From assembly GCF_958301595.1 (NCBI RefSeq), contig NZ_CATQJU010000001.1, positions 620,001 to 684,000 of the forward strand: a DNA stretch of 64,000 nucleotides, read 5' to 3'. Made by a program: the position numbers and the translations under genes. The DNA is from Porphyromonas vaginalis (GTDB taxonomy: Bacteria; Bacteroidota; Bacteroidia; Bacteroidales; Porphyromonadaceae). The stretch's first letter is position 1; each line of letters begins with the position of its first letter. Positions 1 through 64,000 of the stretch are shown piece after piece. The notes under the pieces are model-generated. The model had not been told where the DNA came from, did no database searches, and was given only the letters and a program-made list of their open reading frames with translations.

Positions 1-1258
<1,258 letters not shown>

Positions 1259-1470
1259 CTTGAGCCTTGCATCAACTTACGTCGATACAATCTCAGTTGA
1301 GTTATACTACTTAGCGCACGATCTAAAATCGTTACTCGCTTTGTATTCGTTTGTTCGTACTTATTGCTAAGTACGCTCGTTACTCGTTTCTATTCTATTG
1401 TTTCTATTGCTACGTATGTCAAAGATCACTTGATGCCTCGCTTCGCTTGCGCTCCGTCTTAGCATCCGTG
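1259..1470 (-). other. Internal transcribed spacer between tRNA-Ala and 23S
   Basis: This is about 210 bases of rrn spacer with no open frame or RNA gene that I can support. It is transcribed as part of the rRNA precursor by position. RNase III processing stems are expected here but I could not trace them with confidence. Confidence 0.7.
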
Positions 1471-1544
1471 TGGAGAATATCGGATTCGAACCGATGACCC
1501 CCTGCTTGCAAAGCAGGTGCTCTAGCCAGCTGAGCTAATCCCCC
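1471..1544 (-). tRNA. tRNA-Ala (anticodon TGC)
   Basis: On the minus strand it starts GGGGGATTAGCTCAGCTGG and ends ATTCTCCA. The acceptor, D, anticodon and T arms all fold, and the anticodon loop TTTGCAA gives TGC. It lies in the 16S-23S spacer, its usual place in bacterial rrn operons. Confidence 0.97.
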
Positions 1545-1585
1545 GTCCATCTTACTTATAAGATATACAAGATATCGTCCCTTTG

Positions 1586-1659
1586 TAGTCCCAGGCAGAG
1601 TTGAACTGCCGACCTCTACATTATCAGTGTAGCGCTCTAACCAACTGAGCTATAGGACT
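1586..1659 (-). tRNA. tRNA-Ile (anticodon GAT)
   Basis: On the minus strand it starts AGTCCTATAGCTCAGTTGG and ends TGGGACTA. The anticodon loop CTGATAA gives GAT. It sits 41 bases before tRNA-Ala in the 16S-23S spacer, the common Ile-Ala pair. Confidence 0.97.
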
Positions 1660-2019
1660 CTCTAGTCTGTCATACCTCAGCATGACCTAGGGCGTATATC
1701 CTATTCATGGGTTTATCGCTCTACACGTGGACGACGTCTCGAGACCGCTCTCTATTCCTGCCTGCTTATCCAGCTGACAGCCTCTGAGCGTTGCCTCAGG
1801 GTCGCTCTCGCTTCATCGATGCTCCATGTTATATGGATTTCATAACTAATACTGTCTTTATTGTGTGTTACCTACTTGACGATCTCCTATCCATGCCTCA
1901 CTGCGTCTGATAGACTTGTAAGAAAAATAGCACCAATCTTAGAGATAGGTCTTGATGAGATCTCGATACTAAGGAATCGCTTCCTCTTATATCTCAACCT
2001 CTCAGTGCCTCGTGTCTCC
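1660..2019 (-). other. Internal transcribed spacer between 16S and tRNA-Ile
   Basis: About 360 bases of rrn spacer follow the 16S 3' end. No gene is supported. A 96-codon plus-strand frame here overlaps the 16S 3' end and is a chance frame. Confidence 0.7.
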
Positions 2020-3549
<1,530 letters not shown>

Positions 3550-3869
3550 TTAGTATTTTGTTTGTTTGTTCTCTGTGTTATAACACAAGACCCGCAGTAG
3601 CTTGCGCCACCTATTCAAGCCTTGTCTCTAAGATGATTATTGTGCTATTATGCTTATTGTCCTCGCAGTGTAGACCTAGATTTTTGATTGTCTTAGGTAT
3701 TGCTCGATCTAGATGTAATCTAGACCACTACACTTTGATTGCTTAGTTATGAAATATATCAAAGATCGCTTCTATAATTCCCGTAAGCGTAGCCCCTCGT
3801 TAGAAGCTCCAGCTCTAGACCTCTTCAGCTTGTGAAGAGCGAACTGCTTTTTCTTGCGGATTGTGAGTG
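3550..3869 (-). other. rRNA operon leader
   Basis: About 320 bases separate the nearest promoter (-7 box at 3870) from the 16S 5' end. No gene is supported. By position this is the rrn leader, where antitermination and processing signals normally sit. I could not identify a clear boxA. Confidence 0.6.
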
Positions 3870-3921
3870 CAAAGGTACGACAAGTTTTTGAAACCACCAA
3901 ATATTTGGAGAAGTTTTTTTT
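3870..3921 (-). promoter_or_regulatory. rRNA promoter P1 (gene-proximal)
   Basis: On the minus strand: -33 TTTG (3898-3901), a 20-bp spacer, -7 TACCTTTG (3870-3877). This matches the Bacteroidota TTTG-N19/20-TAnnTTTG promoter. An 8-A tract (3914-3921) lies just upstream, like an UP element. It is one of three near-identical promoters. Confidence 0.85.
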
Positions 3922-4065
3922 GCCGATCGATTTCTGTTTGCTGGAAGCTCGTGTTAAGCAAGCTTCTGAGTTAGCTCTACTAGCGCCTCGATCAGCTGTC
4001 GTCGTCACCAACCTCCAATCATGTATCGGACACTTCCGACCACCCTTTCTTTGGAGTTGCGGATG

Positions 4066-4119
4066 CAAAGTTACGACAACTTTTTGAATCCACCAAATTT
4101 TCGGAGAAGTTTTTTTTTT
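4066..4119 (-). promoter_or_regulatory. rRNA promoter P2
   Basis: On the minus strand: -33 TTTG (4094-4097), a 20-bp spacer, -7 TAACTTTG (4066-4073). An A10 tract (4110-4119) is upstream. The -33 to -7 segment is nearly the same as in P1 and P3. Confidence 0.8.
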
Positions 4120-4143
4120 CGAGAGCCTCATTCCTGTGTCTGG

Positions 4144-4200
4144 CACCTATTATATATAGGAGTACCTAGATCGCATTCGCGAGGGTACCTACTATTATAT
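4144..4200. repeat. 42-bp repeat, 1.3 copies between rrn P2 and P3
   Basis: CACCTATTATATATAGGAGT at 4144 recurs as TACCTACTATTATATATAG at 4186, offset 42. The same unit is found in tandem at 4412-4512. The core CCTATTATATATAGG is nearly palindromic. Confidence 0.7.
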
Positions 4201-4332
4201 ATAGCACCCTATCCGTTAGGATCTGAAACCTCGACAAAGAAGCTGACAAGCAGCACTCTAATCGTCAAAACTTGCTCACTACTCAAGGCTCTCCAGACAC
4301 CTCCGAAGACCCGTTCTTTTGAGTTGCGAGTG

Positions 4333-4385
4333 CAAAGGTACTACAACTTTCCGAATCCGCCAAATTTTCGGAGAAGTTTTTTTTT
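4333..4385 (-). promoter_or_regulatory. rRNA promoter P3 (distal)
   Basis: On the minus strand: -33 TTTG (4361-4364), a 20-bp spacer, -7 TACCTTTG (4333-4340). An A9 tract (4377-4385) is upstream. Same layout as P1 and P2. Confidence 0.8.
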
Positions 4386-4411
4386 CCCGAGAGCCTCATC
4401 CCTGTGTCTGA

Positions 4412-4512
4412 CACCTATTATATATAGGAGTACCTAGGTCGAATTTGCGAGGGCACCTATTACATATAGGAGTACCTAGGTCGCATCTGCGAGGACACCT
4501 ATTGTGAGACTG
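4412..4512. repeat. 42-bp tandem repeats upstream of rrn P3
   Basis: Unit starts at 4412, 4454 and 4496 give an exact 42-bp period. Each full unit has the AT-rich near-palindrome CCTATTAYATATAGG, then GAGTACCTAGGTCG, then a GCGAGG block. The third unit is cut short near 4504 where the 27-bp GAGACTGTTG hairpin begins. Confidence 0.8.
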
Positions 4513-4532
4513 TTGACTTTTGCAACAGTCTC
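4506..4532. repeat. 27-bp MITE-end hairpin, solo copy
   Basis: An inverted repeat GAGACTGTTG...CAACAGTCTC around a 7-base centre. It matches the end of the 175-bp MITE found at 5774 and 9665. Other solo copies are at 39386 and 62002. Confidence 0.75.
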
Positions 4533-4540
4533 TAATGTGT

Positions 4541-4654
4541 CAGCCCTCTAATCTCTAACTTCTAATCTCTCCCCCTCCGAACTCTCCGATTCCTCCGATG
4601 CTCTCCGATCCCTAATTTCTAATCTCTAACTTCTAACCTCTAATCTCTAATAAC
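4541..4654 (+). repeat. Heptad (TCTAATC) array leading into a CCACGTGG repeat
   Basis: Units of TCTAATC, TCTAACT and TCTAACC at 4541-4566 and 4612-4650 are separated by related CTCCGAT-type 7-mers. The array runs into CACATCTTTACAG, a variant of the TAnnTTTG box that begins the ~270-bp CCACGTGG repeat. Confidence 0.75.
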
Positions 4655-4935
4655 ACATCTTTACAGGGAAATTCGTCCGATTCCCTCCTTTCTTGAATAT
4701 CCATGTGGAAAATCTCAAATCTCCACGTGGATATTTTTTATTTTCCACGTGGGCGTCATTCATTTCCTCCGAAGTTTCATTTGATTCCTCCGAGGAGTTT
4801 TTTATTTCCTACCTGGGAAATAAAAATTCTCCACGTGGAGATTTTGAAATATCCACGTGGAAATCACTTTTCACCGACACAGTGCCGTTTCGATATGTAG
4901 TCGGATCTAAATTATTGTAGCAAGCTGGCGTTGGG
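4655..4935 (+). repeat. CCACGTGG interspersed repeat, copy 1
   Basis: About 280 bases shared with 26698-26955 (inverted), 39448-39537 (truncated), 51336-51615 (inverted) and, diverged, 61780-61940. It opens with ATCTTTAC and has a hairpin with 13-bp arms (4696-4708 and 4723-4735) around a 14-nt loop, then a T-rich run. Further CCACGTGG palindromes and CCTCCGAAGTTTCATT blocks follow, and it ends at CTAAATTATTGTA. The left arm carries one C-to-T change that still pairs as G-U. Confidence 0.85.
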
Positions 4936-5240
4936 TCGGAGCGATCGGAGCTATCAGAGCGATCAGAGGTATCGGAGAACTAGTGCCTCTAGTGTCACTA
5001 GTTTCTCTAGCTAACCGCCAACAGCCAACGGACACAACGGACGCACTCCGACTAGATACTAGCTGTGACCGAGTCCTGGACGGACGGACGCACGAGAGTA
5101 TCTAGTGGGAGGGCGTCCGTTGTCGAACGATCTTGACTCGACACTAGCCGTGACGACACCCTGTAGGAACGCACGAGAGTGTCTAGTGGGAGGGCGTCCG
5201 TCCCCGTTAATACCACGACGCTGTAACCTTTGACACAACG
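4936..5240. repeat. Mixed short repeats (GATCGGAG, GCCAACAG, GGACGCAC types)
   Basis: The segment holds GATCGGAG-like units (4938-4980), CACTAGTG units (4980-5012), GCCAACAGCCAACGG (5018-5033) and two copies of a GGACGCACGAGAGT.TCTAGTGGGAGGGCGTCC block (near 5085 and 5168) whose ends are complementary. All recur elsewhere in the window between genes. No credible gene is present. Confidence 0.6.
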
Positions 5241-5428
5241 GACGCACAGATCGTGCATCCCTACTGGACGATATTTCGCTTTGACGGGGACGGACGCACA
5301 GATCGTGCGTCCCTACTGGACGATATTTCGCTTTGACGGGGACGGACGCACAGATCGTGCGTCCCTACTGGACGATATTTCGCTTTGACGGGGACGGACG
5401 CACAGATCGTGCGTCCCTACAGGACTCA
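5241..5428. repeat. 52-bp tandem repeat with GGACGCAC hairpin
   Basis: Units begin at 5241, 5293, 5345 and 5397, an exact 52-bp period with three full and one partial copy. Each contains the inverted repeat GGACGCAC-AGATC-GTGCGTCC, then CTACTGGACGATATTTCGC. Copies are almost identical (first unit has GTGCAT). No variable spacers, so it is not a CRISPR array. The hairpin motif recurs at 19378-19500. Confidence 0.9.
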
Positions 5429-5489
5429 GTAACACCAGCCAATCGCTAACCGTTAAGAGCTAAGAGCCAACAGCTAATTTCACGAAGCG

Positions 5490-5520
5490 TTGGTTGGTTC
5501 GAAAATATTGTGTACCTTTG
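5490..5520 (+). promoter_or_regulatory. Promoter of tRNA-Met
   Basis: -33 TTGG (5490-5493), a 19-bp spacer and -7 TACCTTTG (5513-5520), about 31 bases before the tRNA. Fits the Bacteroidota promoter. Confidence 0.75.
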
Positions 5521-5551
5521 CATCGTCTAAGGGGGAAGCCCCTCTGTGGAT

Positions 5552-5625
5552 GGCGAGGTAGCTCAGCTGGTTAGAGCGTCGGATTCATAATCCGGAGGTC
5601 GAGGGATCGTGACCCTCTCTCGCTA
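5552..5625 (+). tRNA. tRNA-Met (anticodon CAT)
   Basis: It folds as a cloverleaf: acceptor GGCGAGG with TCTCGCT, D arm, anticodon loop TTCATAA, T stem GAGGG/CCCTC. The T loop reads ATCGTGA instead of the usual TTCGANN, and the acceptor has G-U at both ends. CCA is not encoded. Elongator Met or the CAT-type Ile tRNA cannot be told apart by sequence alone here. Confidence 0.9.
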
Positions 5626-5637
5626 CAAACGAATCGA

Positions 5638-5695
5638 GTAGGTCGGGAAACGAAAGTTTTCTGACCTACTTTCGGTATGACGGGCATGTCATACC
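5638..5695 (+). other. Two hairpins downstream of tRNA-Met
   Basis: AGTAGGTC (from 5638) pairs with GACCTACT (to 5671) with inner GAAA/TTTTC pairing. GGTATGAC (5674) pairs with GTCATACC (5695) around GGGCAT. They precede the likely terminator at 5698. Confidence 0.55.
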
Positions 5696-5697
5696 AA

Positions 5698-5739
5698 AGA
5701 AGAACAGCACCTTGACTGCGGTCAGGGTGCTGTTCTTCT
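5698..5739 (+). terminator. Likely intrinsic terminator after tRNA-Met
   Basis: A 14-bp stem, AGAAGAACAGCACC (5698-5711) with GGTGCTGTTCTTCT (5726-5739), closes a 14-base loop. It is followed by TGTTATTAA. Strong stem but only a weak T run. Confidence 0.65.
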
Positions 5740-5773
5740 GTTATTAACTGAGGTGTAGCAGGCGATGCTACCT

Positions 5774-5946
5774 CAGACTGTTGCATAAAGGCGAATCGCT
5801 GTGTTGCTTTCGGGATTCGGCTTCGGTCACATACGGAGGTATGCTCCCTTCAGACCTCACCCTCAGCGCCTTGCTCTTCATCCTTTCTGCAAAGTCTGGA
5901 CAATTGCTTGCAAGATTTTGAACCTGTTGACTTTTGCAACAGACTC
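5774..5946. mobile_element. 175-bp-type MITE, copy A
   Basis: About 173 bases with imperfect terminal inverted repeats CAGACTGTTGCA...TGCAACAGACTC. It is highly similar over its whole length to the copy at 9665-9839, including CGGCTTCGGT and ATACGGAGGTATGCTCCC. It has no coding capacity of its own. Its right end coincides with the first base of the ridA stop codon (5946-5948, minus strand). Possible degenerate 5-bp target duplication TACCT/TACTT. Confidence 0.8.
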
Positions 5947-6323
5947 TACTTGTGTGCGATCACTTCGATCTCGACGAGTCCGCCCTTGGGGAGGGTCTTG
6001 ACAGCAACGGCAGAGCGTGCTGGGAAAGCACCTGAGAAGTGCTTCTCGTAGACTGCATTCATCGCAGCAAAGTCGCCCATATCAGCGAGGAAGCAGGTGG
6101 TCTTGACAACCTGATCGAAGGTAAAGCCAGCCTCGTCGAGGATAGCCTTCAGATTGCGAAAGACTTGCTCCGTCTGTGCTGAGACATCTTCTGATACGAA
6201 AGCACCAGACTTGGGATCCAGGCCAAGCTGACCCGAGGTGATGAGCATGTCGCCGAAGGCTATTGCCTGGCTGTAAGGTCCGATAGCTGCAGGAGCGTTT
6301 GGAGTGGAAATTACTTTTTTCAT
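5946..6323 (-). CDS. ridA: RidA/YjgF family enamine/imine deaminase
   Basis: 125 aa, the normal length for RidA, a cytosolic homotrimer that hydrolyses reactive enamine/imine intermediates released by PLP enzymes such as threonine dehydratase. Family marks are GPYSQA (15-20), the Arg that binds the carboxylate (Arg103 in ARSAVAV) and Glu118 near the C-terminus (GGLVEIEVIAHK). It is the last gene of the dnaN-to-ridA run, 28 bases after rlmB. The MITE downstream ends on its stop codon and so has not shortened the protein detectably. Function is a family assignment. Confidence 0.93.
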   Translation of the reverse strand: MKKVISTPNAPAAIGPYSQAIAFGDMLITSGQLGLDPKSGAFVSEDVSAQTEQVFRNLKAILDEAGFTFDQVVKTTCFLADMGDFAAMNAVYEKHFSGAFPARSAVAVKTLPKGGLVEIEVIAHK

Positions 6324-6351
6324 AGTATACTTCTGATTGTATTGTGAACTT

Positions 6352-7095
6352 TTATAGGTTTGCGTTGTGCTGGCGAACGACCTCGTAGAGCATGATGCCG
6401 GTAGCGACCGATACGTTGAGCGAGGAGATCTGTCCCAGCTGTGGTATGGAGACGCGGTCGGTGAGTTGCTTGAGGACGCCCGTGGAGATCCCTTTTTGCT
6501 CCGACCCCATGACGATGCCCAGGGGTGGCGTCATCGGGAGGGAGGTGTAGTTTGTCGTGGCGTCTACATCGGCGCCGACGAGCTGTAGCCCGCTATCCCG
6601 TAGGAAGCGGCAAGCGGTCACGAGGTCACGCTCACGGCAGACGGGTATGCGCATGAGTGCTCCAGCGGAAGCGTTGACCGCATCGGCCGTAACGGAGACG
6701 CTGTCTCGCTCGGGGATGACAATAGCGTGAACCCCAGAGCATTCGCAAGTACGCGCAATAGCACCAAAGTTGCGCACGTCGGTGACCCCGTCGAGCAGTA
6801 CGACAAAAGGCATCTGCCCCTCGTCATAAAGCATCGGTATGAGCAACTCTAGACGGGTGTAGGTGATGGGCGAGATGAGTGCTACGACCCCCTGGTGGGC
6901 ACCTCGTGTGAAGCGGTTGAGACGCTCGGCGGGAACCTCCATGACAGGTATGCCCTGAGCGCGTGCGGTGCGTTTGATCTCTAGGAGTTCGCCCGTGGCG
7001 GCTCCTTTTTTCATATAGATCTTGTCTATGTCGCTATGAGAGGCTAGGCTCTCTGAGAGAGCGTGTATGCCGTAGATGAGTTTTTGCTTAATCAT
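6352..7095 (-). CDS. rlmB: 23S rRNA (guanosine-2'-O-)-methyltransferase RlmB-like, SpoU/TrmH family
   Basis: 247 aa, the usual size for RlmB, which methylates the ribose of G2251 in 23S rRNA with SAM. The N-terminal substrate-binding domain (about 1-80) precedes the SPOUT domain with all three motifs: NFGAIAR (109-115), MGSEQKG (196-202) and SSLNVSVA (224-231). The ATG overlaps the recN 3' end by 8 bases, so translation is probably coupled. TrmH-family members are hard to separate, and the exact target is inferred. Confidence 0.9.
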   Translation of the reverse strand: MIKQKLIYGIHALSESLASHSDIDKIYMKKGAATGELLEIKRTARAQGIPVMEVPAERLNRFTRGAHQGVVALISPITYTRLELLIPMLYDEGQMPFVVLLDGVTDVRNFGAIARTCECSGVHAIVIPERDSVSVTADAVNASAGALMRIPVCRERDLVTACRFLRDSGLQLVGADVDATTNYTSLPMTPPLGIVMGSEQKGISTGVLKQLTDRVSIPQLGQISSLNVSVATGIMLYEVVRQHNANL

Positions 7096-8770
7096 GTGCT
7101 GTAAGTAATGTGTGTGCGGCAGCGATAGCCTCTGGGGTTATCTGGTCGCCACTCTGGAGGCGCGCTATCTCGTTGATACGCTCTTCGGGTGTGAGGAGGC
7201 GAAGGTGCGAGTGGGTCTCGCCGTTGGTCTCCTCTTTATATATAAGTATATGCTGGGTGGCCGCCGAAGCGATCTGCGGTAGGTGGGTGATGACGAAGAT
7301 CTGCTGGTGCTCGCCCATCGTGTGGAGCATGTCGCCTATGCGGGAGGCAGCGATGCCCGAGGTGCCGGTGTCGATCTCGTCAAAGACGATAGCAGGCGAA
7401 CTGGCCAGCTCAGCGTGGCTCGAGGCGGCTTGACTGCGCAAAGCCTTAAGTGCTAGCATCAGTCGGGCTATCTCACCGCCCGAAGCGATGTCGGTGACTG
7501 GGCGGAGTGGCTGATCGCTGTTGGCTGAAAGCAGGAAGTCGACCTGATCCATGCCTCGCTCGGTCGGCTTGTCGAGGAGCTGGAGTGCTATGTCAAAGCG
7601 AGCGTGCGGCATCTCCAGCTGGTAGAGCGTCTTGGTGACGCTCCGTGCGATCTGTGTAGCGACCTTGGCGCGCGCCTCGTGGAGTTGCTTGCCTAGGGTG
7701 AGCACCTCTGTCCGCTGCTGGAGCACTTCGGTGCGTAGTGCGGCTAGCTCCTGCTCGTACTGAGCGGTGTGAGCGAGCTTGGCACCAAGCTCTTGGCTGT
7801 ACTCGACGAGCTCTTCGGGGGATAGGAGGTTGTGCTTTTTGAGCAAAGCATTGACTCCGCCTAGGATCGTGTTGATCTCCTCTAAGCGCGCAGGATTGTA
7901 GGCGACCTCGCCCTGCAGACGGTTCAAGTCGCTCTCGATGTCGTCTAGCTCGATGACGAGGCTCCGCATGCGCTCTGTGTAATTGGTCAGCTCGGGAAGG
8001 TAAGCAGCGGTCTGCTCCATCTGCTCCTGCGCCGTGGTGAGCTGATCAACGATGCTATGCGGTCTGTTGAGTAGTGCGAGGATGCTCTGCAAGCCCTCCT
8101 GTATCTCCTGTGTGTGGGTGAGTCGCTCCGCCTCGTCGGCAAGGTCAGTGAGCGAGTACTGCTCGAGCTTGAGCGCAGCGATCTCCTCGTAAGCTCGGCT
8201 GTTCAGCTCATACTCCGCCTCGGCTTGCTGCGCCTCTGTGCGCAGCTTCTTGAGTCGTATGGCGTTGTCGTGGTACTGCTGATAGGCGCTGTGGTAGGCC
8301 TCGACAAGCTGCGCCTCGGCACCTAGCTGCGAGTCGATGAGTGCGATCTGATAAGCGCCCTCACGGAGCAAGAGGTTGCGATGCTGCGAGTGAACGTCCA
8401 GCAGGAGTGCGCCCAGTTCCTCCAGCTGAACGAGGGTGATGGGCGTATCATTGACAAAGATGCGACTACGTCCCGTCTGTCGTATCTCACGACGTACGAG
8501 ACAGCTCTCTTCGGTCTCTAGCTCCTGCGCTTGCATCCATTCGATAACCTGAGGGCTGAGCTGCGTGAACTCCCCCTCGATAACCGCCTTCTGGCAGCCC
8601 TGACGAATGGTCGATATGTCGGCACGCCCTCCTGCCAGCAGTTGTAGGGCTGAGACAAAGATACTCTTGCCCGCTCCCGTTTCACCTGTGACTGCTATGA
8701 GTCCCGTGGGGAAGGTGCAGCTAAGCTCCTCAATGAGAATGTAGTCCCGTATGTATAGGCTGTGCAGCAT
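7088..8770 (-). CDS. recN: DNA repair protein RecN
   Basis: 560 aa, SMC-like ATPase that acts in double-strand break repair. Walker A GETGAGKS is at 29-36. A long coiled-coil-rich middle (about 150-370) separates it from the C-terminal head with the ABC signature IASGGEIARLML and Walker B AIVFDEIDTGTSG (about 435-475). It lies 9 bases after the DUF4835 gene. DUF4835-recN-rlmB is a compact arrangement, consistent with co-transcription from the dnaN promoter. Confidence 0.96.
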   Translation of the reverse strand: MLHSLYIRDYILIEELSCTFPTGLIAVTGETGAGKSIFVSALQLLAGGRADISTIRQGCQKAVIEGEFTQLSPQVIEWMQAQELETEESCLVRREIRQTGRSRIFVNDTPITLVQLEELGALLLDVHSQHRNLLLREGAYQIALIDSQLGAEAQLVEAYHSAYQQYHDNAIRLKKLRTEAQQAEAEYELNSRAYEEIAALKLEQYSLTDLADEAERLTHTQEIQEGLQSILALLNRPHSIVDQLTTAQEQMEQTAAYLPELTNYTERMRSLVIELDDIESDLNRLQGEVAYNPARLEEINTILGGVNALLKKHNLLSPEELVEYSQELGAKLAHTAQYEQELAALRTEVLQQRTEVLTLGKQLHEARAKVATQIARSVTKTLYQLEMPHARFDIALQLLDKPTERGMDQVDFLLSANSDQPLRPVTDIASGGEIARLMLALKALRSQAASSHAELASSPAIVFDEIDTGTSGIAASRIGDMLHTMGEHQQIFVITHLPQIASAATQHILIYKEETNGETHSHLRLLTPEERINEIARLQSGDQITPEAIAAAHTLLTAHD

Positions 8771-8779
8771 GGAGTGTAG

Positions 8780-9880
8780 TTACTTCTTCAAGGCTGAGAG
8801 CTTGCTATCTTCCGTTGGGAAGATCTTGGAGAGGGTCTTGTAAGCAGCCATGCGGCTATCCTGTGGAGCACCTTCGACCAGAAGGGGTAGCTCGTCAAGC
8901 TTCGTCTGTGCGAAGATCTGTAGGAGTGGAGACAAACTGTTGGCCTGCCAGGTCTCCTCGAGTAGGGAGAGCTGCTCTAATATATTGGTGTAGCCACGAC
9001 GTAAGTTGCTCGTGAGGAGGTCTAGTCCCTGGCGATGGTACTGGTACCAGTAGTTGCGCCACGGCTGGTGCGCTGGATCGTTGTAAGCTTGGCTGATGGC
9101 GTAGCGGTTGTTGTCGCTGGCGTAAGCTTTCCAGCCTGACCAGTCCATCATCTGCTGAGCCGTCGCCACCAGCTGCTGCATCTGTCGCGCAGCGTAGTCG
9201 CCCCCGAGAGGTGCGAAGGAGTCAAAGTCCAAGGCTAAGATGAGATAAGCGTAGAAAGCGACCGTCGCCACGAGATTGTTGTCAATCTGTGTGGGCGCAT
9301 AGACGAGCGGCTGGTAGGGAGCGTACTGGAAGTTTAGCTCACGGTCTAGATGCACCAGCAGTGGGGTCGTATAGGAGGCTCCGTAGACGGGGCGCTGTGC
9401 GGATATGCTTAGCTCGGCCGTATAGAGACCATCGTCAGATACGCTCACGAGGTTCAGTCCCCAGGCGCACTCGATCCGCTCCATTGGCGAGAAGGTGGCA
9501 TTCGTCCATCGCGTCTGGTTGATCATCTCGGTCAACTGCTGGGTCAAGTCGGACACGATCGCCTGATCGGCAGAGGAGCCGAGACGATCCACGTTGACCG
9601 TGACACGCGCATTCAGCTCCTGCGCTAGGCTCTGCGCAGGGAGCCAGAGGAGTAGTGCCACTAAGAGACTGTTGCATAAAAGCGAATAGCGGCGTTGCTT
9701 TCGGGGTTCGGCTTCGGTTACATACGGAGGTATGCTCCCTTCAGACCTCACCCTCAGCGCCTTGCGCTTCATCCTTTCTGCAAAGTCAGGACAATCTTGC
9801 AAGCAAGATTGTGAGCCTGTTGACCTTTGCAACAGTCTCACTAAGGCTAGGAGAAAACGCTTCATTTGATCGAGCTTCAT
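8780..9880 (-). CDS. DUF4835 family secreted protein, signal peptide split by an in-frame MITE
   Basis: 366 aa as read. From residue 87 onward (ELNARVTVN...) it matches the DUF4835 family, exported proteins of unknown function common in Bacteroidota next to coaBC and recN. The first 14 residues (MKLDQMKRFLLALV) and residues from about 75 (VALLLWLPAQSLAQ) together make one good signal peptide. Between them are 60 codons from a 175-bp MITE plus its 5-bp duplication (ACTAA at 9660-9664 and 9840-9844). The frame stays open, and the element adds a charged stretch (RKQRRYSLL) before the surviving hydrophobic core, so export might still work, perhaps from the internal Met in the element. ATG at 9880; a second in-frame Met is at 9865. 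Confidence 0.88.
   Translation of the reverse strand: MKLDQMKRFLLALVRLLQRSTGSQSCLQDCPDFAERMKRKALRVRSEGSIPPYVTEAEPRKQRRYSLLCNSLLVALLLWLPAQSLAQELNARVTVNVDRLGSSADQAIVSDLTQQLTEMINQTRWTNATFSPMERIECAWGLNLVSVSDDGLYTAELSISAQRPVYGASYTTPLLVHLDRELNFQYAPYQPLVYAPTQIDNNLVATVAFYAYLILALDFDSFAPLGGDYAARQMQQLVATAQQMMDWSGWKAYASDNNRYAISQAYNDPAHQPWRNYWYQYHRQGLDLLTSNLRRGYTNILEQLSLLEETWQANSLSPLLQIFAQTKLDELPLLVEGAPQDSRMAAYKTLSKIFPTEDSKLSALKK
9665..9839. mobile_element. 175-bp MITE, copy B, inside the DUF4835 gene
   Basis: Terminal inverted repeats GAGACTGTTGCA at 9665 and TGCAACAGTCTC ending at 9839, flanked by perfect ACTAA target duplications (9660-9664, 9840-9844). It encodes no transposase, so it must have been moved by an insertion sequence with the same ends that is not in this window. 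Near full-length match to the copy at 5774-5946. Confidence 0.9.
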
Positions 9881-9884
9881 AAGA

Positions 9885-11114
9885 CTAAACGAGCTGTGTG
9901 CGATGCTTGAGCACGAAGTCTACGATCTGCTCCGCCACGACCGCCTTGCTCTCTAGTGGCAGGTCGCACCGAGTGCCCGCTTTGTCTAGGATTAGCACCT
10001 TATTCGTCGGAACTCCAAAGCCCGCACCCGCATCGCTCGTCGAGTTCAGCACGATCGCATCGAGATGTTTGTTGTGCAGCTTGCTCTCGGCTGCGGCTGT
10101 ATCCACAGAGGTCTCCAGAGCAAAGCCCACTAAGTACTGTCCTGCACGGCGCTGCGCTCCAAGAGTCGCTGCTATGTCGGGATTTTGCGTCAGCGTGAGC
10201 TGCATCTGCTCCCCGCCACGACGCTCCTTCTTGATCTTTCCAGACACGCGCTCCTCGGGTCGGTAGTCAGCCACTGCCGCTGCAAAGATCGCTATCGAGC
10301 TACGCCCGAAGGTCTCCTGAGCTGCTGCCAGCATCTCTTCGGCAGTCATCACGGGGTGTACGACAATCTGCGGGTTGGTGGGACGGAGATGCGTTGGCCC
10401 TAAGACCAAATGTACCTCGGCCCCCTGACGTGCCAAAGCTTCCGCCAGTGAGATACCCATCAGTCCCGACGAATGGTTGCCTATGAAGCGCACATCGTCG
10501 ATCGGTTCGTAGGTAGGTCCAGCTGTGATGGTGACGCACTCCCCTGCTAAGGGTAGCTTCTCCGCTTTAGCGGTGAGCATTGCGACCGCCTGCTCTAAGA
10601 TTTCCTCCGGCTCCTGCATACGTCCCCGCCCAGTCAGTCCACTAGCGAGAAAGCCCTCGGCGGGCAACGCTTGTGCGACACCGTCCTGCGCCAGTATCTC
10701 CAGATTGCGGGCGGTCGTCGGGTGAGACCACATGTCTAGATCCATCGCAGGGGCGATCAGCACGGGAGCGCGCATCGCTAGGTAAGTGGTCACGAGGATA
10801 TTGTCGGCAATGCCGTGCGCCATCTTACCGATCGTGCTAGCCGTGGCGGGAGCTATGATCATCAGGTCAGCCCAAGTGCCCAGCGTCACGTGACTATGCC
10901 ACGAACCATCCCGACGATCGAAGAAGTCTGAGACCACCGCATGCTGCGAGAGCGTGGCGAGCGTCAGCGGCGTGATGAACTCCTTAGCGGCAGGCGTCAT
11001 AACCACCTGCACCTCGGCTCCCTCCTTGATCAGCAGGCGTACGAGCGAGGCACTCTTGTAGGCGGCTATCCCGCCGGTGATCCCTACGACTATATGCTTA
11101 TTCTGTAAGCGCAT
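9885..11114 (-). CDS. coaBC: Bifunctional phosphopantothenoylcysteine decarboxylase/synthetase CoaBC
   Basis: 409 aa, two steps of coenzyme A synthesis. The N-terminal FMN domain (CoaC, 1-190) has GGIAAYKS, the catalytic-His region SWHSHV (about 73), and PAMDLDMW for substrate binding. The C-terminal CoaB domain has ITAGPTYEPIDDVR and NHSSGLMG, and the GKIKK lysine motif. The flap that normally carries the reducing cysteine reads LASGLTGRGRM here, with no Cys, and I see no Cys anywhere in the CoaC half. Four bases separate it from the DUF4835 gene and 27 from the exonuclease. Confidence 0.95.
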   Translation of the reverse strand: MRLQNKHIVVGITGGIAAYKSASLVRLLIKEGAEVQVVMTPAAKEFITPLTLATLSQHAVVSDFFDRRDGSWHSHVTLGTWADLMIIAPATASTIGKMAHGIADNILVTTYLAMRAPVLIAPAMDLDMWSHPTTARNLEILAQDGVAQALPAEGFLASGLTGRGRMQEPEEILEQAVAMLTAKAEKLPLAGECVTITAGPTYEPIDDVRFIGNHSSGLMGISLAEALARQGAEVHLVLGPTHLRPTNPQIVVHPVMTAEEMLAAAQETFGRSSIAIFAAAVADYRPEERVSGKIKKERRGGEQMQLTLTQNPDIAATLGAQRRAGQYLVGFALETSVDTAAAESKLHNKHLDAIVLNSTSDAGAGFGVPTNKVLILDKAGTRCDLPLESKAVVAEQIVDFVLKHRTQLV

Positions 11115-11141
11115 GGCTATCTCTCGTGTGGCGTGACGGCT

Positions 11142-11909
11142 CTAAGGCTTCATCTGCTCCTTGATCAGGAGGAACTGACGCTTTGTGTCTCGTGAGAAGT
11201 CCGCTTGTAGTAGCCAGCTGAGGTAGCCGGGTTCTTCGCGTAGAACCTCCTCGACAGAGCGTCCCTTGTGCTTGCCAAAGTTAAAGACCGGCACATCGTT
11301 ATCGTCTCGCACAATGCGCCCAGCGAGGTCTACATTGCGATGATAAGTGGTCAGGTCGGAGAGTTCCTTGACACTGCTTGGCAGTGCGTCGCCATACTTC
11401 TCCAGCTGTGCCAGTAGCACATCGAGCGTAGCGATCGTGTCTGCCTCAGCACCATGCGCTCCGATATGCTCACGATGACAATAGAAGCGCACAGCGCCCT
11501 CGAGCGTCCGCGGCTCCATCTTGTGAAAGATCGTCTGCACGTCTATATGTTGCCTAGAGAGCAGGTCCACCTCCACCCCAGCACGGAGGAACTCCTCCCC
11601 GAGCATCGGCAGGTCAAAGCGCTGCGAGTTGTAACCCGCCAGGTCGCATCCATCGATCAGCTCCGCTAAGCTCTTAGCACAAGCTCTAAAGGGCGGACAG
11701 TCACGCACATCTTCGTCCGTAATGCCATGTATTGCTGTGCTTTCGGCTGGGATAGGCATCTCCGGATTGAAGCGTCGTGTCCGCACGATCCGCTCTCCAT
11801 CGGGCATCAGCTTGAGAATGGTTAACTCGACGATACGGTCATTCGTAATATCTAGTCCCGTAGCCTCTATATCAAAGAAGACTAGCGGACGATCCAGCTG
11901 TAACTTCAT
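11142..11909 (-). CDS. DEDDh 3'-5' exonuclease (DnaQ/ExoX-like)
   Basis: 255 aa. Exo motif I is FFDIEATGLD (about 11-20), motif II NSQRFDLPML, and motif III HGAEADTIATLD with the His and Asp of the DEDDh class. After residue 190 comes a small C-terminal domain with FNFGKHKGRSVEE and PGYLSWLL, as in ExoX-type nucleases. It could be the proofreading partner of DNA polymerase III or a repair exonuclease. Its place between dnaN and coaBC favours a replication or repair role, but the C-terminal domain is not typical of the Pol III epsilon chain. Confidence 0.88.
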   Translation of the reverse strand: MKLQLDRPLVFFDIEATGLDITNDRIVELTILKLMPDGERIVRTRRFNPEMPIPAESTAIHGITDEDVRDCPPFRACAKSLAELIDGCDLAGYNSQRFDLPMLGEEFLRAGVEVDLLSRQHIDVQTIFHKMEPRTLEGAVRFYCHREHIGAHGAEADTIATLDVLLAQLEKYGDALPSSVKELSDLTTYHRNVDLAGRIVRDDNDVPVFNFGKHKGRSVEEVLREEPGYLSWLLQADFSRDTKRQFLLIKEQMKP

Positions 11910-11931
11910 AGTCTATGCAAATTCGGGGTCC

Positions 11932-13140
11932 TTAGATACGTACGGGAGCTGTGATACCTCGCAGGTCCGTTTGGTCAGCCACCTTGGTCGGTGTGATCAT
12001 GATCGGCTGCGTGGCATTGGTAATGTGTAGCTGCAAGCTCTCAGCATTGAACGCCTTGAGGAACTTAATGAAGGTGTTCGTCTTGAAGGTGATCTGCATC
12101 CCCTCCATCTGCTCGGGATAGTCCACGGGGATACGCTCCTCGACATCGACACCAGGCGTATTCGCACCCTGTGCGTAGAAGCCTCCCTTCATCACCATCG
12201 CATGCTCCTCAAAGGTGATACAGAGCAGGCTCGAGTCGGCACCTAGCCCGACGATATTGCTCAGATAGTTGACACGAGTTGTGGCACGCTGCAAAACTTG
12301 TCCGTCGATCTCGATCATATAGGTCATCGCATCGGGGAGTAGCCCATTGTAGTTGGGGAAGTCCAGCACACTCACCTGCGAAACCACATTGTAAGTGCCG
12401 AAGCGCACCTCCGCCTGCTTATTATTGAATATGACGAGTACCTCCTCATTGGCAAAGTTCGGTAGGATAGACTGTAGGAAGCTAGAGACCTTGATCGGGA
12501 GCGTGAAGCTCGGATCCCTCAGCGAAGCTTGTGCTACCTCGCCCTCCTTCTCGACGATCCGTGCATCGTAGTCTATGTAGCGTACGAGCTGCACATTGTC
12601 CGTCGCGCAGAGCTCTAGACGGTCCGTGAGCATGACGAAGTGCACGCCATGTAGCTGCTCACGCGATGTGTCGGGATAGGCAGCCGGTAGAACCGCCGAG
12701 ATACCAGCCAGGAGGCTAGAGCTATTCATACTCATCATCGCAGCCCCCTCGGTATCCTCGGGAGACTCTCTAGAGACGTAGAGATCCGCGTCGCCGATGG
12801 GTATGTCTAGGTATCCCGTCGAGTGGATCAGGTGGATAAAGCGTGCGCCCTCTTCGGTCGTCTGCATCTCCATGGTCAGTGGCTGTACAGGGAGTGACTT
12901 GATATAGTCCAGTAGTGGTGTGGGAGCTATGAGAAAGTGCATCTCGCCATCACACTCCAGCGGAGCGATCACACCAGTCGAGCGCATCATCGTATCGCCT
13001 CCCGTCACGGAGATCCGCTCAGGAGTCACCTCAAAGAGATAGTTGGCCAGTGCAGGCATAGAGACATTGCTTGCAGGGACAAGGCGCCCTACATTTTGCA
13101 AGAGCGTGGAGAGCTCGTTGCTATTGACGGTAAACTTCAT
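11932..13140 (-). CDS. dnaN: DNA polymerase III beta sliding clamp
   Basis: 402 aa, somewhat longer than the usual 365-375. It starts MKFTVNSNELSTLL and shows the three-domain clamp pattern, with VTGGDTMMRS in domain 1, DFPNYNGLLP in the middle and the closing PIMITPTK with a basic tail. The ring tethers polymerase to DNA. It is first in the minus-strand run that ends at ridA, with a TATCTTTG box 29 bases upstream of the start codon. Confidence 0.93.
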   Translation of the reverse strand: MKFTVNSNELSTLLQNVGRLVPASNVSMPALANYLFEVTPERISVTGGDTMMRSTGVIAPLECDGEMHFLIAPTPLLDYIKSLPVQPLTMEMQTTEEGARFIHLIHSTGYLDIPIGDADLYVSRESPEDTEGAAMMSMNSSSLLAGISAVLPAAYPDTSREQLHGVHFVMLTDRLELCATDNVQLVRYIDYDARIVEKEGEVAQASLRDPSFTLPIKVSSFLQSILPNFANEEVLVIFNNKQAEVRFGTYNVVSQVSVLDFPNYNGLLPDAMTYMIEIDGQVLQRATTRVNYLSNIVGLGADSSLLCITFEEHAMVMKGGFYAQGANTPGVDVEERIPVDYPEQMEGMQITFKTNTFIKFLKAFNAESLQLHITNATQPIMITPTKVADQTDLRGITAPVRI

Positions 13141-13168
13141 ATATGATTCCTATCTACTGATTATACCA

Positions 13169-13176
13169 CAAAGATA
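13169..13176 (-). promoter_or_regulatory. -7 box of the dnaN operon
   Basis: TATCTTTG on the minus strand, 29 bases upstream of the dnaN ATG. No clear TTTG at -33. Confidence 0.55.
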
Positions 13177-13225
13177 ATAAAAAGATATCAGCCGTCGGCT
13201 AGAGCCACTAGTGCTACTAGAAAAA

Positions 13226-13279
13226 GCTCTAACCTCTAGCTTCTAACCTCTAATCTCTAACTTCTTTTTCGTATCTTTG
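13226..13279 (+). promoter_or_regulatory. Heptad array and promoter of the saccharopine dehydrogenase-like gene
   Basis: TCTAACC, TCTAGCT, TCTAACC, TCTAATC and TCTAACT follow in register (13228-13264), then TTTTTCG and the -7 box TATCTTTG (13272-13279). The heptads take the place where a -33 TTTG would be expected. Confidence 0.7.
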
Positions 13280-13380
13280 GCAGAGCAAAGTAGCGACGAC
13301 GCTTGAGCAGCCGCAAAGGATGGTCGGCATAGCTACCATAAACCTCATGAATCTCTAACGCTTTTAACTATACAACCTCT

Positions 13381-14580
13381 ATGACAAGAGTGATCATCAT
13401 CGGAGCTGGTGGCGTAGGCACCGTAGTAGCTCACAAAGTGGCTCAGAATGCTGAGACCTTTACTGACATTATGCTGGCGAGCCGCACTAAGTCTAAGTGT
13501 GACGCTATCGCAGCACAGATACAAAACGTCAAGATCCAGACCGCACAGGTGGATGCGGACGATGTGGAGCAGCTCGTGAAGCTCTTCGAAAGCTTCCGTC
13601 CAGACATCTGCATCAACGTAGCACTCCCCTACCAAGATCTCACCATCATGGAGGCGTGTCTCAAGGCAGGCGTCAACTACCTTGACACGGCAAACTATGA
13701 GCCCCTTGACGAGGCTAAGTATCAGTACAGCTGGCAGTGGGCCTACCACGACCGCTTTAAGGAGGCTGGGCTGACTGCCGTCCTAGGGTGTGGCTTTGAC
13801 CCAGGTGTGACCAGTATCTTCACCGCTTACGCTGCCAAGCATCACTTTGACGAGATACACTACCTCGACATCGTGGACTGCAACGGTGGTGACCACCACA
13901 AGGCGTTTGCGACCAACTTCAACCCAGAGATCAATATCCGTGAGATCACCCAAAAGGGTAAGTACTACCACGAGGGCGAGTGGATCGAGACGGAGCCTCA
14001 GGAGATACATCGTCCGCTGCACTACCCAGGCATCGGCGTACGCGAGTCTTACCTACTCTACCACGAGGAGCTGGAGTCCCTCGTCAAGCACTTCCCCACG
14101 ATACGTCGGGCGCGCTTCTGGATGACCTTCGGTGAGGAGTATCTCAAGTACCTCGAGGTGATCCAAAACATTGGTATGGCGAGCATCGAGCCGATCAACT
14201 ACAATGGCCAGGAGATCGTGCCGATCCAATTCCTCAAGGCTGTCCTACCCAATCCTAAGGAGCTGGGCGAGAACTATACGGGCGAGACCTCTATCGGCTG
14301 CCGTATTCGTGGCGTCAAGGACGGCAAGGAGCGTACCTATTATATATGGAACAACTGCTCTCACCAAGCAGCCTACCGTGAGACCGGCACGCAGGGTGTC
14401 AGCTACACGACGGGTGTCCCCGCTACGACGGGCGCACTGATGCTCGCCAAGGGTCTGTGGGGTGGCGCTGGCGTCTTCAACGTCGAGCAGTTTGACCCAA
14501 ATCCCTTCCTCGAGGAGGTGGCTCGTCAGGGACTGCCCTGGCATGAGTCCTTCGACATCGACATCGAGTTCGAGAAGTAA
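13381..14580 (+). CDS. Saccharopine dehydrogenase family protein, carboxynorspermidine dehydrogenase-like
   Basis: 399 aa. The N-terminal Rossmann fold has VIIIGAGGVGTVVAHK (4-19), a dinucleotide-binding motif. The body resembles carboxynorspermidine/carboxyspermidine dehydrogenases, which reduce the Schiff base of aspartate semialdehyde and a diamine in polyamine synthesis. True saccharopine dehydrogenase of lysine metabolism is the alternative. It stands alone, with its own promoter and a strong terminator after it. Its codon use is like that of its neighbours. Confidence 0.85.
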   Translation: MTRVIIIGAGGVGTVVAHKVAQNAETFTDIMLASRTKSKCDAIAAQIQNVKIQTAQVDADDVEQLVKLFESFRPDICINVALPYQDLTIMEACLKAGVNYLDTANYEPLDEAKYQYSWQWAYHDRFKEAGLTAVLGCGFDPGVTSIFTAYAAKHHFDEIHYLDIVDCNGGDHHKAFATNFNPEINIREITQKGKYYHEGEWIETEPQEIHRPLHYPGIGVRESYLLYHEELESLVKHFPTIRRARFWMTFGEEYLKYLEVIQNIGMASIEPINYNGQEIVPIQFLKAVLPNPKELGENYTGETSIGCRIRGVKDGKERTYYIWNNCSHQAAYRETGTQGVSYTTGVPATTGALMLAKGLWGGAGVFNVEQFDPNPFLEEVARQGLPWHESFDIDIEFEK

Positions 14581-14599
14581 GACTTACACATAAGCTAGA

Positions 14600-14641
14600 C
14601 AAAGGCGCATAGCTCTCGTGAACTATGCGCCTTTGCTGTTT
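14600..14641. terminator. Bidirectional intrinsic terminator
   Basis: A perfect 13-bp stem CAAAGGCGCATAG (14600-14612) and CTATGCGCCTTTG (14623-14635), then CTGTTTTT. It lies between two converging genes and could serve both. Confidence 0.85.
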
Positions 14642-14655
14642 TTACGAAAGGGCTG

Positions 14656-16698
14656 TTACGGCTTGCGACAGTAGACTTGCGCTGAGCGGGAGGGCAGATA
14701 GAGTCGTAGCTCGGTGCCACCCTCGGCGGTGGTGCGGGTGTGGTGCGTGACGCTGGCATCGATACGTCCGAAGCCTCCGCAGGCGACCGCATCGCTGTCG
14801 AGGAGAAGCTCGTACTGCCCCGCTGGCACGCCCTCGATGAGATAGTCGACGTAGCTCTCCGTGGGGCTAAAGTTGAAGGCAAAGAGGTAGCCGTCACCTC
14901 GCATGAAGACGATAACCTGTCGCTCCGTGTGGCTGTGATAGCAGTAGTCCGAGAGTTCTGCAAAGCGGGGCGTCAAGCCACAGAGCGAGAGCATCCCTTT
15001 GTCAAAGTGCGCTAGCTGCTTGTAGCGCAGTAAGTCATTAGCCTGTAGTGACCACTGACGACGAGCGTACTGGTAGGAGTAGCCATTGCCCTCACGAGGG
15101 AAGTCGATCCACTCGGGGTGTCCAAACTCATTGCCCATGAAGGTGAGATAACCACCGCACATCGTGGCGAAGGTCATCAGACGGATCATATTGCAGAGCG
15201 CTATGCCACGCATCACCCGATCGTTGTAGTCGTTCTGCTGCATGTGCCAGTACATGTCGCTATCGATGAGTCGGAAGATGATAGTCTTGTCTCCGACGAG
15301 TGCCTGGTCATGACTCTCAGCGTAGGAGATCGTTCGCTCCGTAGGACGATGATTGCGCAGTTCGTACCACATATTCTCCGGATTCCAGGCTTCGTCGGGC
15401 TGCTCTTTGATCAGCTTGATCCAGTAGTCCGGCACATTCATCGCCAGGCGGTAGTCAAAGCCGTAGCCGCCTGTGGCTTGACTTTCGCACAGTCCTGGCA
15501 GTCCGCTCACCTCCTCGGCGATGGTCGTCGCCGAGGGCTTGACAGCGTGGATTAGTTCGTTGGCGAGCGTCAGATAGGTCAGCGCATCTCGGTCTACGTT
15601 GCCATTGTAGTAGTCCGCATAAGTGAGGAAAGGTCGCCCCAAGCCGTGGTCCTCGTAAAGCATCGAGGTGACCCCATCGAAGCGGAAGCCATCGAAGCCG
15701 TACTCCGTGAGCCAGTAGTGGCAATTGGAGAGGAGGTAGTGTACCACCTCACCACGGCCGTAGTCGAAGCAGAGCGAGTCCCACTGCGGGTGCTCGCCAC
15801 GGCTCCCCTCGTGAAAGAAGAGCGTCCGCGTGCCGTCGTAGCGCGCCAAGCCCTCAGCCTCGTTGCGCACGGCATGCGAGTGGACCAAGTCCATAATGAC
15901 GTAGAGCCCTAAGGCGTGCGCCTCATTAACCAGGCGCTTGAGGTCGTCGGGCGTGCCGAAGCGACTGGACGGAGCGAAGAAGTTGGAGACGTGATAGCCG
16001 TACGAGCCATAGAACGGGTGCTCCTGCACCGCCATGATCTGGAGCGTGTTGTAGCCCGCCGAGACGATGTAGGGGAGTCGCTCCGTGCGAAACTGCTCGT
16101 AGCTCGCAACGCCCATCTCCTCGCCACTCATCCCTATGTGGCACTCATAGATGAGCAAGGTATCGGGACGCTGAGGTGCTGGCGCCTGCATCAGGTAAGG
16201 CTCTTCGGGAGCCCAAACACGAGCGCAGAAGCTATAGTCACGCGGGTCCTGCACCACATAATGTGCGTAAGCCGGGATCCGCTCTAGCTCCTCATCATCG
16301 GTGCAGATAAGGAGCTTGTAGTAGTCTAGATGGTGTAGTGCTGTGGCGGGTAGCTCGAGGAGCCATTCACCTAGTCGCTCCTCATTGGCAACAAATCGAT
16401 AGTTCGGATCTTTACGCCACTGGTTAGCGTCGCAAAGCAGGTAGACCGCCTGAGCCGCTGGCGCAAATTCACGCAGTGTCCACCCCGATTCGGTGCGGTG
16501 CAGCCCAAAGTAAAGGTGTCCGCACGCCCAGCTAGAAAGGCTCTGCGAGCCGACAAAGAGCTGCCGACGCACTGCGATATAGCTTTGCCACGCCTCTATC
16601 GTCTCATAGTAAGGTGCGAGCCACGGGTCTTGCTGCGCCCAGAGTGGCGTGGTCTGCTTTTGCTTTGCTTGGCGAGGAGTACCTCTCTGACGTTTCAT
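14656..16698 (-). CDS. glgB: 1,4-alpha-glucan branching enzyme
   Basis: 680 aa, GH13 enzyme that makes alpha-1,6 branches in glycogen. An N-terminal CBM48-like domain (about 50-170) is followed by the barrel: DLVHSH (270-275), the nucleophile Asp341 in FRFDGVTSM, the acid Glu in IAEEVSG (393-399) and SYAESHD (about 460). It is shorter than the E. coli type and close to the eukaryote-like GlgB of Bacteroidota. Its start lies two bases from the end of the antiporter gene. The short starch-synthase-like gene at 41502 is the other glycogen gene in the window. Confidence 0.94.
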   Translation of the reverse strand: MKRQRGTPRQAKQKQTTPLWAQQDPWLAPYYETIEAWQSYIAVRRQLFVGSQSLSSWACGHLYFGLHRTESGWTLREFAPAAQAVYLLCDANQWRKDPNYRFVANEERLGEWLLELPATALHHLDYYKLLICTDDEELERIPAYAHYVVQDPRDYSFCARVWAPEEPYLMQAPAPQRPDTLLIYECHIGMSGEEMGVASYEQFRTERLPYIVSAGYNTLQIMAVQEHPFYGSYGYHVSNFFAPSSRFGTPDDLKRLVNEAHALGLYVIMDLVHSHAVRNEAEGLARYDGTRTLFFHEGSRGEHPQWDSLCFDYGRGEVVHYLLSNCHYWLTEYGFDGFRFDGVTSMLYEDHGLGRPFLTYADYYNGNVDRDALTYLTLANELIHAVKPSATTIAEEVSGLPGLCESQATGGYGFDYRLAMNVPDYWIKLIKEQPDEAWNPENMWYELRNHRPTERTISYAESHDQALVGDKTIIFRLIDSDMYWHMQQNDYNDRVMRGIALCNMIRLMTFATMCGGYLTFMGNEFGHPEWIDFPREGNGYSYQYARRQWSLQANDLLRYKQLAHFDKGMLSLCGLTPRFAELSDYCYHSHTERQVIVFMRGDGYLFAFNFSPTESYVDYLIEGVPAGQYELLLDSDAVACGGFGRIDASVTHHTRTTAEGGTELRLYLPSRSAQVYCRKP

Positions 16699-16700
16699 AG

Positions 16701-19085
16701 TTAAGAGACTTTACCCAGATAAGAGACGGCTCCCGTAGTAGGGCGATGTATCGTCGGCAACTCGATGGTCGCCTCGTCAATGTCTAGAATGAGGTAAGAG
16801 GGCAACTGCTGGAGTAGCTCTTGCTGTGCTGGCATGAGGGCTGCCCACGCATCGTAAGCGATGAAGGCGAAGTCGTAAGTGGTCAGATCAACTTGCTCAG
16901 CAAAAGTCTCCCCGCTCCACGACACACGATCCGAGAGCTCTGTCGCAGGCTTAGCAAGGTGTGACGAGAGTGGCATCAGCGTGATCGGACTATCGGCACG
17001 CTCCGTCACCTGCTCGGCAACGAGTAGTAGCTCTTTGTCTTCAGGCCGCTGCATCAACACGAGCGGATGTGCTATCGGGGTCTGACCATTGTCCACATAG
17101 ATACCCACCGAGCAAGGTGCCTCATGAGCAAAAGTGGCAATAATCTCCTCAAAGGAGTGCGAGTTCTGCTCTTTCTTAGCTTGACGACGGCGACCAGTCA
17201 TAACTTTCCACCTGCGGGTGAGCTTATCGCTATATGCGACTAGGTCGCGGTCTTTCTTGTCTTGCGAAAGGTTGACACTTGCCCCGAGGAGCAGCAGGTT
17301 GCTCTGGATATGATTGGCGTGCGAGAGAACCGCCTCGGGCACCGATTCGGCGATCTCATACTTACGCTCCACGGAGAGGTCTAGCTGCTTGGCCATCTCC
17401 ATCGGCGCGGCAAAGCTACTGGCGTAGTAGTGATCCGCATCGATGGTGCTAATGTCTGTATCCGTGGTGACGTGCATCAGCGTACAGGCCACCTGTGGAG
17501 AGGTGCCACCACAGAGCCTATGGAAGAACTCTAAGAGCGTCACGCCCGTCTCAGCACGACCGAACGAGATGAGCACCTGACCTGTCGCGTGCTCTAGGCT
17601 TTGCGGTGTTTTCTTTTTCTTAAGGAGCCAGTCGATTAGTTGCAGCGTTGGAGCGGTCATGATGGTAGTCACGAGCGTCATCATCACGAGGATGGTAAAG
17701 AGAACGGTCGAGAGGACTCCTAGGTCCAGTCCGATGCGCAGTACGACCAGCTCCATCAGCCCTCGGGTGTTCATATAAGCCCCTAGGTAAAGGCTTTCGC
17801 GGCGCTGTATGCCACAGCTTCGTGCCGCTAGGTAGGTGCCGCCCATTTTGCCAATAACCGCTACAAGCGTACAGATCAGGAAGAGGCCCCACAGCTGAGG
17901 CGTATTGACCAAGCCCAGCTCTGTGCGCAAACCTGAGCTCACGAAGAAGAGCGGCAGGAGGAGCAAAAGTGCTAGGTCCTCGACTTTTTCCTTGACAATC
18001 ACTCGGAAGTCTAGGTTCTCAGGCATGACAAGCCCCAGCATGAAGGCGCCAAAGAGCGCATGCATACTCATGATCTCGGTGAAGTAGGCACTCGCCATGA
18101 GGAGGATGAAGATGAGCCCCATGAGCGACTTGGAGAGTACCTCACGATGTCTCACACGCCGCCCGAGGAGTCCGAAGAGTGGTCGCAAGATGCCAAAGAT
18201 GACCGCCAGATAGAGCGCGAGGAAGAGCATATTGTAGAGGGCACTCGTGAAGCTCCCCCCCTGGCTGACCGCCATGATGGCCGCCAGCATGAGCCACGCC
18301 ACGATGTCTCCCATGGCTGCGGTCGAGAGTGCCAAGCGGCCTAGGTGACTATGCGAGAGCGAGCGCTCCTGGATGATACGCGCCAAGACGGGGAAGGCGG
18401 TGATGCTGAGCGAGATGCCCACAAAGAGAGCGAGCGACAAGAAGCTACTCCCCTCGCTCAGTAGCTCAGGGCGACTGTACAGCCCATAAGTGAGGAGGAT
18501 GCCTAGGATAAAGGGAAAGATAATCCCCGACTGACTGATGATGAAAGCTTGCTGCGCCTGACCCTTGAGGTCTTTCATACGCAGCTCCATACCTATGGTA
18601 AACATGAAGAGGATCAGTCCGAACTGACTGAGCAACTCTAGATTGCCCAGGCTGTGCACAGGGAAGAGCGTTTCCATCGCTTCTGGCCAAACGGCTCCCA
18701 GCAAGCTCGGGCCGAGCAATATACCAGCTAGGATTTCTCCGATGACCGTCGGCTGATGCAATCGTGCGAAGATCCACCCGACGACACGTACCACGAGCAG
18801 GATGACGACCAACTGGATCAGCAACATCCCTATGTCTGAGGCTGCATGAGCACGGACTGAACTCACAAACGACTGCCACGGCGAAGCCTCACCCGCAGGC
18901 GAAAGGGTGGGCAATTCGGGAGCTTCGCTCAGGGACTCGGTCATAGCTACAGGAGGCGTGACGAGAGCCTCCGAAGGGCCAGTCATAGCCTGGTCAGTAG
19001 CAGCGACCCACCACAAGAGTGCCACAAAGATGAGCATTAGCCCGCCGTAGAGCCACCACGCTAGCTGTCGTTGATGTGTATTCAT
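16701..19085 (-). CDS. CPA2-type cation:proton antiporter with C-terminal stress-protein-like domain
   Basis: 794 aa from the ATG at 19085. The frame is open a further 108 codons upstream, but those cover palindromic repeats and the -7 box, so I chose the start MNTHQRQLAWWLYGG. One N-terminal membrane segment, then a Na+/H+ exchanger domain of about 12 segments (from about 100 to 500: GEILAGILLGPSLLG, ALFVGISLSITAFPVLARI, AFMLGLVMPENLDFR). The last 280 residues are soluble and resemble universal-stress-protein pairs. It probably exchanges Na+ or K+ for H+. It forms a unit with glgB. Confidence 0.88.
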   Translation of the reverse strand: MNTHQRQLAWWLYGGLMLIFVALLWWVAATDQAMTGPSEALVTPPVAMTESLSEAPELPTLSPAGEASPWQSFVSSVRAHAASDIGMLLIQLVVILLVVRVVGWIFARLHQPTVIGEILAGILLGPSLLGAVWPEAMETLFPVHSLGNLELLSQFGLILFMFTIGMELRMKDLKGQAQQAFIISQSGIIFPFILGILLTYGLYSRPELLSEGSSFLSLALFVGISLSITAFPVLARIIQERSLSHSHLGRLALSTAAMGDIVAWLMLAAIMAVSQGGSFTSALYNMLFLALYLAVIFGILRPLFGLLGRRVRHREVLSKSLMGLIFILLMASAYFTEIMSMHALFGAFMLGLVMPENLDFRVIVKEKVEDLALLLLLPLFFVSSGLRTELGLVNTPQLWGLFLICTLVAVIGKMGGTYLAARSCGIQRRESLYLGAYMNTRGLMELVVLRIGLDLGVLSTVLFTILVMMTLVTTIMTAPTLQLIDWLLKKKKTPQSLEHATGQVLISFGRAETGVTLLEFFHRLCGGTSPQVACTLMHVTTDTDISTIDADHYYASSFAAPMEMAKQLDLSVERKYEIAESVPEAVLSHANHIQSNLLLLGASVNLSQDKKDRDLVAYSDKLTRRWKVMTGRRRQAKKEQNSHSFEEIIATFAHEAPCSVGIYVDNGQTPIAHPLVLMQRPEDKELLLVAEQVTERADSPITLMPLSSHLAKPATELSDRVSWSGETFAEQVDLTTYDFAFIAYDAWAALMPAQQELLQQLPSYLILDIDEATIELPTIHRPTTGAVSYLGKVS

Positions 19086-19157
19086 CGAGGATACGCCTAT
19101 TTCGTTATGCAGTAAATGTAGCGACGAGACCACACCTGCAGTCTCCGCCTTACGGGA

Positions 19158-19165
19158 CAAAGATA
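19158..19165 (-). promoter_or_regulatory. -7 box of the antiporter-glgB unit
   Basis: TATCTTTG on the minus strand, about 72 bases upstream of the chosen ATG. This box lying inside the longer frame is a reason to prefer the shorter start. Confidence 0.55.
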
Positions 19166-19190
19166 CGAAATCACAGCTGTCCGATGAATG

Positions 19191-19308
19191 GTTCCTACCT
19201 TGGAACCGAAAAGTTCCAACGCTGGAACTAAAAAGTTCCTCCGCTGGAACTAAAGAGTTCCTCCCTTGGAACTTTTTAGTTCCAAAAGAGGAACGGGTTT
19301 TGGAACTC
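19191..19308. repeat. GGAAC/GTTCC palindrome cluster
   Basis: A run of GGTTCC, GGAAC...GTTCC units: GGAACTAAAAAGTTCC, GGAACTAAAGAGTTCC and GGAACTTTTTAGTTCC follow one another, each joined by 6 bases (TCCGCT, TCCCTT). Looser copies flank both sides. It lies just upstream of the antiporter promoter. Confidence 0.8.
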
Positions 19309-19377
19309 GTATATACCACAAATAAAGCACGATAGAAAGCGAGTCGCTGCATCAATGCGAGACAAGTAACCCGCCGT

Positions 19378-19500
19378 AGGGACGCACGGTTGTGCGTCCG
19401 TTGTATCAAAGGTTACAGCATCGTGGTTTTAACAAGGACGGACGCACGACCGAGCGTCCCTACAAAGGGCTACACGTCTTGCCGTTCGACAACGGACGCA
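19378..19500. repeat. REP-like GGACGCAC hairpins
   Basis: GGGACGCACGGTTGTGCGTCC (first 8 and last 8 pair) and GGACGCACGACCGAGCGTCC-type copies, separated by GTATCAAAGGTTACAGC. Same family as the 52-bp tandem at 5241. Confidence 0.7.
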
Positions 19501-19509
19501 CCCAGCGTA

Positions 19510-21561
19510 CTACTTGTTTAGGTCGAGCGAGATGCCGAGGCGGATGATGGGCGGATTGATTGGATAGTGCGCTGCGGAGAAACGCTCCGAGGGTGAGATA
19601 AAGAGGTCACCGAGGTTGTAGTACTCGACAAAGAAGCGCGCACGCTTGAGCTGGAAGCTGACAAAGGCGTTCAAGTGGGGGAAGTTGCCATACTTCGTCT
19701 CCGTCTGATTGACAAACTGCATGACTGCAGGCTCATAGTAAGGCGCGTAGTATCGTGTATGCCAGCGACAGTCTACGCCGAGCATGATGCGTAAGACACG
19801 AGCATATAGGAAGTCTGTGTAGACGGTTCCGTAGAGGCTGAGCGTAGGCAGAGGCACGACCTCCTGACGTGTGGAGAGCTGGTAGAGGGCTTGCAGTCTC
19901 CAGGCGAGCCAACCCCACTTGTAGTCGTGCTGCAGGCGTGCCGAGAGGATCTGTATCGGGTCAGCACACTGCTCGACGAGCCCTTGCGAAGTCCAGTAGA
20001 GCTGGTTCTGCAGGGTGGCGGTCTCGACGCTTAGCGAGGTGCCCAGCTTGTCGAGTGTGAGTCGCCCTCCGAAGGCTAGCCGACGCTCATAGCCGAAGTC
20101 TCTGTCCCAGCGGTGGAAGGTGCCGTGAAAGTGCCGTATGAAGTAATCCGGACGACGATTCTCGAAGTTGCCCCAGGCACGCAGTCCTACGGGGAAGCTC
20201 CAGAGACGGAACGAAGTACTGATACCGCCTTGCGCCAAGATGGATCCGATGTTTTCGCCTAGGAGGGTACTCTCGAGCTGCGCATCGAAGTTGAGCAAGT
20301 GTCCCGAGGTACGCGCTATGCGTCCCCCCACGACCACGTCCATGGTGCTGTGTCCGGGTCGCTCCCGATAGATCGAGTCGGGGGTGTAGTAGTATTTGTT
20401 TTCCAGCCGCACATAAGCCTCTAGACCAAACTTGACCCATGGTCTGAAGCCCTCACGGAGCGAGAGGACGAAGCTATTGTCCAGCTGCCACCGTCGGGTG
20501 CTATCCTCAGGCAATACGTAGAGCGAGTCGAGCGCACCCGAGGGACCTTTGTGCATATAGGAGTAGTGGTTGGGGTACTGCTCCCAGGTAGCTTGGTTTC
20601 GATTCACATACTGGTGGATGCCTTGCCTGAAGCTCAAGAGATGCCCTACACTAGCTATCGGCACGAAGCGCACCGTATCGGCTTCGGTGCGACGCTCGCC
20701 AAAGATGGTCAGCGAGTCACTGGCACTGCGAGGACGATAGGAGCCGAAGTTGTAGCGATGCGAGAGGAAGAAGTGAGCATCGTCGATACCATTCCAGACA
20801 CGCTCTGCCTGACGAACGGGTATCTCGTGGCTCTCCAGATTGCGCCGGCCAGAGTTGCTCCGTGTAGGGTCATTGACATAGGCATCCTCCATGATACCGC
20901 CATTCTCCGTGATCCGTGCGAAGTTGCCCCCGCCCGAGAGGTACGCCTCGTAGCGGTCTAGTGTCAGCGTCGCAAATAGCCGATAGTCACAGCTCTTGGT
21001 GCGGTTGCCTATGTAGTAGCCTGGCGAGTAGGTGTAGTTGAAGTCGGCTCCCATCGCTAGCCGCTTGCTGAGGTTGAAGGCGATCGTCCCGTCAAACTGC
21101 TCTTCGCGTCTCTGGGCATCTCCATTGCGCTGATAAAGGAGCTTGGAGAAGGGGGTCTTCGTGCGATAGAAAAGCCTATTAGACTCGTCCCATACGAAGC
21201 CCGAGAGCGTCTGGTCGTATAGGAAGCGATGCTGCGGGCGCAGTCGGTTGAAGTAGTCCATATCGACCCACGGAGAGCGCAAGTTTCCTAAGTAAGCCAT
21301 CACGATGGAGCGGCTCTCCGCTTTCACCTGATCGTGAAAGAGCGTACTCAGCGTATCGGGACGTGCCGCATAGAGCGCGCCCGTGTAGGGATTGATCAGA
21401 TAGCTGTGGAGCGTCTCGCCACGATAGATGAGCTCGTGGGGATCTTTGTCAAAGCCGGGTAGCGGTATGTCGTAATCGTAGCGCGACTGCGCCCTAACGG
21501 CTGTCGCTAGGAGGCTCCACAAGACGAGGAGGCAGAGAAGGTGTCGGACTAGCTTGCTCAT
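19510..21561 (-). CDS. Putative outer-membrane porin (Porin_10 family)
   Basis: 683 aa with a signal peptide (1-25, ending TAVRAQ). The rest is rich in alternating aromatic/polar strands (for example YEAYLSGGGNFARI and RFFVEYYNLGDLF) and ends in a beta-strand, as in the Bacteroidota putative porin family. It probably forms a barrel in the outer membrane; the substrate is unknown. Its ATG overlaps the lipoprotein stop by 4 bases. It is last in the pyrE unit. Confidence 0.8.
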   Translation of the reverse strand: MSKLVRHLLCLLVLWSLLATAVRAQSRYDYDIPLPGFDKDPHELIYRGETLHSYLINPYTGALYAARPDTLSTLFHDQVKAESRSIVMAYLGNLRSPWVDMDYFNRLRPQHRFLYDQTLSGFVWDESNRLFYRTKTPFSKLLYQRNGDAQRREEQFDGTIAFNLSKRLAMGADFNYTYSPGYYIGNRTKSCDYRLFATLTLDRYEAYLSGGGNFARITENGGIMEDAYVNDPTRSNSGRRNLESHEIPVRQAERVWNGIDDAHFFLSHRYNFGSYRPRSASDSLTIFGERRTEADTVRFVPIASVGHLLSFRQGIHQYVNRNQATWEQYPNHYSYMHKGPSGALDSLYVLPEDSTRRWQLDNSFVLSLREGFRPWVKFGLEAYVRLENKYYYTPDSIYRERPGHSTMDVVVGGRIARTSGHLLNFDAQLESTLLGENIGSILAQGGISTSFRLWSFPVGLRAWGNFENRRPDYFIRHFHGTFHRWDRDFGYERRLAFGGRLTLDKLGTSLSVETATLQNQLYWTSQGLVEQCADPIQILSARLQHDYKWGWLAWRLQALYQLSTRQEVVPLPTLSLYGTVYTDFLYARVLRIMLGVDCRWHTRYYAPYYEPAVMQFVNQTETKYGNFPHLNAFVSFQLKRARFFVEYYNLGDLFISPSERFSAAHYPINPPIIRLGISLDLNK

Positions 21562-22025
21562 AGCTCAGGTGCAGTGATCAGTATACCCCCATCGATGGGT
21601 AAGACACGGTAAGGCAGGAGGGGGCTTTGGGCAGGCCCTTGGATGGGCGTTCCCCCGCCATAGACAATGCTAAAGCGACTGTGACACTTCGGACAGACCG
21701 CCTCGAGCTTCTCATTGACCATCAAAGCGTTCGTGGGATCCAGCTCTTTAGGGCAGGCAAGGTCGTAAGCGTAGTAGTAATCGGCCGTGCCACTCCCTGC
21801 GAAGCCGTGAATGACTAGGATGCCTCCGAAGCCGATGGCTGAGGTTGCTGTGCTGGGTCTCGTGATGCGCATATACCCCCCAGTGGCTGTGAGTGCTCGT
21901 CCATTAGTGGCGAAGTATAACTCATAGTGCACTGGACGCAGGGGCGTGGCGTACTGCACCTCGCCTTGACACCCCAGTAGGAGGAGCGTCATGAGCGATA
22001 AAAGCATTATGCGGATACCCTGCAT
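21558..22025 (-). CDS. Rieske-like lipoprotein with altered cluster ligands
   Basis: 155 aa. A lipobox LLLLGC puts the lipidated Cys at 19. The fold pattern is Rieske-like: YDLACPKE (88-94) and VCPKCHSRFSIVYGGG (110-125), then GPAQSPLLPYRV. In box 1 the His of C-x-H is missing (C91-P-K). In box 2 the Cys and His are C111, C114 and H115, one residue off the usual C-x-x-H. It may bind a different cluster or metal, or none. It overlaps the porin gene and probably works with it at the envelope. Confidence 0.75.
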   Translation of the reverse strand: MQGIRIMLLSLMTLLLLGCQGEVQYATPLRPVHYELYFATNGRALTATGGYMRITRPSTATSAIGFGGILVIHGFAGSGTADYYYAYDLACPKELDPTNALMVNEKLEAVCPKCHSRFSIVYGGGTPIQGPAQSPLLPYRVLPIDGGILITAPEL

Positions 22026-22049
22026 CCTTGTTTTGATTCTAGCTTTAGA

Positions 22050-22472
22050 CTATGCGTCGTAGCGCAGCTGTCCCAGCATGTTGGCAATGTACTGCACAGC
22101 CTCCTCTAGGTGAGGTTTTACCATGCCAGCGACAAAGGGGTTGAGCTTAGCATCTAGTGAGACAACTAAGGTGCTACCTCCCGTCTCCTGAGACGTGAGT
22201 CGTATGGAGACATTGGCGGGCATCATATCGTGCTCGATTTGGTAGCGAACCTCCTCGGTGGGGATACGCTCCGAGACAACGAGTGCGAGATCTGCCGGGA
22301 ACTTCATCACCTGCGCCTGTATTTCGCAGCGGTCGCTAGTGAGTGAAGAGACCTTGACCTGCTTTTCCTCCAGCAACTGATGTAGCTCCTCGAGATTGGA
22401 CAGGTCGCTGATCTTACGATAGATCGCCTCACAACTATACGTAGAGGCGACGGGCTGACTTTGTATCGTCAT
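22050..22472 (-). CDS. SRPBCC-fold small protein, unknown ligand
   Basis: 140 aa from the ATG at 22472. The frame extends to 22550 but that part overlaps pyrE; the downstream Met (MTIQSQPVAST) is more likely. The length and pattern (a start SKISD-like segment SCEAIYRKISD, strands, and a long C-terminal helix KPHLEEAVQYIANML) fit the START/polyketide-cyclase-like (SRPBCC) family. Ligand and role are unknown. It follows pyrE with 37 bases between. Confidence 0.7.
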   Translation of the reverse strand: MTIQSQPVASTYSCEAIYRKISDLSNLEELHQLLEEKQVKVSSLTSDRCEIQAQVMKFPADLALVVSERIPTEEVRYQIEHDMMPANVSIRLTSQETGGSTLVVSLDAKLNPFVAGMVKPHLEEAVQYIANMLGQLRYDA

Positions 22473-22509
22473 AGGAATGGGTTGTGTAAGCTTAAAGGTG
22501 TCGTCAATG

Positions 22510-23166
22510 CTATCGTCCCCACTGGCTCGGGTTTTCGCGCCACTGAGCAAGCATTTCTAAGTCATGCTCAGAGACGTAACCAGCAGAGACAGCTTGGCGA
22601 ATCACTTCGTTGTAATCAGTCAGGGTGCGCATCTCCACACCTGCCTTGGCGAAAAGCGCCTCGGCCTCAGCGAAGCCATGCGTATAGACCGCCATGAGTC
22701 CCTCGACCTGTGCGCCTGCTGCTTGTAGTGCCTCGACAGCCTTCATACTGCTACCGCCTGTAGAGATCAGATCCTCGATGACTACGACACGAGCTCCCTC
22801 GGGCAGATAACCCTCAATGAGGTTTTGCTTGCCATGATCCTTAGCCGAGGAGCGTACATAGACGAAGGGCAACCCCAGCTCGTCTGCCACCAAGGCTCCC
22901 CACGAGATAGCTCCCGTGGCAACGCCTGCTACCACCTCAGCATTGGGGTAGCGATCGCTCACCTGGATGGCAAAGGCTTGCTTGATGTAGCTGCGATGCG
23001 CAGGATAAGAGAGCGTCTTGCGGTTGTCACAATAGATAGGACTAAGCCACCCAGAGGCCCACGTAAAGGGTGCGTCTGGACGAAGCTCGACAGCCTGGAT
23101 AGCGAGCAAACGATGAGCTACCGACTGCGCGATAGTGCACTGCTGATCTGAAACTTTTGATGTCAT
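22510..23166 (-). CDS. pyrE: Orotate phosphoribosyltransferase
   Basis: 218 aa. It joins orotate and PRPP to give OMP in pyrimidine synthesis. The PRPP-binding motif VVVIEDLISTGGSS is near 125-140 and the flexible-loop region KDHGKQNLIEG near 108-118. YCDNRKTLSYP (about 45) is typical of the orotate-binding side. First gene of a unit with the SRPBCC protein, Rieske-like lipoprotein and porin. Confidence 0.95.
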   Translation of the reverse strand: MTSKVSDQQCTIAQSVAHRLLAIQAVELRPDAPFTWASGWLSPIYCDNRKTLSYPAHRSYIKQAFAIQVSDRYPNAEVVAGVATGAISWGALVADELGLPFVYVRSSAKDHGKQNLIEGYLPEGARVVVIEDLISTGGSSMKAVEALQAAGAQVEGLMAVYTHGFAEAEALFAKAGVEMRTLTDYNEVIRQAVSAGYVSEHDLEMLAQWRENPSQWGR

Positions 23167-23193
23167 AAGAGGATAAGTATCTTAGATATGGCA

Positions 23194-23255
23194 CAAAGGT
23201 ACGAATTTAGAGGTTAGAGATTAGAAGTTAGAGGGTAGAAGTTAGAGATTAGAGG
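23194..23255 (-). promoter_or_regulatory. Heptad array and promoter of pyrE
   Basis: On the minus strand, in-register units TCTAATC, TCTAACT, TCTACCC, TCTAACT, TCTAATC, TCTAACC (23207-23252) run into AAATTCG and TACCTTTG (23194-23201). About seven heptads occupy the whole region upstream of the -7 box. Confidence 0.7.
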
Positions 23256-23286
23256 GAGTCGTCTCTGCACCACCGTCTCAAAAGCA

Positions 23287-23334
23287 GTCGGAGCCTATCC
23301 ACGATCGTGTGGGTAGGCTCCGACTTTGTTTTTA
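23287..23334. terminator. Intrinsic terminator between secDF and pyrE
   Basis: GTCGGAGCCTATCCAC (23287-23302) pairs with GTGTGGGTAGGCTCCGAC (23307-23324), with a small bulge. A T-rich run follows on the plus strand and TTTT on the minus strand. It most likely ends secDF transcription. Confidence 0.75.
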
Positions 23335-23368
23335 CCTTGCTCTACCTTGAGAGCGAGCAGAGGTGTGC

Positions 23369-26299
23369 TTACTTCTTAGCTGCTGCGAGCTTCTTCTGAT
23401 GCTGCTTATTGCGTACTAGGTAAGCAATAGGCGATGCGACGAAGAGCGTACAGAAGATACCATAGACGATACCGATGAGTAGCGCAAAGGTAAAGCTACG
23501 CATAGAGGCTCCACCGAGGATAAAGATGATGAAGACCACTAGGAAGGTTGAGAAAGAAGTCTGCACCGTACGAGCTAGCGTACTATTGAGAGCTTCGTTC
23601 ATCACCAGCTTCTCCTCGCGGTTCGGATAGTTGTGTAGCGTCTCACGGACACGGTCGAAGACGACGACCACGTCGTTGATCGAGTATCCGATGATCGCTA
23701 GTAGTGCTGCGATGAAGTTTTGATCCAGCTCCATCGTGAAGGGCATGATCTGCCAGAGCAGTATGTAGCTCGCCACGATGAGGAGCGTGGTAGTAGCCAC
23801 AGAAGCAAAGGCACCTAGCGAGAAGGCCCAGTTGCGGAAGCGGAGCAAGATGTACAGTCCCATGAAGATCAGGGAGAGGACCACCGCTATGATAGCCTGA
23901 CGAGAGATGTCCTTAGACATACTCGGGCTGACGCGCTGTGAGCTGACGACATAGTTGTCGACAAACTGCTGCTGGGTGGTACCCTGTGGAAGGAACTTCT
24001 GGACTCCCTCGAAGACCTTACCGATGACGAGTAGCTCCTCGTCTTCGCTCTCCTGAGTCATGCCGATACCATAGTTGGTTGAGATACGAACCTGGTTGCC
24101 CTCCGTACCGATGGAGGTGACGAGGACATGCTCCTCTAGGGGTTTCATGAGTGATTCACGCACCTCAGCCGAAGAGACTGGCTGCTCAAAGGCAACGATG
24201 TAGTTACGACCACCTGAGAACTCGATACCTCTATTGAGACCCCATACAAACGAACCAATGAGACCGAGCACTAGGATAGAGCCAAAGATGATGAAGCCCT
24301 TGTTGCGGTTCTCCAGGATCTTGTAGCTTGGGTTGTTGAGCAGGTTGCGCGTAAGGAAGGTCGTATAAGTGACCTTGTCCATACGTCCCTTCTTATCGAG
24401 TGCCTCGACAACGATACGCGTCAGGAAGACCGCCGTGATAAAGGAAGCGATGACACCGATGATGAGCGTCGTAGCGAAGCCACGGATAGGACCTGTACCA
24501 AAGGCATAGAGTACACCACCCGTGATGACGGTCGTAAGGTTGGAGTCAAAGATTGCTGAGAAGGCATTGCCATAACCATCCTGTATAGCACGTGTCATAG
24601 ACTTGCCAGCACGTAGCTCCTCCTTGATGCGCTCGAAGATCAGGATGTTGGCATCCACCGCCATACCGAGCGTCAGCACAAGTCCCGCAATACCGGACAG
24701 CGTCAAGACACTGTGGAAAGAGGCCAGGACACCGAGCGTGAAGAAGCTGTTGAGGATCAGAGCGCCATCGGCGATGAGACCTGGGATGAGACCATAAGCG
24801 AGGCACATATAGATCATCAGTAGGATGATCGCAATGATAAAGGAGATGATACCAGCCTTGATAGACTCGCTACCGAGGGTCGGACCAACGACACTCTCCT
24901 GCTCAATCTCGACAGAAGCCTCCATACGTCCAGAGTTAAGGACGTTAGCAAGGTCGGTCGTTTCGTCGACGGTAAAGTGGCCTGAGATCTCAGAGCGTCC
25001 ACCCGTAATCTCCGAATTGACATTAGGAGCTGAGTAGACGACGCCATCGAGGACTATAGCTATGCTTCGGCCGATGTTGTCACCCGTCAGGCGAGCCCAC
25101 TTACGGGCACCCTCATCATTCATCGTCATGGTGACGACGGGGCGGTTCTGACCAAGGTCGTTGCGCACCTCACTACGTGCCGAGGTGACCACCTCACCAC
25201 CTAGATCGGGGAGTGCATTGCGGTTACCACGGATAGCGTATAGCTCGTAGATATCCGTCTCCTTGCCTGTCTGGGGGTCCTTGATAGGTGAGTTGCCCCA
25301 GAGCAGCATCAGATCTTCACGGATCACCTTCTGCTTCTGTGCCTCCTCGAGCATCTCATCGATTTTGTCTAGATCAGCACGACGCGCGTAGCCCACGATG
25401 GTACCACGATTGGTCACGTTGAGCTTGCTAAAGAGGACATTCTCTACACCTCCAGTAGCTGGCTTCTGTACGGCTGTCGAGTCGGCCACCGTGGCTGTCG
25501 AGTCAGCTGCATTAACGGTCGTATCGGCAGGCGTCAGGTCATTGCCATTTGCCATAGCGGTGAGACGGTTGTTAGCGTCGACGAGATCGCTAGCGATCTC
25601 ATCATAGGTGTAAGTACGCCAGAACTGCAGATTAGCACTGCGCTGTAGTAGCTCACGGACACGCTGAGGCTCTGTAACGCCAGGTAGCTCGACAAGGATA
25701 CGCCCCTGGCCCTCTATGCGCTGTACGTTTGGAGCGACCACACCAAAGCGGTCGATACGCGTCTTGAGGACGTTGATGGCAGCGTCGATAGCACTGCTGT
25801 ACTTCTCCTGAAGCACCTTGATAACCTCCTGGTCGCTAGACTTAGGGGAGATAACATCACGGAGGGGGCCATTGCTAAAGATGACAGCGAGCGAGCCTGA
25901 GGGCTCGAGCTCCTTGTAAGCCTTTACGAAAGTCTCAACGAAGTCATTACCACCCTCCTTAGCAGCTCTATCGATAGCCTCGATAAAAGCAGGAGACTGG
26001 TTATGCCCCGAGAGGTTGCGTAGGAGGTCACGTCCATTGACCTTGAGGACGACGTTCATACCGCCCTTGAGGTCTAGTCCGAGCCCTATCTGCTGGTTGC
26101 GGGCTTTCTTGAGCGTGTAGCCAAACCACACCTTCTCGTTGGCCATTGAGTCGAGATACGCTTTGCCATCCTCGCCAGCTGCGGTCATCGCCAGCGCCTT
26201 CTGATCGTAGTGCCTTACCACAGGGGTAAAGGAGATGTAGAAAGCGCAGATGATCGTCAGTAGAGAGGCGAAGAGGATCACAAATCCTTTGTTCTGCAT
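23369..26299 (-). CDS. secDF: SecDF fusion protein translocase subunit
   Basis: 976 aa. SecD and SecF are one chain, as is usual in Bacteroidota. The SecD half has GLDLKGGMNVVLKV (about 54-67), a periplasmic domain with VVTMTMNDEGARKW, and the membrane bundle with AVDANILIFERI. The SecF half starts near 650, with GIEFSGGRNYIVAF and SINDVVVVFDRVRE. These use the proton gradient to help preprotein export and membrane protein insertion. It has its own clear promoter. Confidence 0.96.
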   Translation of the reverse strand: MQNKGFVILFASLLTIICAFYISFTPVVRHYDQKALAMTAAGEDGKAYLDSMANEKVWFGYTLKKARNQQIGLGLDLKGGMNVVLKVNGRDLLRNLSGHNQSPAFIEAIDRAAKEGGNDFVETFVKAYKELEPSGSLAVIFSNGPLRDVISPKSSDQEVIKVLQEKYSSAIDAAINVLKTRIDRFGVVAPNVQRIEGQGRILVELPGVTEPQRVRELLQRSANLQFWRTYTYDEIASDLVDANNRLTAMANGNDLTPADTTVNAADSTATVADSTAVQKPATGGVENVLFSKLNVTNRGTIVGYARRADLDKIDEMLEEAQKQKVIREDLMLLWGNSPIKDPQTGKETDIYELYAIRGNRNALPDLGGEVVTSARSEVRNDLGQNRPVVTMTMNDEGARKWARLTGDNIGRSIAIVLDGVVYSAPNVNSEITGGRSEISGHFTVDETTDLANVLNSGRMEASVEIEQESVVGPTLGSESIKAGIISFIIAIILLMIYMCLAYGLIPGLIADGALILNSFFTLGVLASFHSVLTLSGIAGLVLTLGMAVDANILIFERIKEELRAGKSMTRAIQDGYGNAFSAIFDSNLTTVITGGVLYAFGTGPIRGFATTLIIGVIASFITAVFLTRIVVEALDKKGRMDKVTYTTFLTRNLLNNPSYKILENRNKGFIIFGSILVLGLIGSFVWGLNRGIEFSGGRNYIVAFEQPVSSAEVRESLMKPLEEHVLVTSIGTEGNQVRISTNYGIGMTQESEDEELLVIGKVFEGVQKFLPQGTTQQQFVDNYVVSSQRVSPSMSKDISRQAIIAVVLSLIFMGLYILLRFRNWAFSLGAFASVATTTLLIVASYILLWQIMPFTMELDQNFIAALLAIIGYSINDVVVVFDRVRETLHNYPNREEKLVMNEALNSTLARTVQTSFSTFLVVFIIFILGGASMRSFTFALLIGIVYGIFCTLFVASPIAYLVRNKQHQKKLAAAKK

Positions 26300-26346
26300 G
26301 AGTATATTTGATATATCGTTATTATTTCACGTAGTCTAGATTGCCA

Positions 26347-26377
26347 CAAAGTTACGCTAAAATATACTACTGACAAA
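26347..26377 (-). promoter_or_regulatory. Promoter of secDF
   Basis: On the minus strand: -33 TTTG (26374-26377), 19-bp spacer, -7 TAACTTTG (26347-26354). One of the best consensus matches in the window. Confidence 0.8.
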
Positions 26378-26494
26378 CAGATACCCTTCTGATTGTCCAA
26401 AAAACTATTCGGCGCCACACTGCGAAAGCACCTAAACGTGGCTATGGGATAACAAAAATAGGACGGCACCTAAGCACCGTCCCATTTACTACAG

Positions 26495-26567
26495 AGCGGA
26501 AAACGAGGCTCGAACTCGCGACCCTCAGCTTGGGAAGCTGATGCTCTACCAACTGAGCTATTTCCGC
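26495..26567 (-). tRNA. tRNA-Gly (anticodon CCC)
   Basis: On the minus strand it starts GCGGAAATAGCTCAGTTGG and ends TTTTCCGCT. The anticodon loop TTCCCAA gives CCC. It stands alone upstream of secDF on the same strand. Confidence 0.95.
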
Positions 26568-26697
26568 ATAGCACCTCCTCGGGCGACTATCCTGCGACTA
26601 TGCTACCACAGTCACTAGCCCCCTCGGATTGTGGAAGCAAAGGTACAATAAATTTTGGAATGGAAAAGTACGTGTGGTCTTATGGTCAGGAAAAACG

Positions 26698-26955
26698 CAA
26701 CGCTGGGTCGTTACAATAATTTAGAGCTGACTACATATCGATACGAGGGCGTGTCGGAGAAAAGTGATTTCCACGTGGATATTTCGAAATCCCCACGTGG
26801 AGAATAAAAAATTCTTCGGAGGAATGAAATGAAACTTCGGAGGAAATGATTCGCCTCCACGTGGGGAATAAAAAATATCCACGTGGAGATTTGAGATTTC
26901 CCACGTGGATATTCGAGAAAGGAGGGAATCGGATAAATTTCCCCGTAAAGATATG
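26698..26955 (-). repeat. CCACGTGG interspersed repeat, copy 2
   Basis: Inverted relative to copy 1. From the right end: AAAGATATG (complement of CATATCTTT), the 13-bp-arm hairpin around 26877-26916, then CCTCCACGTGG, the AATGAAATGAAACTTCGGAGG block, two more CCACGTGG and the AATAATTTAG end. It fills most of the 560-base gap between tRNA-Gly and the fumarase gene. Confidence 0.85.
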
Positions 26956-27000
26956 TTATTAGAGATTAGAGGTTAGAAGTGAGAGATTAGAAGTGAGAGA
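26956..27000 (-). repeat. Heptad array upstream of repeat copy 2
   Basis: TAGAGAT/TAGAGGT/TAGAAGT/GAGAGAT units, which are TCTAATC-type heptads on the minus strand, lead into the CATATCTTT end of copy 2. Confidence 0.7.
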
Positions 27001-27010
27001 GCAGGGGTGG

Positions 27011-27037
27011 CAGAGCGATTATAATGCGTCAGCCCTG
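27011..27037. repeat. Solo ISAs1-type inverted-repeat end
   Basis: CAGAGCGATTATAATGCG followed by TCAGCCCTG. The last 20 bases match the right end of the ISAs1 remnant at 41211-41230. No transposase is nearby. Confidence 0.55.
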
Positions 27038-27060
27038 CCGAACCTGGCGCCTAAACGTGC

Positions 27061-27108
27061 TGAGCCTGCCGAATAAAGGACAAAAGCGCCACTTACTCGA
27101 CAGGCTCA
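27061..27108 (-). terminator. Possible terminator of the fumarase unit
   Basis: TGAGCCTGCCGA (27061-27072) and TCGACAGGCTCA (27097-27108) pair over 12 positions with one mismatch around a 24-base loop. The T run is weak. Confidence 0.4.
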
Positions 27109-27128
27109 TACTAAGAAAGCCTTGCTGA

Positions 27129-27686
27129 TTATCGGCGGGCGTACTGCGAGCGGCCGAGCGAGTAGACGTCGCCTCCGAGGCTGTCGACGGCTACGATGAC
27201 GGGGAGCTCCTCGACACGTAGTTTGCGGATCGCTTCGGGACCTAGGTCGTCGAAGGCGATTACCTCGGCCTCCTTGACGCACTTGCCCATCAGAGCAGCA
27301 GCTCCTCCGATGGCGGCAAAGTAAACGCCCTTGTACTGCTTGATCGCGTCAACGACCTCTGGGCTACGCAAGCCCTTGCCGATCATCACGCGTAGCCCGT
27401 GGGCTATGAGCGTTGGCGAATAAGCGTCCATACGTCCTCCTGTAGTGGGGCCTACGGAGCCGATGGGTTGTCCAGGCTTAGCCGGGCAAGGACCCGCATA
27501 GTAAACGACTTGCCCTGTGAAGTCAAAAGGCATCTCCTCTCCTCGCTCTAGCATCTCGACAAGACGCAGATGCGCTGCGTCACGTGCTGTGTATATAGTC
27601 CCCGAGATGTAGCACATATCTCCCGCTCTGAGCGGAGTAATCATCTCTGTCGTAAAGGGGGCTCTGAGTATCTTCTTCTCTTCCAT
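27129..27686 (-). CDS. Class I fumarate hydratase, beta (C-terminal) subunit
   Basis: 185 aa from the ATG at 27686; the frame runs upstream to 27734 into the alpha gene, but MEEKKILRAPFTTE is the natural start. With the alpha chain it forms an Fe-S fumarase that interconverts malate and fumarate, a step of the reductive branch to succinate. Family marks are GDMCYISGTIYTARDAAH, YYAGPCPAKPGQPIGSVGPT and TTGGRMDAYSPTL. It lies 11 bases after the alpha gene. L-tartrate dehydratase (TtdB) is a related alternative. Confidence 0.9.
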   Translation of the reverse strand: MEEKKILRAPFTTEMITPLRAGDMCYISGTIYTARDAAHLRLVEMLERGEEMPFDFTGQVVYYAGPCPAKPGQPIGSVGPTTGGRMDAYSPTLIAHGLRVMIGKGLRSPEVVDAIKQYKGVYFAAIGGAAALMGKCVKEAEVIAFDDLGPEAIRKLRVEELPVIVAVDSLGGDVYSLGRSQYARR

Positions 27687-27697
27687 GTCTCTATATA

Positions 27698-28540
27698 TTA
27701 TAGTGTACCCTCTGCGTGACGTGTCGCGTGGCAACTGATATTGACCGCTACGGGCAACCCGGCGATGTGTGTCGCACCCGTATTGATGGCGACAGCTAAG
27801 GCGGTGGTGTCTCCACCGAAGCCAGCTGGGCCGATGCCCATCTTATTGATCTCTTGGAGTAGCTCCTCCTCGATCTCAGCGACGGCGGGATCGGGATGAC
27901 GATCACCGATAGGACGTAGCAGAGCACGCTTAGCTAGCTCAGCAGAGCGCTCCATCGTACCACCGATGCCGATACCGACGATGATCGGCGGACAGGGGTT
28001 GCCCCCAGCGTGGGAGATGGTGTCGAGGACAAACTGCTTGATGCCGGCTACTCCTTGGCTGGGGGTAAGCATGGAGAGCGCGCTCTTGTTTTCACTGCCG
28101 AAGCCCTTGGGAGCGACGGTGATGTGCATTTGGTCTCCTGGCACGATGCAGTAGTGGATGACGGCGGGCGTATTGTCGCCCGTATTGTGTCGATGTATCG
28201 GGTCGCTCACGACGGACTTGCGCAGGTAGCCGTGGGCATAGCCTCTGCGGACGCCCTCGTTGATGGCGTCTTCGATCAGATCACCCTCGACGTGCAGATC
28301 TTGTCCCATATCGACGAAAATGACGGTCATACCCGTATCCTGACACATGGGGGCACGCTCGCTGCGCGCTATGTGAACGTTTTCGATGATCGTATTCAGT
28401 ACGTTTCGTGCTAGAGGCGAGCGGTCTTGCTCTGCGCCCTGCTGCATGGCAGCCTCTATGTCGGGCGAAAGGTTGACACAAGCCTCTATGCAAAGCTTCT
28501 CCACCAAGTCTGTGATGGCTGTAGAGGATATTGTACGCAT
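27698..28540 (-). CDS. Class I fumarate hydratase, alpha (N-terminal) subunit
   Basis: 280 aa with the three Cys that ligate the [4Fe-4S] cluster in this family: Cys66 (APMCQDTG), Cys183 (NPCPPIIVG) and Cys270 (ISCHATRH). HRHNTGDNTPAVIHY is also characteristic. The split alpha/beta form, where E. coli FumA is one chain, is common in anaerobes. Cluster-based, so likely oxygen-sensitive. The T9SS protease gene ends 38 bases upstream, and I see no clear promoter in the gap. Confidence 0.9.
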   Translation of the reverse strand: MRTISSTAITDLVEKLCIEACVNLSPDIEAAMQQGAEQDRSPLARNVLNTIIENVHIARSERAPMCQDTGMTVIFVDMGQDLHVEGDLIEDAINEGVRRGYAHGYLRKSVVSDPIHRHNTGDNTPAVIHYCIVPGDQMHITVAPKGFGSENKSALSMLTPSQGVAGIKQFVLDTISHAGGNPCPPIIVGIGIGGTMERSAELAKRALLRPIGDRHPDPAVAEIEEELLQEINKMGIGPAGFGGDTTALAVAINTGATHIAGLPVAVNISCHATRHAEGTL

Positions 28541-28578
28541 ATATGTTAAGTGTGTAAGTAAACTGTCTAGTTAAGTGG

Positions 28579-30918
28579 TTACGGGCGAATGAGCTTGCAA
28601 TTATACCGCTCTCCAGCTCCGGTTAGATGTACGATGTAAACGCCAGACTGCAGTGCGTAGTCGGCAAGAGATAGCGATGAGCGAACGTCCGTCAGTGGCA
28701 GCGACAAGATGCGCTGCCCAGCAGCACTATATAGCTCTACCTCAGCCGGAGTACCTCCCGCGAGCCACGCCTCTGGTAGCAGGAGGTAGAGACGCTCCCC
28801 CGCCAGCATCACACGAGGTTCGTTCACAGACTCTATAGCGGCTGTTCCGCCCGCCTTGAGACTGCCCAGGACGATCGGGTCTATCCAGTAGTGCCCTAGG
28901 TAAGGCGCTCCGCCTATCTGTGCCGGCTCCCAGCTGAAGCCGACGAGGTGCCACGCATAGGGAGTGTCGTGTAGCTGCGCTTTGCTCATAAGCAAAGGTG
29001 CTGACAGAGCCTTGCTCTCGTTCCCCTCTAGTGCTATGTAGTAAGTGCCGGCAGAGAGTGTCAGTGGAGTGTCTTCCTTAGCAGGGAAGAAGGCTTGGAA
29101 AGCATCCGAGAGCGTTCGTTGCTGCGGACTTTGTCCTGCATCATTTACTAATAGATACGAAGGCCTTGGCAACGTCTGCTCGTAGAGCTTCTTGCCAGGC
29201 TTGCCCTCCTCGTCGCCATATATAGCCAGGGTCACAGGTGTCCACTCCTGCATAGCGCCTAGAACCAGCACAGAGCCTAGATACTGCACGGAGGTGTCGA
29301 TGTCGTAGCGCACAGCGACTCCCCCGATCGTGGCGTCGTCCCTGCGTATCAGCACGTTGTCACGCATCAGACTATAGAGCTGATGTGAGAGACGCACAGG
29401 CGGCTTTGCGGCAAAAGGATCTAGTCCCTCTAGTATAGTTTGGTCACTCGTTGGGGCTAAGTGTGGCTTCAGACACTTATCGTCGGAGTAGCCCGTGAAG
29501 ACTTCGCTCAGAGCGTAATAGTAGTCATTGTTCGGAGCACTACAGACAGAGCTTCCCCCAGAGAGAGCACCGATGAGGTGATGATTCTTGTCAAAGAGTC
29601 CCGACCCCGAGGAGCCACGCTCTGTCGTCCCGACATCCCACTTCCTAATGTAGAGGTGCGAATTGACCCATCGGACTGGCACGGAGGCCATATCGTAGCT
29701 CTCCAGAGTAGGCTTTTCGTCCGCTCTATTGTAGCGACGTACGGAGGCTAACGGATGATGGATGCCGATGACAGGCACAGGGAAGTCGCGCTCTGCATTC
29801 CACCCAGCGAAGTAAGGACGATAGCTGGGCGGTATAGCACATTGTCCCTGTGGCACATCTGGCTTCACACCTGTGATACGGAGCAGGCACATGTCGTGCT
29901 CCTCATTGAGGGCAACCAGCTCGGCGCCGGCTAGCGTTTGCTCCTCGATGCCATTAATGAGAGGGTCGCCCGTGGGGCTAAAGTAGTTGAAGTAAAAGAC
30001 CGACTGCTCTGCACTCTGACGTACATAGTCGAGGTCTCTGCTCTGATAGCTATTGTTGAGACAGTGGGCTGCGGTCAGGACGAGTGCCTCTCCATCCTGG
30101 TGGCTGTTATTGATTAGGGTGCCTGACGAGAAGAACCGCCCTCGCACCACGAGCAAGACTGCGCTACGAGCGATGCGCTCCACCTCAGGGTGTCGCACCG
30201 TAGCCTCAGCGCACTCCAGCCCCTTCACGATAAAGAAAGGAGAGCCTCCCCCCCTATGATCACCGTTTGGAGGCGGTAGCTCCTCACCGATGGTAGAGAG
30301 CAGAGCGGTCGTAACGGTCGACAAGCGCCACGGGAGAGCTCTGCGCTCGCCATTAGCGGGATAGTAGTAGACTATGAGTCGCTCACCATAGAGCGGAGCG
30401 GTCGTAAGGCTATGAGACGAGACATTGTTTGCCTCGGTAAAAGCACCTCGCACCTCGCCTTCCTCATTTGCAATGATAAGTATATCACCACGGTTCAGCT
30501 GGTAGTCGCCAAAGTAAAGCGTATTCCAGCCTGCCTCCTCAAGCTGCAATACGCCCTGCCAAGCTCGCTCGCCCGAAGCAGTCGTGATCCAGTCTCCCCA
30601 CAACTGACTCTCAGGCAGCTGACGGTACTCTATTGCTGGTAGCTCTAGGAGTCGTAGGCCCGAGGAAGCGGTCTCTTCACTTTGACGTAGCGAGCTAGCA
30701 GGCTCCGTACGAGAGGTCGCCTCTAGCTGATAAGCCCCTGAAGCACTGCGTAGTGTGGCCTGACGCTTCCCTAGATCCGTCACTATCGTAGCAGGGAGAG
30801 GTGTCGCAAGCTGAGCCACAGCTGGCTGAGTCAGCAGGAGCGCAACGAGAGAGAGGCATACGCAACTGACGTAAGACAGCATGCTCGTGCAGGGACGAGC
30901 CGTATTGAGTCTATTCAT
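28579..30918 (-). CDS. Secreted trypsin-like serine protease with T9SS C-terminal domain
   Basis: 779 aa with an N-terminal signal peptide (about 1-36, ending PAVAQL). The trypsin-like triad is visible: His in TAAHCLNN (about 285), Asp in EEHDMCLLRI (about 345) and Ser in TERGSSGSGLF (about 447). The last 75 residues (LYLLLPEAW... to KLIRP, with VELYSAAGQRIL and SGVYIVHL) fit the type IX secretion sorting domain. It is probably secreted or bound to the cell surface to cut host proteins. The layout is like lysyl endopeptidases, but specificity cannot be read from the sequence alone. Confidence 0.87.
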   Translation of the reverse strand: MNRLNTARPCTSMLSYVSCVCLSLVALLLTQPAVAQLATPLPATIVTDLGKRQATLRSASGAYQLEATSRTEPASSLRQSEETASSGLRLLELPAIEYRQLPESQLWGDWITTASGERAWQGVLQLEEAGWNTLYFGDYQLNRGDILIIANEEGEVRGAFTEANNVSSHSLTTAPLYGERLIVYYYPANGERRALPWRLSTVTTALLSTIGEELPPPNGDHRGGGSPFFIVKGLECAEATVRHPEVERIARSAVLLVVRGRFFSSGTLINNSHQDGEALVLTAAHCLNNSYQSRDLDYVRQSAEQSVFYFNYFSPTGDPLINGIEEQTLAGAELVALNEEHDMCLLRITGVKPDVPQGQCAIPPSYRPYFAGWNAERDFPVPVIGIHHPLASVRRYNRADEKPTLESYDMASVPVRWVNSHLYIRKWDVGTTERGSSGSGLFDKNHHLIGALSGGSSVCSAPNNDYYYALSEVFTGYSDDKCLKPHLAPTSDQTILEGLDPFAAKPPVRLSHQLYSLMRDNVLIRRDDATIGGVAVRYDIDTSVQYLGSVLVLGAMQEWTPVTLAIYGDEEGKPGKKLYEQTLPRPSYLLVNDAGQSPQQRTLSDAFQAFFPAKEDTPLTLSAGTYYIALEGNESKALSAPLLMSKAQLHDTPYAWHLVGFSWEPAQIGGAPYLGHYWIDPIVLGSLKAGGTAAIESVNEPRVMLAGERLYLLLPEAWLAGGTPAEVELYSAAGQRILSLPLTDVRSSLSLADYALQSGVYIVHLTGAGERYNCKLIRP

Positions 30919-30943
30919 AGAGATAGTCCTAAAGATATCGTCT

Positions 30944-30951
30944 CAAAGGTA
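30944..30951 (-). promoter_or_regulatory. -7 box of the T9SS protease gene
   Basis: TACCTTTG on the minus strand, 26 bases before the ATG, with TTTT 20 bases further upstream as a possible -33. Confidence 0.6.
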
Positions 30952-31087
30952 CAAATAAACTCGAAGAGCAGAAAAAACGCCAGCTAATTCCTGTTTTTAG
31001 GGATGGCGGGAGAGATCTAAACCAGGCACATTCGATTCTGGCGGGATCGGTGGACGAAAGAGTCTCTCGCCATGAGCTATCTTGTCG

Positions 31088-32893
31088 TCACTTGACACGC
31101 AGGTCGAGCGTCTTCGTCAGGTAGGCCACCTCTTTGTAGTTTTCCATATAGTAAGCCGCACGCTCCTGCGCTGTCGAGGCGTGCTGTGTCTGCTCCACAG
31201 CTGAGACCTCTGTCGTTAGCGTGAGATTGTCGTTGTGTAGCTTAGCCTTGAGGTAGCGCAGCAAGGAGCGCTCGACTCGCTCGAACGACTCTAGCTGTAT
31301 GTTGCTCACCAAGGAGACCTTGAGCCCATGAGGTGCCTGCAACTCTGGTGTCACCGTGTGGAGTAGCTGTGAGAGGTAGGCATCGTCTATCAGCTCCTCA
31401 TCGGCAAATGCGAACCACCACTTGAGTAGTTCATCGGGCGTGACTGGCTCATCACGCTGTCCTGTCTCCGAGGCATCTGAGTCTTCGTCCGCTTCGGCTA
31501 CAGAAGCTTGTTGTGCCGTGAGCGTCTCCTCTGCCTGACGCTTAAGAGCTGATATGCGTAGGGAGGAGCCTGTCGGAGTGTATTGCTTTGGCTGACTAGT
31601 TGCTAGCTGAGGAGTCTTTTTTTTTTCGCCAGGAGTAGGCGCAGTTTGATAAGTAGCTGGTGGCGTCTGCACGCTACTCTCTTGCGGGGCTGGAGACGCT
31701 GGGGCGGGCTGCGGGGCGGGTTCAGAAGCTGCTGAGGCTGGCTGGCTAGGAGCTGTCGCTACTGTCGCCGGAGCAACCGCAGCATTCTTAAACGCACCAC
31801 ACATCTCCGAGATTCCCATGAGCGTCAGCTCGACTAGGAGTCGCTTAGCTTGCGATGAGCGGTAGTTGCGCTCACAGGCGACAAGCTTAGAGATAGACTT
31901 GTAGAGAAAGAGCGGGTGGATCTGCTGAGCTAGCGCCATAAACCGCTCTGCATGGACGCCCGTATAGGGGAAGAGCTGCACCGTCTCTGGGGTTCGAGCC
32001 ACCAGTAGATTGCGCATAAAGTCGGCTAGTCCGATGATCAGCTGACGCATGGCTACCCCTTTGCCGAGGAGCTCGTCGAGGAGTAAGAGCGCACGCTTGT
32101 AGTCACCACTATATAGGTAGGTAGTGAAGTAAAAGTAGTACTCGTCGTCTAGTATATTGAGCGTCTGCAGCGTCTGCTCGTAGGAGATGACCCCGTCTTG
32201 CGCTGTACTAGCCAAGCGGTCAAAGAGCGAGAGCGCATCGCGCATACCCCCATCAGCGATCCGCGCTATCGTGTCGAAAGAGCGTGGGTCGTACTGGAGA
32301 CCCTCGGCATCTGCCACACGGCGCAACTGCTCAGCGATCTGCTCAGGCGGTATCGGCTTGAAGTCGTACACCTGACAGCGTGAGAGGATGGTTGGGAGGA
32401 CTTTGTCCTTTTCAGTTGTAGCCAGGATAAAGACCACATAGCCTGGTGGCTCCTCAAGCGTTTTGAGAAAAGCATTGAAGGCTCCCGACGAAAGCATGTG
32501 CACCTCGTCGATGATGTAGACCTTGTACTTGCCTTGCTGTGGACGTATGTAGACATCTTCGTTGAGACGGCGTATGTCGTCCACCGAGTTGTTGGAGGCA
32601 GCATCCAGCTCGTATATATTGAAGGCGCGCTGGTTCAGCGCCGCCTGACAGTTAGGGCATACGCCACACGCCTCCCCCTGCGGGGTGAGCTGCTCGCAGT
32701 TGATCGTACGAGCTAGGATACGTGCTGCGGAGGTCTTGCCCACACCACGGGGACCACAGAAAAGGTAAGCGTGCGCTATCTTGCCCTGCTTGATGGCACT
32801 CTTGAGCGTGAGGCATATAGCCTCCTGCCCGAGCATCTCATCGAAAGTCTGCGGGCGATACTTGCGTGCTGATACTATGAAGTTGTCACTCAT
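31088..32893 (-). CDS. dnaX: DNA polymerase III gamma/tau subunit
   Basis: 601 aa from the ATG at 32893, which overlaps the permease stop (ATGAGTGA). It is the clamp loader ATPase: Walker A GPRGVGKT (about 47-54), a zinc module CGVCPNC, the DEVHML Walker B and LSRCQ. Residues from about 370 to 450 form a Pro/Ala/Gln-rich linker, then a tau-like C-terminal region. A run of eight or nine A on the coding strand at about 31617-31627 encodes KKK and is a candidate slip site for a shorter gamma form. That is an inference. Confidence 0.95.
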   Translation of the reverse strand: MSDNFIVSARKYRPQTFDEMLGQEAICLTLKSAIKQGKIAHAYLFCGPRGVGKTSAARILARTINCEQLTPQGEACGVCPNCQAALNQRAFNIYELDAASNNSVDDIRRLNEDVYIRPQQGKYKVYIIDEVHMLSSGAFNAFLKTLEEPPGYVVFILATTEKDKVLPTILSRCQVYDFKPIPPEQIAEQLRRVADAEGLQYDPRSFDTIARIADGGMRDALSLFDRLASTAQDGVISYEQTLQTLNILDDEYYFYFTTYLYSGDYKRALLLLDELLGKGVAMRQLIIGLADFMRNLLVARTPETVQLFPYTGVHAERFMALAQQIHPLFLYKSISKLVACERNYRSSQAKRLLVELTLMGISEMCGAFKNAAVAPATVATAPSQPASAASEPAPQPAPASPAPQESSVQTPPATYQTAPTPGEKKKTPQLATSQPKQYTPTGSSLRISALKRQAEETLTAQQASVAEADEDSDASETGQRDEPVTPDELLKWWFAFADEELIDDAYLSQLLHTVTPELQAPHGLKVSLVSNIQLESFERVERSLLRYLKAKLHNDNLTLTTEVSAVEQTQHASTAQERAAYYMENYKEVAYLTKTLDLRVK

Positions 32894-34175
32894 CTGCCTT
32901 AGGGTTATCATCGTCCGTGTGCGCCTCCTCGTACCGCTCCTGCTCTGACTTGGTCAGTGCTGAGAGACCGTTGTTTTGTACAATTTTAGAGAGACGCTCG
33001 AGAGACTTTGCTTCCTGAAGATCTGTAGAGGCGGTCGGCTTAGCCTTCGATCCAGGTACGAAGTCGTGACGATAGAGATTGATAAAGAGTACAATCAGGG
33101 AGAGGATCAGCGGTCCAAAGATGACGCCCCAGAATCCGAAGAGTGAGAGACCGATGAAGACTCCGAAGATCGTGATCAGCGGGTGAATGTTTGCCATCTG
33201 CTTCTGTAGGAGTAGGCGCGCTACATTGTCCACGCCTCCGATGACAATAAAGCCGTAGAGAGCTAGTAGGATCGCGTTGAGCCAGTCACCGTTGATCCCC
33301 ATGATGACTGCTATCGGCACCCATACGATCATCGTGCCAAGTACTGGGATGATGGTCGTAAAGGTCGTTAGTACAGCAAAGAGCAGTGCATTGTCCACCC
33401 CAAAGATCAGGTAGCCTATGTAAGCAAAGACTCCCTGCACAATAGCCAAGAGCGGGATGCCGATAGCGTTGCTCTTGACGATGCTTATGGTTTCGTTAGA
33501 GACTGTCTTCTTATTGCGCTCTGTAAAGGGTAGTAGCTCCTCCACCGCTGCTTCAAAGTGGTCATAACCTCGTAGCATGAAGTAGAGGAGGAAGAGGATG
33601 ATAAAAGCGTTGAGGAAGAATGAAGACATCCCCTGTAGTAGGACCTTTACGAGCGTGGTCGAGAAGCTCGTCAGCTTCTGTAAGTTTTCATTACTCCACA
33701 GCTCTATGCCAAAGCGATCCTCTACATCTTTGATCACCTCCTGCGCTTGCGTCGTCAACACATTCAGCGACTCTGGGTCAAAGGTGGAGAAGAGGTCGAT
33801 CAGCATCAAGACGATCCCCATCAGTGGAATGAGGAAGAAAAAGATCGCCTCTACCGTCAGCAGCGAAGCAGCCCAACTGCGACCCCAGCGCTTACGCTCG
33901 ACGAGCCACTTCATCTGACCTCTCAGGAGGACGTAGATGGTTAAGGCACCCAGCACGCCACTCATATAGGGGAGCGCATGCTTGCCGATGATCAGCATCA
34001 GGATGAAAATCAGCGTGATCAGCGAGGTGCGAGGAGTCCAAAAGGAGACTCGATATACAGGCTCTCCATGCTTCGCACGACTCTGTGTCAGATCTTCGGG
34101 AGAGGTCTGATCACAAGACTGGGTCGCAGATGATGCCTTGGGGGAGTCGTTAGGGTCTTTGCTATTTGTTGTCAT
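32886..34175 (-). CDS. AI-2E family (PF01594) membrane transporter
   Basis: 429 aa with about eight membrane segments, a long helical section near 120-190 between them, and family motifs such as YFMLRGYDHFE and PLLAIVQGVFAYIGY (about 250). Both tails are charged and probably cytosolic. Members move small molecules or Na+, and some export autoinducer-2; the substrate here is unknown. It precedes dnaX with an 8-base overlap, so the two are translated together. Confidence 0.85.
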   Translation of the reverse strand: MTTNSKDPNDSPKASSATQSCDQTSPEDLTQSRAKHGEPVYRVSFWTPRTSLITLIFILMLIIGKHALPYMSGVLGALTIYVLLRGQMKWLVERKRWGRSWAASLLTVEAIFFFLIPLMGIVLMLIDLFSTFDPESLNVLTTQAQEVIKDVEDRFGIELWSNENLQKLTSFSTTLVKVLLQGMSSFFLNAFIILFLLYFMLRGYDHFEAAVEELLPFTERNKKTVSNETISIVKSNAIGIPLLAIVQGVFAYIGYLIFGVDNALLFAVLTTFTTIIPVLGTMIVWVPIAVIMGINGDWLNAILLALYGFIVIGGVDNVARLLLQKQMANIHPLITIFGVFIGLSLFGFWGVIFGPLILSLIVLFINLYRHDFVPGSKAKPTASTDLQEAKSLERLSKIVQNNGLSALTKSEQERYEEAHTDDDNPKADE

Positions 34176-34229
34176 AGAGCTAAGAGTGAGTTTTGAGAGA
34201 TATCCTATATAGAGCTATCAACTTTCACC

Positions 34230-34263
34230 CAAAGGTACGAAAAAAGAGATTAGAAGCTAGAGG
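34230..34263 (-). promoter_or_regulatory. Heptad pair and promoter of the AI-2E-dnaX unit
   Basis: On the minus strand CCTCTAGCTTCTAATCTC then TTTTTTCG and TACCTTTG (34230-34237). The TTTTTCG-TAnCTTTG junction is shared with the promoter at 13272. Confidence 0.65.
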
Positions 34264-34279
34264 CCGAGAGGTGTCTGCT

Positions 34280-36196
34280 ATGGAAGAAAATGAGTACCTT
34301 AGCAGTCCCGTATGTATACTTGGTCGCAATCATCGTATGCCTTCCTCTGAAAACTCCTCTCCTACGATCGACGTCATGAAGCGTCTGGTCGCTCAGCAAA
34401 AGTCTTCTCGCCATCAGCATCACGAGCCGATGGCTGACGAGCTGTCTAGCTGCCCGATGACTCCTATGTATGATAAGGTAGTACACGATACGACTACCAG
34501 TCATCGTTCACACGACAAGGCTGCGACTGACCAACCCATCGCTAATAAGAAGGGAACCCTCGTCTCTAAGACGACCCCAACGTCTCAACCAACAGCTACG
34601 CGCCAACAGCCAACAGCCAGCACCAAACAACCAACAGCTAACAGCCAACAGCCAACGGCCAGCACCAAACAACCAACAGCCAACAGCCAACAGCCAACGG
34701 CCAAACAGCCAACAGCTAACAGCCAACAGACAACCGACAAACAGCCAACAGCTAACAGCCAACAGCCAACAGCCAAACAGACAACAGCTAAACAGACAAC
34801 AGCTAACAGCCAACAGACAACCGACAAACAGCTAGAGGAAAAAATCTGGTGGATGAGTGCCTGGCGGTGGTTGCGTCGACTCCTAGACTTCCGCGAGGAT
34901 AAGGCGGGCGATGTGGCAACCATCGAGTCGCTCAAGGGGGATGTGGAGTTTCGTGGTACCAAGCTCTGGATCCTCATTTGCGCTATCCTCGTAGCCTCGA
35001 TAGGTCTGAATGTCAATTCGACGGCGGTCATCATCGGTGCAATGCTTATCTCCCCGCTGATGGGCCCAATCATCGGCTTCGGACTGGGCTTCGGCATTGC
35101 CGACCTAGATCTCGTACGTAAGTCGCTGCGCAACCTCGCCCTGACGACGCTCTTCAGTATCCTGACAGCTACGATCTACTTCCTCTTAACTCCGCTTGAT
35201 CAGCCCGGCAGTGAGCTGCTGGGACGTACGGAGCCGTCGCTGTATGATGTATTGATTGCATTCTTTGGCGGTGCTGCGGGACTGATAGCAGGTAGTAGCA
35301 AGAGCAAGGGGCAGGTACTCCCCGGCGTGGCTATCGCTACGGCACTTATGCCACCGCTCTGTACAGCGGGCTTTGGGCTGGCTACGGGCAATTGGGCATT
35401 CTTCTTCGGTGCTATCTACCTTTACATCATCAACTCGGTCTTTATCGCCTTCGCCACCTTCGTGATGGTACGCATCATGCGCTTCCCGATGAAGGCAGTC
35501 GCCTCGGGCGATATGCGCAAGCGTAGCTATCGCTGGATCACGGTGATCGCCGTCTGCACACTGATACCGAGTATCTACTTAAGTATCCGTCTGGTGCGAG
35601 ACTCCTATCAGGAGCAGCGTGCCAAGCAGTTTGTCGCAGACCACTTTGCTCCCCCAGCTCATCAAGTGATCCGTCAGTCTTTCATACGAGCGGATGGGGA
35701 CAAGCGTGCCTACATAGACGTAGTCCTGATCGGCAAGCCTCTCTCGGCTCAGACGATAGACAGCATAGCTACCCTACTGCCTAGCTATGGGCTGTCTAAC
35801 TTCGACCTACAGGTGCACCAGGGGATCGACAACGAGGCTCCTACGGACTACGAGCAGCTGGGCGGCGTCCTGCTGCGTGACCTCTACGAGCGGTCTGAGC
35901 GCACCGCCTCTGAGCAGCGTGCCGAGATCGACTCGCTGCGTCGTACGCTCCTGCGCTACGACTACTACAAGTCTCTAACGCACGACGTGAGCGATGAGGC
36001 GAAAGCGGTATTTACCGATATTAGCAAGGTGCGGCTCATGCCCTCGATGGAGTTTATCCAAGGACAAGACTCCGTCCTCCATATCCTCGTGACGACCCCA
36101 TCGCATCGCATCTCCCCGGCCGAGCGTAACAAGCTCGAGCAGTGGCTACAGAGACGTACCAAAACGGATGCGCTCGAGCTGATCCTGACGAACTAA
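34280..36196 (+). CDS. DUF389 membrane protein with a repeat-derived N-terminal extension
   Basis: 638 aa from the first ATG. The conserved part starts near 34853 (MSAWRWLRRLL) with FREDKAGDVATIES and then about six membrane segments including SIGLNVNSTAVIIGAMLISP, typical of DUF389, and a soluble C-terminal domain. Before it, 34586-34832 encodes a Gln/Thr/Asn/Pro-rich stretch (QQPTANS-like) made of GCCAACAG units that otherwise occur between genes here. The real start may therefore be the ATG at 34853, with GAGGAA upstream. The role is unknown. Confidence 0.75.
   Translation: MEENEYLSSPVCILGRNHRMPSSENSSPTIDVMKRLVAQQKSSRHQHHEPMADELSSCPMTPMYDKVVHDTTTSHRSHDKAATDQPIANKKGTLVSKTTPTSQPTATRQQPTASTKQPTANSQQPTASTKQPTANSQQPTAKQPTANSQQTTDKQPTANSQQPTAKQTTAKQTTANSQQTTDKQLEEKIWWMSAWRWLRRLLDFREDKAGDVATIESLKGDVEFRGTKLWILICAILVASIGLNVNSTAVIIGAMLISPLMGPIIGFGLGFGIADLDLVRKSLRNLALTTLFSILTATIYFLLTPLDQPGSELLGRTEPSLYDVLIAFFGGAAGLIAGSSKSKGQVLPGVAIATALMPPLCTAGFGLATGNWAFFFGAIYLYIINSVFIAFATFVMVRIMRFPMKAVASGDMRKRSYRWITVIAVCTLIPSIYLSIRLVRDSYQEQRAKQFVADHFAPPAHQVIRQSFIRADGDKRAYIDVVLIGKPLSAQTIDSIATLLPSYGLSNFDLQVHQGIDNEAPTDYEQLGGVLLRDLYERSERTASEQRAEIDSLRRTLLRYDYYKSLTHDVSDEAKAVFTDISKVRLMPSMEFIQGQDSVLHILVTTPSHRISPAERNKLEQWLQRRTKTDALELILTN
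34586..34832 (+). repeat. GCCAACAG/GCTAACAG short repeats within the DUF389 frame
   Basis: About 25 units of 7-8 bases (CCAACAG, CTAACAG, CCAAACAG) with no in-frame stop. The same motif is intergenic at 5018, 5470, 45720 and 51705. Confidence 0.8.
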
Positions 36197-36237
36197 CTAA
36201 GCAGAATAGAATACTAACTTTAATAGATAAGCGTCTT

Positions 36238-38349
36238 ATGAATAAACTACAGACCTTGCTCCTAACCCTCTGTGCACTCCTCGTGTGCAGTGCTACAGCA
36301 CGTGCCGACAAGGGCATGTGGGTACTCAGTGAGCTCAACGAGCAAAACGAAGCTCGCATGCGTGAGCTGGGCTTTAACCTATCCCTAGACCAGCTCTACA
36401 ATCTAGACCAGCCATCGATAGCACGTGGCGTGGTCATCTTCGGCGGTGGTTGTACTGGTATCACCGTCTCCGACCAGGGACTACTCTTCACGAACCACCA
36501 CTGCGGTTACGATGCCATCCAGAGCCAGAGTACCGTAGAGCATGACTACCTACGTGACGGCTTCGCCTCACAGTCTTTCCGTGAGGAGCTACCGATCCCA
36601 GGGCTCTCTGTCAAGTACCTGCGTGCGCAGATCGACGTGACGGCTCGCATCGAGCAGGCTGTCGCTGGCATCACCGATGAGGCTCAGCGTCAGGAGACAA
36701 TCGACAAGGTCTCTGAGGAGATCGTCAAGGAGTACACGAAGTCTCCCTTTGACGCTGTCGAAGTAACCCCCTTCTACGCTGGTAACAAGTACTATGTCGT
36801 CATCTACGACGAGTTTAAGGACGTACGTCTTGTGATGACCCCACCGAGCAGCGTCGGTAAGTTTGGCGGTGACACGGACAACTGGATGTGGCCTCGTCAC
36901 ACGGGCGACTTTAGCGTCTTCCGCGTTTACGCTGATGCTAACAACCAGCCCGCTGAGTACGCTGCTAGCAACAAGCCTTACCGTCCTGTCTACTATACAA
37001 AAGTCTCTCTCCAGGGCTACCAGGAGCAGGACTACGCGATGACCATTGGCTTCCCAGGCTCTACCGATCGTTACCTCACCTCCTACGGTGTCATCGATCG
37101 CATCGAGAATGAGAACGCACCCCGCATCGAGGCACGTGGCGTCAAGCAGGAGATCTGGAAGCGCGCTATGGACGCTGACCAAGCTACCCGCATCAAGTAC
37201 GCTAGTAAGTATGCACAGAGTGCGAACTACTGGAAGAACTCTATCGGTATGAACCGTGGTCTCGAGAAGCTCCACGTCGTAGACCGCAAGCGCGCCGAGG
37301 AGGAGGCATTCACTCAGTGGGTCGCTCAGACAGGCAAGCCTTACGGCAATATCCTACCCGACCTGAAGCGTGCTTACGAGGAGGCTGCTCCTTACAATCG
37401 TCAGCTCAACTATATAATCGAGACGATGCTGAGCGGTAGCGAGATCGTATGGCTCGGCTATCAAGCTATGGTAGCTGCAGGCTCTGGCGACAAGAAGGAG
37501 CTGAAAGACCTCTACAAGGATTACCTCCCCAACCTAGATCGTGAGGTACTCCCGGCTATGCTCGCCCTACTACGTACGAAGCTACCTGCTGACAATCTGC
37601 CCTTCATCTATCAGATCATCGACGAGCGCTTTGGCGGTGACTACAAGGCTTATGCTGAGGAGCTTTTTGCCAATAGCGTCGTACCTTATGAGGATAAGAT
37701 GATGGCCGTACTGGCTATGGATCCGAACAAAGTCAAGGAGACTCTAGCCAACGACCCTGTACAGGAGCTCGTCCAGAGCGTACTGATGTACTACTCGACC
37801 TTGATCAATCAGTATATGGAGTACAACCACGCTATTGAGAAGGGTAAGCGTGAGCTCTTTGCAGCTATGAGCGAGTTCCAGCCTAACGCACTTCGTCCAT
37901 CAGACGCTAACTTCACGATGCGTATGAGCTATGGTCGCATCCTCGGCTACGAGCCAGGTGATGGTGCGTGGTACTACCACTTCACGACGGAGCGTGGTGT
38001 CTTCCAGAAGCAGAACCCCAACAGCAGCGAGTTTGCCGTACAGCCTGAGATCCTCAAGCTGCTGAGCGATCCTGCCAACTTCGCACCTTACGGTGTGGGT
38101 AATCACCTCTTCACCTGCTTCCTCTCGGACAACGATATCACGGGTGGTAACTCAGGTAGCCCTGTCTTCGACAAGAATGGTAACCTGATCGGTCTAGCCT
38201 TCGATGGTAACTGGGAGGCTATGAGTGGCGACATCGAGTTTGAGCCTGACCTACAGCGCACTATCTCGGTAGATATCCGCTACGTCCTCTTCATGATCGA
38301 CAAGTGGGCTAAGTGCCCCCGTCTGATCCAGGAGCTGACCTTCGCATAA
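36238..38349 (+). CDS. dpp7: S46 family dipeptidyl peptidase, DPP7 type
   Basis: 703 aa from the ATG at 36238; the frame begins in the upstream gene, but MNKLQTLLLT starts a signal peptide (about 1-23). Catalytic His is in TNHHCGYD (86-93), Asp in DNWMWPRHTGD and Ser in GGNSGSPVF. The sequence AFDGNWEAMSGDI has Gly where DPP11 has Arg, so it should cut after hydrophobic rather than acidic residues. A periplasmic enzyme that releases dipeptides for fermentation. DPP11 is less likely on that residue. Confidence 0.92.
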   Translation: MNKLQTLLLTLCALLVCSATARADKGMWVLSELNEQNEARMRELGFNLSLDQLYNLDQPSIARGVVIFGGGCTGITVSDQGLLFTNHHCGYDAIQSQSTVEHDYLRDGFASQSFREELPIPGLSVKYLRAQIDVTARIEQAVAGITDEAQRQETIDKVSEEIVKEYTKSPFDAVEVTPFYAGNKYYVVIYDEFKDVRLVMTPPSSVGKFGGDTDNWMWPRHTGDFSVFRVYADANNQPAEYAASNKPYRPVYYTKVSLQGYQEQDYAMTIGFPGSTDRYLTSYGVIDRIENENAPRIEARGVKQEIWKRAMDADQATRIKYASKYAQSANYWKNSIGMNRGLEKLHVVDRKRAEEEAFTQWVAQTGKPYGNILPDLKRAYEEAAPYNRQLNYIIETMLSGSEIVWLGYQAMVAAGSGDKKELKDLYKDYLPNLDREVLPAMLALLRTKLPADNLPFIYQIIDERFGGDYKAYAEELFANSVVPYEDKMMAVLAMDPNKVKETLANDPVQELVQSVLMYYSTLINQYMEYNHAIEKGKRELFAAMSEFQPNALRPSDANFTMRMSYGRILGYEPGDGAWYYHFTTERGVFQKQNPNSSEFAVQPEILKLLSDPANFAPYGVGNHLFTCFLSDNDITGGNSGSPVFDKNGNLIGLAFDGNWEAMSGDIEFEPDLQRTISVDIRYVLFMIDKWAKCPRLIQELTFA

Positions 38350-38365
38350 GCGAGGAGAGGTTGTG

Positions 38366-38437
38366 ATCGGAGTAATCGGAGGGATCAGAGTGATCGGAAC
38401 AATCCGATCGTTACTCGTCACCTCCGGTTACTCCGAT
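38366..38437 (+). terminator. Large hairpin after dpp7
   Basis: ATCGGAGTAATCGGAGG (38366-38382) pairs with CCTCCGGTTACTCCGAT (38421-38437) over 17 bp with one G-U. TTTCATTTCG follows. Related GATCGGAG repeats occur at 4938 and 51680, so it may be a repeat acting as terminator. Confidence 0.5.
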
Positions 38438-38477
38438 TTCATTTCGATTACTCTGACTATTTCGACCACACGCCTAT

Positions 38478-39161
38478 ATGCGCATAGACATTATCACCGT
38501 ACTGCCTGAGATGATCGAGCCGTTTGTCTCGACCTCTATCGTGGGGCGAGCACAGCGTGAGGGCTTTGCCGAGGTACATATACATCAGCTCCGCGACTAT
38601 GCGACCAATCGCTGGGGACGCATCGACGACTACCCCTACGGTGGCGCTGCCGGTATGCTCATGTCGATCGAGCCAATCGACCGCGTCATCACCGAGCTGC
38701 GTAGCCAGCGTGACTACGACGAGGTTATCTTCACGGCACCCGATGCGCCAGTACTCACGCAGGCGGTCGCCAATGAGCTGAGTCTCATGGAGAACATCAT
38801 CATCCTCTGCGGTCACTACAAGGGGATCGACCATCGTATCCGTGAGCATCTCATCACGCGTGAGATCTCCATCGGGGACTATGTCTTGACAGGTGGTGAG
38901 CTAGCGGCAGCGATCATTGCCGATGCGACCATTCGGCTCATACCAGGCGTCCTAGGCGATGCGGATAGTGCGCTGAGCGACTCCTTTCAGGATGGCCTGC
39001 TCACACCGCCTATGTACACCCGCCCCGCTGAGTACAAGGGGTGGCGCGTACCTGAGATCCTCCTCAGCGGCCACGAAGCACGCATAGCGCAGTGGGAGCA
39101 TGAGCAGGCGGTCGCCCGTACGCAAGCTCTCCGCCCCGACCTCTTAGGAGAGGAGAGCTAA
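38478..39161 (+). CDS. trmD: tRNA (guanine-37-N1)-methyltransferase
   Basis: 227 aa, the usual length. It methylates G37 of tRNAs with SAM through a trefoil-knot fold. Seen are YGGAAGML (about 54-61), [15 protein letters not shown] (about 111-125), [13 protein letters not shown] and the catalytic Asp region SFQDGLL. Its ATG lies 128 bases after dpp7, with the large hairpin between, so it probably has its own promoter, not clearly seen. Confidence 0.95.
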
Positions 39162-39180
39162 GTTTTAGGGCCGAGGTCGC

Positions 39181-39211
39181 TTGTTTAGTCCAAAAATAAG
39201 TTGTATCTTTG
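39181..39211 (+). promoter_or_regulatory. Promoter of tRNA-Pro
   Basis: TTG at 39181, a 20-bp spacer, and TATCTTTG (39204-39211), 12 bases before the tRNA. Confidence 0.75.
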
Positions 39212-39223
39212 CACAACGAAATA

Positions 39224-39301
39224 CGGGATGTAGCTCAGTCCGGTTAGAGTGCGCGTCTGGGGGGCGTGAGGTCGCTGGTTCGAATCCAGTCATCCCGACC
39301 A
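39224..39301 (+). tRNA. tRNA-Pro (anticodon GGG)
   Basis: Starts CGGGATGTAGCTCAG and ends ATCCCGACCA with CCA encoded. The anticodon loop CTGGGGG gives GGG. Confidence 0.95.
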
Positions 39302-39320
39302 AGGTCATCAAGACCTACTG

Positions 39321-39358
39321 CGAGAGCAGCTCATATAACATGGGCTGCTCTTGTTGCA
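39321..39358 (+). terminator. Likely terminator after tRNA-Pro
   Basis: GAGAGCAGCTC pairs with GGGCTGCTCTTG around ATATAACAT. TTGCATTT follows. Confidence 0.6.
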
Positions 39359-39385
39359 TTTAGGCGGTACGGGACGACGCATTAT

Positions 39386-39412
39386 GAGACTGTTGACTTT
39401 TGCAACAGTCTC
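39386..39412. repeat. 27-bp MITE-end hairpin, solo copy
   Basis: Same 27 bases as 4506-4532 (GAGACTGTTG...CAACAGTCTC). Again it comes just before a heptad array and a CCACGTGG repeat. Confidence 0.75.
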
Positions 39413-39447
39413 CTCTAATCTCTATCCTCTAGCCTCTAATCTCTATT
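39413..39447 (+). repeat. Heptad array leading into repeat copy 3
   Basis: CTCTAATCTCTATCCTCTAG and TCTAATCTCTATTT units run into CATATCTTTACGG. Confidence 0.7.
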
Positions 39448-39537
39448 TACATATCTTTACGGAGAAATTCGTCCGATTTCCTCCTTTCTCGAATATCCAC
39501 GTGGAAAATCTCAAATCTCCACGTGGATATTTTTTAT
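39448..39537 (+). repeat. CCACGTGG interspersed repeat, copy 3 (truncated)
   Basis: Only the first ~90 bases, from CATATCTTTACGG through the 13-bp hairpin and T run, are present. The ISL3 element begins right after TTTTTTAT at 39538, so the rest was lost or displaced. Confidence 0.85.
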
Positions 39538-39540
39538 GGT

Positions 39541-40758
39541 TCATCCGAGATTCTGTGTGATGACCTGATCGTGGAGAGCAAAAAGTCTTAGTTGAAAGTA
39601 GTCCATATCTCTGTATCCGTAGGCAATCCTTTTGAGGACTTTGATCTTGTTATTGATTCCTTCGACCACCCCATTGGAAATGGGGTGATCATACCAATTT
39701 AGAATGCCCCATTGATAGAGCCGGATAGTTTTAGCTATTTGTTTGACATGCCTAACACCCGAATCGTCTGCTTGTTCGAGCCACTTCTTCAAAAACGACT
39801 CAGCCTTTTCTTTTGAGGTCTGCTGCCAGAATAGTCTAAGATCTTCTTTGAGGTAGTATGCTATAGCTAGAGGCTTGTTCATAGCCAGCACATTCTCTAA
39901 CCTTGTGCGATGAAGCGCATCCATTACGTCTGCTCCATTTGCTAGAAGTAAATACCTAACTCCTTTGATAACCTTACGCTTATTGAGATCTGTCTCCTCT
40001 CTATATAGGTCTTTGCGAAGAGCATCGATCTTCTGATTCATCAACTTCATAATATGAAAGTGGTCTAAGACTATCTGAGCTTTCGGTTGATACGCCATCA
40101 CTGCGCTTATATAGGCTGGGGAAAGATCGCAGCTGACTGCTTCAAGCGTTATCTTTCTACGTTTGAGCATTTCCCAAAAAGGGGTTAGGGCTTCTTTGTC
40201 TTTACCTGGATGACTATAAACAATCCGTCCCGTGTCGTGGTCTACGACAATGGTTTCGTAAATGTGTCCTTTTCTAACAGCAAATTCATCTATGCCGATG
40301 CGTTTGAGTCCTTTTAATTTGGGGCTTTTGTATCGCTTGTTTAGGTAGTCTTTATGGATGCTTTTGATTAGATCCCAGCCGACACCTAGATGGTTCGCAA
40401 CAGCCTTAATCGTTCCCATTCTAAGTAAGTCAATGACATGCTGCGCAAATCTATAAGTATAGGACTTGCCTTTCAATACTCCAGGAATCTTTTGCCAGCC
40501 ATCCCAATGGCAAGAGGTGCATTTATAGCGTTGGTTCGTCAGCTTGAGATAGCAACGGCGGGAGCCAATAGGTAAGGTTTGTATCTGTCGCATTCTTGTT
40601 CCATTTTTGAGCAAGGTGTAGGAGTGGCAATGGGGGCAATAACAAAGCGGACGTGTGGAGCGTACGTGTATGATTGTTTTGTTACCTTTGTACTCGCAAC
40701 GAGTATTGACAACGTCTCGTACTCCAAAGCTGTGATATAGGAAGCTGGTTTCTATCAT
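39541..40758 (-). CDS. ISL3-family transposase
   Basis: 405 aa, full length. An N-terminal zinc ribbon has CPHCHS (about 37-42) and CTSCHWDGW (about 79-87), then a helix-turn-helix region, then the DDE domain: Asp in GIDEFAVRKGH, Asp in VSCDLSPAYI and Glu in GVVEGINNKIKV. The stop codon lies inside the left inverted repeat, 3 bases from its tip. A TACCTTTG box is at 40791-40798 on the minus strand. It looks intact and may be active. Confidence 0.94.
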   Translation of the reverse strand: MIETSFLYHSFGVRDVVNTRCEYKGNKTIIHVRSTRPLCYCPHCHSYTLLKNGTRMRQIQTLPIGSRRCYLKLTNQRYKCTSCHWDGWQKIPGVLKGKSYTYRFAQHVIDLLRMGTIKAVANHLGVGWDLIKSIHKDYLNKRYKSPKLKGLKRIGIDEFAVRKGHIYETIVVDHDTGRIVYSHPGKDKEALTPFWEMLKRRKITLEAVSCDLSPAYISAVMAYQPKAQIVLDHFHIMKLMNQKIDALRKDLYREETDLNKRKVIKGVRYLLLANGADVMDALHRTRLENVLAMNKPLAIAYYLKEDLRLFWQQTSKEKAESFLKKWLEQADDSGVRHVKQIAKTIRLYQWGILNWYDHPISNGVVEGINNKIKVLKRIAYGYRDMDYFQLRLFALHDQVITQNLG

Positions 40759-40790
40759 AAGTACTAACGAATAGTATTGGTTAACTTTTT

Positions 40791-40798
40791 CAAAGGTA
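40791..40798 (-). promoter_or_regulatory. -7 box of the ISL3 transposase gene
   Basis: TACCTTTG on the minus strand, 32 bases before the ATG and inside the right end of the element. Confidence 0.6.
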
Positions 40799-40864
40799 CT
40801 AAAGATAGAGCCAGCTTCTTTCTTAGCCCACGATCAGGTCATAACACAAAATCTCGGATGATCC

Positions 40865-41230
40865 TGAAAAGTATCCATATGATGACAAGAGTACGGACGG
40901 ACAAGAAGACAGATAAGTCCAGCACCGAAACCACCTTCTATATTTCTAGCCTGACAGACGGAGCGGAGATCTTCAAATTAATACGTGAGCATTGGGCTGT
41001 GGAAAACAAGCTACACTATATGCTGGATATGCTTTTTAGAGAGGACTACTCTACCAAGAGAGCCCGCAACGCAGCTCAGAACATGAACATTATAAACAAG
41101 ATAAACCTGACTATCATTCAACGGCTTAAAGACAAGCTCAAAGGCACATCAACGCTACGCCTGAGGAAAAAGCTTGCACGAATGACTCCAGAGGAAATCT
41201 TCGAAATGGAATTATAATGCGTCAGCCCTG
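40865..41230 (+). pseudogene. ISAs1-family transposase, C-terminal remnant
   Basis: About 115 codons (to a stop at 41215) match the C-terminal end of ISAs1 transposases: ETTFYISSLTDGAEIFKLI, REHWAVENKLHYMLDMLFRED, and ARNAAQNMNIINKINLTII. The front two thirds are gone, replaced by the ISL3 element. The original right inverted repeat is kept at 41211-41230 (ATTATAATGCGTCAGCCCTG). A plus-strand frame begins inside the ISL3 end but cannot make a working enzyme. Confidence 0.85.
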
Positions 41231-41236
41231 GCAGAT

Positions 41237-41280
41237 CTCTAACCTCTAGTGAGGTCTAATCTCTTTTTTCAGTACCTTTG
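41237..41280 (+). promoter_or_regulatory. Heptad units and promoter of tRNA-Leu
   Basis: TCTCTAACCTCTAG and TCTAATC units, then TCTTTTTTCAG and TACCTTTG (41273-41280). Confidence 0.7.
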
Positions 41281-41328
41281 TCGCGCGGTGGGCGTGCAGG
41301 CTCATCGCATGCAGCATGTCGTGCTGTG

Positions 41329-41417
41329 GCCCAGATGGTGGAATCGGTAGACACGAGGGACTTAAACTCCCTTGGCCAATTGCGGTCGTGCGGGTTCAAG
41401 TCCCGCTCTGGGTACCA
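41329..41417 (+). tRNA. tRNA-Leu (anticodon TAA)
   Basis: Class II tRNA of 89 nt with a long variable arm. Starts GCCCAGATGGTGGAATCGG and ends CTCTGGGTACCA with CCA encoded. The anticodon loop CTTAAAC gives TAA. Confidence 0.96.
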
Positions 41418-41471
41418 GCCTCTCGGCGAGTCTCGTTTATGTGGGGAACGGCCCGTCTCGCTAGTTTTTAG

Positions 41472-41479
41472 TATCTTTG
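41472..41479 (+). promoter_or_regulatory. -7 box of the glycogen synthase-like gene
   Basis: TATCTTTG, 23 bases before the ATG. No clear -33. Confidence 0.55.
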
Positions 41480-41501
41480 TGGAGAACGAAAAGAATTCAT
41501 C

Positions 41502-42323
41502 ATGGCTGCCAAAGACAAAAAAGTACTCTATATATCTCAAGAGATATTCCCCTATCTGCCTGAGAGTGACCTCGCACATGTCGCTCGTTACCTCCCTGAG
41601 CATATACAAAATGCTGGGCATGACGTGCGCATCTTTATGCCACGCTACGGACTGGTCAATGAGCGTCGTAATCAGCTCCACGAGGTGATCAGGCTATCGG
41701 GTATCAATGTCATCGTCGATGACTATGACCACCCGCTCGTCATCAAGGTTGCCTCCATACCCTCTACACGTATACAGGTTTACTTCATCGATAATCCTGA
41801 TCTCTTCGGGCGTAAGAGTCTCTTTGGTCCAGCTTCGGAGGGTGCTCCTAGTGACAATGCGGATAGGAGTATCTTCTTCATTCGCGGGGTCTTTGAGGCG
41901 ATTAAAAATCTTCGCTGGATACCTGATCTGATACATTGTCTGGGGTGGTTCTCAGCCTTGGCACCAGTCTACCTGAAGACAGCCTACAAGGACGATCCAT
42001 ACTTCGAGCGTGCCAAGGTGATCTTTTCGGTCGATGGCAATGAGGAGGAGGGGCTGATCGGTGACGATCTGATTAAGAAGCTCGAGTTTGACAAGATCAC
42101 GGGCGATATGCTGGCGCCACTACAGGGGGAGGTGACGCCCGATGCGCTGCGACGTATGGCGATCCACTACTCTGATGGGGTGATCCTCGGGCAGGAAAAG
42201 GTCTCTCCTGAGCTGATCAAGTACCTACACTCCGAGCCTGACCACAAGGTGCTGGAGTACCCAGGTCCAGCGGCTGATCATGCGGAGGCTTATGTGGACT
42301 TTTACCGCAGCCTGACGGAGTAG
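41502..42323 (+). CDS. Short glycogen/starch synthase-like protein (GT5 N-terminal domain only)
   Basis: 273 aa, about half of a full glycogen synthase (~480). It begins KKVLYISQEIFPYLPESDL, like the ADP-glucose-binding N-terminal Rossmann domain, and has the GHDVRIFMPRYG motif, LIHCLGWFSALAPVYLKT and GVILGQEKVSPELIKYL. The C-terminal GT-B half with the KTGGL-type second site is absent. The gene ends cleanly before a terminator. Short forms like this occur in Bacteroidota, so it may be a stable variant rather than a broken gene; activity alone is doubtful. See glgB at 14656. Confidence 0.82.
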   Translation: MAAKDKKVLYISQEIFPYLPESDLAHVARYLPEHIQNAGHDVRIFMPRYGLVNERRNQLHEVIRLSGINVIVDDYDHPLVIKVASIPSTRIQVYFIDNPDLFGRKSLFGPASEGAPSDNADRSIFFIRGVFEAIKNLRWIPDLIHCLGWFSALAPVYLKTAYKDDPYFERAKVIFSVDGNEEEGLIGDDLIKKLEFDKITGDMLAPLQGEVTPDALRRMAIHYSDGVILGQEKVSPELIKYLHSEPDHKVLEYPGPAADHAEAYVDFYRSLTE

Positions 42324-42346
42324 GTGCTTACGTCTGCCCTATAGAG

Positions 42347-42385
42347 CAAAGCCCCTAGTGACGGTTGTCGTTGCTGGGGGCTTTG
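42347..42385 (+). terminator. Intrinsic terminator
   Basis: CAAAGCCCCTAG pairs with CTGGGGGCTTTG (one mismatch) around GTGACGG...CGTTG. TTG follows with a weak T run. Confidence 0.7.
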
Positions 42386-42700
42386 TTGCGTATACTCGTT
42401 TCGTGAGCGAGGAAGTGAGTGTCGGTACTTTCGTACCTAAAAAAGGCTAGTATCAGCGAAATAAGTCGTACCTTTGTGCTGTCCATGTGACGGTGCCGAT
42501 CAAATTACAGTGGAGGTGCTGTGGCAGTTGCTAGTATTCCCCTATTTCTAGCGTTTGCTCATCAGCCCCCCTCGACTGTAGGAGATAGGGCATAGTCTTA
42601 TGGTGTGCAAAAGTTTTTATGTAGGGGTCTATTGCTAGGAAGGTCTCGCTCAATCACCCTCTCAAGGAGTTGAGCCCTACGCCTTTTATTCATCCTAATT
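42386..42700 (+). other. Long leader region of korAB
   Basis: A TACCTTTG box at 42469-42476 lies about 225 bases before the korA ATG. The transcribed leader has no credible gene. I looked for riboswitch-like folds (cobalamin, TPP) and could not support one. Confidence 0.45.
42469..42476 (+). promoter_or_regulatory. -7 box of korAB
   Basis: TACCTTTG. The -33 region is not clear (AAGGCTAG). Confidence 0.55.
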
Positions 42701-44566
42701 ATGACAGACAAACCGAACAAAAGAATTATCGAAGAGGTAGTCGTACGCTTCTCAGGCGACTCGGGCGATGGTATGCAGCTCACGGGTTCCATCTTCTCTG
42801 ATATGTCAGCGATGTATGGTAACTCGGTCTCGACGTTCCCCGACTATCCCGCTGAGATCCGTGCTCCTCAAGGTACACTGGGAGGCGTATCGGGCTTTCA
42901 GGTACGTATCGGACATGATCAGGTCCATACGCCTGGAGACTATGCGGACGTACTGGTGGCGATGAATGCCGCTGCCCTCAAGGTCAATGTAAAGAATCTG
43001 CGTCACGACTCGATCATCATCATCGATAGTGACTCCTGTGGAGAGAAGGATCTCAAGAAAGCTCTCTACCAGACAGATGATCCTATCAAAGAGCTAGGAC
43101 TCAACCCAGATAGAGTACTCGCTTGCCCCATTAGCACGATGGTCCAGGAGGTGCTCAAGGATATAGATATGGACGCTAGAGGCAGACTAAGATGCAAGAA
43201 CATGTTTGCCCTAGGTATCGTCTCTTGGCTATTCGACAGACCCCTCGAGCAGGCGGAGCACTTCATCAGCAAGAAGTTTGCTAAGAAGGAAGTCATCCGT
43301 CAGGCCAACATAGCAGCCCTCCACGGGGGATACTCTTATGCGGCTAATACCCATGCTTCGGTAGGCACTCCCTTTGTCATTGAGGGCGCACCACAGGAGG
43401 CTGGCGTATACCTAGATGTGACGGGCAATAAGGCTACCGCTTTCGGACTCATAGCTGGTGCTGAGCGTGCTGGACTCAAGCTCTTCCTGGGCTCTTATCC
43501 TATTACTCCCGCCACAGACATCCTACACTTCCTCGCTAAGTACAAGTCTCTCGATGTGATCACGATGCAGGCTGAGGATGAGATAGCTGGTATCTGTACA
43601 GCCATCGGAGCCTCTTACGCTGGTCGCCTAGGTGTCACCTCTACCTCAGGACCTGGTGTGGCGCTCAAGAGTGAGGCACTCAACCTCGCCGTCATCGCTG
43701 AGCTACCACTCGTACTCGTAGACGTACAGCGTGGTGGTCCCTCGACAGGTATGCCTACGAAGTCAGAGCAGACCGACCTCCTACAGGCTATGTATGGGCG
43801 CAATGGTGAGTCCCCAATGGTAGTGATCGCTCCTACCTCTCCCTCTAAGTGCTTTGACGCTGCTTACTATGCAGTCAAGATAGCCATAGAGCACATGACG
43901 CCCGTCGTCCTCCTCTCAGATGCTTATCTGGGTAATGGCTCGGTGGCATGGCGTATACCTGACTACGAGAAGTATCCCGAGATCAAGCCTCACTACGTAG
44001 ATCAGTACAAGGGTGAGGACCCGTGGATGCCTTATATGCGCGACCCAGAGACGCTCGTACGCTACTGGTCTATACCAGGAGCTGGCTCACTGCCTTATCG
44101 TACAGGTGGTCTGGAAAAAGATAATAAGACTGGTGCTATCAGCACGGATGGTCCTAACCATAAGCTGATGGTTCTGCAGCGTCACAACAAGATACAGCAC
44201 ATTGCAGAGGTGATCCCACCGCTCACCGTAGAGGGTGATGTGGATGATGCTGAGTTGCTCATCGTCGGCTGGGGTAGTACCTATGGACACCTGAGTGATG
44301 CCTGCCAGGCTCTTCGCAAGAAGGGGCACAAGGTAGCACACACGCAGTTTACCTTTATCAATCCTATGCCTAAGAACACCGAGGAGATCCTACGCCGCTA
44401 CCCACGTGTCGTCGTCGCTGAGCAGAACCTCGGTCAGATGGCCATGCTACTACGCAACAAGGTCTCTGATGCCAATATTTATCAGTACAATCAAGTGCAG
44501 GGACAACCCCTCAAGGTGGGCAACCTCGTCACTGCCTTCGAAGAGATACTCGCTGAGCAACTGTAA
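42701..44566 (+). CDS. korA: 2-oxoacid:ferredoxin oxidoreductase, alpha subunit (fused gamma-alpha)
   Basis: 621 aa. The gamma domain comes first (VVRFSGDSGDGMQLTG, 11-26), followed by the alpha (pyrimidine-binding) domain with GSYPITPATDILHFL near 265 and EDEIAGICTAIGASYAG. With KorB it oxidises a 2-oxoacid with CoA and reduces ferredoxin, probably 2-oxoglutarate to succinyl-CoA. No ferredoxin domain is fused. The beta gene follows after 14 bases. Other substrates cannot be ruled out. Confidence 0.92.
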   Translation: MTDKPNKRIIEEVVVRFSGDSGDGMQLTGSIFSDMSAMYGNSVSTFPDYPAEIRAPQGTLGGVSGFQVRIGHDQVHTPGDYADVLVAMNAAALKVNVKNLRHDSIIIIDSDSCGEKDLKKALYQTDDPIKELGLNPDRVLACPISTMVQEVLKDIDMDARGRLRCKNMFALGIVSWLFDRPLEQAEHFISKKFAKKEVIRQANIAALHGGYSYAANTHASVGTPFVIEGAPQEAGVYLDVTGNKATAFGLIAGAERAGLKLFLGSYPITPATDILHFLAKYKSLDVITMQAEDEIAGICTAIGASYAGRLGVTSTSGPGVALKSEALNLAVIAELPLVLVDVQRGGPSTGMPTKSEQTDLLQAMYGRNGESPMVVIAPTSPSKCFDAAYYAVKIAIEHMTPVVLLSDAYLGNGSVAWRIPDYEKYPEIKPHYVDQYKGEDPWMPYMRDPETLVRYWSIPGAGSLPYRTGGLEKDNKTGAISTDGPNHKLMVLQRHNKIQHIAEVIPPLTVEGDVDDAELLIVGWGSTYGHLSDACQALRKKGHKVAHTQFTFINPMPKNTEEILRRYPRVVVAEQNLGQMAMLLRNKVSDANIYQYNQVQGQPLKVGNLVTAFEEILAEQL

Positions 44567-44580
44567 AAACCACAACTGCT

Positions 44581-45624
44581 ATGATTGAAACAAATAGTAA
44601 TCTAGAGAAGGGCACACTACGCTTTGCCCCCAAGGATTTCAAAAACGCATCACCCGTCAAGTGGTGCCCAGGTTGTGGCGACCACGGTGTCCTAGCTGCT
44701 GTCCATAAGGCGATGGCTGAGCTAGACATAGCTCCCGATGAGACGGTCGTCGTCTCAGGTATCGGCTGCTCCTCGCGACTACCTTATTATATGAGTACTT
44801 TCGGCTTCCACACCGTACATGGTCGTGGTGCTGCCGTTGCTACGGGCGTCAAGGTGGCTCGTCCAGACCTCACCGTATGGCTGATGTCTGGCGATGGCGA
44901 TAGCCTCGCTATCGGTGGTAACCACTTCATCCATGCCGTACGACGCAATGTGGATATCAATGAAGTCCTCTTCAACAACCGCATCTACGGACTGACCAAG
45001 GGACAGTACTCGCCTACATCGCCTCGTGGACTCGTCACCAAGAGTTCGCCTTACGGCACTGTCGAGGATCCCTTCGAGCCAGCCGAGCTGGTCATGGGTG
45101 CTCGTGGCAACTTCTTCGCACGCTCACTCGACGTCGATCAGCCTACGCTCACCGCTTGCCTACTGGCAGGTGCTAAGCACAAGGGCTTTGCAGTCACAGA
45201 GGTACTGGTGAACTGTATGATCTTCAACAACGGTGCACACGCTGCTATCAGCGACCGAGCCGTACGTGCTGACAAGACGATCGTCCTGCAGCATGGCGAG
45301 AAGATGCTCTTCGGTGAGGACAAGCAGCGCGGTCTCGTGCTAGACGGCTTCAAGCTGCGTGCTGTGACGATCGGCGAGGATGGCTACACGCTCGACGATG
45401 TGCTGACACACGATGCGCACGAGCCTAATCCCTTCCTACACATGATGCTTGCCGCTATGAACGGTGCTGACGGGCTCCCCGTCGCTATGGGTGTCATACG
45501 TGATGTCGAGGGCCCGACCTACGACTGGGCTGTCCAAGATCAGATCGATCAGCAAAAGGCAAAGAACAAGGTACGCACACTCCGTGAGCTACTCATGACG
45601 GAGGATACTTGGGAGATCAAGTAA
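44581..45624 (+). CDS. korB: 2-oxoacid:ferredoxin oxidoreductase, beta subunit
   Basis: 347 aa. It binds thiamine diphosphate and a [4Fe-4S] cluster. WCPGCGDHGVL (about 23-33) and GIGCSSRLPYYM (about 61-72) hold the cluster cysteines, and GDGDSLAIGGNHFIHAVRRN is the TPP-binding motif. Its ATG lies 14 bases after korA. Together these feed succinyl-CoA to MutAB, whose genes are at 57.7 kb. Confidence 0.93.
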   Translation: MIETNSNLEKGTLRFAPKDFKNASPVKWCPGCGDHGVLAAVHKAMAELDIAPDETVVVSGIGCSSRLPYYMSTFGFHTVHGRGAAVATGVKVARPDLTVWLMSGDGDSLAIGGNHFIHAVRRNVDINEVLFNNRIYGLTKGQYSPTSPRGLVTKSSPYGTVEDPFEPAELVMGARGNFFARSLDVDQPTLTACLLAGAKHKGFAVTEVLVNCMIFNNGAHAAISDRAVRADKTIVLQHGEKMLFGEDKQRGLVLDGFKLRAVTIGEDGYTLDDVLTHDAHEPNPFLHMMLAAMNGADGLPVAMGVIRDVEGPTYDWAVQDQIDQQKAKNKVRTLRELLMTEDTWEIK

Positions 45625-45673
45625 AGCAATCGTCTAAGCCTACTTCATCACCTGCGTAAGGTGACAAAATAGC

Positions 45674-45701
45674 GAGGGAGACTCAGCAGTGAGTCTCCCT
45701 C
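45674..45701 (+). terminator. Terminator hairpin after korB
   Basis: Perfect 12-bp stem GAGGGAGACTCA and TGAGTCTCCCTC with loop GCAG. No long T run follows. Confidence 0.7.
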
Positions 45702-45766
45702 ACTGTCTCTCTGGCCGTTGGCTCTTGGCTGTTGGCTAGGGTCACTAATGCTCCTAGTGGCACTAG

Positions 45767-45822
45767 CTCTCTAATCTCTAACTTCTAATCTCTACCCTCT
45801 AATCTCTAATTTCGTACCTTTG
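45767..45822 (+). promoter_or_regulatory. Heptad array and promoter of leuS
   Basis: Units TCTAATC, TCTAACT, TCTAATC, TCTACCC, TCTAATC and TCTAATT in perfect 7-bp register (45770-45811), then TCG and TACCTTTG (45815-45822). The ATG is 22 bases further on. Confidence 0.75.
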
Positions 45823-45843
45823 CGCTATAATCGAGAGAACTGT

Positions 45844-48660
<2,817 letters not shown>

Positions 48661-48744
48661 TGATAAAGTCTTCGGGTCCTGTCGTACTTGCGCGGGGCCA
48701 AGGGAAGACTATTCCATCTATCTCTAGAAAACAAATCATATAGT

Positions 48745-49722
48745 ATGACTCAAGCTTTAGCAGTTCCCAATAGTAATCGAGCGAAAGCGTGGTACTTCGT
48801 CCACGACTTCTTTTTTATCGTACTCGGTGTCTGTCTCTATGTACTCGGCTGGGCGGGCTTCGTCCTCTCGCAGGAGATCGCTACGGGCGGACTAGCGGGT
48901 GTTACGACCATCATACAGATCGCTACAAATATCCCCGCCTTTATCCCTTATAACATCATCAACGTCGGGCTACTGATTGTTTCGATCATCTTCTTAGGAT
49001 GGCGTTACTCCGTCAAGACCCTCATCGGGGTCATCCTGATGGGTATAGCCATTCCTATCGGTCAAGCTCTTTTTGGAGATCCTAATACAGAGGTGTACCA
49101 CAATCTGAGCCACTGGCTCACAGACAACATACCTAATGTAGGGCCTCTGCTCAGAGAAGAGCGCTTTATGGCGGTTATCATCGGTGGTATCCTGTGCGGT
49201 AGTGGCCTCTTTCTGGTCTTCCACGTGAATGGCAGTACGGGTGGTACGGATGTCATTGTATCCCTCTTTAACAAGTACACAACGCTCTCACTGGGGCGCG
49301 CTATGATCCTGATCGATGCGACGATCGTGACCACCTCTTACTTTGTCAATGTATATATATCGGGCAAAGATCCACAGCTCGGTGCCGAGCTACTCACCTT
49401 CTCAATCGTGGAGGTAGTCTTCTGCGCTATGACGCTCGACTACTGGACCAATAGCAATAAGCACTCGATACAGCTCTTTATCTTCAGCAAGAAGTACAAA
49501 GAGATCAACGAGGCTATCACCCAGCGCCTGCACCGTGGCTGTACACTCGTGCATGCTGACGGAGGCTACTCGCAGGAGGAGATGCGTATCCTCATGGTAG
49601 TCACCCGCAAGGCTCAACTACAGAGCATCAATCGTATTATCAAGGAGATCGACCCCGATGCGTTCGTCTCGGAGGGGACTGTGCATGGGGTCTACGGACG
49701 AGGCTTTGACAATCTGAAGTAA
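48745..49722 (+). CDS. YitT family membrane protein (DUF161 + DUF2179)
   Basis: 325 aa from the ATG at 48745. Five or six membrane segments (HDFFFIVLGVCLYVLGWAGF onward) with the repeated GGxxGxxxxI pattern (TGGLAGVTTII and STGGTDVIVSLFNKYT), then a soluble C-terminal domain of about 80 residues (GCTLVHADGGYSQEEMRILM), the DUF2179 fold. The function is unknown. Five bases past its promoter-less start it follows leuS by 84 bases, so it may be co-transcribed. Confidence 0.85.
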   Translation: MTQALAVPNSNRAKAWYFVHDFFFIVLGVCLYVLGWAGFVLSQEIATGGLAGVTTIIQIATNIPAFIPYNIINVGLLIVSIIFLGWRYSVKTLIGVILMGIAIPIGQALFGDPNTEVYHNLSHWLTDNIPNVGPLLREERFMAVIIGGILCGSGLFLVFHVNGSTGGTDVIVSLFNKYTTLSLGRAMILIDATIVTTSYFVNVYISGKDPQLGAELLTFSIVEVVFCAMTLDYWTNSNKHSIQLFIFSKKYKEINEAITQRLHRGCTLVHADGGYSQEEMRILMVVTRKAQLQSINRIIKEIDPDAFVSEGTVHGVYGRGFDNLK

Positions 49723-49740
49723 AGTCAACGCCGAGGCGAT

Positions 49741-50127
49741 ATGCCCGCAACGAACGGACACAATAAAGCACTGCTCGCTCTATTAGGCTGTATGCTGGTA
49801 GGGGGAGTGGTGCTTTACTTATATACCCCCGAGAGCCTGCAGATACCGCGCTGCCCCTTCCTGCAGCTCACGGGGTGGCAATGCCCAGGCTGTGGCTCCA
49901 TGCGAGGCATTCACGCATTGCTCCATGGCGACTTAGGACGGGTGCTACAGCTCAACGTCCTGCTCATCCCAGCTCTGATCTACTTTGTCCTCCTCGTGAT
50001 GTTGGAGCTGACCCGTCCTCATAGTTTGCGAGCTGAGAGACTCTACCGCCGCTTCTCAGGCCGTACCGCCAGTTGGATCATCTTTGCGATCATCGTCGCA
50101 TGGGGTATAGGTCGTAATCTGATCTAA
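49741..50127 (+). CDS. DUF2752 small membrane protein
   Basis: 128 aa with three membrane segments. The family motif is QCPGCGSMRGIHALLHGDL (about 48-66). Its role is unknown. It lies 18 bases after the YitT gene and 17 before the PAP2 gene, a likely operon. Confidence 0.85.
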   Translation: MPATNGHNKALLALLGCMLVGGVVLYLYTPESLQIPRCPFLQLTGWQCPGCGSMRGIHALLHGDLGRVLQLNVLLIPALIYFVLLVMLELTRPHSLRAERLYRRFSGRTASWIIFAIIVAWGIGRNLI

Positions 50128-50144
50128 GACAACTTTAGAGCTCT

Positions 50145-51242
50145 ATGCGACGTCTTACGCTTCTTACCCTCGTCCTCTTACTCCTCCTACGCCCTTGTAA
50201 CTGGACAGTGGCGCAGAGTAACTCATCAGATACACTAGCCCTTTCGCTAGATACGCTAGCTCCTTCGCCCGATCCCCTCAGCGTGCTACTCCCTGGAGCT
50301 CTCTTTGCGGCATATCCACTACATCATAGTGATGTAGCTATCCGTACGACTCGTCACTCACTCCTAGGTACTCGCTGGCGTAATCACTACGACGACCACA
50401 TGCAGTTTGCCTCCTATGGACTACAACTGGCTATGCGCTGTGGTGGCGCCACGGGACGCTCTCGCACATGGGGTGAGATGCTGACAGCCGATGCTATAGG
50501 TGCCCTAGGAACCGCCACCATCGTCCTATCAGTCAAAAGTGGGGTACAGCGCATGCGTCCCGATGGATCTACGGCTAATAGCTTTCCCTCGGGACACACC
50601 GCGACAGCCTTCCTCGGAGCCGAGCTTTTTAACCTAGAGTATGGTGCCGACTACCCGCTGCTGTCTCATCTGCAGTACCTCTTTGCCACTTCTGTCGCAT
50701 TCGGACGCATGGCCAATAACCGTCACTGGTACTCTGATGTCCTCTGGGGCGGACTCATAGGAGTTTCGATGGCACATGTGGGCTACCTCATGAGCGATCT
50801 CATCTTCGGGCGCTACACGCCAGCTGTAGGTCGAGAGATCCCAGACGACTACTTCTACCTATCACTCCTGTGCAGTCGCCACTTGTCGGGCGGTGCTGGC
50901 TGTGTCGGCGCGCAGCTTGGCTGGCAGACCGCTTCTCTCAACTATGCTGCAGAGCTCTCACTACGACCTGACAAGGAGCACCCCACACTCCATGGCGATC
51001 TCCTTGTGGGTGTGCCCCTCTACCAGTGGCGATACTTAGAGCTACGACACAGCTATGGCCTCGGTATCGGCTACGACAAGGCTGCGGGAGAGCAGAGCTA
51101 TGCTCATCTGCAGGCAGGTCTCGAGGCCTATCCTCGACTACGCTATCTTGACAAGCTGGGACTCTTCCTCCGGCTCCACTGCGAGCCTTATCGTCAGAGC
51201 TACTTGACGCTAGGAGTCTCGCTACGTCATCGCTACTTGTGA
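50145..51242 (+). CDS. PAP2 family phosphatase with C-terminal barrel-like region
   Basis: 365 aa with a signal peptide (about 1-24). The three phosphatase motifs are present: KSGVQRMRPDG (about 126-136), SFPSGHTATA (about 142-151) and GRMANNRHWYSDVLWG (about 187-202). The last 130 residues are rich in beta-type patterns (ELRHSYGLGIGYDKAAG), like an outer-membrane domain. It may dephosphorylate lipid A or undecaprenyl pyrophosphate; the substrate is inferred from the family. Confidence 0.85.
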   Translation: MRRLTLLTLVLLLLLRPCNWTVAQSNSSDTLALSLDTLAPSPDPLSVLLPGALFAAYPLHHSDVAIRTTRHSLLGTRWRNHYDDHMQFASYGLQLAMRCGGATGRSRTWGEMLTADAIGALGTATIVLSVKSGVQRMRPDGSTANSFPSGHTATAFLGAELFNLEYGADYPLLSHLQYLFATSVAFGRMANNRHWYSDVLWGGLIGVSMAHVGYLMSDLIFGRYTPAVGREIPDDYFYLSLLCSRHLSGGAGCVGAQLGWQTASLNYAAELSLRPDKEHPTLHGDLLVGVPLYQWRYLELRHSYGLGIGYDKAAGEQSYAHLQAGLEAYPRLRYLDKLGLFLRLHCEPYRQSYLTLGVSLRHRYL

Positions 51243-51283
51243 CCTGGAGGGGGAAGGTAACTCCTCCTCGCTGGCCCTTACGT

Positions 51284-51321
51284 GCAGCTCATGACAGAGC
51301 TATTATGATGCGTCAGCCCTG
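51284..51321. repeat. Solo ISAs1-type end
   Basis: GCAGCTCATGACAGAGCTAT then TATGATGCGTCAGCCCTG. It matches the copy at 51798 for about 36 bases and the ISAs1 remnant end at 41211. Confidence 0.6.
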
Positions 51322-51335
51322 TCTGGACAAAATTA

Positions 51336-51615
51336 GACGCTGGCTCGTTGCAATAATTTAGAACTGATTACATATTGAGACGGCGCAATGTCGGGGAAAA
51401 GCGATCCCCACGTGGATATTTCGAAATCCCCACGTGGAGAATAAAAAATTCCTCGGAGGAATGAAATGAAACTTCGGAGGAATGAAATGAAACTTCGGAA
51501 GAAATGATTCGCCTCCACGTGGAAAAAGAAAAATATCCACGTGGAGATTTGAGATTCCCCACGTGGATATTCGAGAAAGGAGGGAATCGGACGAATTTCC
51601 CCGTAAAGATATGTA
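51336..51615 (-). repeat. CCACGTGG interspersed repeat, copy 4
   Basis: Inverted. It contains all parts of copy 1, and the AATGAAATGAAACTTCGG block is doubled (20-bp tandem at about 51458-51500). The hairpin arms are intact. Confidence 0.85.
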
Positions 51616-51672
51616 AATAGAGATTAGAGGTTAGAGATTAGAAGTTAGAGATTAGAAGCTAGAGATTAGAGA
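51616..51672 (-). repeat. Heptad array upstream of repeat copy 4
   Basis: Eight TAGAGAT/TAGAGGT/TAGAAGT units, which are TCTAATC-type on the minus strand, next to the CATATCTTTAC end of copy 4. Confidence 0.75.
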
Positions 51673-51797
51673 TCCGATCACTCTGATAGCTCCGATGGTT
51701 CCGATAGCTAACAGCCAATAGCTAACAGCCAACAGCCAATCCATGGGTGGCACATTTATATATAGTGAACTCATCTATGCCTTGCTTGTCGCTATGT
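51673..51797. repeat. GATCCGAT and GCCAACAG type repeats
   Basis: GATCCGATCACTCTGATAG, TCCGATGGTTCCGATAG, then GCTAACAGCCAATAGC and GCCAACAGCCAAT units. No gene is supported. Confidence 0.55.
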
Positions 51798-51834
51798 GTA
51801 GCTCATGACAGAGCGATTATGATGCGTCAGCCCC
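51798..51834. repeat. Solo ISAs1-type end, second copy
   Basis: GTAGCTCATGACAGAGCGAT then TATGATGCGTCAGCCCC. Same orientation as 51284. Confidence 0.6.
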
Positions 51835-51886
51835 GAAGTGAAAGCGAAAAAAACTAGGCTATAAAACTCCCTATGAAGTTTTTTCC

Positions 51887-51894
51887 TACATTTG
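51887..51894 (+). promoter_or_regulatory. -7 box of the outer-membrane receptor gene
   Basis: TACATTTG, 42 bases before the first ATG. It fits TAnnTTTG with CA rather than CC or TC. Confidence 0.5.
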
Positions 51895-51935
51895 TAACCG
51901 TGTTGCACTTGACACTAGAATGTGCGGAAAAATAA

Positions 51936-54494
51936 ATGCATATGAATAATTTGGTTTTTATTTTTTTTTTGCTGACTACAATGGTGATTACACATAGTAT
52001 GACCACCTTTGCACAACAGAAATCTATAGAAATGCAACAAGTATCTGGCTCCGTATTGATGGCGACCAATCGCAGCCCAGTACCCTTTGCCAACGTCCAC
52101 GCCATCACTCAGCGAGGTGAGCAGCTCGACACGCTCAGCCAGGTGAGCGACCACATTGGCCGCTTCATCTTCACCTTAGAGGAGGGGCGCGAGTACCGCT
52201 TCGTAGCCACCTTTATCGGGATGGAGTGCCAAGAGGTAACGATACTTCCCGAAGAGTACGGCACCGATCGGCCCGTAGTGATCCTGATGCAGGAGAGCAC
52301 TACTGAGCTGGACGAAGTGCGGGTCGTAGCCGCCCGTCCACTCTTCAAGGTGGATATAGACCGCATAGCCTATAGTGTCAAGGACGACCCCTCGGCTCAG
52401 AGCTCTACCCTCCTCGATATGCTGCGCAAGGTGCCACTCGTGACCGTTGATGGGCAAGACAATATACAGGTCAAGGGTTCCTCATCCTTCAAAATCTATA
52501 TGAACGGCAAGCCATCCAAGATGATGGATCAAGACCCCTCCACCGTGCTACGCTCCATCCCCGCCTCTCTGGTGCAGAACATCGAGGTGATCACCGACCC
52601 CGGCGTGAAGTACGATGCTGAGGGAGTAGGTGCCATCCTGAACATTGTGACCGAGAGCAAGGAAGAGATGGAGGGACTGGCAGGCTCTGTGACTGTAGGC
52701 ACCCACTACACCAACAAGAAGGTAGGCGGCAATGGTAGCCTATCCTTGACTGGCAAGAAGGGGAAGTTTGGCTTCAGCGGCTCGTACAACTTCAACTACA
52801 TGCCCCACACCACGCAGACCGTCCTAACCACCCGCACCTCCGACGTTGCGCTCAGCCATTCCGATGCCAGTACTGGCAACAACGCCAAGGTACACATGGG
52901 CAACCTATCCGCCTCGTACGACATTTCGCCCCGCGACCTCCTCTCGGCGAACCTCTCCCTGATGCGGGTCAACAGCCTATCCCTCTCCAAAGTTACCAGC
53001 CACGACTACGCTCCGCAGGACCTTACTATGGCTGCCCCCATCAGCACTACCACGTACGACTCCTCCACCAAGTCGCTCTACAGCACCATCGAGACCTCGG
53101 TGGACTACCAGCACTCCACCGATCTGCAGGGCGAGCTGCTCACCCTCTCCTACCGCTATGCTGGCAACCCCACAGAGGCTGATGAGCTAATGAGCATAAA
53201 CTATCTCATACCCACTGAGCGACTACTCCAGCAACAAACTATCAACCGAGGCAACCTCCACGAACATACTGGACAAATCGACTACGTACGCCCCTTCGGG
53301 CAGATGCACACCCTCGAGACTGGTGTGAAGTACATCGCCCGCCTTGGCAATACAGATCCCACCTACCTATTTCGTGTAGGAAGTGAAGGCGAATGGAACT
53401 CAGGAGGAGCCTTCGACCAGAAGATTGCCTCAGCTGGAGCGATGCGATACCGTCAGCAGATCATCGGAGCCTATGCCTCTTATGCTCTTCATGTTGGAGT
53501 CTTTGGCTTCAAGACGGGCGTGCGTGGGGAGTATGGACTAAACAATATCTATTACCCAAACAATCCATCGGACAACTTCAAGAACCAGTTCCTCGACTGG
53601 GTGCCAGAGGTCAATCTCTCGTACAACTTCTCACCAACGCAACAGATCGGCTTCGCATATCGCTTTAATGTAGCACGTCCCAATATCATGCAACTTAATC
53701 CGACACGCAATCAAGGAAGTCCCTATGAGATCCAGTACGGGAATCCCAACTTGGAGAATGAGCATCGCCACTCGGGCACACTTTCCTTCAGCACCTTTAG
53801 CAATCGATTCATGCTACAAGCATCGCTCATCGGTCAACTATGCAACAATGCTATAGGCGTCTACAACTTCGCAGACCCCTCGAATCCTAAACTGATCCAC
53901 TTCACTTGGGGCAATATCGGGCGCAACTGGAGCACCATCCTCACACTCTACAGTTCCTACATGCCTACCCTCTGGCTACGCATCATGGGAGGAGGGATGT
54001 ATGGCTATCACTCCTTCGAGTCCTTTGGCAAGATCAACAGCACTGCGAACATCTATGCATGGAAGAATGGAGGCTGGGGCGGCCAGTTGTGGTTTCAGGC
54101 TATGTTCACACTCCCCAAGAGTTGGTCTGCCACCCTCTCAGGAGGCTACGTACAGCAAGGTGTAGCACTCAATATGGACAACTACAACCTCTGGTGGAAC
54201 AACGTCAACATCAGCAAGAAATTCCTCAAGGATCTCCTCACCGTAGGTGCCTACGTGCAGAACCCCTTCACGCCTGTAATGAGACTAAACATACATGGGC
54301 ATGGACCAGGCAATAACGTGACAACTATAGTCTCTCGCAGTAACTTCAGCGTCGGCATCAACCTAACCTACAACTTCGGTCAGATGAAACAGAACGTTTC
54401 GAAGGCTCGCCACACAATCGTCAATGACGACCTCAGTACAGGAAGCAACAACACGAATGGTCAAGGTGGCGGAATTACGGAAAGTGTTAAGTAA
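51936..54494 (+). CDS. TonB-receptor-like outer-membrane beta-barrel protein
   Basis: 852 aa. Signal peptide (about 1-27, ending MTTFAQ), then a carboxypeptidase-regulatory-like domain (VSGSVLMATNRSPVPFANVH), a plug with LDMLRKVPLVTVDGQDNIQV (about 148-167) and a large barrel of the OMP_b-brl_3 type. Either Met1 or Met3 may be the start. It carries no SusD partner nearby, so a carbohydrate role is not indicated. Upstream it is flanked by repeats and downstream by a gene fragment, which suggests it may have been acquired or moved. Confidence 0.85.
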   Translation: MHMNNLVFIFFLLTTMVITHSMTTFAQQKSIEMQQVSGSVLMATNRSPVPFANVHAITQRGEQLDTLSQVSDHIGRFIFTLEEGREYRFVATFIGMECQEVTILPEEYGTDRPVVILMQESTTELDEVRVVAARPLFKVDIDRIAYSVKDDPSAQSSTLLDMLRKVPLVTVDGQDNIQVKGSSSFKIYMNGKPSKMMDQDPSTVLRSIPASLVQNIEVITDPGVKYDAEGVGAILNIVTESKEEMEGLAGSVTVGTHYTNKKVGGNGSLSLTGKKGKFGFSGSYNFNYMPHTTQTVLTTRTSDVALSHSDASTGNNAKVHMGNLSASYDISPRDLLSANLSLMRVNSLSLSKVTSHDYAPQDLTMAAPISTTTYDSSTKSLYSTIETSVDYQHSTDLQGELLTLSYRYAGNPTEADELMSINYLIPTERLLQQQTINRGNLHEHTGQIDYVRPFGQMHTLETGVKYIARLGNTDPTYLFRVGSEGEWNSGGAFDQKIASAGAMRYRQQIIGAYASYALHVGVFGFKTGVRGEYGLNNIYYPNNPSDNFKNQFLDWVPEVNLSYNFSPTQQIGFAYRFNVARPNIMQLNPTRNQGSPYEIQYGNPNLENEHRHSGTLSFSTFSNRFMLQASLIGQLCNNAIGVYNFADPSNPKLIHFTWGNIGRNWSTILTLYSSYMPTLWLRIMGGGMYGYHSFESFGKINSTANIYAWKNGGWGGQLWFQAMFTLPKSWSATLSGGYVQQGVALNMDNYNLWWNNVNISKKFLKDLLTVGAYVQNPFTPVMRLNIHGHGPGNNVTTIVSRSNFSVGINLTYNFGQMKQNVSKARHTIVNDDLSTGSNNTNGQGGGITESVK

Positions 54495-54645
54495 AGCTCA
54501 AAAGGAAGTAAAGACTTGCTACGACGTATATATGAAGCTTCGGAAGGATGACAACCGCACCCATTTCCTCGATGAACTCCGAGAGAAACTCAATAAGAGT
54601 ATAGTGGAGAGTGACCTGAAAGGTGGCAAGTTCAAAAAGCGGTAA
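54466..54645 (+). pseudogene. Unrecognised 3' gene fragment behind the receptor
   Basis: A frame of about 60 codons overlaps the receptor's end in another frame and reads AELRKVLSKAQKEVKTC..., ending FKKR. Its charged, helical composition (KLRKDDNRTHFLDELREKL) looks like a real protein tail rather than chance. There is no ribosome site or start of its own. I do not recognise the family. It may be what remains of a gene cut by the receptor's arrival. Confidence 0.4.
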
Positions 54646-54938
54646 ATCAAAAGGGAGATATTCCGGTATTTCGGAATACCACCCTTCATTCTTTCTTTGA
54701 TAAGTACTTCCAACTTCTTGGCTAGATCATCGGATGTTGAAAGCAGTTCCTTATTACCCTAAACACTGCCCACAAACAGAAAAAAGGAGCAGTAAAACTT
54801 CAATGATAACAAAGAAGAGTTTAAGTTAAATCAAAGAAATTGTGCCTGTTAGCAATTCAATTATAGATAACTGCGTACTTATGTTGCTGACCTGGAATGT
54901 GCGAAGTTAGTCGTATGCGCTGTTAATCTGATTCTGTG
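54646..54938. other. AT-rich gap without a supported gene
   Basis: GATATTCCGGTATTTCGGAATACCAC near 54657 can form a short hairpin. The rest is AT-rich and lacks the repeats found in the other gaps. GACCTGGAATGTGCGAA at about 54888 resembles GACACTAGAATGTGCGGAA at about 51911 before the receptor. Confidence 0.4.
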
Positions 54939-54946
54939 TATCTTTG
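54939..54946 (+). promoter_or_regulatory. -7 box of the AspT-type transporter
   Basis: TATCTTTG, 93 bases before the ATG. Confidence 0.55.
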
Positions 54947-55039
54947 CGCAACTATTGGGACGTTTCGTCTAGACGATGTGCGCTCCCGTCTGCTAGGCTC
55001 CCCAAGTAGGGGGCTGACCTACTATTTCTAAATACATGT

Positions 55040-56719
55040 ATGGATAGTCTGCGAGCTTTTCTCAACGAACTCTTCGTAATACCATCGGTGCCTCAATCGA
55101 TTATTGTGATCTCACTAGTCTCTCTGGTGGGATTGCTCTTGGCTCGTATTCGTATAGCCCGTATTTCACTGGGGGTGACTTTTGTTTTCTTCGTCGGTAT
55201 CCTGCTCTCTTACTGGGGTATCACGCTAGAGGCGAGGACGCTAGACTTTGCGATGAACTTTGGGCTGATCCTCTTTATCTACGCCCTCGGTCTTCAGGTG
55301 GGACCAGCTTTCTTCCCCTCACTCAAGAAGGGTGGCATACGGGACAACATCGACTCGCTCCTCATTGTGCTGGTCGACTTGGCATTCGTCGTGGGACTCT
55401 TTTTCGTCTCGGAGCTACCCATCAGTCAGTGGGTAGGCATCCTGTCGGGTGCTACGACCAATACACCTGCGCTAGCTGCGGCTCAGAGTAGCTTGCCAAG
55501 CGTCGGGACTGAGGGGCAAAGCATGCTGGCTGAGATGGCGCTGGCGTGTGCAATCACCTATCCCTTTGGTGTGGTGGGTGTCATACTAGCCCTCTATGTA
55601 CTCGCCCCCTTAGCCAAGAAACGTGCCAAGGGGCAGTCTGATGATGAGGAGCATGCTGCTTTCTTTAGCGAGTACGAAGTGAAGAATATGGGGGTGGTCG
55701 GCAAGACTATCTCGGAGGTTTCACGGGTTGCTGAGACGCCTTTTGTGATCAGTCGTATATGGCGTGACGGTAAGGCGCTGTCTCCCGACTCCTCGACACA
55801 ACTACTAGAGGGTGATCGCCTGCTGATCGTTTCGGACGAGCGGGAGGTGCCTCGGCTGGAGCTATTCTTTGGTAAGAAGGTGGAGAAGGATTGGAACCGC
55901 TCCGACATTGACTGGGATAGTGTGGATCAGAGTCTCGTATCGAGGCGACTCGTACTCACACGCAAGGAGTACAACGGCGTGCGCCTTAGTGCTTTGCACC
56001 TGCGCAATGACTACGGGGTCAATGTGACACGTATCGATCGTGCGGGCATCGAGCTGCTCACATCGCCCGATCTGCACCTGCAACTAGGAGACCGCATGAC
56101 CGTGGTGGGGACCAAAGAGGCTACCGATGCTGTTGCAGCAAAGATTGGCAACGAGATCAAGGACTTGGATGCTCCCAACTTGTTGGGGCTTTTCATCGGC
56201 CTTTTCATCAGCGTTTTCGTTGGTATGATACCTTTCTATATCCCTGGTGTGAGCTTGCCTATACGACTGGGGCTGGCTGGTGGCGGTATCATCATCGGTA
56301 TCCTCATGGGAGCCTTCGGGCCTCGTATGCATGTGACCACTTACATCACCAATAGTGCCAGTCTGCTGGTGCGACAGCTGGGACTGATCCTTTATCTGGG
56401 CTGTCTGGGACTCTCGTCGGGTGCTGGCTTCTTTGACATCCTCTTTAGCACACGTGGCTTGGTATGGCTCGGCTATGGTGCCTTGCTGACGGTGCTCCCG
56501 ATCCTGCTGGTCGGCTGGTATATGCTACGTCGCAAGCGGGGTGACTACGCCATCATGTGTGGTGTGGTGTGTGGTAGCATGGCGAACCCGATGGCTCTGG
56601 AGGTGGTCGGCGACAGGCTGAAGGGCAGCAGACATACGGTCGCTTACGCCACGGTTTATCCGCTCGGCATGTTCGTCCGTATCATCACCGCACAGCTACT
56701 CATCTTACTCTTTGTATAG
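55040..56719 (+). CDS. AspT/YidE-YbjL family transporter with two TrkA-C domains
   Basis: 559 aa. An N-terminal membrane half (about 1-190, with GLILFIYALGLQVGP and LSGATTNTPALAAAQ), two regulatory RCK_C/TrkA-C domains (about 215-285 and 295-375), then a second membrane half. It has the duplicated layout of aspartate:alanine exchangers; the substrate is not known. The lptB gene starts 3 bases after its stop. Confidence 0.87.
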   Translation: MDSLRAFLNELFVIPSVPQSIIVISLVSLVGLLLARIRIARISLGVTFVFFVGILLSYWGITLEARTLDFAMNFGLILFIYALGLQVGPAFFPSLKKGGIRDNIDSLLIVLVDLAFVVGLFFVSELPISQWVGILSGATTNTPALAAAQSSLPSVGTEGQSMLAEMALACAITYPFGVVGVILALYVLAPLAKKRAKGQSDDEEHAAFFSEYEVKNMGVVGKTISEVSRVAETPFVISRIWRDGKALSPDSSTQLLEGDRLLIVSDEREVPRLELFFGKKVEKDWNRSDIDWDSVDQSLVSRRLVLTRKEYNGVRLSALHLRNDYGVNVTRIDRAGIELLTSPDLHLQLGDRMTVVGTKEATDAVAAKIGNEIKDLDAPNLLGLFIGLFISVFVGMIPFYIPGVSLPIRLGLAGGGIIIGILMGAFGPRMHVTTYITNSASLLVRQLGLILYLGCLGLSSGAGFFDILFSTRGLVWLGYGALLTVLPILLVGWYMLRRKRGDYAIMCGVVCGSMANPMALEVVGDRLKGSRHTVAYATVYPLGMFVRIITAQLLILLFV

Positions 56720-56722
56720 CTT

Positions 56723-57526
56723 ATGACAGACACTATAGATACCGCTGAGGCACTCTCGCCTGATCGCCACAAAGGTGAGACGGGGCTCTTGCGTACGGAG
56801 CATCTAGTGAAGCGCTACCGTAGTCGTACGGTGGTCAACGATGTCTCTATCGAGCTACGCCAAGGGGAGATCGTCGGACTGCTAGGCCCTAATGGTGCGG
56901 GCAAGACGACCACTTTCTATATGACGGTGGGACTAGTCGTACCTAATGGGGGTAAGATATTTCTCAATGAACAGGATATTACGAAGCTCCCGGTCTATCA
57001 GCGCGCCCGTCTCGGGATCGGCTATCTAGCGCAGGAGGCGTCGGTCTTTAGAAAGCTTTCGGTAGAGGACAATATCAAGGCGGTGCTAGAGATGACACCA
57101 CTCACACCGGAGCAGCAGCACGAGAGACTGGAGACACTGCTCGATGAGTTTGGACTTCACAAGGTTCGCACCAATCAGGGTAATAGACTCTCGGGAGGTG
57201 AGCGTAGACGTGTCGAGATAGCTCGCTGCCTTGCTATCGACCCTAAGTTTATCATGCTCGACGAGCCCTTTGCAGGTGTCGACCCGATTGCTGTGCAGGA
57301 CATACAGTCTATCGTAGCTAAGCTCAAGCAGCGCAACATCGGCATCCTGATCACCGATCACAATGTCAATGAGACGCTCAGCATCACTGATCGTGCCTAT
57401 CTGCTCTTTGAAGGCAAGGTACTCTTTCAGGGTACGGCCGAGCAGCTCGCTGATAACGCTCTCGTGCGTGAGAAGTACCTCGGACGCGACTTCGTCTTGC
57501 GTCGCAAGAGCTTCGCTGATCTATAG
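56723..57526 (+). CDS. lptB: LPS export ABC transporter ATP-binding protein LptB
   Basis: 267 aa. Walker [10 protein letters not shown] (about 54-62), signature [13 protein letters not shown] (about 156-168), Walker [13 protein letters not shown]. LptB powers lipopolysaccharide transport from the inner to the outer membrane with Lpt[20 protein letters not shown] is typical of LptB. A 20-residue N-terminal extension precedes the core. The partner genes are not here. Confidence 0.93.
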
Positions 57527-57534
57527 CCTTTGGC

Positions 57535-57557
57535 CCTATTGTTGTGATGACAATAGG
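57535..57557 (+). other. Small hairpin after lptB
   Basis: CCTATTGT and ACAATAGG pair around TGTGATG. No T run, so a terminator role is uncertain. Confidence 0.4.
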
Positions 57558-57598
57558 CACTGGTGACGCTCTATTGAATAGAAATAGTTATCTTTGCG

Positions 57599-57606
57599 GG
57601 TAGCAA
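57599..57606 (+). promoter_or_regulatory. -7 box of mutAB
   Basis: TATCTTTG, 88 bases before the mutA ATG. A clear -33 is not seen. Confidence 0.55.
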
Positions 57607-57694
57607 CACGGTCGACTAGCTTCTATCGGATAGGAGAGAGTCCTCATTGTTACACCTTTGCGTAATCAATTCACACAACACACACATATACGAT

Positions 57695-59566
57695 ATGGCA
57701 AATAAAAGAGAACGGCTCTTTGGGGATTTTCCCCCCGTAAGCAAAGAGCAGTGGCTGGAGAAAGTCACAGTCGATCTCAAGGGTGCCTCCTTTGACAAGC
57801 GGCTCGTATGGCGTACGCCTGAAGGCTTTAACCTACAGCCTATGTACAGACGCGAAGACATTGCTCAATATGCCTCACGTCTAGCACTACCTGGTGAATA
57901 CCCCTACGTGCGATCGACGAAGCTAAACAATGAGTGGCTCGTACGCCAAGACATTAAGGTTAAGGATCCCGCCGAGGCGAATGCTAAGGCTCTAGATATA
58001 CTCAATAAGGGAGTCACCTCCCTAGGGTTCAACATCTCTAAGACGATCCTCTCTGCCGAGACCCTAGAGACACTCCTGAAGGGAATAGACCTGACGGCCG
58101 TCGAGATCAATCTCTCAACCTGTATCTCCCGTACGGTCGAGCTGGCAGAACTCTTCGTTGCCTACGTGCAGAAGCATCAGATCGACGGTGCAGCCGTAAG
58201 AGGTGCTATCGAGTATAACCCCTTCAAGCGAGAGCTGGTGAAGGGCGTCGTCGACAACAAGCGCTACGACACGCTAGAGCAGCTCTACAACATTGCCAAG
58301 CCTATCCCACAGATGCGCCTTTACATCGTAGAGGCCTCGATGCTGAGCAACGCTGGCGCAGGTATCGTCAAGGAGCTCGCCTATGCACTCGCGTGGGGCG
58401 CTGAGGTGCTCGACCAAATGGTGGCTCGTGGTCACAAGGTCGAGGAGATCGCTCCGAGGATCAAGTTCCACTTCGGCATCAGCTCGAGTTACTTCATGGA
58501 GATGGCCAAGTTCCGTGCGGCACGCTGGCTATGGGCCGAGATTATCGGGGCGCATGGTGACCAGTACAAGGGCGATGTGGCTAAGATCTGCCAGCATGCT
58601 ACCACTTCGCAGTGGAATATGACCATCTATGACGCTTATGTCAACCTGCTCCGCTCGCAGACGGAGACCATGTCGGCCGCACTGGGCGGTGTCGACTCGA
58701 TCACGGTCCTGCCCTTCAACATTGCTTACGAGGAGAGTACCGACTTCTCCGAGCGTATCGCACGCAATCAGCAGCTCCTTCTGAGCGAGGAGAGCCACTT
58801 CGACAAGGTTGTCGACCCGGCTGCTGGTTCTTACTACATAGAGACGCTGACCAATGTGATCGCCGAGCAAGCTTGGCAGCTCTTTGGCGAGATCAGTGCT
58901 AGCGAGGGCGGGTTCGAGAGCTTTGTCACCACAGGCGCACTACAGCATGACCTCCAGGAGGCCAATACAGAGCGTCACGCAGCGGTCGCAAAGCGCAAGG
59001 AGACCCTACTAGGTACCAACGAATTCCCGAACTTCACAGAGACTGCTCACGAGAAGCTCGCGACGCCCGCTGTCATCACGACGGGGTGCGGTTGCTCTGC
59101 TGGAGAAAAGCAGGAGGGTCTACAGCCTCTCAACTTTGATCGTGGTGCTAATCAGTTTGAGGAGCTCCGCTTGACGACGGAGCGTGGCAAGCAGCCTGTC
59201 GTCTTCATGCTGACGATCGGTAATCTAGCCATGAGACTCGCTCGCTCACAGTTCTCGGGCAACTTCTTCGGCTGTGCCGGTTACAAGCTCATCGACAACC
59301 TCGGCTTTGAGACAGTCCAAGAGGGTATCGACGCAGCTGTCGCTGCTAAGGCAGACATCGTGGTGCTCTGCTCTAGTGACGATGAGTATGAGACTTACGC
59401 TCCTGAGGCATTCCGTCTACTCGACGGTAGAGCGCAGTTTGTCGTAGCGGGCAATCCCGCCTGTACGGAGCAACTGCAGGCTCTCGGCATCGAGCACTTT
59501 ATCCATGTCCGTAGTAACGTGTTGGAGACTCTACAGCACTTCAACGAGCTCTTTGGACTAGCGTAG
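57695..59566 (+). CDS. mutA: Methylmalonyl-CoA mutase small subunit
   Basis: 623 aa from the ATG at 57695 (16 codons upstream in frame are in the leader). It keeps the mutase fold (FHFGISSSYFMEMAKFRAARW) and the C-terminal Rossmann domain, but lacks the DxHxxG cobalamin-binding motif, as expected for the non-catalytic chain. The partner gene follows after 24 bases. Together they convert succinyl-CoA and methylmalonyl-CoA. Confidence 0.95.
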   Translation: MANKRERLFGDFPPVSKEQWLEKVTVDLKGASFDKRLVWRTPEGFNLQPMYRREDIAQYASRLALPGEYPYVRSTKLNNEWLVRQDIKVKDPAEANAKALDILNKGVTSLGFNISKTILSAETLETLLKGIDLTAVEINLSTCISRTVELAELFVAYVQKHQIDGAAVRGAIEYNPFKRELVKGVVDNKRYDTLEQLYNIAKPIPQMRLYIVEASMLSNAGAGIVKELAYALAWGAEVLDQMVARGHKVEEIAPRIKFHFGISSSYFMEMAKFRAARWLWAEIIGAHGDQYKGDVAKICQHATTSQWNMTIYDAYVNLLRSQTETMSAALGGVDSITVLPFNIAYEESTDFSERIARNQQLLLSEESHFDKVVDPAAGSYYIETLTNVIAEQAWQLFGEISASEGGFESFVTTGALQHDLQEANTERHAAVAKRKETLLGTNEFPNFTETAHEKLATPAVITTGCGCSAGEKQEGLQPLNFDRGANQFEELRLTTERGKQPVVFMLTIGNLAMRLARSQFSGNFFGCAGYKLIDNLGFETVQEGIDAAVAAKADIVVLCSSDDEYETYAPEAFRLLDGRAQFVVAGNPACTEQLQALGIEHFIHVRSNVLETLQHFNELFGLA

Positions 59567-59590
59567 TAACCCTCTAAGAAACACACACAA

Positions 59591-61747
59591 ATGACAAAGC
59601 CATTATATAAAGAGATTGACCTGAGTCACTCTCAGTTTGGACGCACCGATGCCGCTAAGTGGGGCAAGGAGCATGCTCTAGAGGCGAACTGGACTACGCC
59701 AGAGCAGATCAAAGTCAAGCCAGTCTACACGGCTGACGATATAGAGGAGCTAGAGCACCTCGACTACGTGTCGGGTCTGCCCCCCTTCCTTCGTGGCCCG
59801 TATAGCTTGATGTACCCGTTCCGTCCGTGGACCATACGTCAGTACGCTGGCTTCTCAACGGCTGAGGAGAGTAACGCCTTCTACCGTCGTAACCTAGCAA
59901 GTGGTCAGAAGGGACTATCAGTCGCTTTCGACCTCCCGACACACCGTGGTTACGATGCTGACCACCCACGTGTCGTGGGCGATGTGGGTAAGGCGGGCGT
60001 CTCTATCTGCTCGCTGGAGGATATGAAGGTGCTTTTCGATGGTATCCCGCTAGCCAAGATGTCTGTCTCCATGACGATGAATGGAGCCGTCTTGCCTGTC
60101 CTCGCTTTCTACATCAATGCTGGACTAGAGCAGGGTGCTAAGCTCGAGGAGATGGCTGGTACCATTCAGAACGATATCCTCAAGGAGTTCATGGTGCGCA
60201 ACACTTATATCTATCCGCCTGAATTCTCGATGAAGATCATCGCCGACATCTTTGAGTACACCTCGCAGAAGATGCCTAAGTTCAACTCTATCTCCATCTC
60301 CGGCTACCACATGCAGGAGGCTGGTGCTACGGCCGACATCGAGATCGCCTTCACCATCGCCGACGGTATCGAGTACCTCCGCGCTGGTATCAACGCAGGC
60401 ATCCCTGTGGACAAGTTTGCGCCACGTCTCTCCTTCTTCTGGGGTATCGGCGTCAACCACTTTATGGAGATCGCTAAGATGCGTGCCGCACGTATGCTCT
60501 GGGCTAAGGTGGTCAAGAGCTTTGGTGCTGAGAATCCTAAGTCGCTCATGCTCCGCACGCACTGCCAGACCTCTGGATGGTCGCTCACCGAGCAGGATCC
60601 CTACAACAACGTGGGGCGTACCTGTATCGAAGCTATGGCAGCAGCCCTCGGTCACACGCAGTCGCTACACACCAATGCACTCGATGAGGCGATCGCCTTG
60701 CCGACCGACTTCTCAGCTCGTATAGCTCGTAATACGCAGATCTACATCCAGAAGGAGACGCAGGTCTGCCGCTCTATCGATCCATGGGGTGGCTCCTATT
60801 ATATAGAGACCCTCACGGACGAGATCGCTCACAGAGCTTGGGAGCATATCCAAGAGGTCGAGAAGATCGGTGGTATGGCCAAGGCTATCGAGACTGGTCT
60901 CCCCAAGATGCGTATCGAGGAGGCAGCCGCACGTACGCAGGCTCGTATCGACTCCAACCAGCAGGTGATCATCGGTATCAATAAGTACCGCCTAGAGCAC
61001 GAGGATCCGATAGAGATCCTAGAGATCGACAACACCTCCGTACGTCAGAGCCAGGTAGCTCGTCTAGAGGACCTACGCGCTCATCGTGACGAGCAGGCTG
61101 TACAGGCTGCTCTCAAGGAGATCACCGAGTGTGTACGCACCAAGCAGGGCAACCTCCTCGAGCTGGCTGTCAAGGCAGCAGGTCTACGTGCCTCGCTAGG
61201 CGAAATATCCGATGCTTGTGAGGCAGTCGTCGGACGATACAGTGCAGTAATTAGAACGATCAGTGGCGTGTATTCAAAAGAGTCAGGACATGACAAGCAG
61301 CTGGAGTATGCCAAGCAGCTTGCCGAGGAATTTGCACAGCGTGAGGGGCGTCAGCCTCGTATCATGATAGCTAAGATGGGACAAGACGGTCACGACCGTG
61401 GTGCTAAGGTCGTAGCCACTGGCTATGCCGACTGCGGCTTTGACGTCGATATGGGTCCTCTCTTCCAGACTCCTGAGGAGAGTGCTCGTCAGGCTGTCGA
61501 GAACGACGTCAACATCCTTGGCGTCAGCTCACTGGCAGCAGGACACAAGACGCTCATCCCGCAGGTCATCGAGGAGCTACGCAAGCTCGGACGTCCTGAT
61601 ATCATCGTCACCGCTGGCGGTGTTATCCCAGCTCAGGACTACGACTTCCTCTACAAGGCAGGCGTGGCAGCTATCTTCGGCCCAGGCACACCTGTCGCCT
61701 ACTCAGCTGCTAAGTGCCTCGAGATACTCCTCGGCAAGGAAGCGTAA
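59591..61747 (+). CDS. mutB: Methylmalonyl-CoA mutase large (catalytic) subunit
   Basis: 718 aa. The catalytic barrel holds [18 protein letters not shown] (about 77-94) and the C-terminal domain has [16 protein letters not shown] (about 598-613) with the B12-ligand His in DGHDRG. With MutA it makes methylmalonyl-CoA from succinyl-CoA on the propionate route. The CCACGTGG repeat begins 32 bases after the stop. Confidence 0.97.
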
Positions 61748-61779
61748 CGCGACGGATTATATCAATCCTGATTACTAAC

Positions 61780-61940
61780 GATAGCCACGTGGGAAATGTC
61801 ACATCCCCACGTGGCTATCGTTCATTCTCCACGTAGGGGAGAAATAAAACTTCGGAAGAATGAAATGAAACTTCGGAGAAGTTTTTCCTTTCCCACGTGG
61901 AAACTCCAAAACCTCCACGTGGAGATCGAGCTTCTCGTAC
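61780..61940 (+). repeat. CCACGTGG interspersed repeat, copy 5 (diverged)
   Basis: Begins with the hairpin GATAGCCACGTGG (61780-61792), a 14-nt loop, and CCACGTGGCTATC (61807-61819). In the other copies the arms are AATATCCACGTGG/CCACGTGGATATT, so two base pairs have changed on both sides together. The AACTTCGGA blocks and two later CCACGTGG follow. It lacks the ATCTTTAC front and the heptads. Confidence 0.8.
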
Positions 61941-62001
61941 GTGCGACGAGTACTGTCGGGACACACGAAAGTGACTAGTCGTTGAGGCATTGAGTTTATT
62001 T

Positions 62002-62028
62002 GAGACTGTTGCAAAAATCAACAGGCTC
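62002..62028. repeat. 27-bp MITE-end hairpin, solo copy (inverted)
   Basis: GAGACTGTTGCAAAAATC then AACAGGCTC. Inverted relative to 4506 and 39386. Confidence 0.7.
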
Positions 62029-62162
62029 TATTTGTAGGGAGGCTCGCAGTATCCAAACCATAACAGTCTATATTTATGGAGGATAGGTCCTCGGACTCAA
62101 GTGCGAGAGAAGAAGACTTGGAAGAAATTTCAGCTCGAAGCAAAAAAAAGTGGGGCAAACGC

Positions 62163-62192
62163 TTGCAGTGTTCAGAAAAAGTTGTACCTTTG
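62163..62192 (+). promoter_or_regulatory. Promoter of tRNA-Lys
   Basis: TTG at 62163, a 19-bp spacer and TACCTTTG (62185-62192), 49 bases before the tRNA. Confidence 0.75.
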
Positions 62193-62241
62193 CATCACGG
62201 TTCAGGAAGGAAGTCGCTGGTGACTCGCCTGAATGAGGATT

Positions 62242-62314
62242 GACTTCGTAGCTCAGTTGGTAGAGCAACTGACTCTTAATCAGTGGGTCGAGGGTTCGAG
62301 CCCCTCCGAGGTCA
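62242..62314 (+). tRNA. tRNA-Lys (anticodon CTT)
   Basis: Starts GACTTCGTAGCTCAGTTGG and ends TCCGAGGTCA. The anticodon loop CTCTTAA gives CTT. CCA is not encoded. Confidence 0.95.
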
Positions 62315-62335
62315 CAAGTGATACATCACTCTTAT

Positions 62336-62374
62336 GAATAGCTCCTTGCAGTGCGCAGGGAGCTATTTTCATTT
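62336..62374 (+). terminator. Terminator after tRNA-Lys
   Basis: GAATAGCTCCTTGC and GCAGGGAGCTATTTTC pair around AGTGC (one mismatch), then ATTTT. Confidence 0.75.
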
Positions 62375-62431
62375 TGGGGATTTACGAAGTCGAGGCTAAT
62401 CGGAGGAGAGGATAGCTCGCTGCTTTTTCTG

Positions 62432-62439
62432 TATCTTTG
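62432..62439 (+). promoter_or_regulatory. -7 box of the nfo unit
   Basis: TATCTTTG, 35 bases before the ATG. Confidence 0.55.
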
Positions 62440-62474
62440 CGAGAGTTAGGGTTATACGACTAACTGTTTTCATC

Positions 62475-63332
62475 ATGAGCTATACCAAACATCCTAATAA
62501 ATATATCGGAGCGCATGTGAGCGCAGCTGGTGGCGTGGAGGAGGCTCCTCTGCGTGCTGGCGAACTGGGCGCGCGTGCCTTCGCATTCTTTCTCAAGAAC
62601 CAGCGGCAGTGGAATGCTAAGCCCTACACCAAGGAGCAGATCGATGCTTTTATCGCCAACTGTGACCAGGTGGGCATACAGCGCGAGCATATCCTACCTC
62701 ATGCGAGCTACCTATATAATATAGGTAATGCGGATGCTGCCAAGCGTCAGCGCAGTCGCCATGCGATGATCGATGAGATGCATCGCTGCGAGCAGTTGGG
62801 GCTGAGCTTGCTCAACTTCCACCCAGGGAGTCACCTCAAGGAGATCTCTGAGGAGCAGTGTATGGAGTACATAGCCGCTGAGATGAATGCTGTGCTGGCC
62901 GAGTCGGAGGGAGTTAAGCTGGTCTTGGAGAATGTGGCAGGTCAAGGGACCAACGTGGGCTACACCTTCGAGCAGCTCGCCTACATCATCTCGCTCGTTG
63001 AGGATACTAGCCGTGTGGGTGTCTGCATCGACACAGCGCACACGCTGGCGGCAGGCTATGAGATACGCACGGCCGATGGCTACACGGCTATGTGGCAAGC
63101 CTTCGACGATATCATCGGCTACGACAAGCTCTGCTCCATTCATCTGAATGATAGCAAGAAGGATTTGGGCACTCGTGTGGATCGTCATGAGTCTATTGGC
63201 AAGGGCTTTATGGGTACAGAGCTTTTCAAAATGCTGATGGACGACCCACATCTAGACAACATCCCGATCGTCCTAGAGACGCCCGTGCCTGAGCTCTGGG
63301 CGGAGGAGATCGCTTACCTCTATGCGCTCTAA
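62475..63332 (+). CDS. nfo: Endonuclease IV (AP endonuclease)
   Basis: 285 aa. Cuts DNA at abasic sites in base excision repair using three zinc ions. Seen are YIGAHVSAAGG (about 10-20), NFHPGSHL (about 115), VLENVAGQGTNVGY, VCIDTAHTLAAGYE and SIHLNDSKKDLGTRVDRHE, the zinc-binding and family signatures. The Sua5/TsaC gene begins 6 bases after its stop. Confidence 0.96.
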   Translation: MSYTKHPNKYIGAHVSAAGGVEEAPLRAGELGARAFAFFLKNQRQWNAKPYTKEQIDAFIANCDQVGIQREHILPHASYLYNIGNADAAKRQRSRHAMIDEMHRCEQLGLSLLNFHPGSHLKEISEEQCMEYIAAEMNAVLAESEGVKLVLENVAGQGTNVGYTFEQLAYIISLVEDTSRVGVCIDTAHTLAAGYEIRTADGYTAMWQAFDDIIGYDKLCSIHLNDSKKDLGTRVDRHESIGKGFMGTELFKMLMDDPHLDNIPIVLETPVPELWAEEIAYLYAL

Positions 63333-63338
63333 TACACT

Positions 63339-63941
63339 ATGCTAACGAAGATCTATGCGGACACCCCCGACTACGCTGTGGTGCGTGAGGTGGTCCAATG
63401 CCTGGAGAGTGGCGGAGTGATTATCTACCCTACAGGTGTAGGCTATGCGCTTGGTTGCTCGGCGCTGAAGAAGCGTGCCGTGGAGCAGGTGTGCCAGATC
63501 AAAGGGGTAGACAGCAAGCGTCACACCTTGGCGATCATGTGCCAAGACCTAGGCGAGGTGGCTCAGTATGCTAAGCTGGGAGACGATACTTTTGCTCTGA
63601 TGAAGTCGGGCGAGTACGAGCCTGCTACCTATATACTGCCTCCGACGACGACGCTCCCGACGCCTTTTCGCCAACGCAAGGAGGTGGGCGTGCAGCTCTG
63701 CAAGCATCCCGTGACACGCATCATACTGGAGGAGCTGGAGGAGCCGCTCCTGACGGGCTCGCTGCCAGACCTGCCAGAGGGATACGACACGAACTACCTG
63801 ACCGACCCTGAGCTCATCGAGGAGTACTATGGGCATTTGGTGGACCTGATCATCGATGGAGGTGTGGCTCCTGGTGGTCATGGGGCGATCATCGACTGCA
63901 CGGGCGATACACCACAACTGCTCCGAGAGGGAACTATCTAA
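63339..63941 (+). CDS. L-threonylcarbamoyladenylate synthase (Sua5/YciO/YrdC family)
   Basis: 200 aa. YrdC fold: GGVIIYPTGVGYALGC (about 25-40; most members have TDT-GL), the KGVDSKRHTLAIMCQDL segment (about 54-70) that binds ATP and threonine, and a SLPDLPEG segment near 145. Members start synthesis of the t6A base on tRNAs. The YciO subgroup has an unclear role and this may belong there, since the usual TDTVYGL reads TGVGYAL. Confidence 0.87.
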   Translation: MLTKIYADTPDYAVVREVVQCLESGGVIIYPTGVGYALGCSALKKRAVEQVCQIKGVDSKRHTLAIMCQDLGEVAQYAKLGDDTFALMKSGEYEPATYILPPTTTLPTPFRQRKEVGVQLCKHPVTRIILEELEEPLLTGSLPDLPEGYDTNYLTDPELIEEYYGHLVDLIIDGGVAPGGHGAIIDCTGDTPQLLREGTI

Positions 63942-63963
63942 AGCTATATAGCCACCACCATAT

Positions 63964-64000
63964 ATGTCTCATCCGCACCAGCAGCTCTCCACGCTTTTAG
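63964..64000 (+). CDS. Possible start of the next gene (cut by the window edge)
   Basis: An ATG at 63964 opens a frame reading MSHPHQQLSTLL to the end of the window, 22 bases after the previous stop. Too short to identify. Position suggests it belongs to the nfo unit. Confidence 0.3.
   Translation, partial: MSHPHQQLSTLL

What the first reader, a model, noticed from the sequence alone, without database searches (positions are those of the whole stretch)
4541..51672. Seven-base repeat arrays (TCTAATC/TCTAACY) sit on the -7 promoter box at nine sites
Arrays lie at 4541-4654, 13226-13263, 23207-23255, 26956-27000, 34246-34263, 39413-39447, 41237-41264, 45767-45812 and 51616-51672. At all nine the TCTAA strand reads toward a TAnnTTTG-type box within about 4-20 bases: five drive genes (saccharopine dehydrogenase-like, pyrE, AI-2E/dnaX, tRNA-Leu, leuS), and four precede the ATCTTTAC front of the CCACGTGG repeat. 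They cover the place of the -33 TTTG, which is absent in these promoters but present at secDF, rrn, tRNA-Met and tRNA-Lys. Unit number varies from about 2 to 9. That pattern suggests either a substitute upstream element (a protein or sigma contact every 7 bp, 21 bp per two turns) or a simple-sequence tract whose length can change expression.
Basis: partly seen in the sequence, partly recalled or inferred. Interest (0 to 1): 0.82.

Follow-up and report, generated by a model that had tools for sequence, protein, structure and literature searches.

The report
Heptamer arrays abutting promoters, not promoter parts
In one small group of Porphyromonas species the gaps between genes hold a spreading, fast-changing seven-letter DNA repeat that runs right up to the start signals of some genes, but some matching promoters in sister species do without it, so it is more likely repetitive filler than an essential part of the promoter.

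Summary
The nine TCTAAYY arrays are real and far above chance (38 doublet matches, 0.23 expected). Their TCTAA strand reads toward a TAnnTTTG box (five genes) or the ATCTTTAC front of a dispersed repeat, here called B (four). "All nine" does not generalise. In a 464-kb sample of the same genome, 17 of 63 arrays adjoin a gene-type box, 20 adjoin B, 26 neither (20/20/23 with a laxer box). Among 26 genus genomes five are rich in arrays (175-525 doublets; 0-3 elsewhere). Register to the box is tight (TCTAA mostly 10, 17, 24 bp upstream, +-1), but TCTAA does not peak at the -33 place. Of 65 readable orthologs of 18 array promoters, 50 keep an array and 15 do not; none of the 15 has TTTG at 23-25 bp. 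A separately chosen gene, the trigger factor, does in two species. In four promoters, similarity falls to shuffled level upstream of the -7 box; one promoter array shares 74-81 identical flanking bp with three B arrays. Best reading: a clade-specific, recombining intergenic heptamer repeat abutting functional edges; a promoter role stays possible. New variant of the TAACTGA-type heptamer arrays.

The parts
4547..4652 (+). two TCTAAYY arrays (4547-4574, 4604-4652) split by CTCCGAT-type units; the second adjoins the front of a B repeat (CTTTAC at 4659)
13228..13269 (+). array upstream of TATCTTTG (13272-13279) of a gene whose best NCBIfam match is carboxynorspermidine synthase, below that model's cut-off (13381-14580)
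23198..23253 (-). array upstream of TACCTTTG (23194-23201), pyrE
26957..26998 (-). array adjoining the front of a B repeat (CTTTAC at 26950, - strand)
34234..34261 (-). short array (about two TCTA units) upstream of TACCTTTG (34230-34237), AI-2E-transporter-like gene (weak family match)
39414..39448 (+). array adjoining the front of a B repeat
41237..41264 (+). broken array (two short pieces) upstream of TACCTTTG (41273-41280), tRNA-Leu 41329-41417
45770..45818 (+). array upstream of TACCTTTG (45815-45822), leuS
51615..51677 (-). array adjoining a B repeat (CTTTAC at 51608, - strand); its left flank is identical over 74-76 bp to arrays at two other B copies and at one gene promoter

Best explanation
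The arrays are the edge of a dispersed, fast-changing intergenic repeat family of one Porphyromonas clade. Shown: sampled arrays are mostly intergenic, often have nonamer words (CTAGTGCCA, TCGGAGCNA types) on their 5' side, face outward in most close opposite pairs, and many end with the TCTAAYY strand facing a -7 box, repeat B, a start codon, an antisense stop codon or (by eye) a hairpin. Shown: in four promoters where one species has the array and another does not, similarity is lost upstream of the -7 box but kept downstream; and one gene-promoter array shares a long identical flank with arrays of three B copies. Inferred: arrays and their outer flanks move between loci by ectopic recombination or gene conversion, with the array (and perhaps the common TTTTCGTAYCTTTG promoter motif) as the homology, which would also carry the fixed register. 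Inferred: TCTAAYY persists because it is tolerated at gene edges: stops in all six frames, no G on one strand, no fold as a single array. The promoter proper is then the extended -7 box, and the array is not essential to it.
For: Clade limits: doublets 525 (G000), 324 (G002), 379 (G013), 175 (G018), 344 (G020); 0-3 in the other 21 genus genomes. 58 of 63 sampled arrays mostly outside crude genes. Arrays within 500 bp of each other: outward 8, inward 0, same direction 8 in G000; 6, 1, 5 in G020; 2, 1, 0 in 51 kb of G013, the inward ones enclosing B-like repeats by eye. Nonamer words (my choice of words, made after seeing flanks) in the 5' flank of 39 of 63 arrays, the 3' flank of 23 of 63, and 17% of random intergenic 60-mers. 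Array 3' ends abut start codons 13 and antisense stops 11 times among 119 arrays of two genomes; 5' ends abut stops 7 times and an antisense start once (the distance windows for starts and stops differ). Four promoters (trigger factor, #9, #13, #19): identity to array-less orthologs 80-92% over 60 bp downstream and 53-60% upstream, the latter at shuffled level (means 51-56%), while the two array-less sisters G013 and G002 keep 67-93% upstream between themselves. One 142-aa gene's promoter array (L044) and three B arrays share 74-81 identical left-flank bp, then diverge inside the array; orthologs of that promoter have other flanks. Cassette TCTAAYYTCGTAYCTTTG (up to 2 mismatches): 24-32 copies in each of the five genomes, 0-2 in four others, reversed control 0-2. 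Six-frame stops; no fold.
Against: 50 of 65 readable orthologs keep an array, more than pure drift might allow. Register is close to fixed: in 49 ortholog arrays the nearest TCTAA falls in phase 3 (34), 2 (9), 4 (4), others 2; recombination explains this only if the box itself belongs to the copied homology, which is inferred. Long-flank copying involves a single gene promoter; the other 7 of 11 sharing pairs are among B arrays. G013 and G002 are closer to each other than to G000, so one search is an imperfect control. Neighbour avoidance, and the excess of matching units two apart in G000 (29 of 112, expected 21.0), are not explained. The trigger factor shows a TTTG/array exchange.
Confidence: 0.55

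Rival explanations
1. The array is an upstream promoter element (sigma, alpha or activator contact every 7 bp) that replaces the -33 TTTG.
For: Enrichment and strict orientation at TAnnTTTG; fixed register with a unit starting at 24 +-1 bp, the same place as TTTG in the rrn and secDF promoters; 0 of 30 array promoters have TTTG there; the trigger-factor promoter has the array in two species and TTTG at 24 bp in two; 50 of 65 orthologs keep an array.
Against: No occupancy peak at 22-25 bp. Of 15 array-less orthologs, 0 have TTTG at 23-25 bp (the base rate is low, so this alone is weak). G002 leuS has two units only, at 10 and 17 bp. 43-46 of 63 arrays are not at a gene-type box. A -33 motif is weak in array-less boxes too (11 of 70, control places 3 and 3), and PMC7366714 (passages) reports that it was not identified in Flavobacterium johnsoniae.
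Confidence: 0.2
2. The array is an insulator: G-free, unfolded RNA with pyrimidine-C steps every 7 nt would be a Rho loading site for transcripts running from the intergenic island into a gene edge, and six-frame stops would block translation.
For: Rho is present in the 4 genomes checked. TCTAAYY reads into the gene edge in 24 of 32 counted abutments. No RNA fold of two window arrays. Upstream neighbour co-directional for 26 of 32 array promoters, 5 skipped, against 84 of 136 array-less boxes.
Against: No transcript data. The orientation difference is modest and rests on crude gene calls; another crude count gave 13 of 17. Arrays directly before start codons would be harmful if they were strong terminators. 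The Rho preference is recalled knowledge.
Confidence: 0.15
3. Contingency switch: unit number changes by slippage and tunes expression, as at Haemophilus hmwA.
For: Exact TCTAA within 80 bp of the box, in the order G000, G020, G013, G018, G002: leuS 5, 7, 6, 4, 2; pyrE 6, 2, 7, 6, 6.
Against: Identical neighbours avoided; several genes are housekeeping (leuS, pyrE); outer flanks change with the arrays. No strain data.
Confidence: 0.1

Closest known systems
TAACTGA heptamer direct repeats of Beggiatoaceae, Cyanobacteria and some Bacteroidetes (MacGregor 2015, PMC4679880; abstract, sections 9 and 12 and passages seen)
   Same: Many short intergenic 7-bp arrays, sporadic by lineage, mostly one orientation toward a start codon, sometimes reversed just after a stop codon, stops in all forward frames, other heptamers nearby in some Bacteroidetes, differences between relatives mostly in 7-nt steps in two Cyanothece strains.
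   Different: Different unit (TCTAAYY); stops in all six frames rather than the three forward ones; a large share adjoins the -7 box in fixed register; nonamer words beside the arrays and outward pairs; adjoining repeat B.
(ATCTTTC)n repeats of the hmw1A/hmw2A promoters of nontypeable Haemophilus influenzae (PMC8262952, passages seen)
   Same: 7-bp arrays whose end units overlap promoter boxes.
   Different: hmwA adhesin genes only, one repeated unit, between two promoters, number known to tune expression; here 24-32 promoter cassettes per genome, mixed units, upstream of the box, housekeeping genes among them.
Short tandemly repeated repetitive (STRR) heptamers of cyanobacteria (recalled; brought nothing to the point)
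   Same: Lineage-specific intergenic heptamer arrays.
   Different: Unit and promoter register; comparison from memory only.

Membership tests
Intergenic heptamer direct-repeat arrays (TAACTGA kind, PMC4679880) | many short 7-bp arrays, mostly intergenic | tested here: met
   63 arrays in 464 kb, 58 mostly outside crude genes
Intergenic heptamer direct-repeat arrays (TAACTGA kind, PMC4679880) | unit TAACTGA | tested here: not met
   most frequent units in the G000 sample: TCTAATC 98, TCTAACC 72, TCTAACT 44, TCTAATT 20
[quoted passage not shown]
   13 of 119 arrays abut a start codon; 37 and 27 of 119 adjoin a -7-type box or B
Upstream promoter element / -33 substitute | fixed register to the -7 box | tested here: met
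Upstream promoter element / -33 substitute | preferential occupancy of the -33 place | tested here: not met
   19, 23, 18, 21, 13, 12 of 30 in successive places
Upstream promoter element / -33 substitute | array and TTTG replace each other between species | tested here: inconclusive
   0 of 15 array-less orthologs have TTTG at 23-25 bp; the trigger-factor promoter does in 2 of 2 array-less species
Upstream promoter element / -33 substitute | effect on transcription | not testable with these tools
   no expression data
Phase-variable simple-sequence repeat | runs of identical units prone to slippage | tested here: not met
   identical neighbours 18 of 160 (expected 29.3) and 12 of 133 (25.2)
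Phase-variable simple-sequence repeat | unit number differs among strains of a species | not testable with these tools
   one genome per species held

The most novel reading that the evidence does not exclude
The clade has evolved a genome-wide gatekeeper sequence: polar TCTAAYY arrays in fixed register to the -7 box and at gene ends, which stop transcription (Rho loading) and translation (six-frame stops) from entering genes, and which are spread and renewed by recombination between loci.
Probability: 0.12. Interest if true: 0.8.

Novelty: new variant of a known kind. Interest (0 to 1): 0.42.

Why it matters
It shows how closely repetitive DNA can encroach on bacterial promoters: in the four cases aligned, upstream sequence differs completely up to the -7 box between related species while the gene and box are kept. 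It also warns that a repeat found at every promoter in one window can mislead about promoter architecture. If the arrays do insulate or bind a protein, the clade would offer 24-32 natural promoter cassettes per genome for testing what a Bacteroidota promoter needs upstream of the -7 box. I found no description of these arrays in print: a search of the open-access library for Porphyromonas asaccharolytica with tandem repeat and intergenic gave no paper, and heptamer, tandem repeats, promoter and Porphyromonas gave one listed paper, on gastric cancer (listing only). Subscription journals are mostly not in that library.

Tried and rejected
TCTAA as a replacement for a -33 TTTG: occupancy, ortholog and base-rate tests mostly say no; the trigger-factor case stands as counter-example. 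Recent 7-bp slippage as source of the arrays: disfavoured by neighbour avoidance. B repeats as the source of all arrays: the B front (up to 3 mismatches) is found 100 times in G000, 20 in G020, 25 in G018, but 1 in G002 and 2 in G013, which hold as many promoter cassettes. Other heptamers in array-less Porphyromonas: Tandem Repeats Finder (score 50) found none of period 7 in 240 kb from 9 genomes. Read-through insulation by neighbour orientation: suggestive only. Rfam at gathering score: only rRNA and tRNA in the window. Of the paper searches, one search gave the hmw literature, another the Beggiatoa paper, another the promoter papers, nothing to the point.

Rows dropped or placed by hand: one search used 18 of the 24 rows; of the six left out, one repeats another row, two had fewer than two TCTAA, and three had arrays or short arrays (L253 TATATTTG, the L042 aspartate/lysine/asparagine-type tRNA-synthetase gene, the window AI-2E gene); for the last two, one search shows arrays in G020 as well. 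In one search three G018 orthologs at contig ends were left out (rows 0, 6, 13), four were not found (rows 1, 3, 17, 18), the G020 ortholog of row 20 (box TATCTTTA) was counted as array by hand, and two arrays that lie further off (row 15 in G020, row 21 in G018) were counted as kept. The 18 promoters were picked because G000 has the array there. In one search the G018 DHH-gene locus was read at a wrong offset and is not used; the trigger factor was not found in G018. Gene calls are crude longest-ORF calls.
Full report
Setting. The window lies in a 2.52-Mb genome. The best named leuS relatives are a Porphyromonadaceae bacterium and Porphyromonas sp. HMSC065F10 (67% and 65%; records very near the window's genome may be left out there). 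G020 is a single contig of 2,186,370 bases, which from memory fits P. asaccharolytica; that name is recalled. Genes: leuS, pyrE, secDF, dnaX, a carboxynorspermidine-synthase-like and an AI-2E-like gene, tRNAs.

The observation. The nine arrays are there. Corrections are in the observation check. Genome-wide the doublet TCTAAYYTCTAAYY occurs 525 times, against 17 for the pattern read backwards. Among 61 genomes (this one and 60 relatives), five of the genus hold 175-525 and every other genome 0-7.

Where arrays lie. From the window and twenty 20-kb stretches of the same genome I found 63 arrays. Seventeen read into TAnnTTTG, 20 into the front of repeat B, 26 into neither; with a laxer box 20, 20 and 23. 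In a 480-kb sample of G020 the figures are 17, 7 and 32 of 56. The 'neither' class includes arrays that end a few bases before a start codon, arrays that reach an antisense stop codon, and, by eye, arrays before hairpins. Box adjacency is nevertheless far above the 4.4% of random intergenic 50-mers, and absent on the other side (0 of 63).

Register. At boxes, TCTAA starts mostly 10, 17, 24 or 31 bp upstream of TA, sometimes one base more or less. At B fronts the phase is nearly always the same (57 of 63 TCTAA counts in G000, 21 of 21 in G020). Across orthologs the phase holds (34, 9 and 4 of 49 arrays in three adjacent phases, 2 elsewhere). TTTG of the rrn and secDF promoters sits at 23-24 bp, so a unit does fall on the -33 place. 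But the first four unit places are about equally filled, with decline further out, and array-less boxes of this clade seldom have TTTG there (11 of 70 and 5 of 55).

Comparison of orthologs. For 18 array promoters of G000 I read four sister species: array kept in 14 of 18 (G020), 13 of 18 (G013), 12 of 18 (G002) and 11 of 11 readable (G018). The other 15 have fewer than two TCTAA within 60 bp, two of them a single unit; 0 of 15 have TTTG at 23-25 bp. Four further genes were read separately: leuS and pyrE have the array in all five species and a DHH-domain gene in the four read; the trigger factor (Pfam Trigger_N) has an array in G000 and G020 and TTTG at 24 bp in G013 and G002. Unit numbers and outer flanks differ between species at most of these loci; G000 and G018 pyrE arrays are identical. 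Where the array is absent, similarity is lost upstream of the -7 box in the four promoters aligned (80-92% downstream, 53-60% upstream). The upstream values equal those of shuffled sequence (means 51-56%), whereas the array-less pair G013/G002 keeps 67-93% upstream; that pair is more closely related, so the control is imperfect.

Composition of the islands. The 5' flanks of arrays are rich in nonamer words (39 of 63; 3' flanks 23 of 63; 17% of random intergenic 60-mers). Opposite arrays within 500 bp face outward in 16 of 18 pairs over three genomes (8 of 8, 6 of 7, 2 of 3); same-direction neighbours are as common in G000 (8) and nearly so in G020 (5). The two outward pairs folded form long RNA hairpins, while the two single arrays folded do not fold. 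One gene-promoter array and three B arrays at unlinked places share 74-81 identical flanking bases and then diverge inside the array. Identical neighbouring units are avoided in both genomes; units two apart match more often than expected in G000 (29 of 112, 21.0 expected), less clearly in G020 (22 of 96, 18.3). B fronts are abundant in G000 only (100, against 20-25 in G018 and G020 and 1-2 in G002 and G013), so arrays do not depend on B.

Reading. These facts fit an intergenic repeat family that is copied and exchanged between loci and stops where a functional edge begins. The fixed register may be carried along by recombination through the common TTTTCGTAYCTTTG motif; that step is inferred. 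A promoter role is not excluded: array retention is high, and the trigger-factor exchange is what a substitute element would give. The unit gives stop codons in all six frames, which may explain why it is tolerated at gene edges and rare inside genes.

Known kinds. The nearest is the TAACTGA heptamer family of Beggiatoaceae, Cyanobacteria and some Bacteroidetes (PMC4679880; abstract, two sections and passages seen). It shares the intergenic, oriented, lineage-restricted habit, not the unit, the promoter register or the nonamers. The hmwA repeats of Haemophilus (PMC8262952, passages seen) share the overlap of units with promoter boxes. On promoters, PMC7366714 (passages seen) gives the -7/-33 consensus deduced from Bacteroides fragilis and notes that the -33 motif was not identified in F. 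johnsoniae; PMC9723704 (passages seen) gives TAnnTTTG as the -7 box in F. psychrophilum.

Noticed in passing
window about 4655-4950, 26650-26955, 39449-39540, 51300-51612: Repeat B: ATCTTTAC front, CCACGTGG hairpins and 21-bp units of the CTCCGAAGTTTCATTTGATT type; its front is found 100 times in this genome but 1-25 times in the four sister species, which suggests recent expansion.
   Followed up: partly
L044 about 17190-17340, L191 3271-3422, window about 51680-51830: Near arrays, a further dispersed sequence with roughly inverted ends (GGCTGACGCATTATAAT ... ATAATGTGTCAGCC type), possibly a small non-autonomous mobile element (by eye).
   Followed up: no
window 34602-34821: About 31 copies of a GCCAACA heptamer inside the mechanical open reading frame 34193-36196; the TIGR00271/TIGR00341 match starts only at residues 258-259, after the array, so the true gene may begin later.
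   Followed up: no
window about 3850-4400, - strand: Three similar rrn promoters in tandem, each with TTTG 24 bp before TAACTTTG or TACCTTTG.
   Followed up: no
window 5238-5425: 52-bp tandem repeat (3.6 copies, 98% alike) upstream of tRNA-Met; pieces with GTGCGTCCCTAC recur elsewhere, for example in the G020 sample.
   Followed up: no
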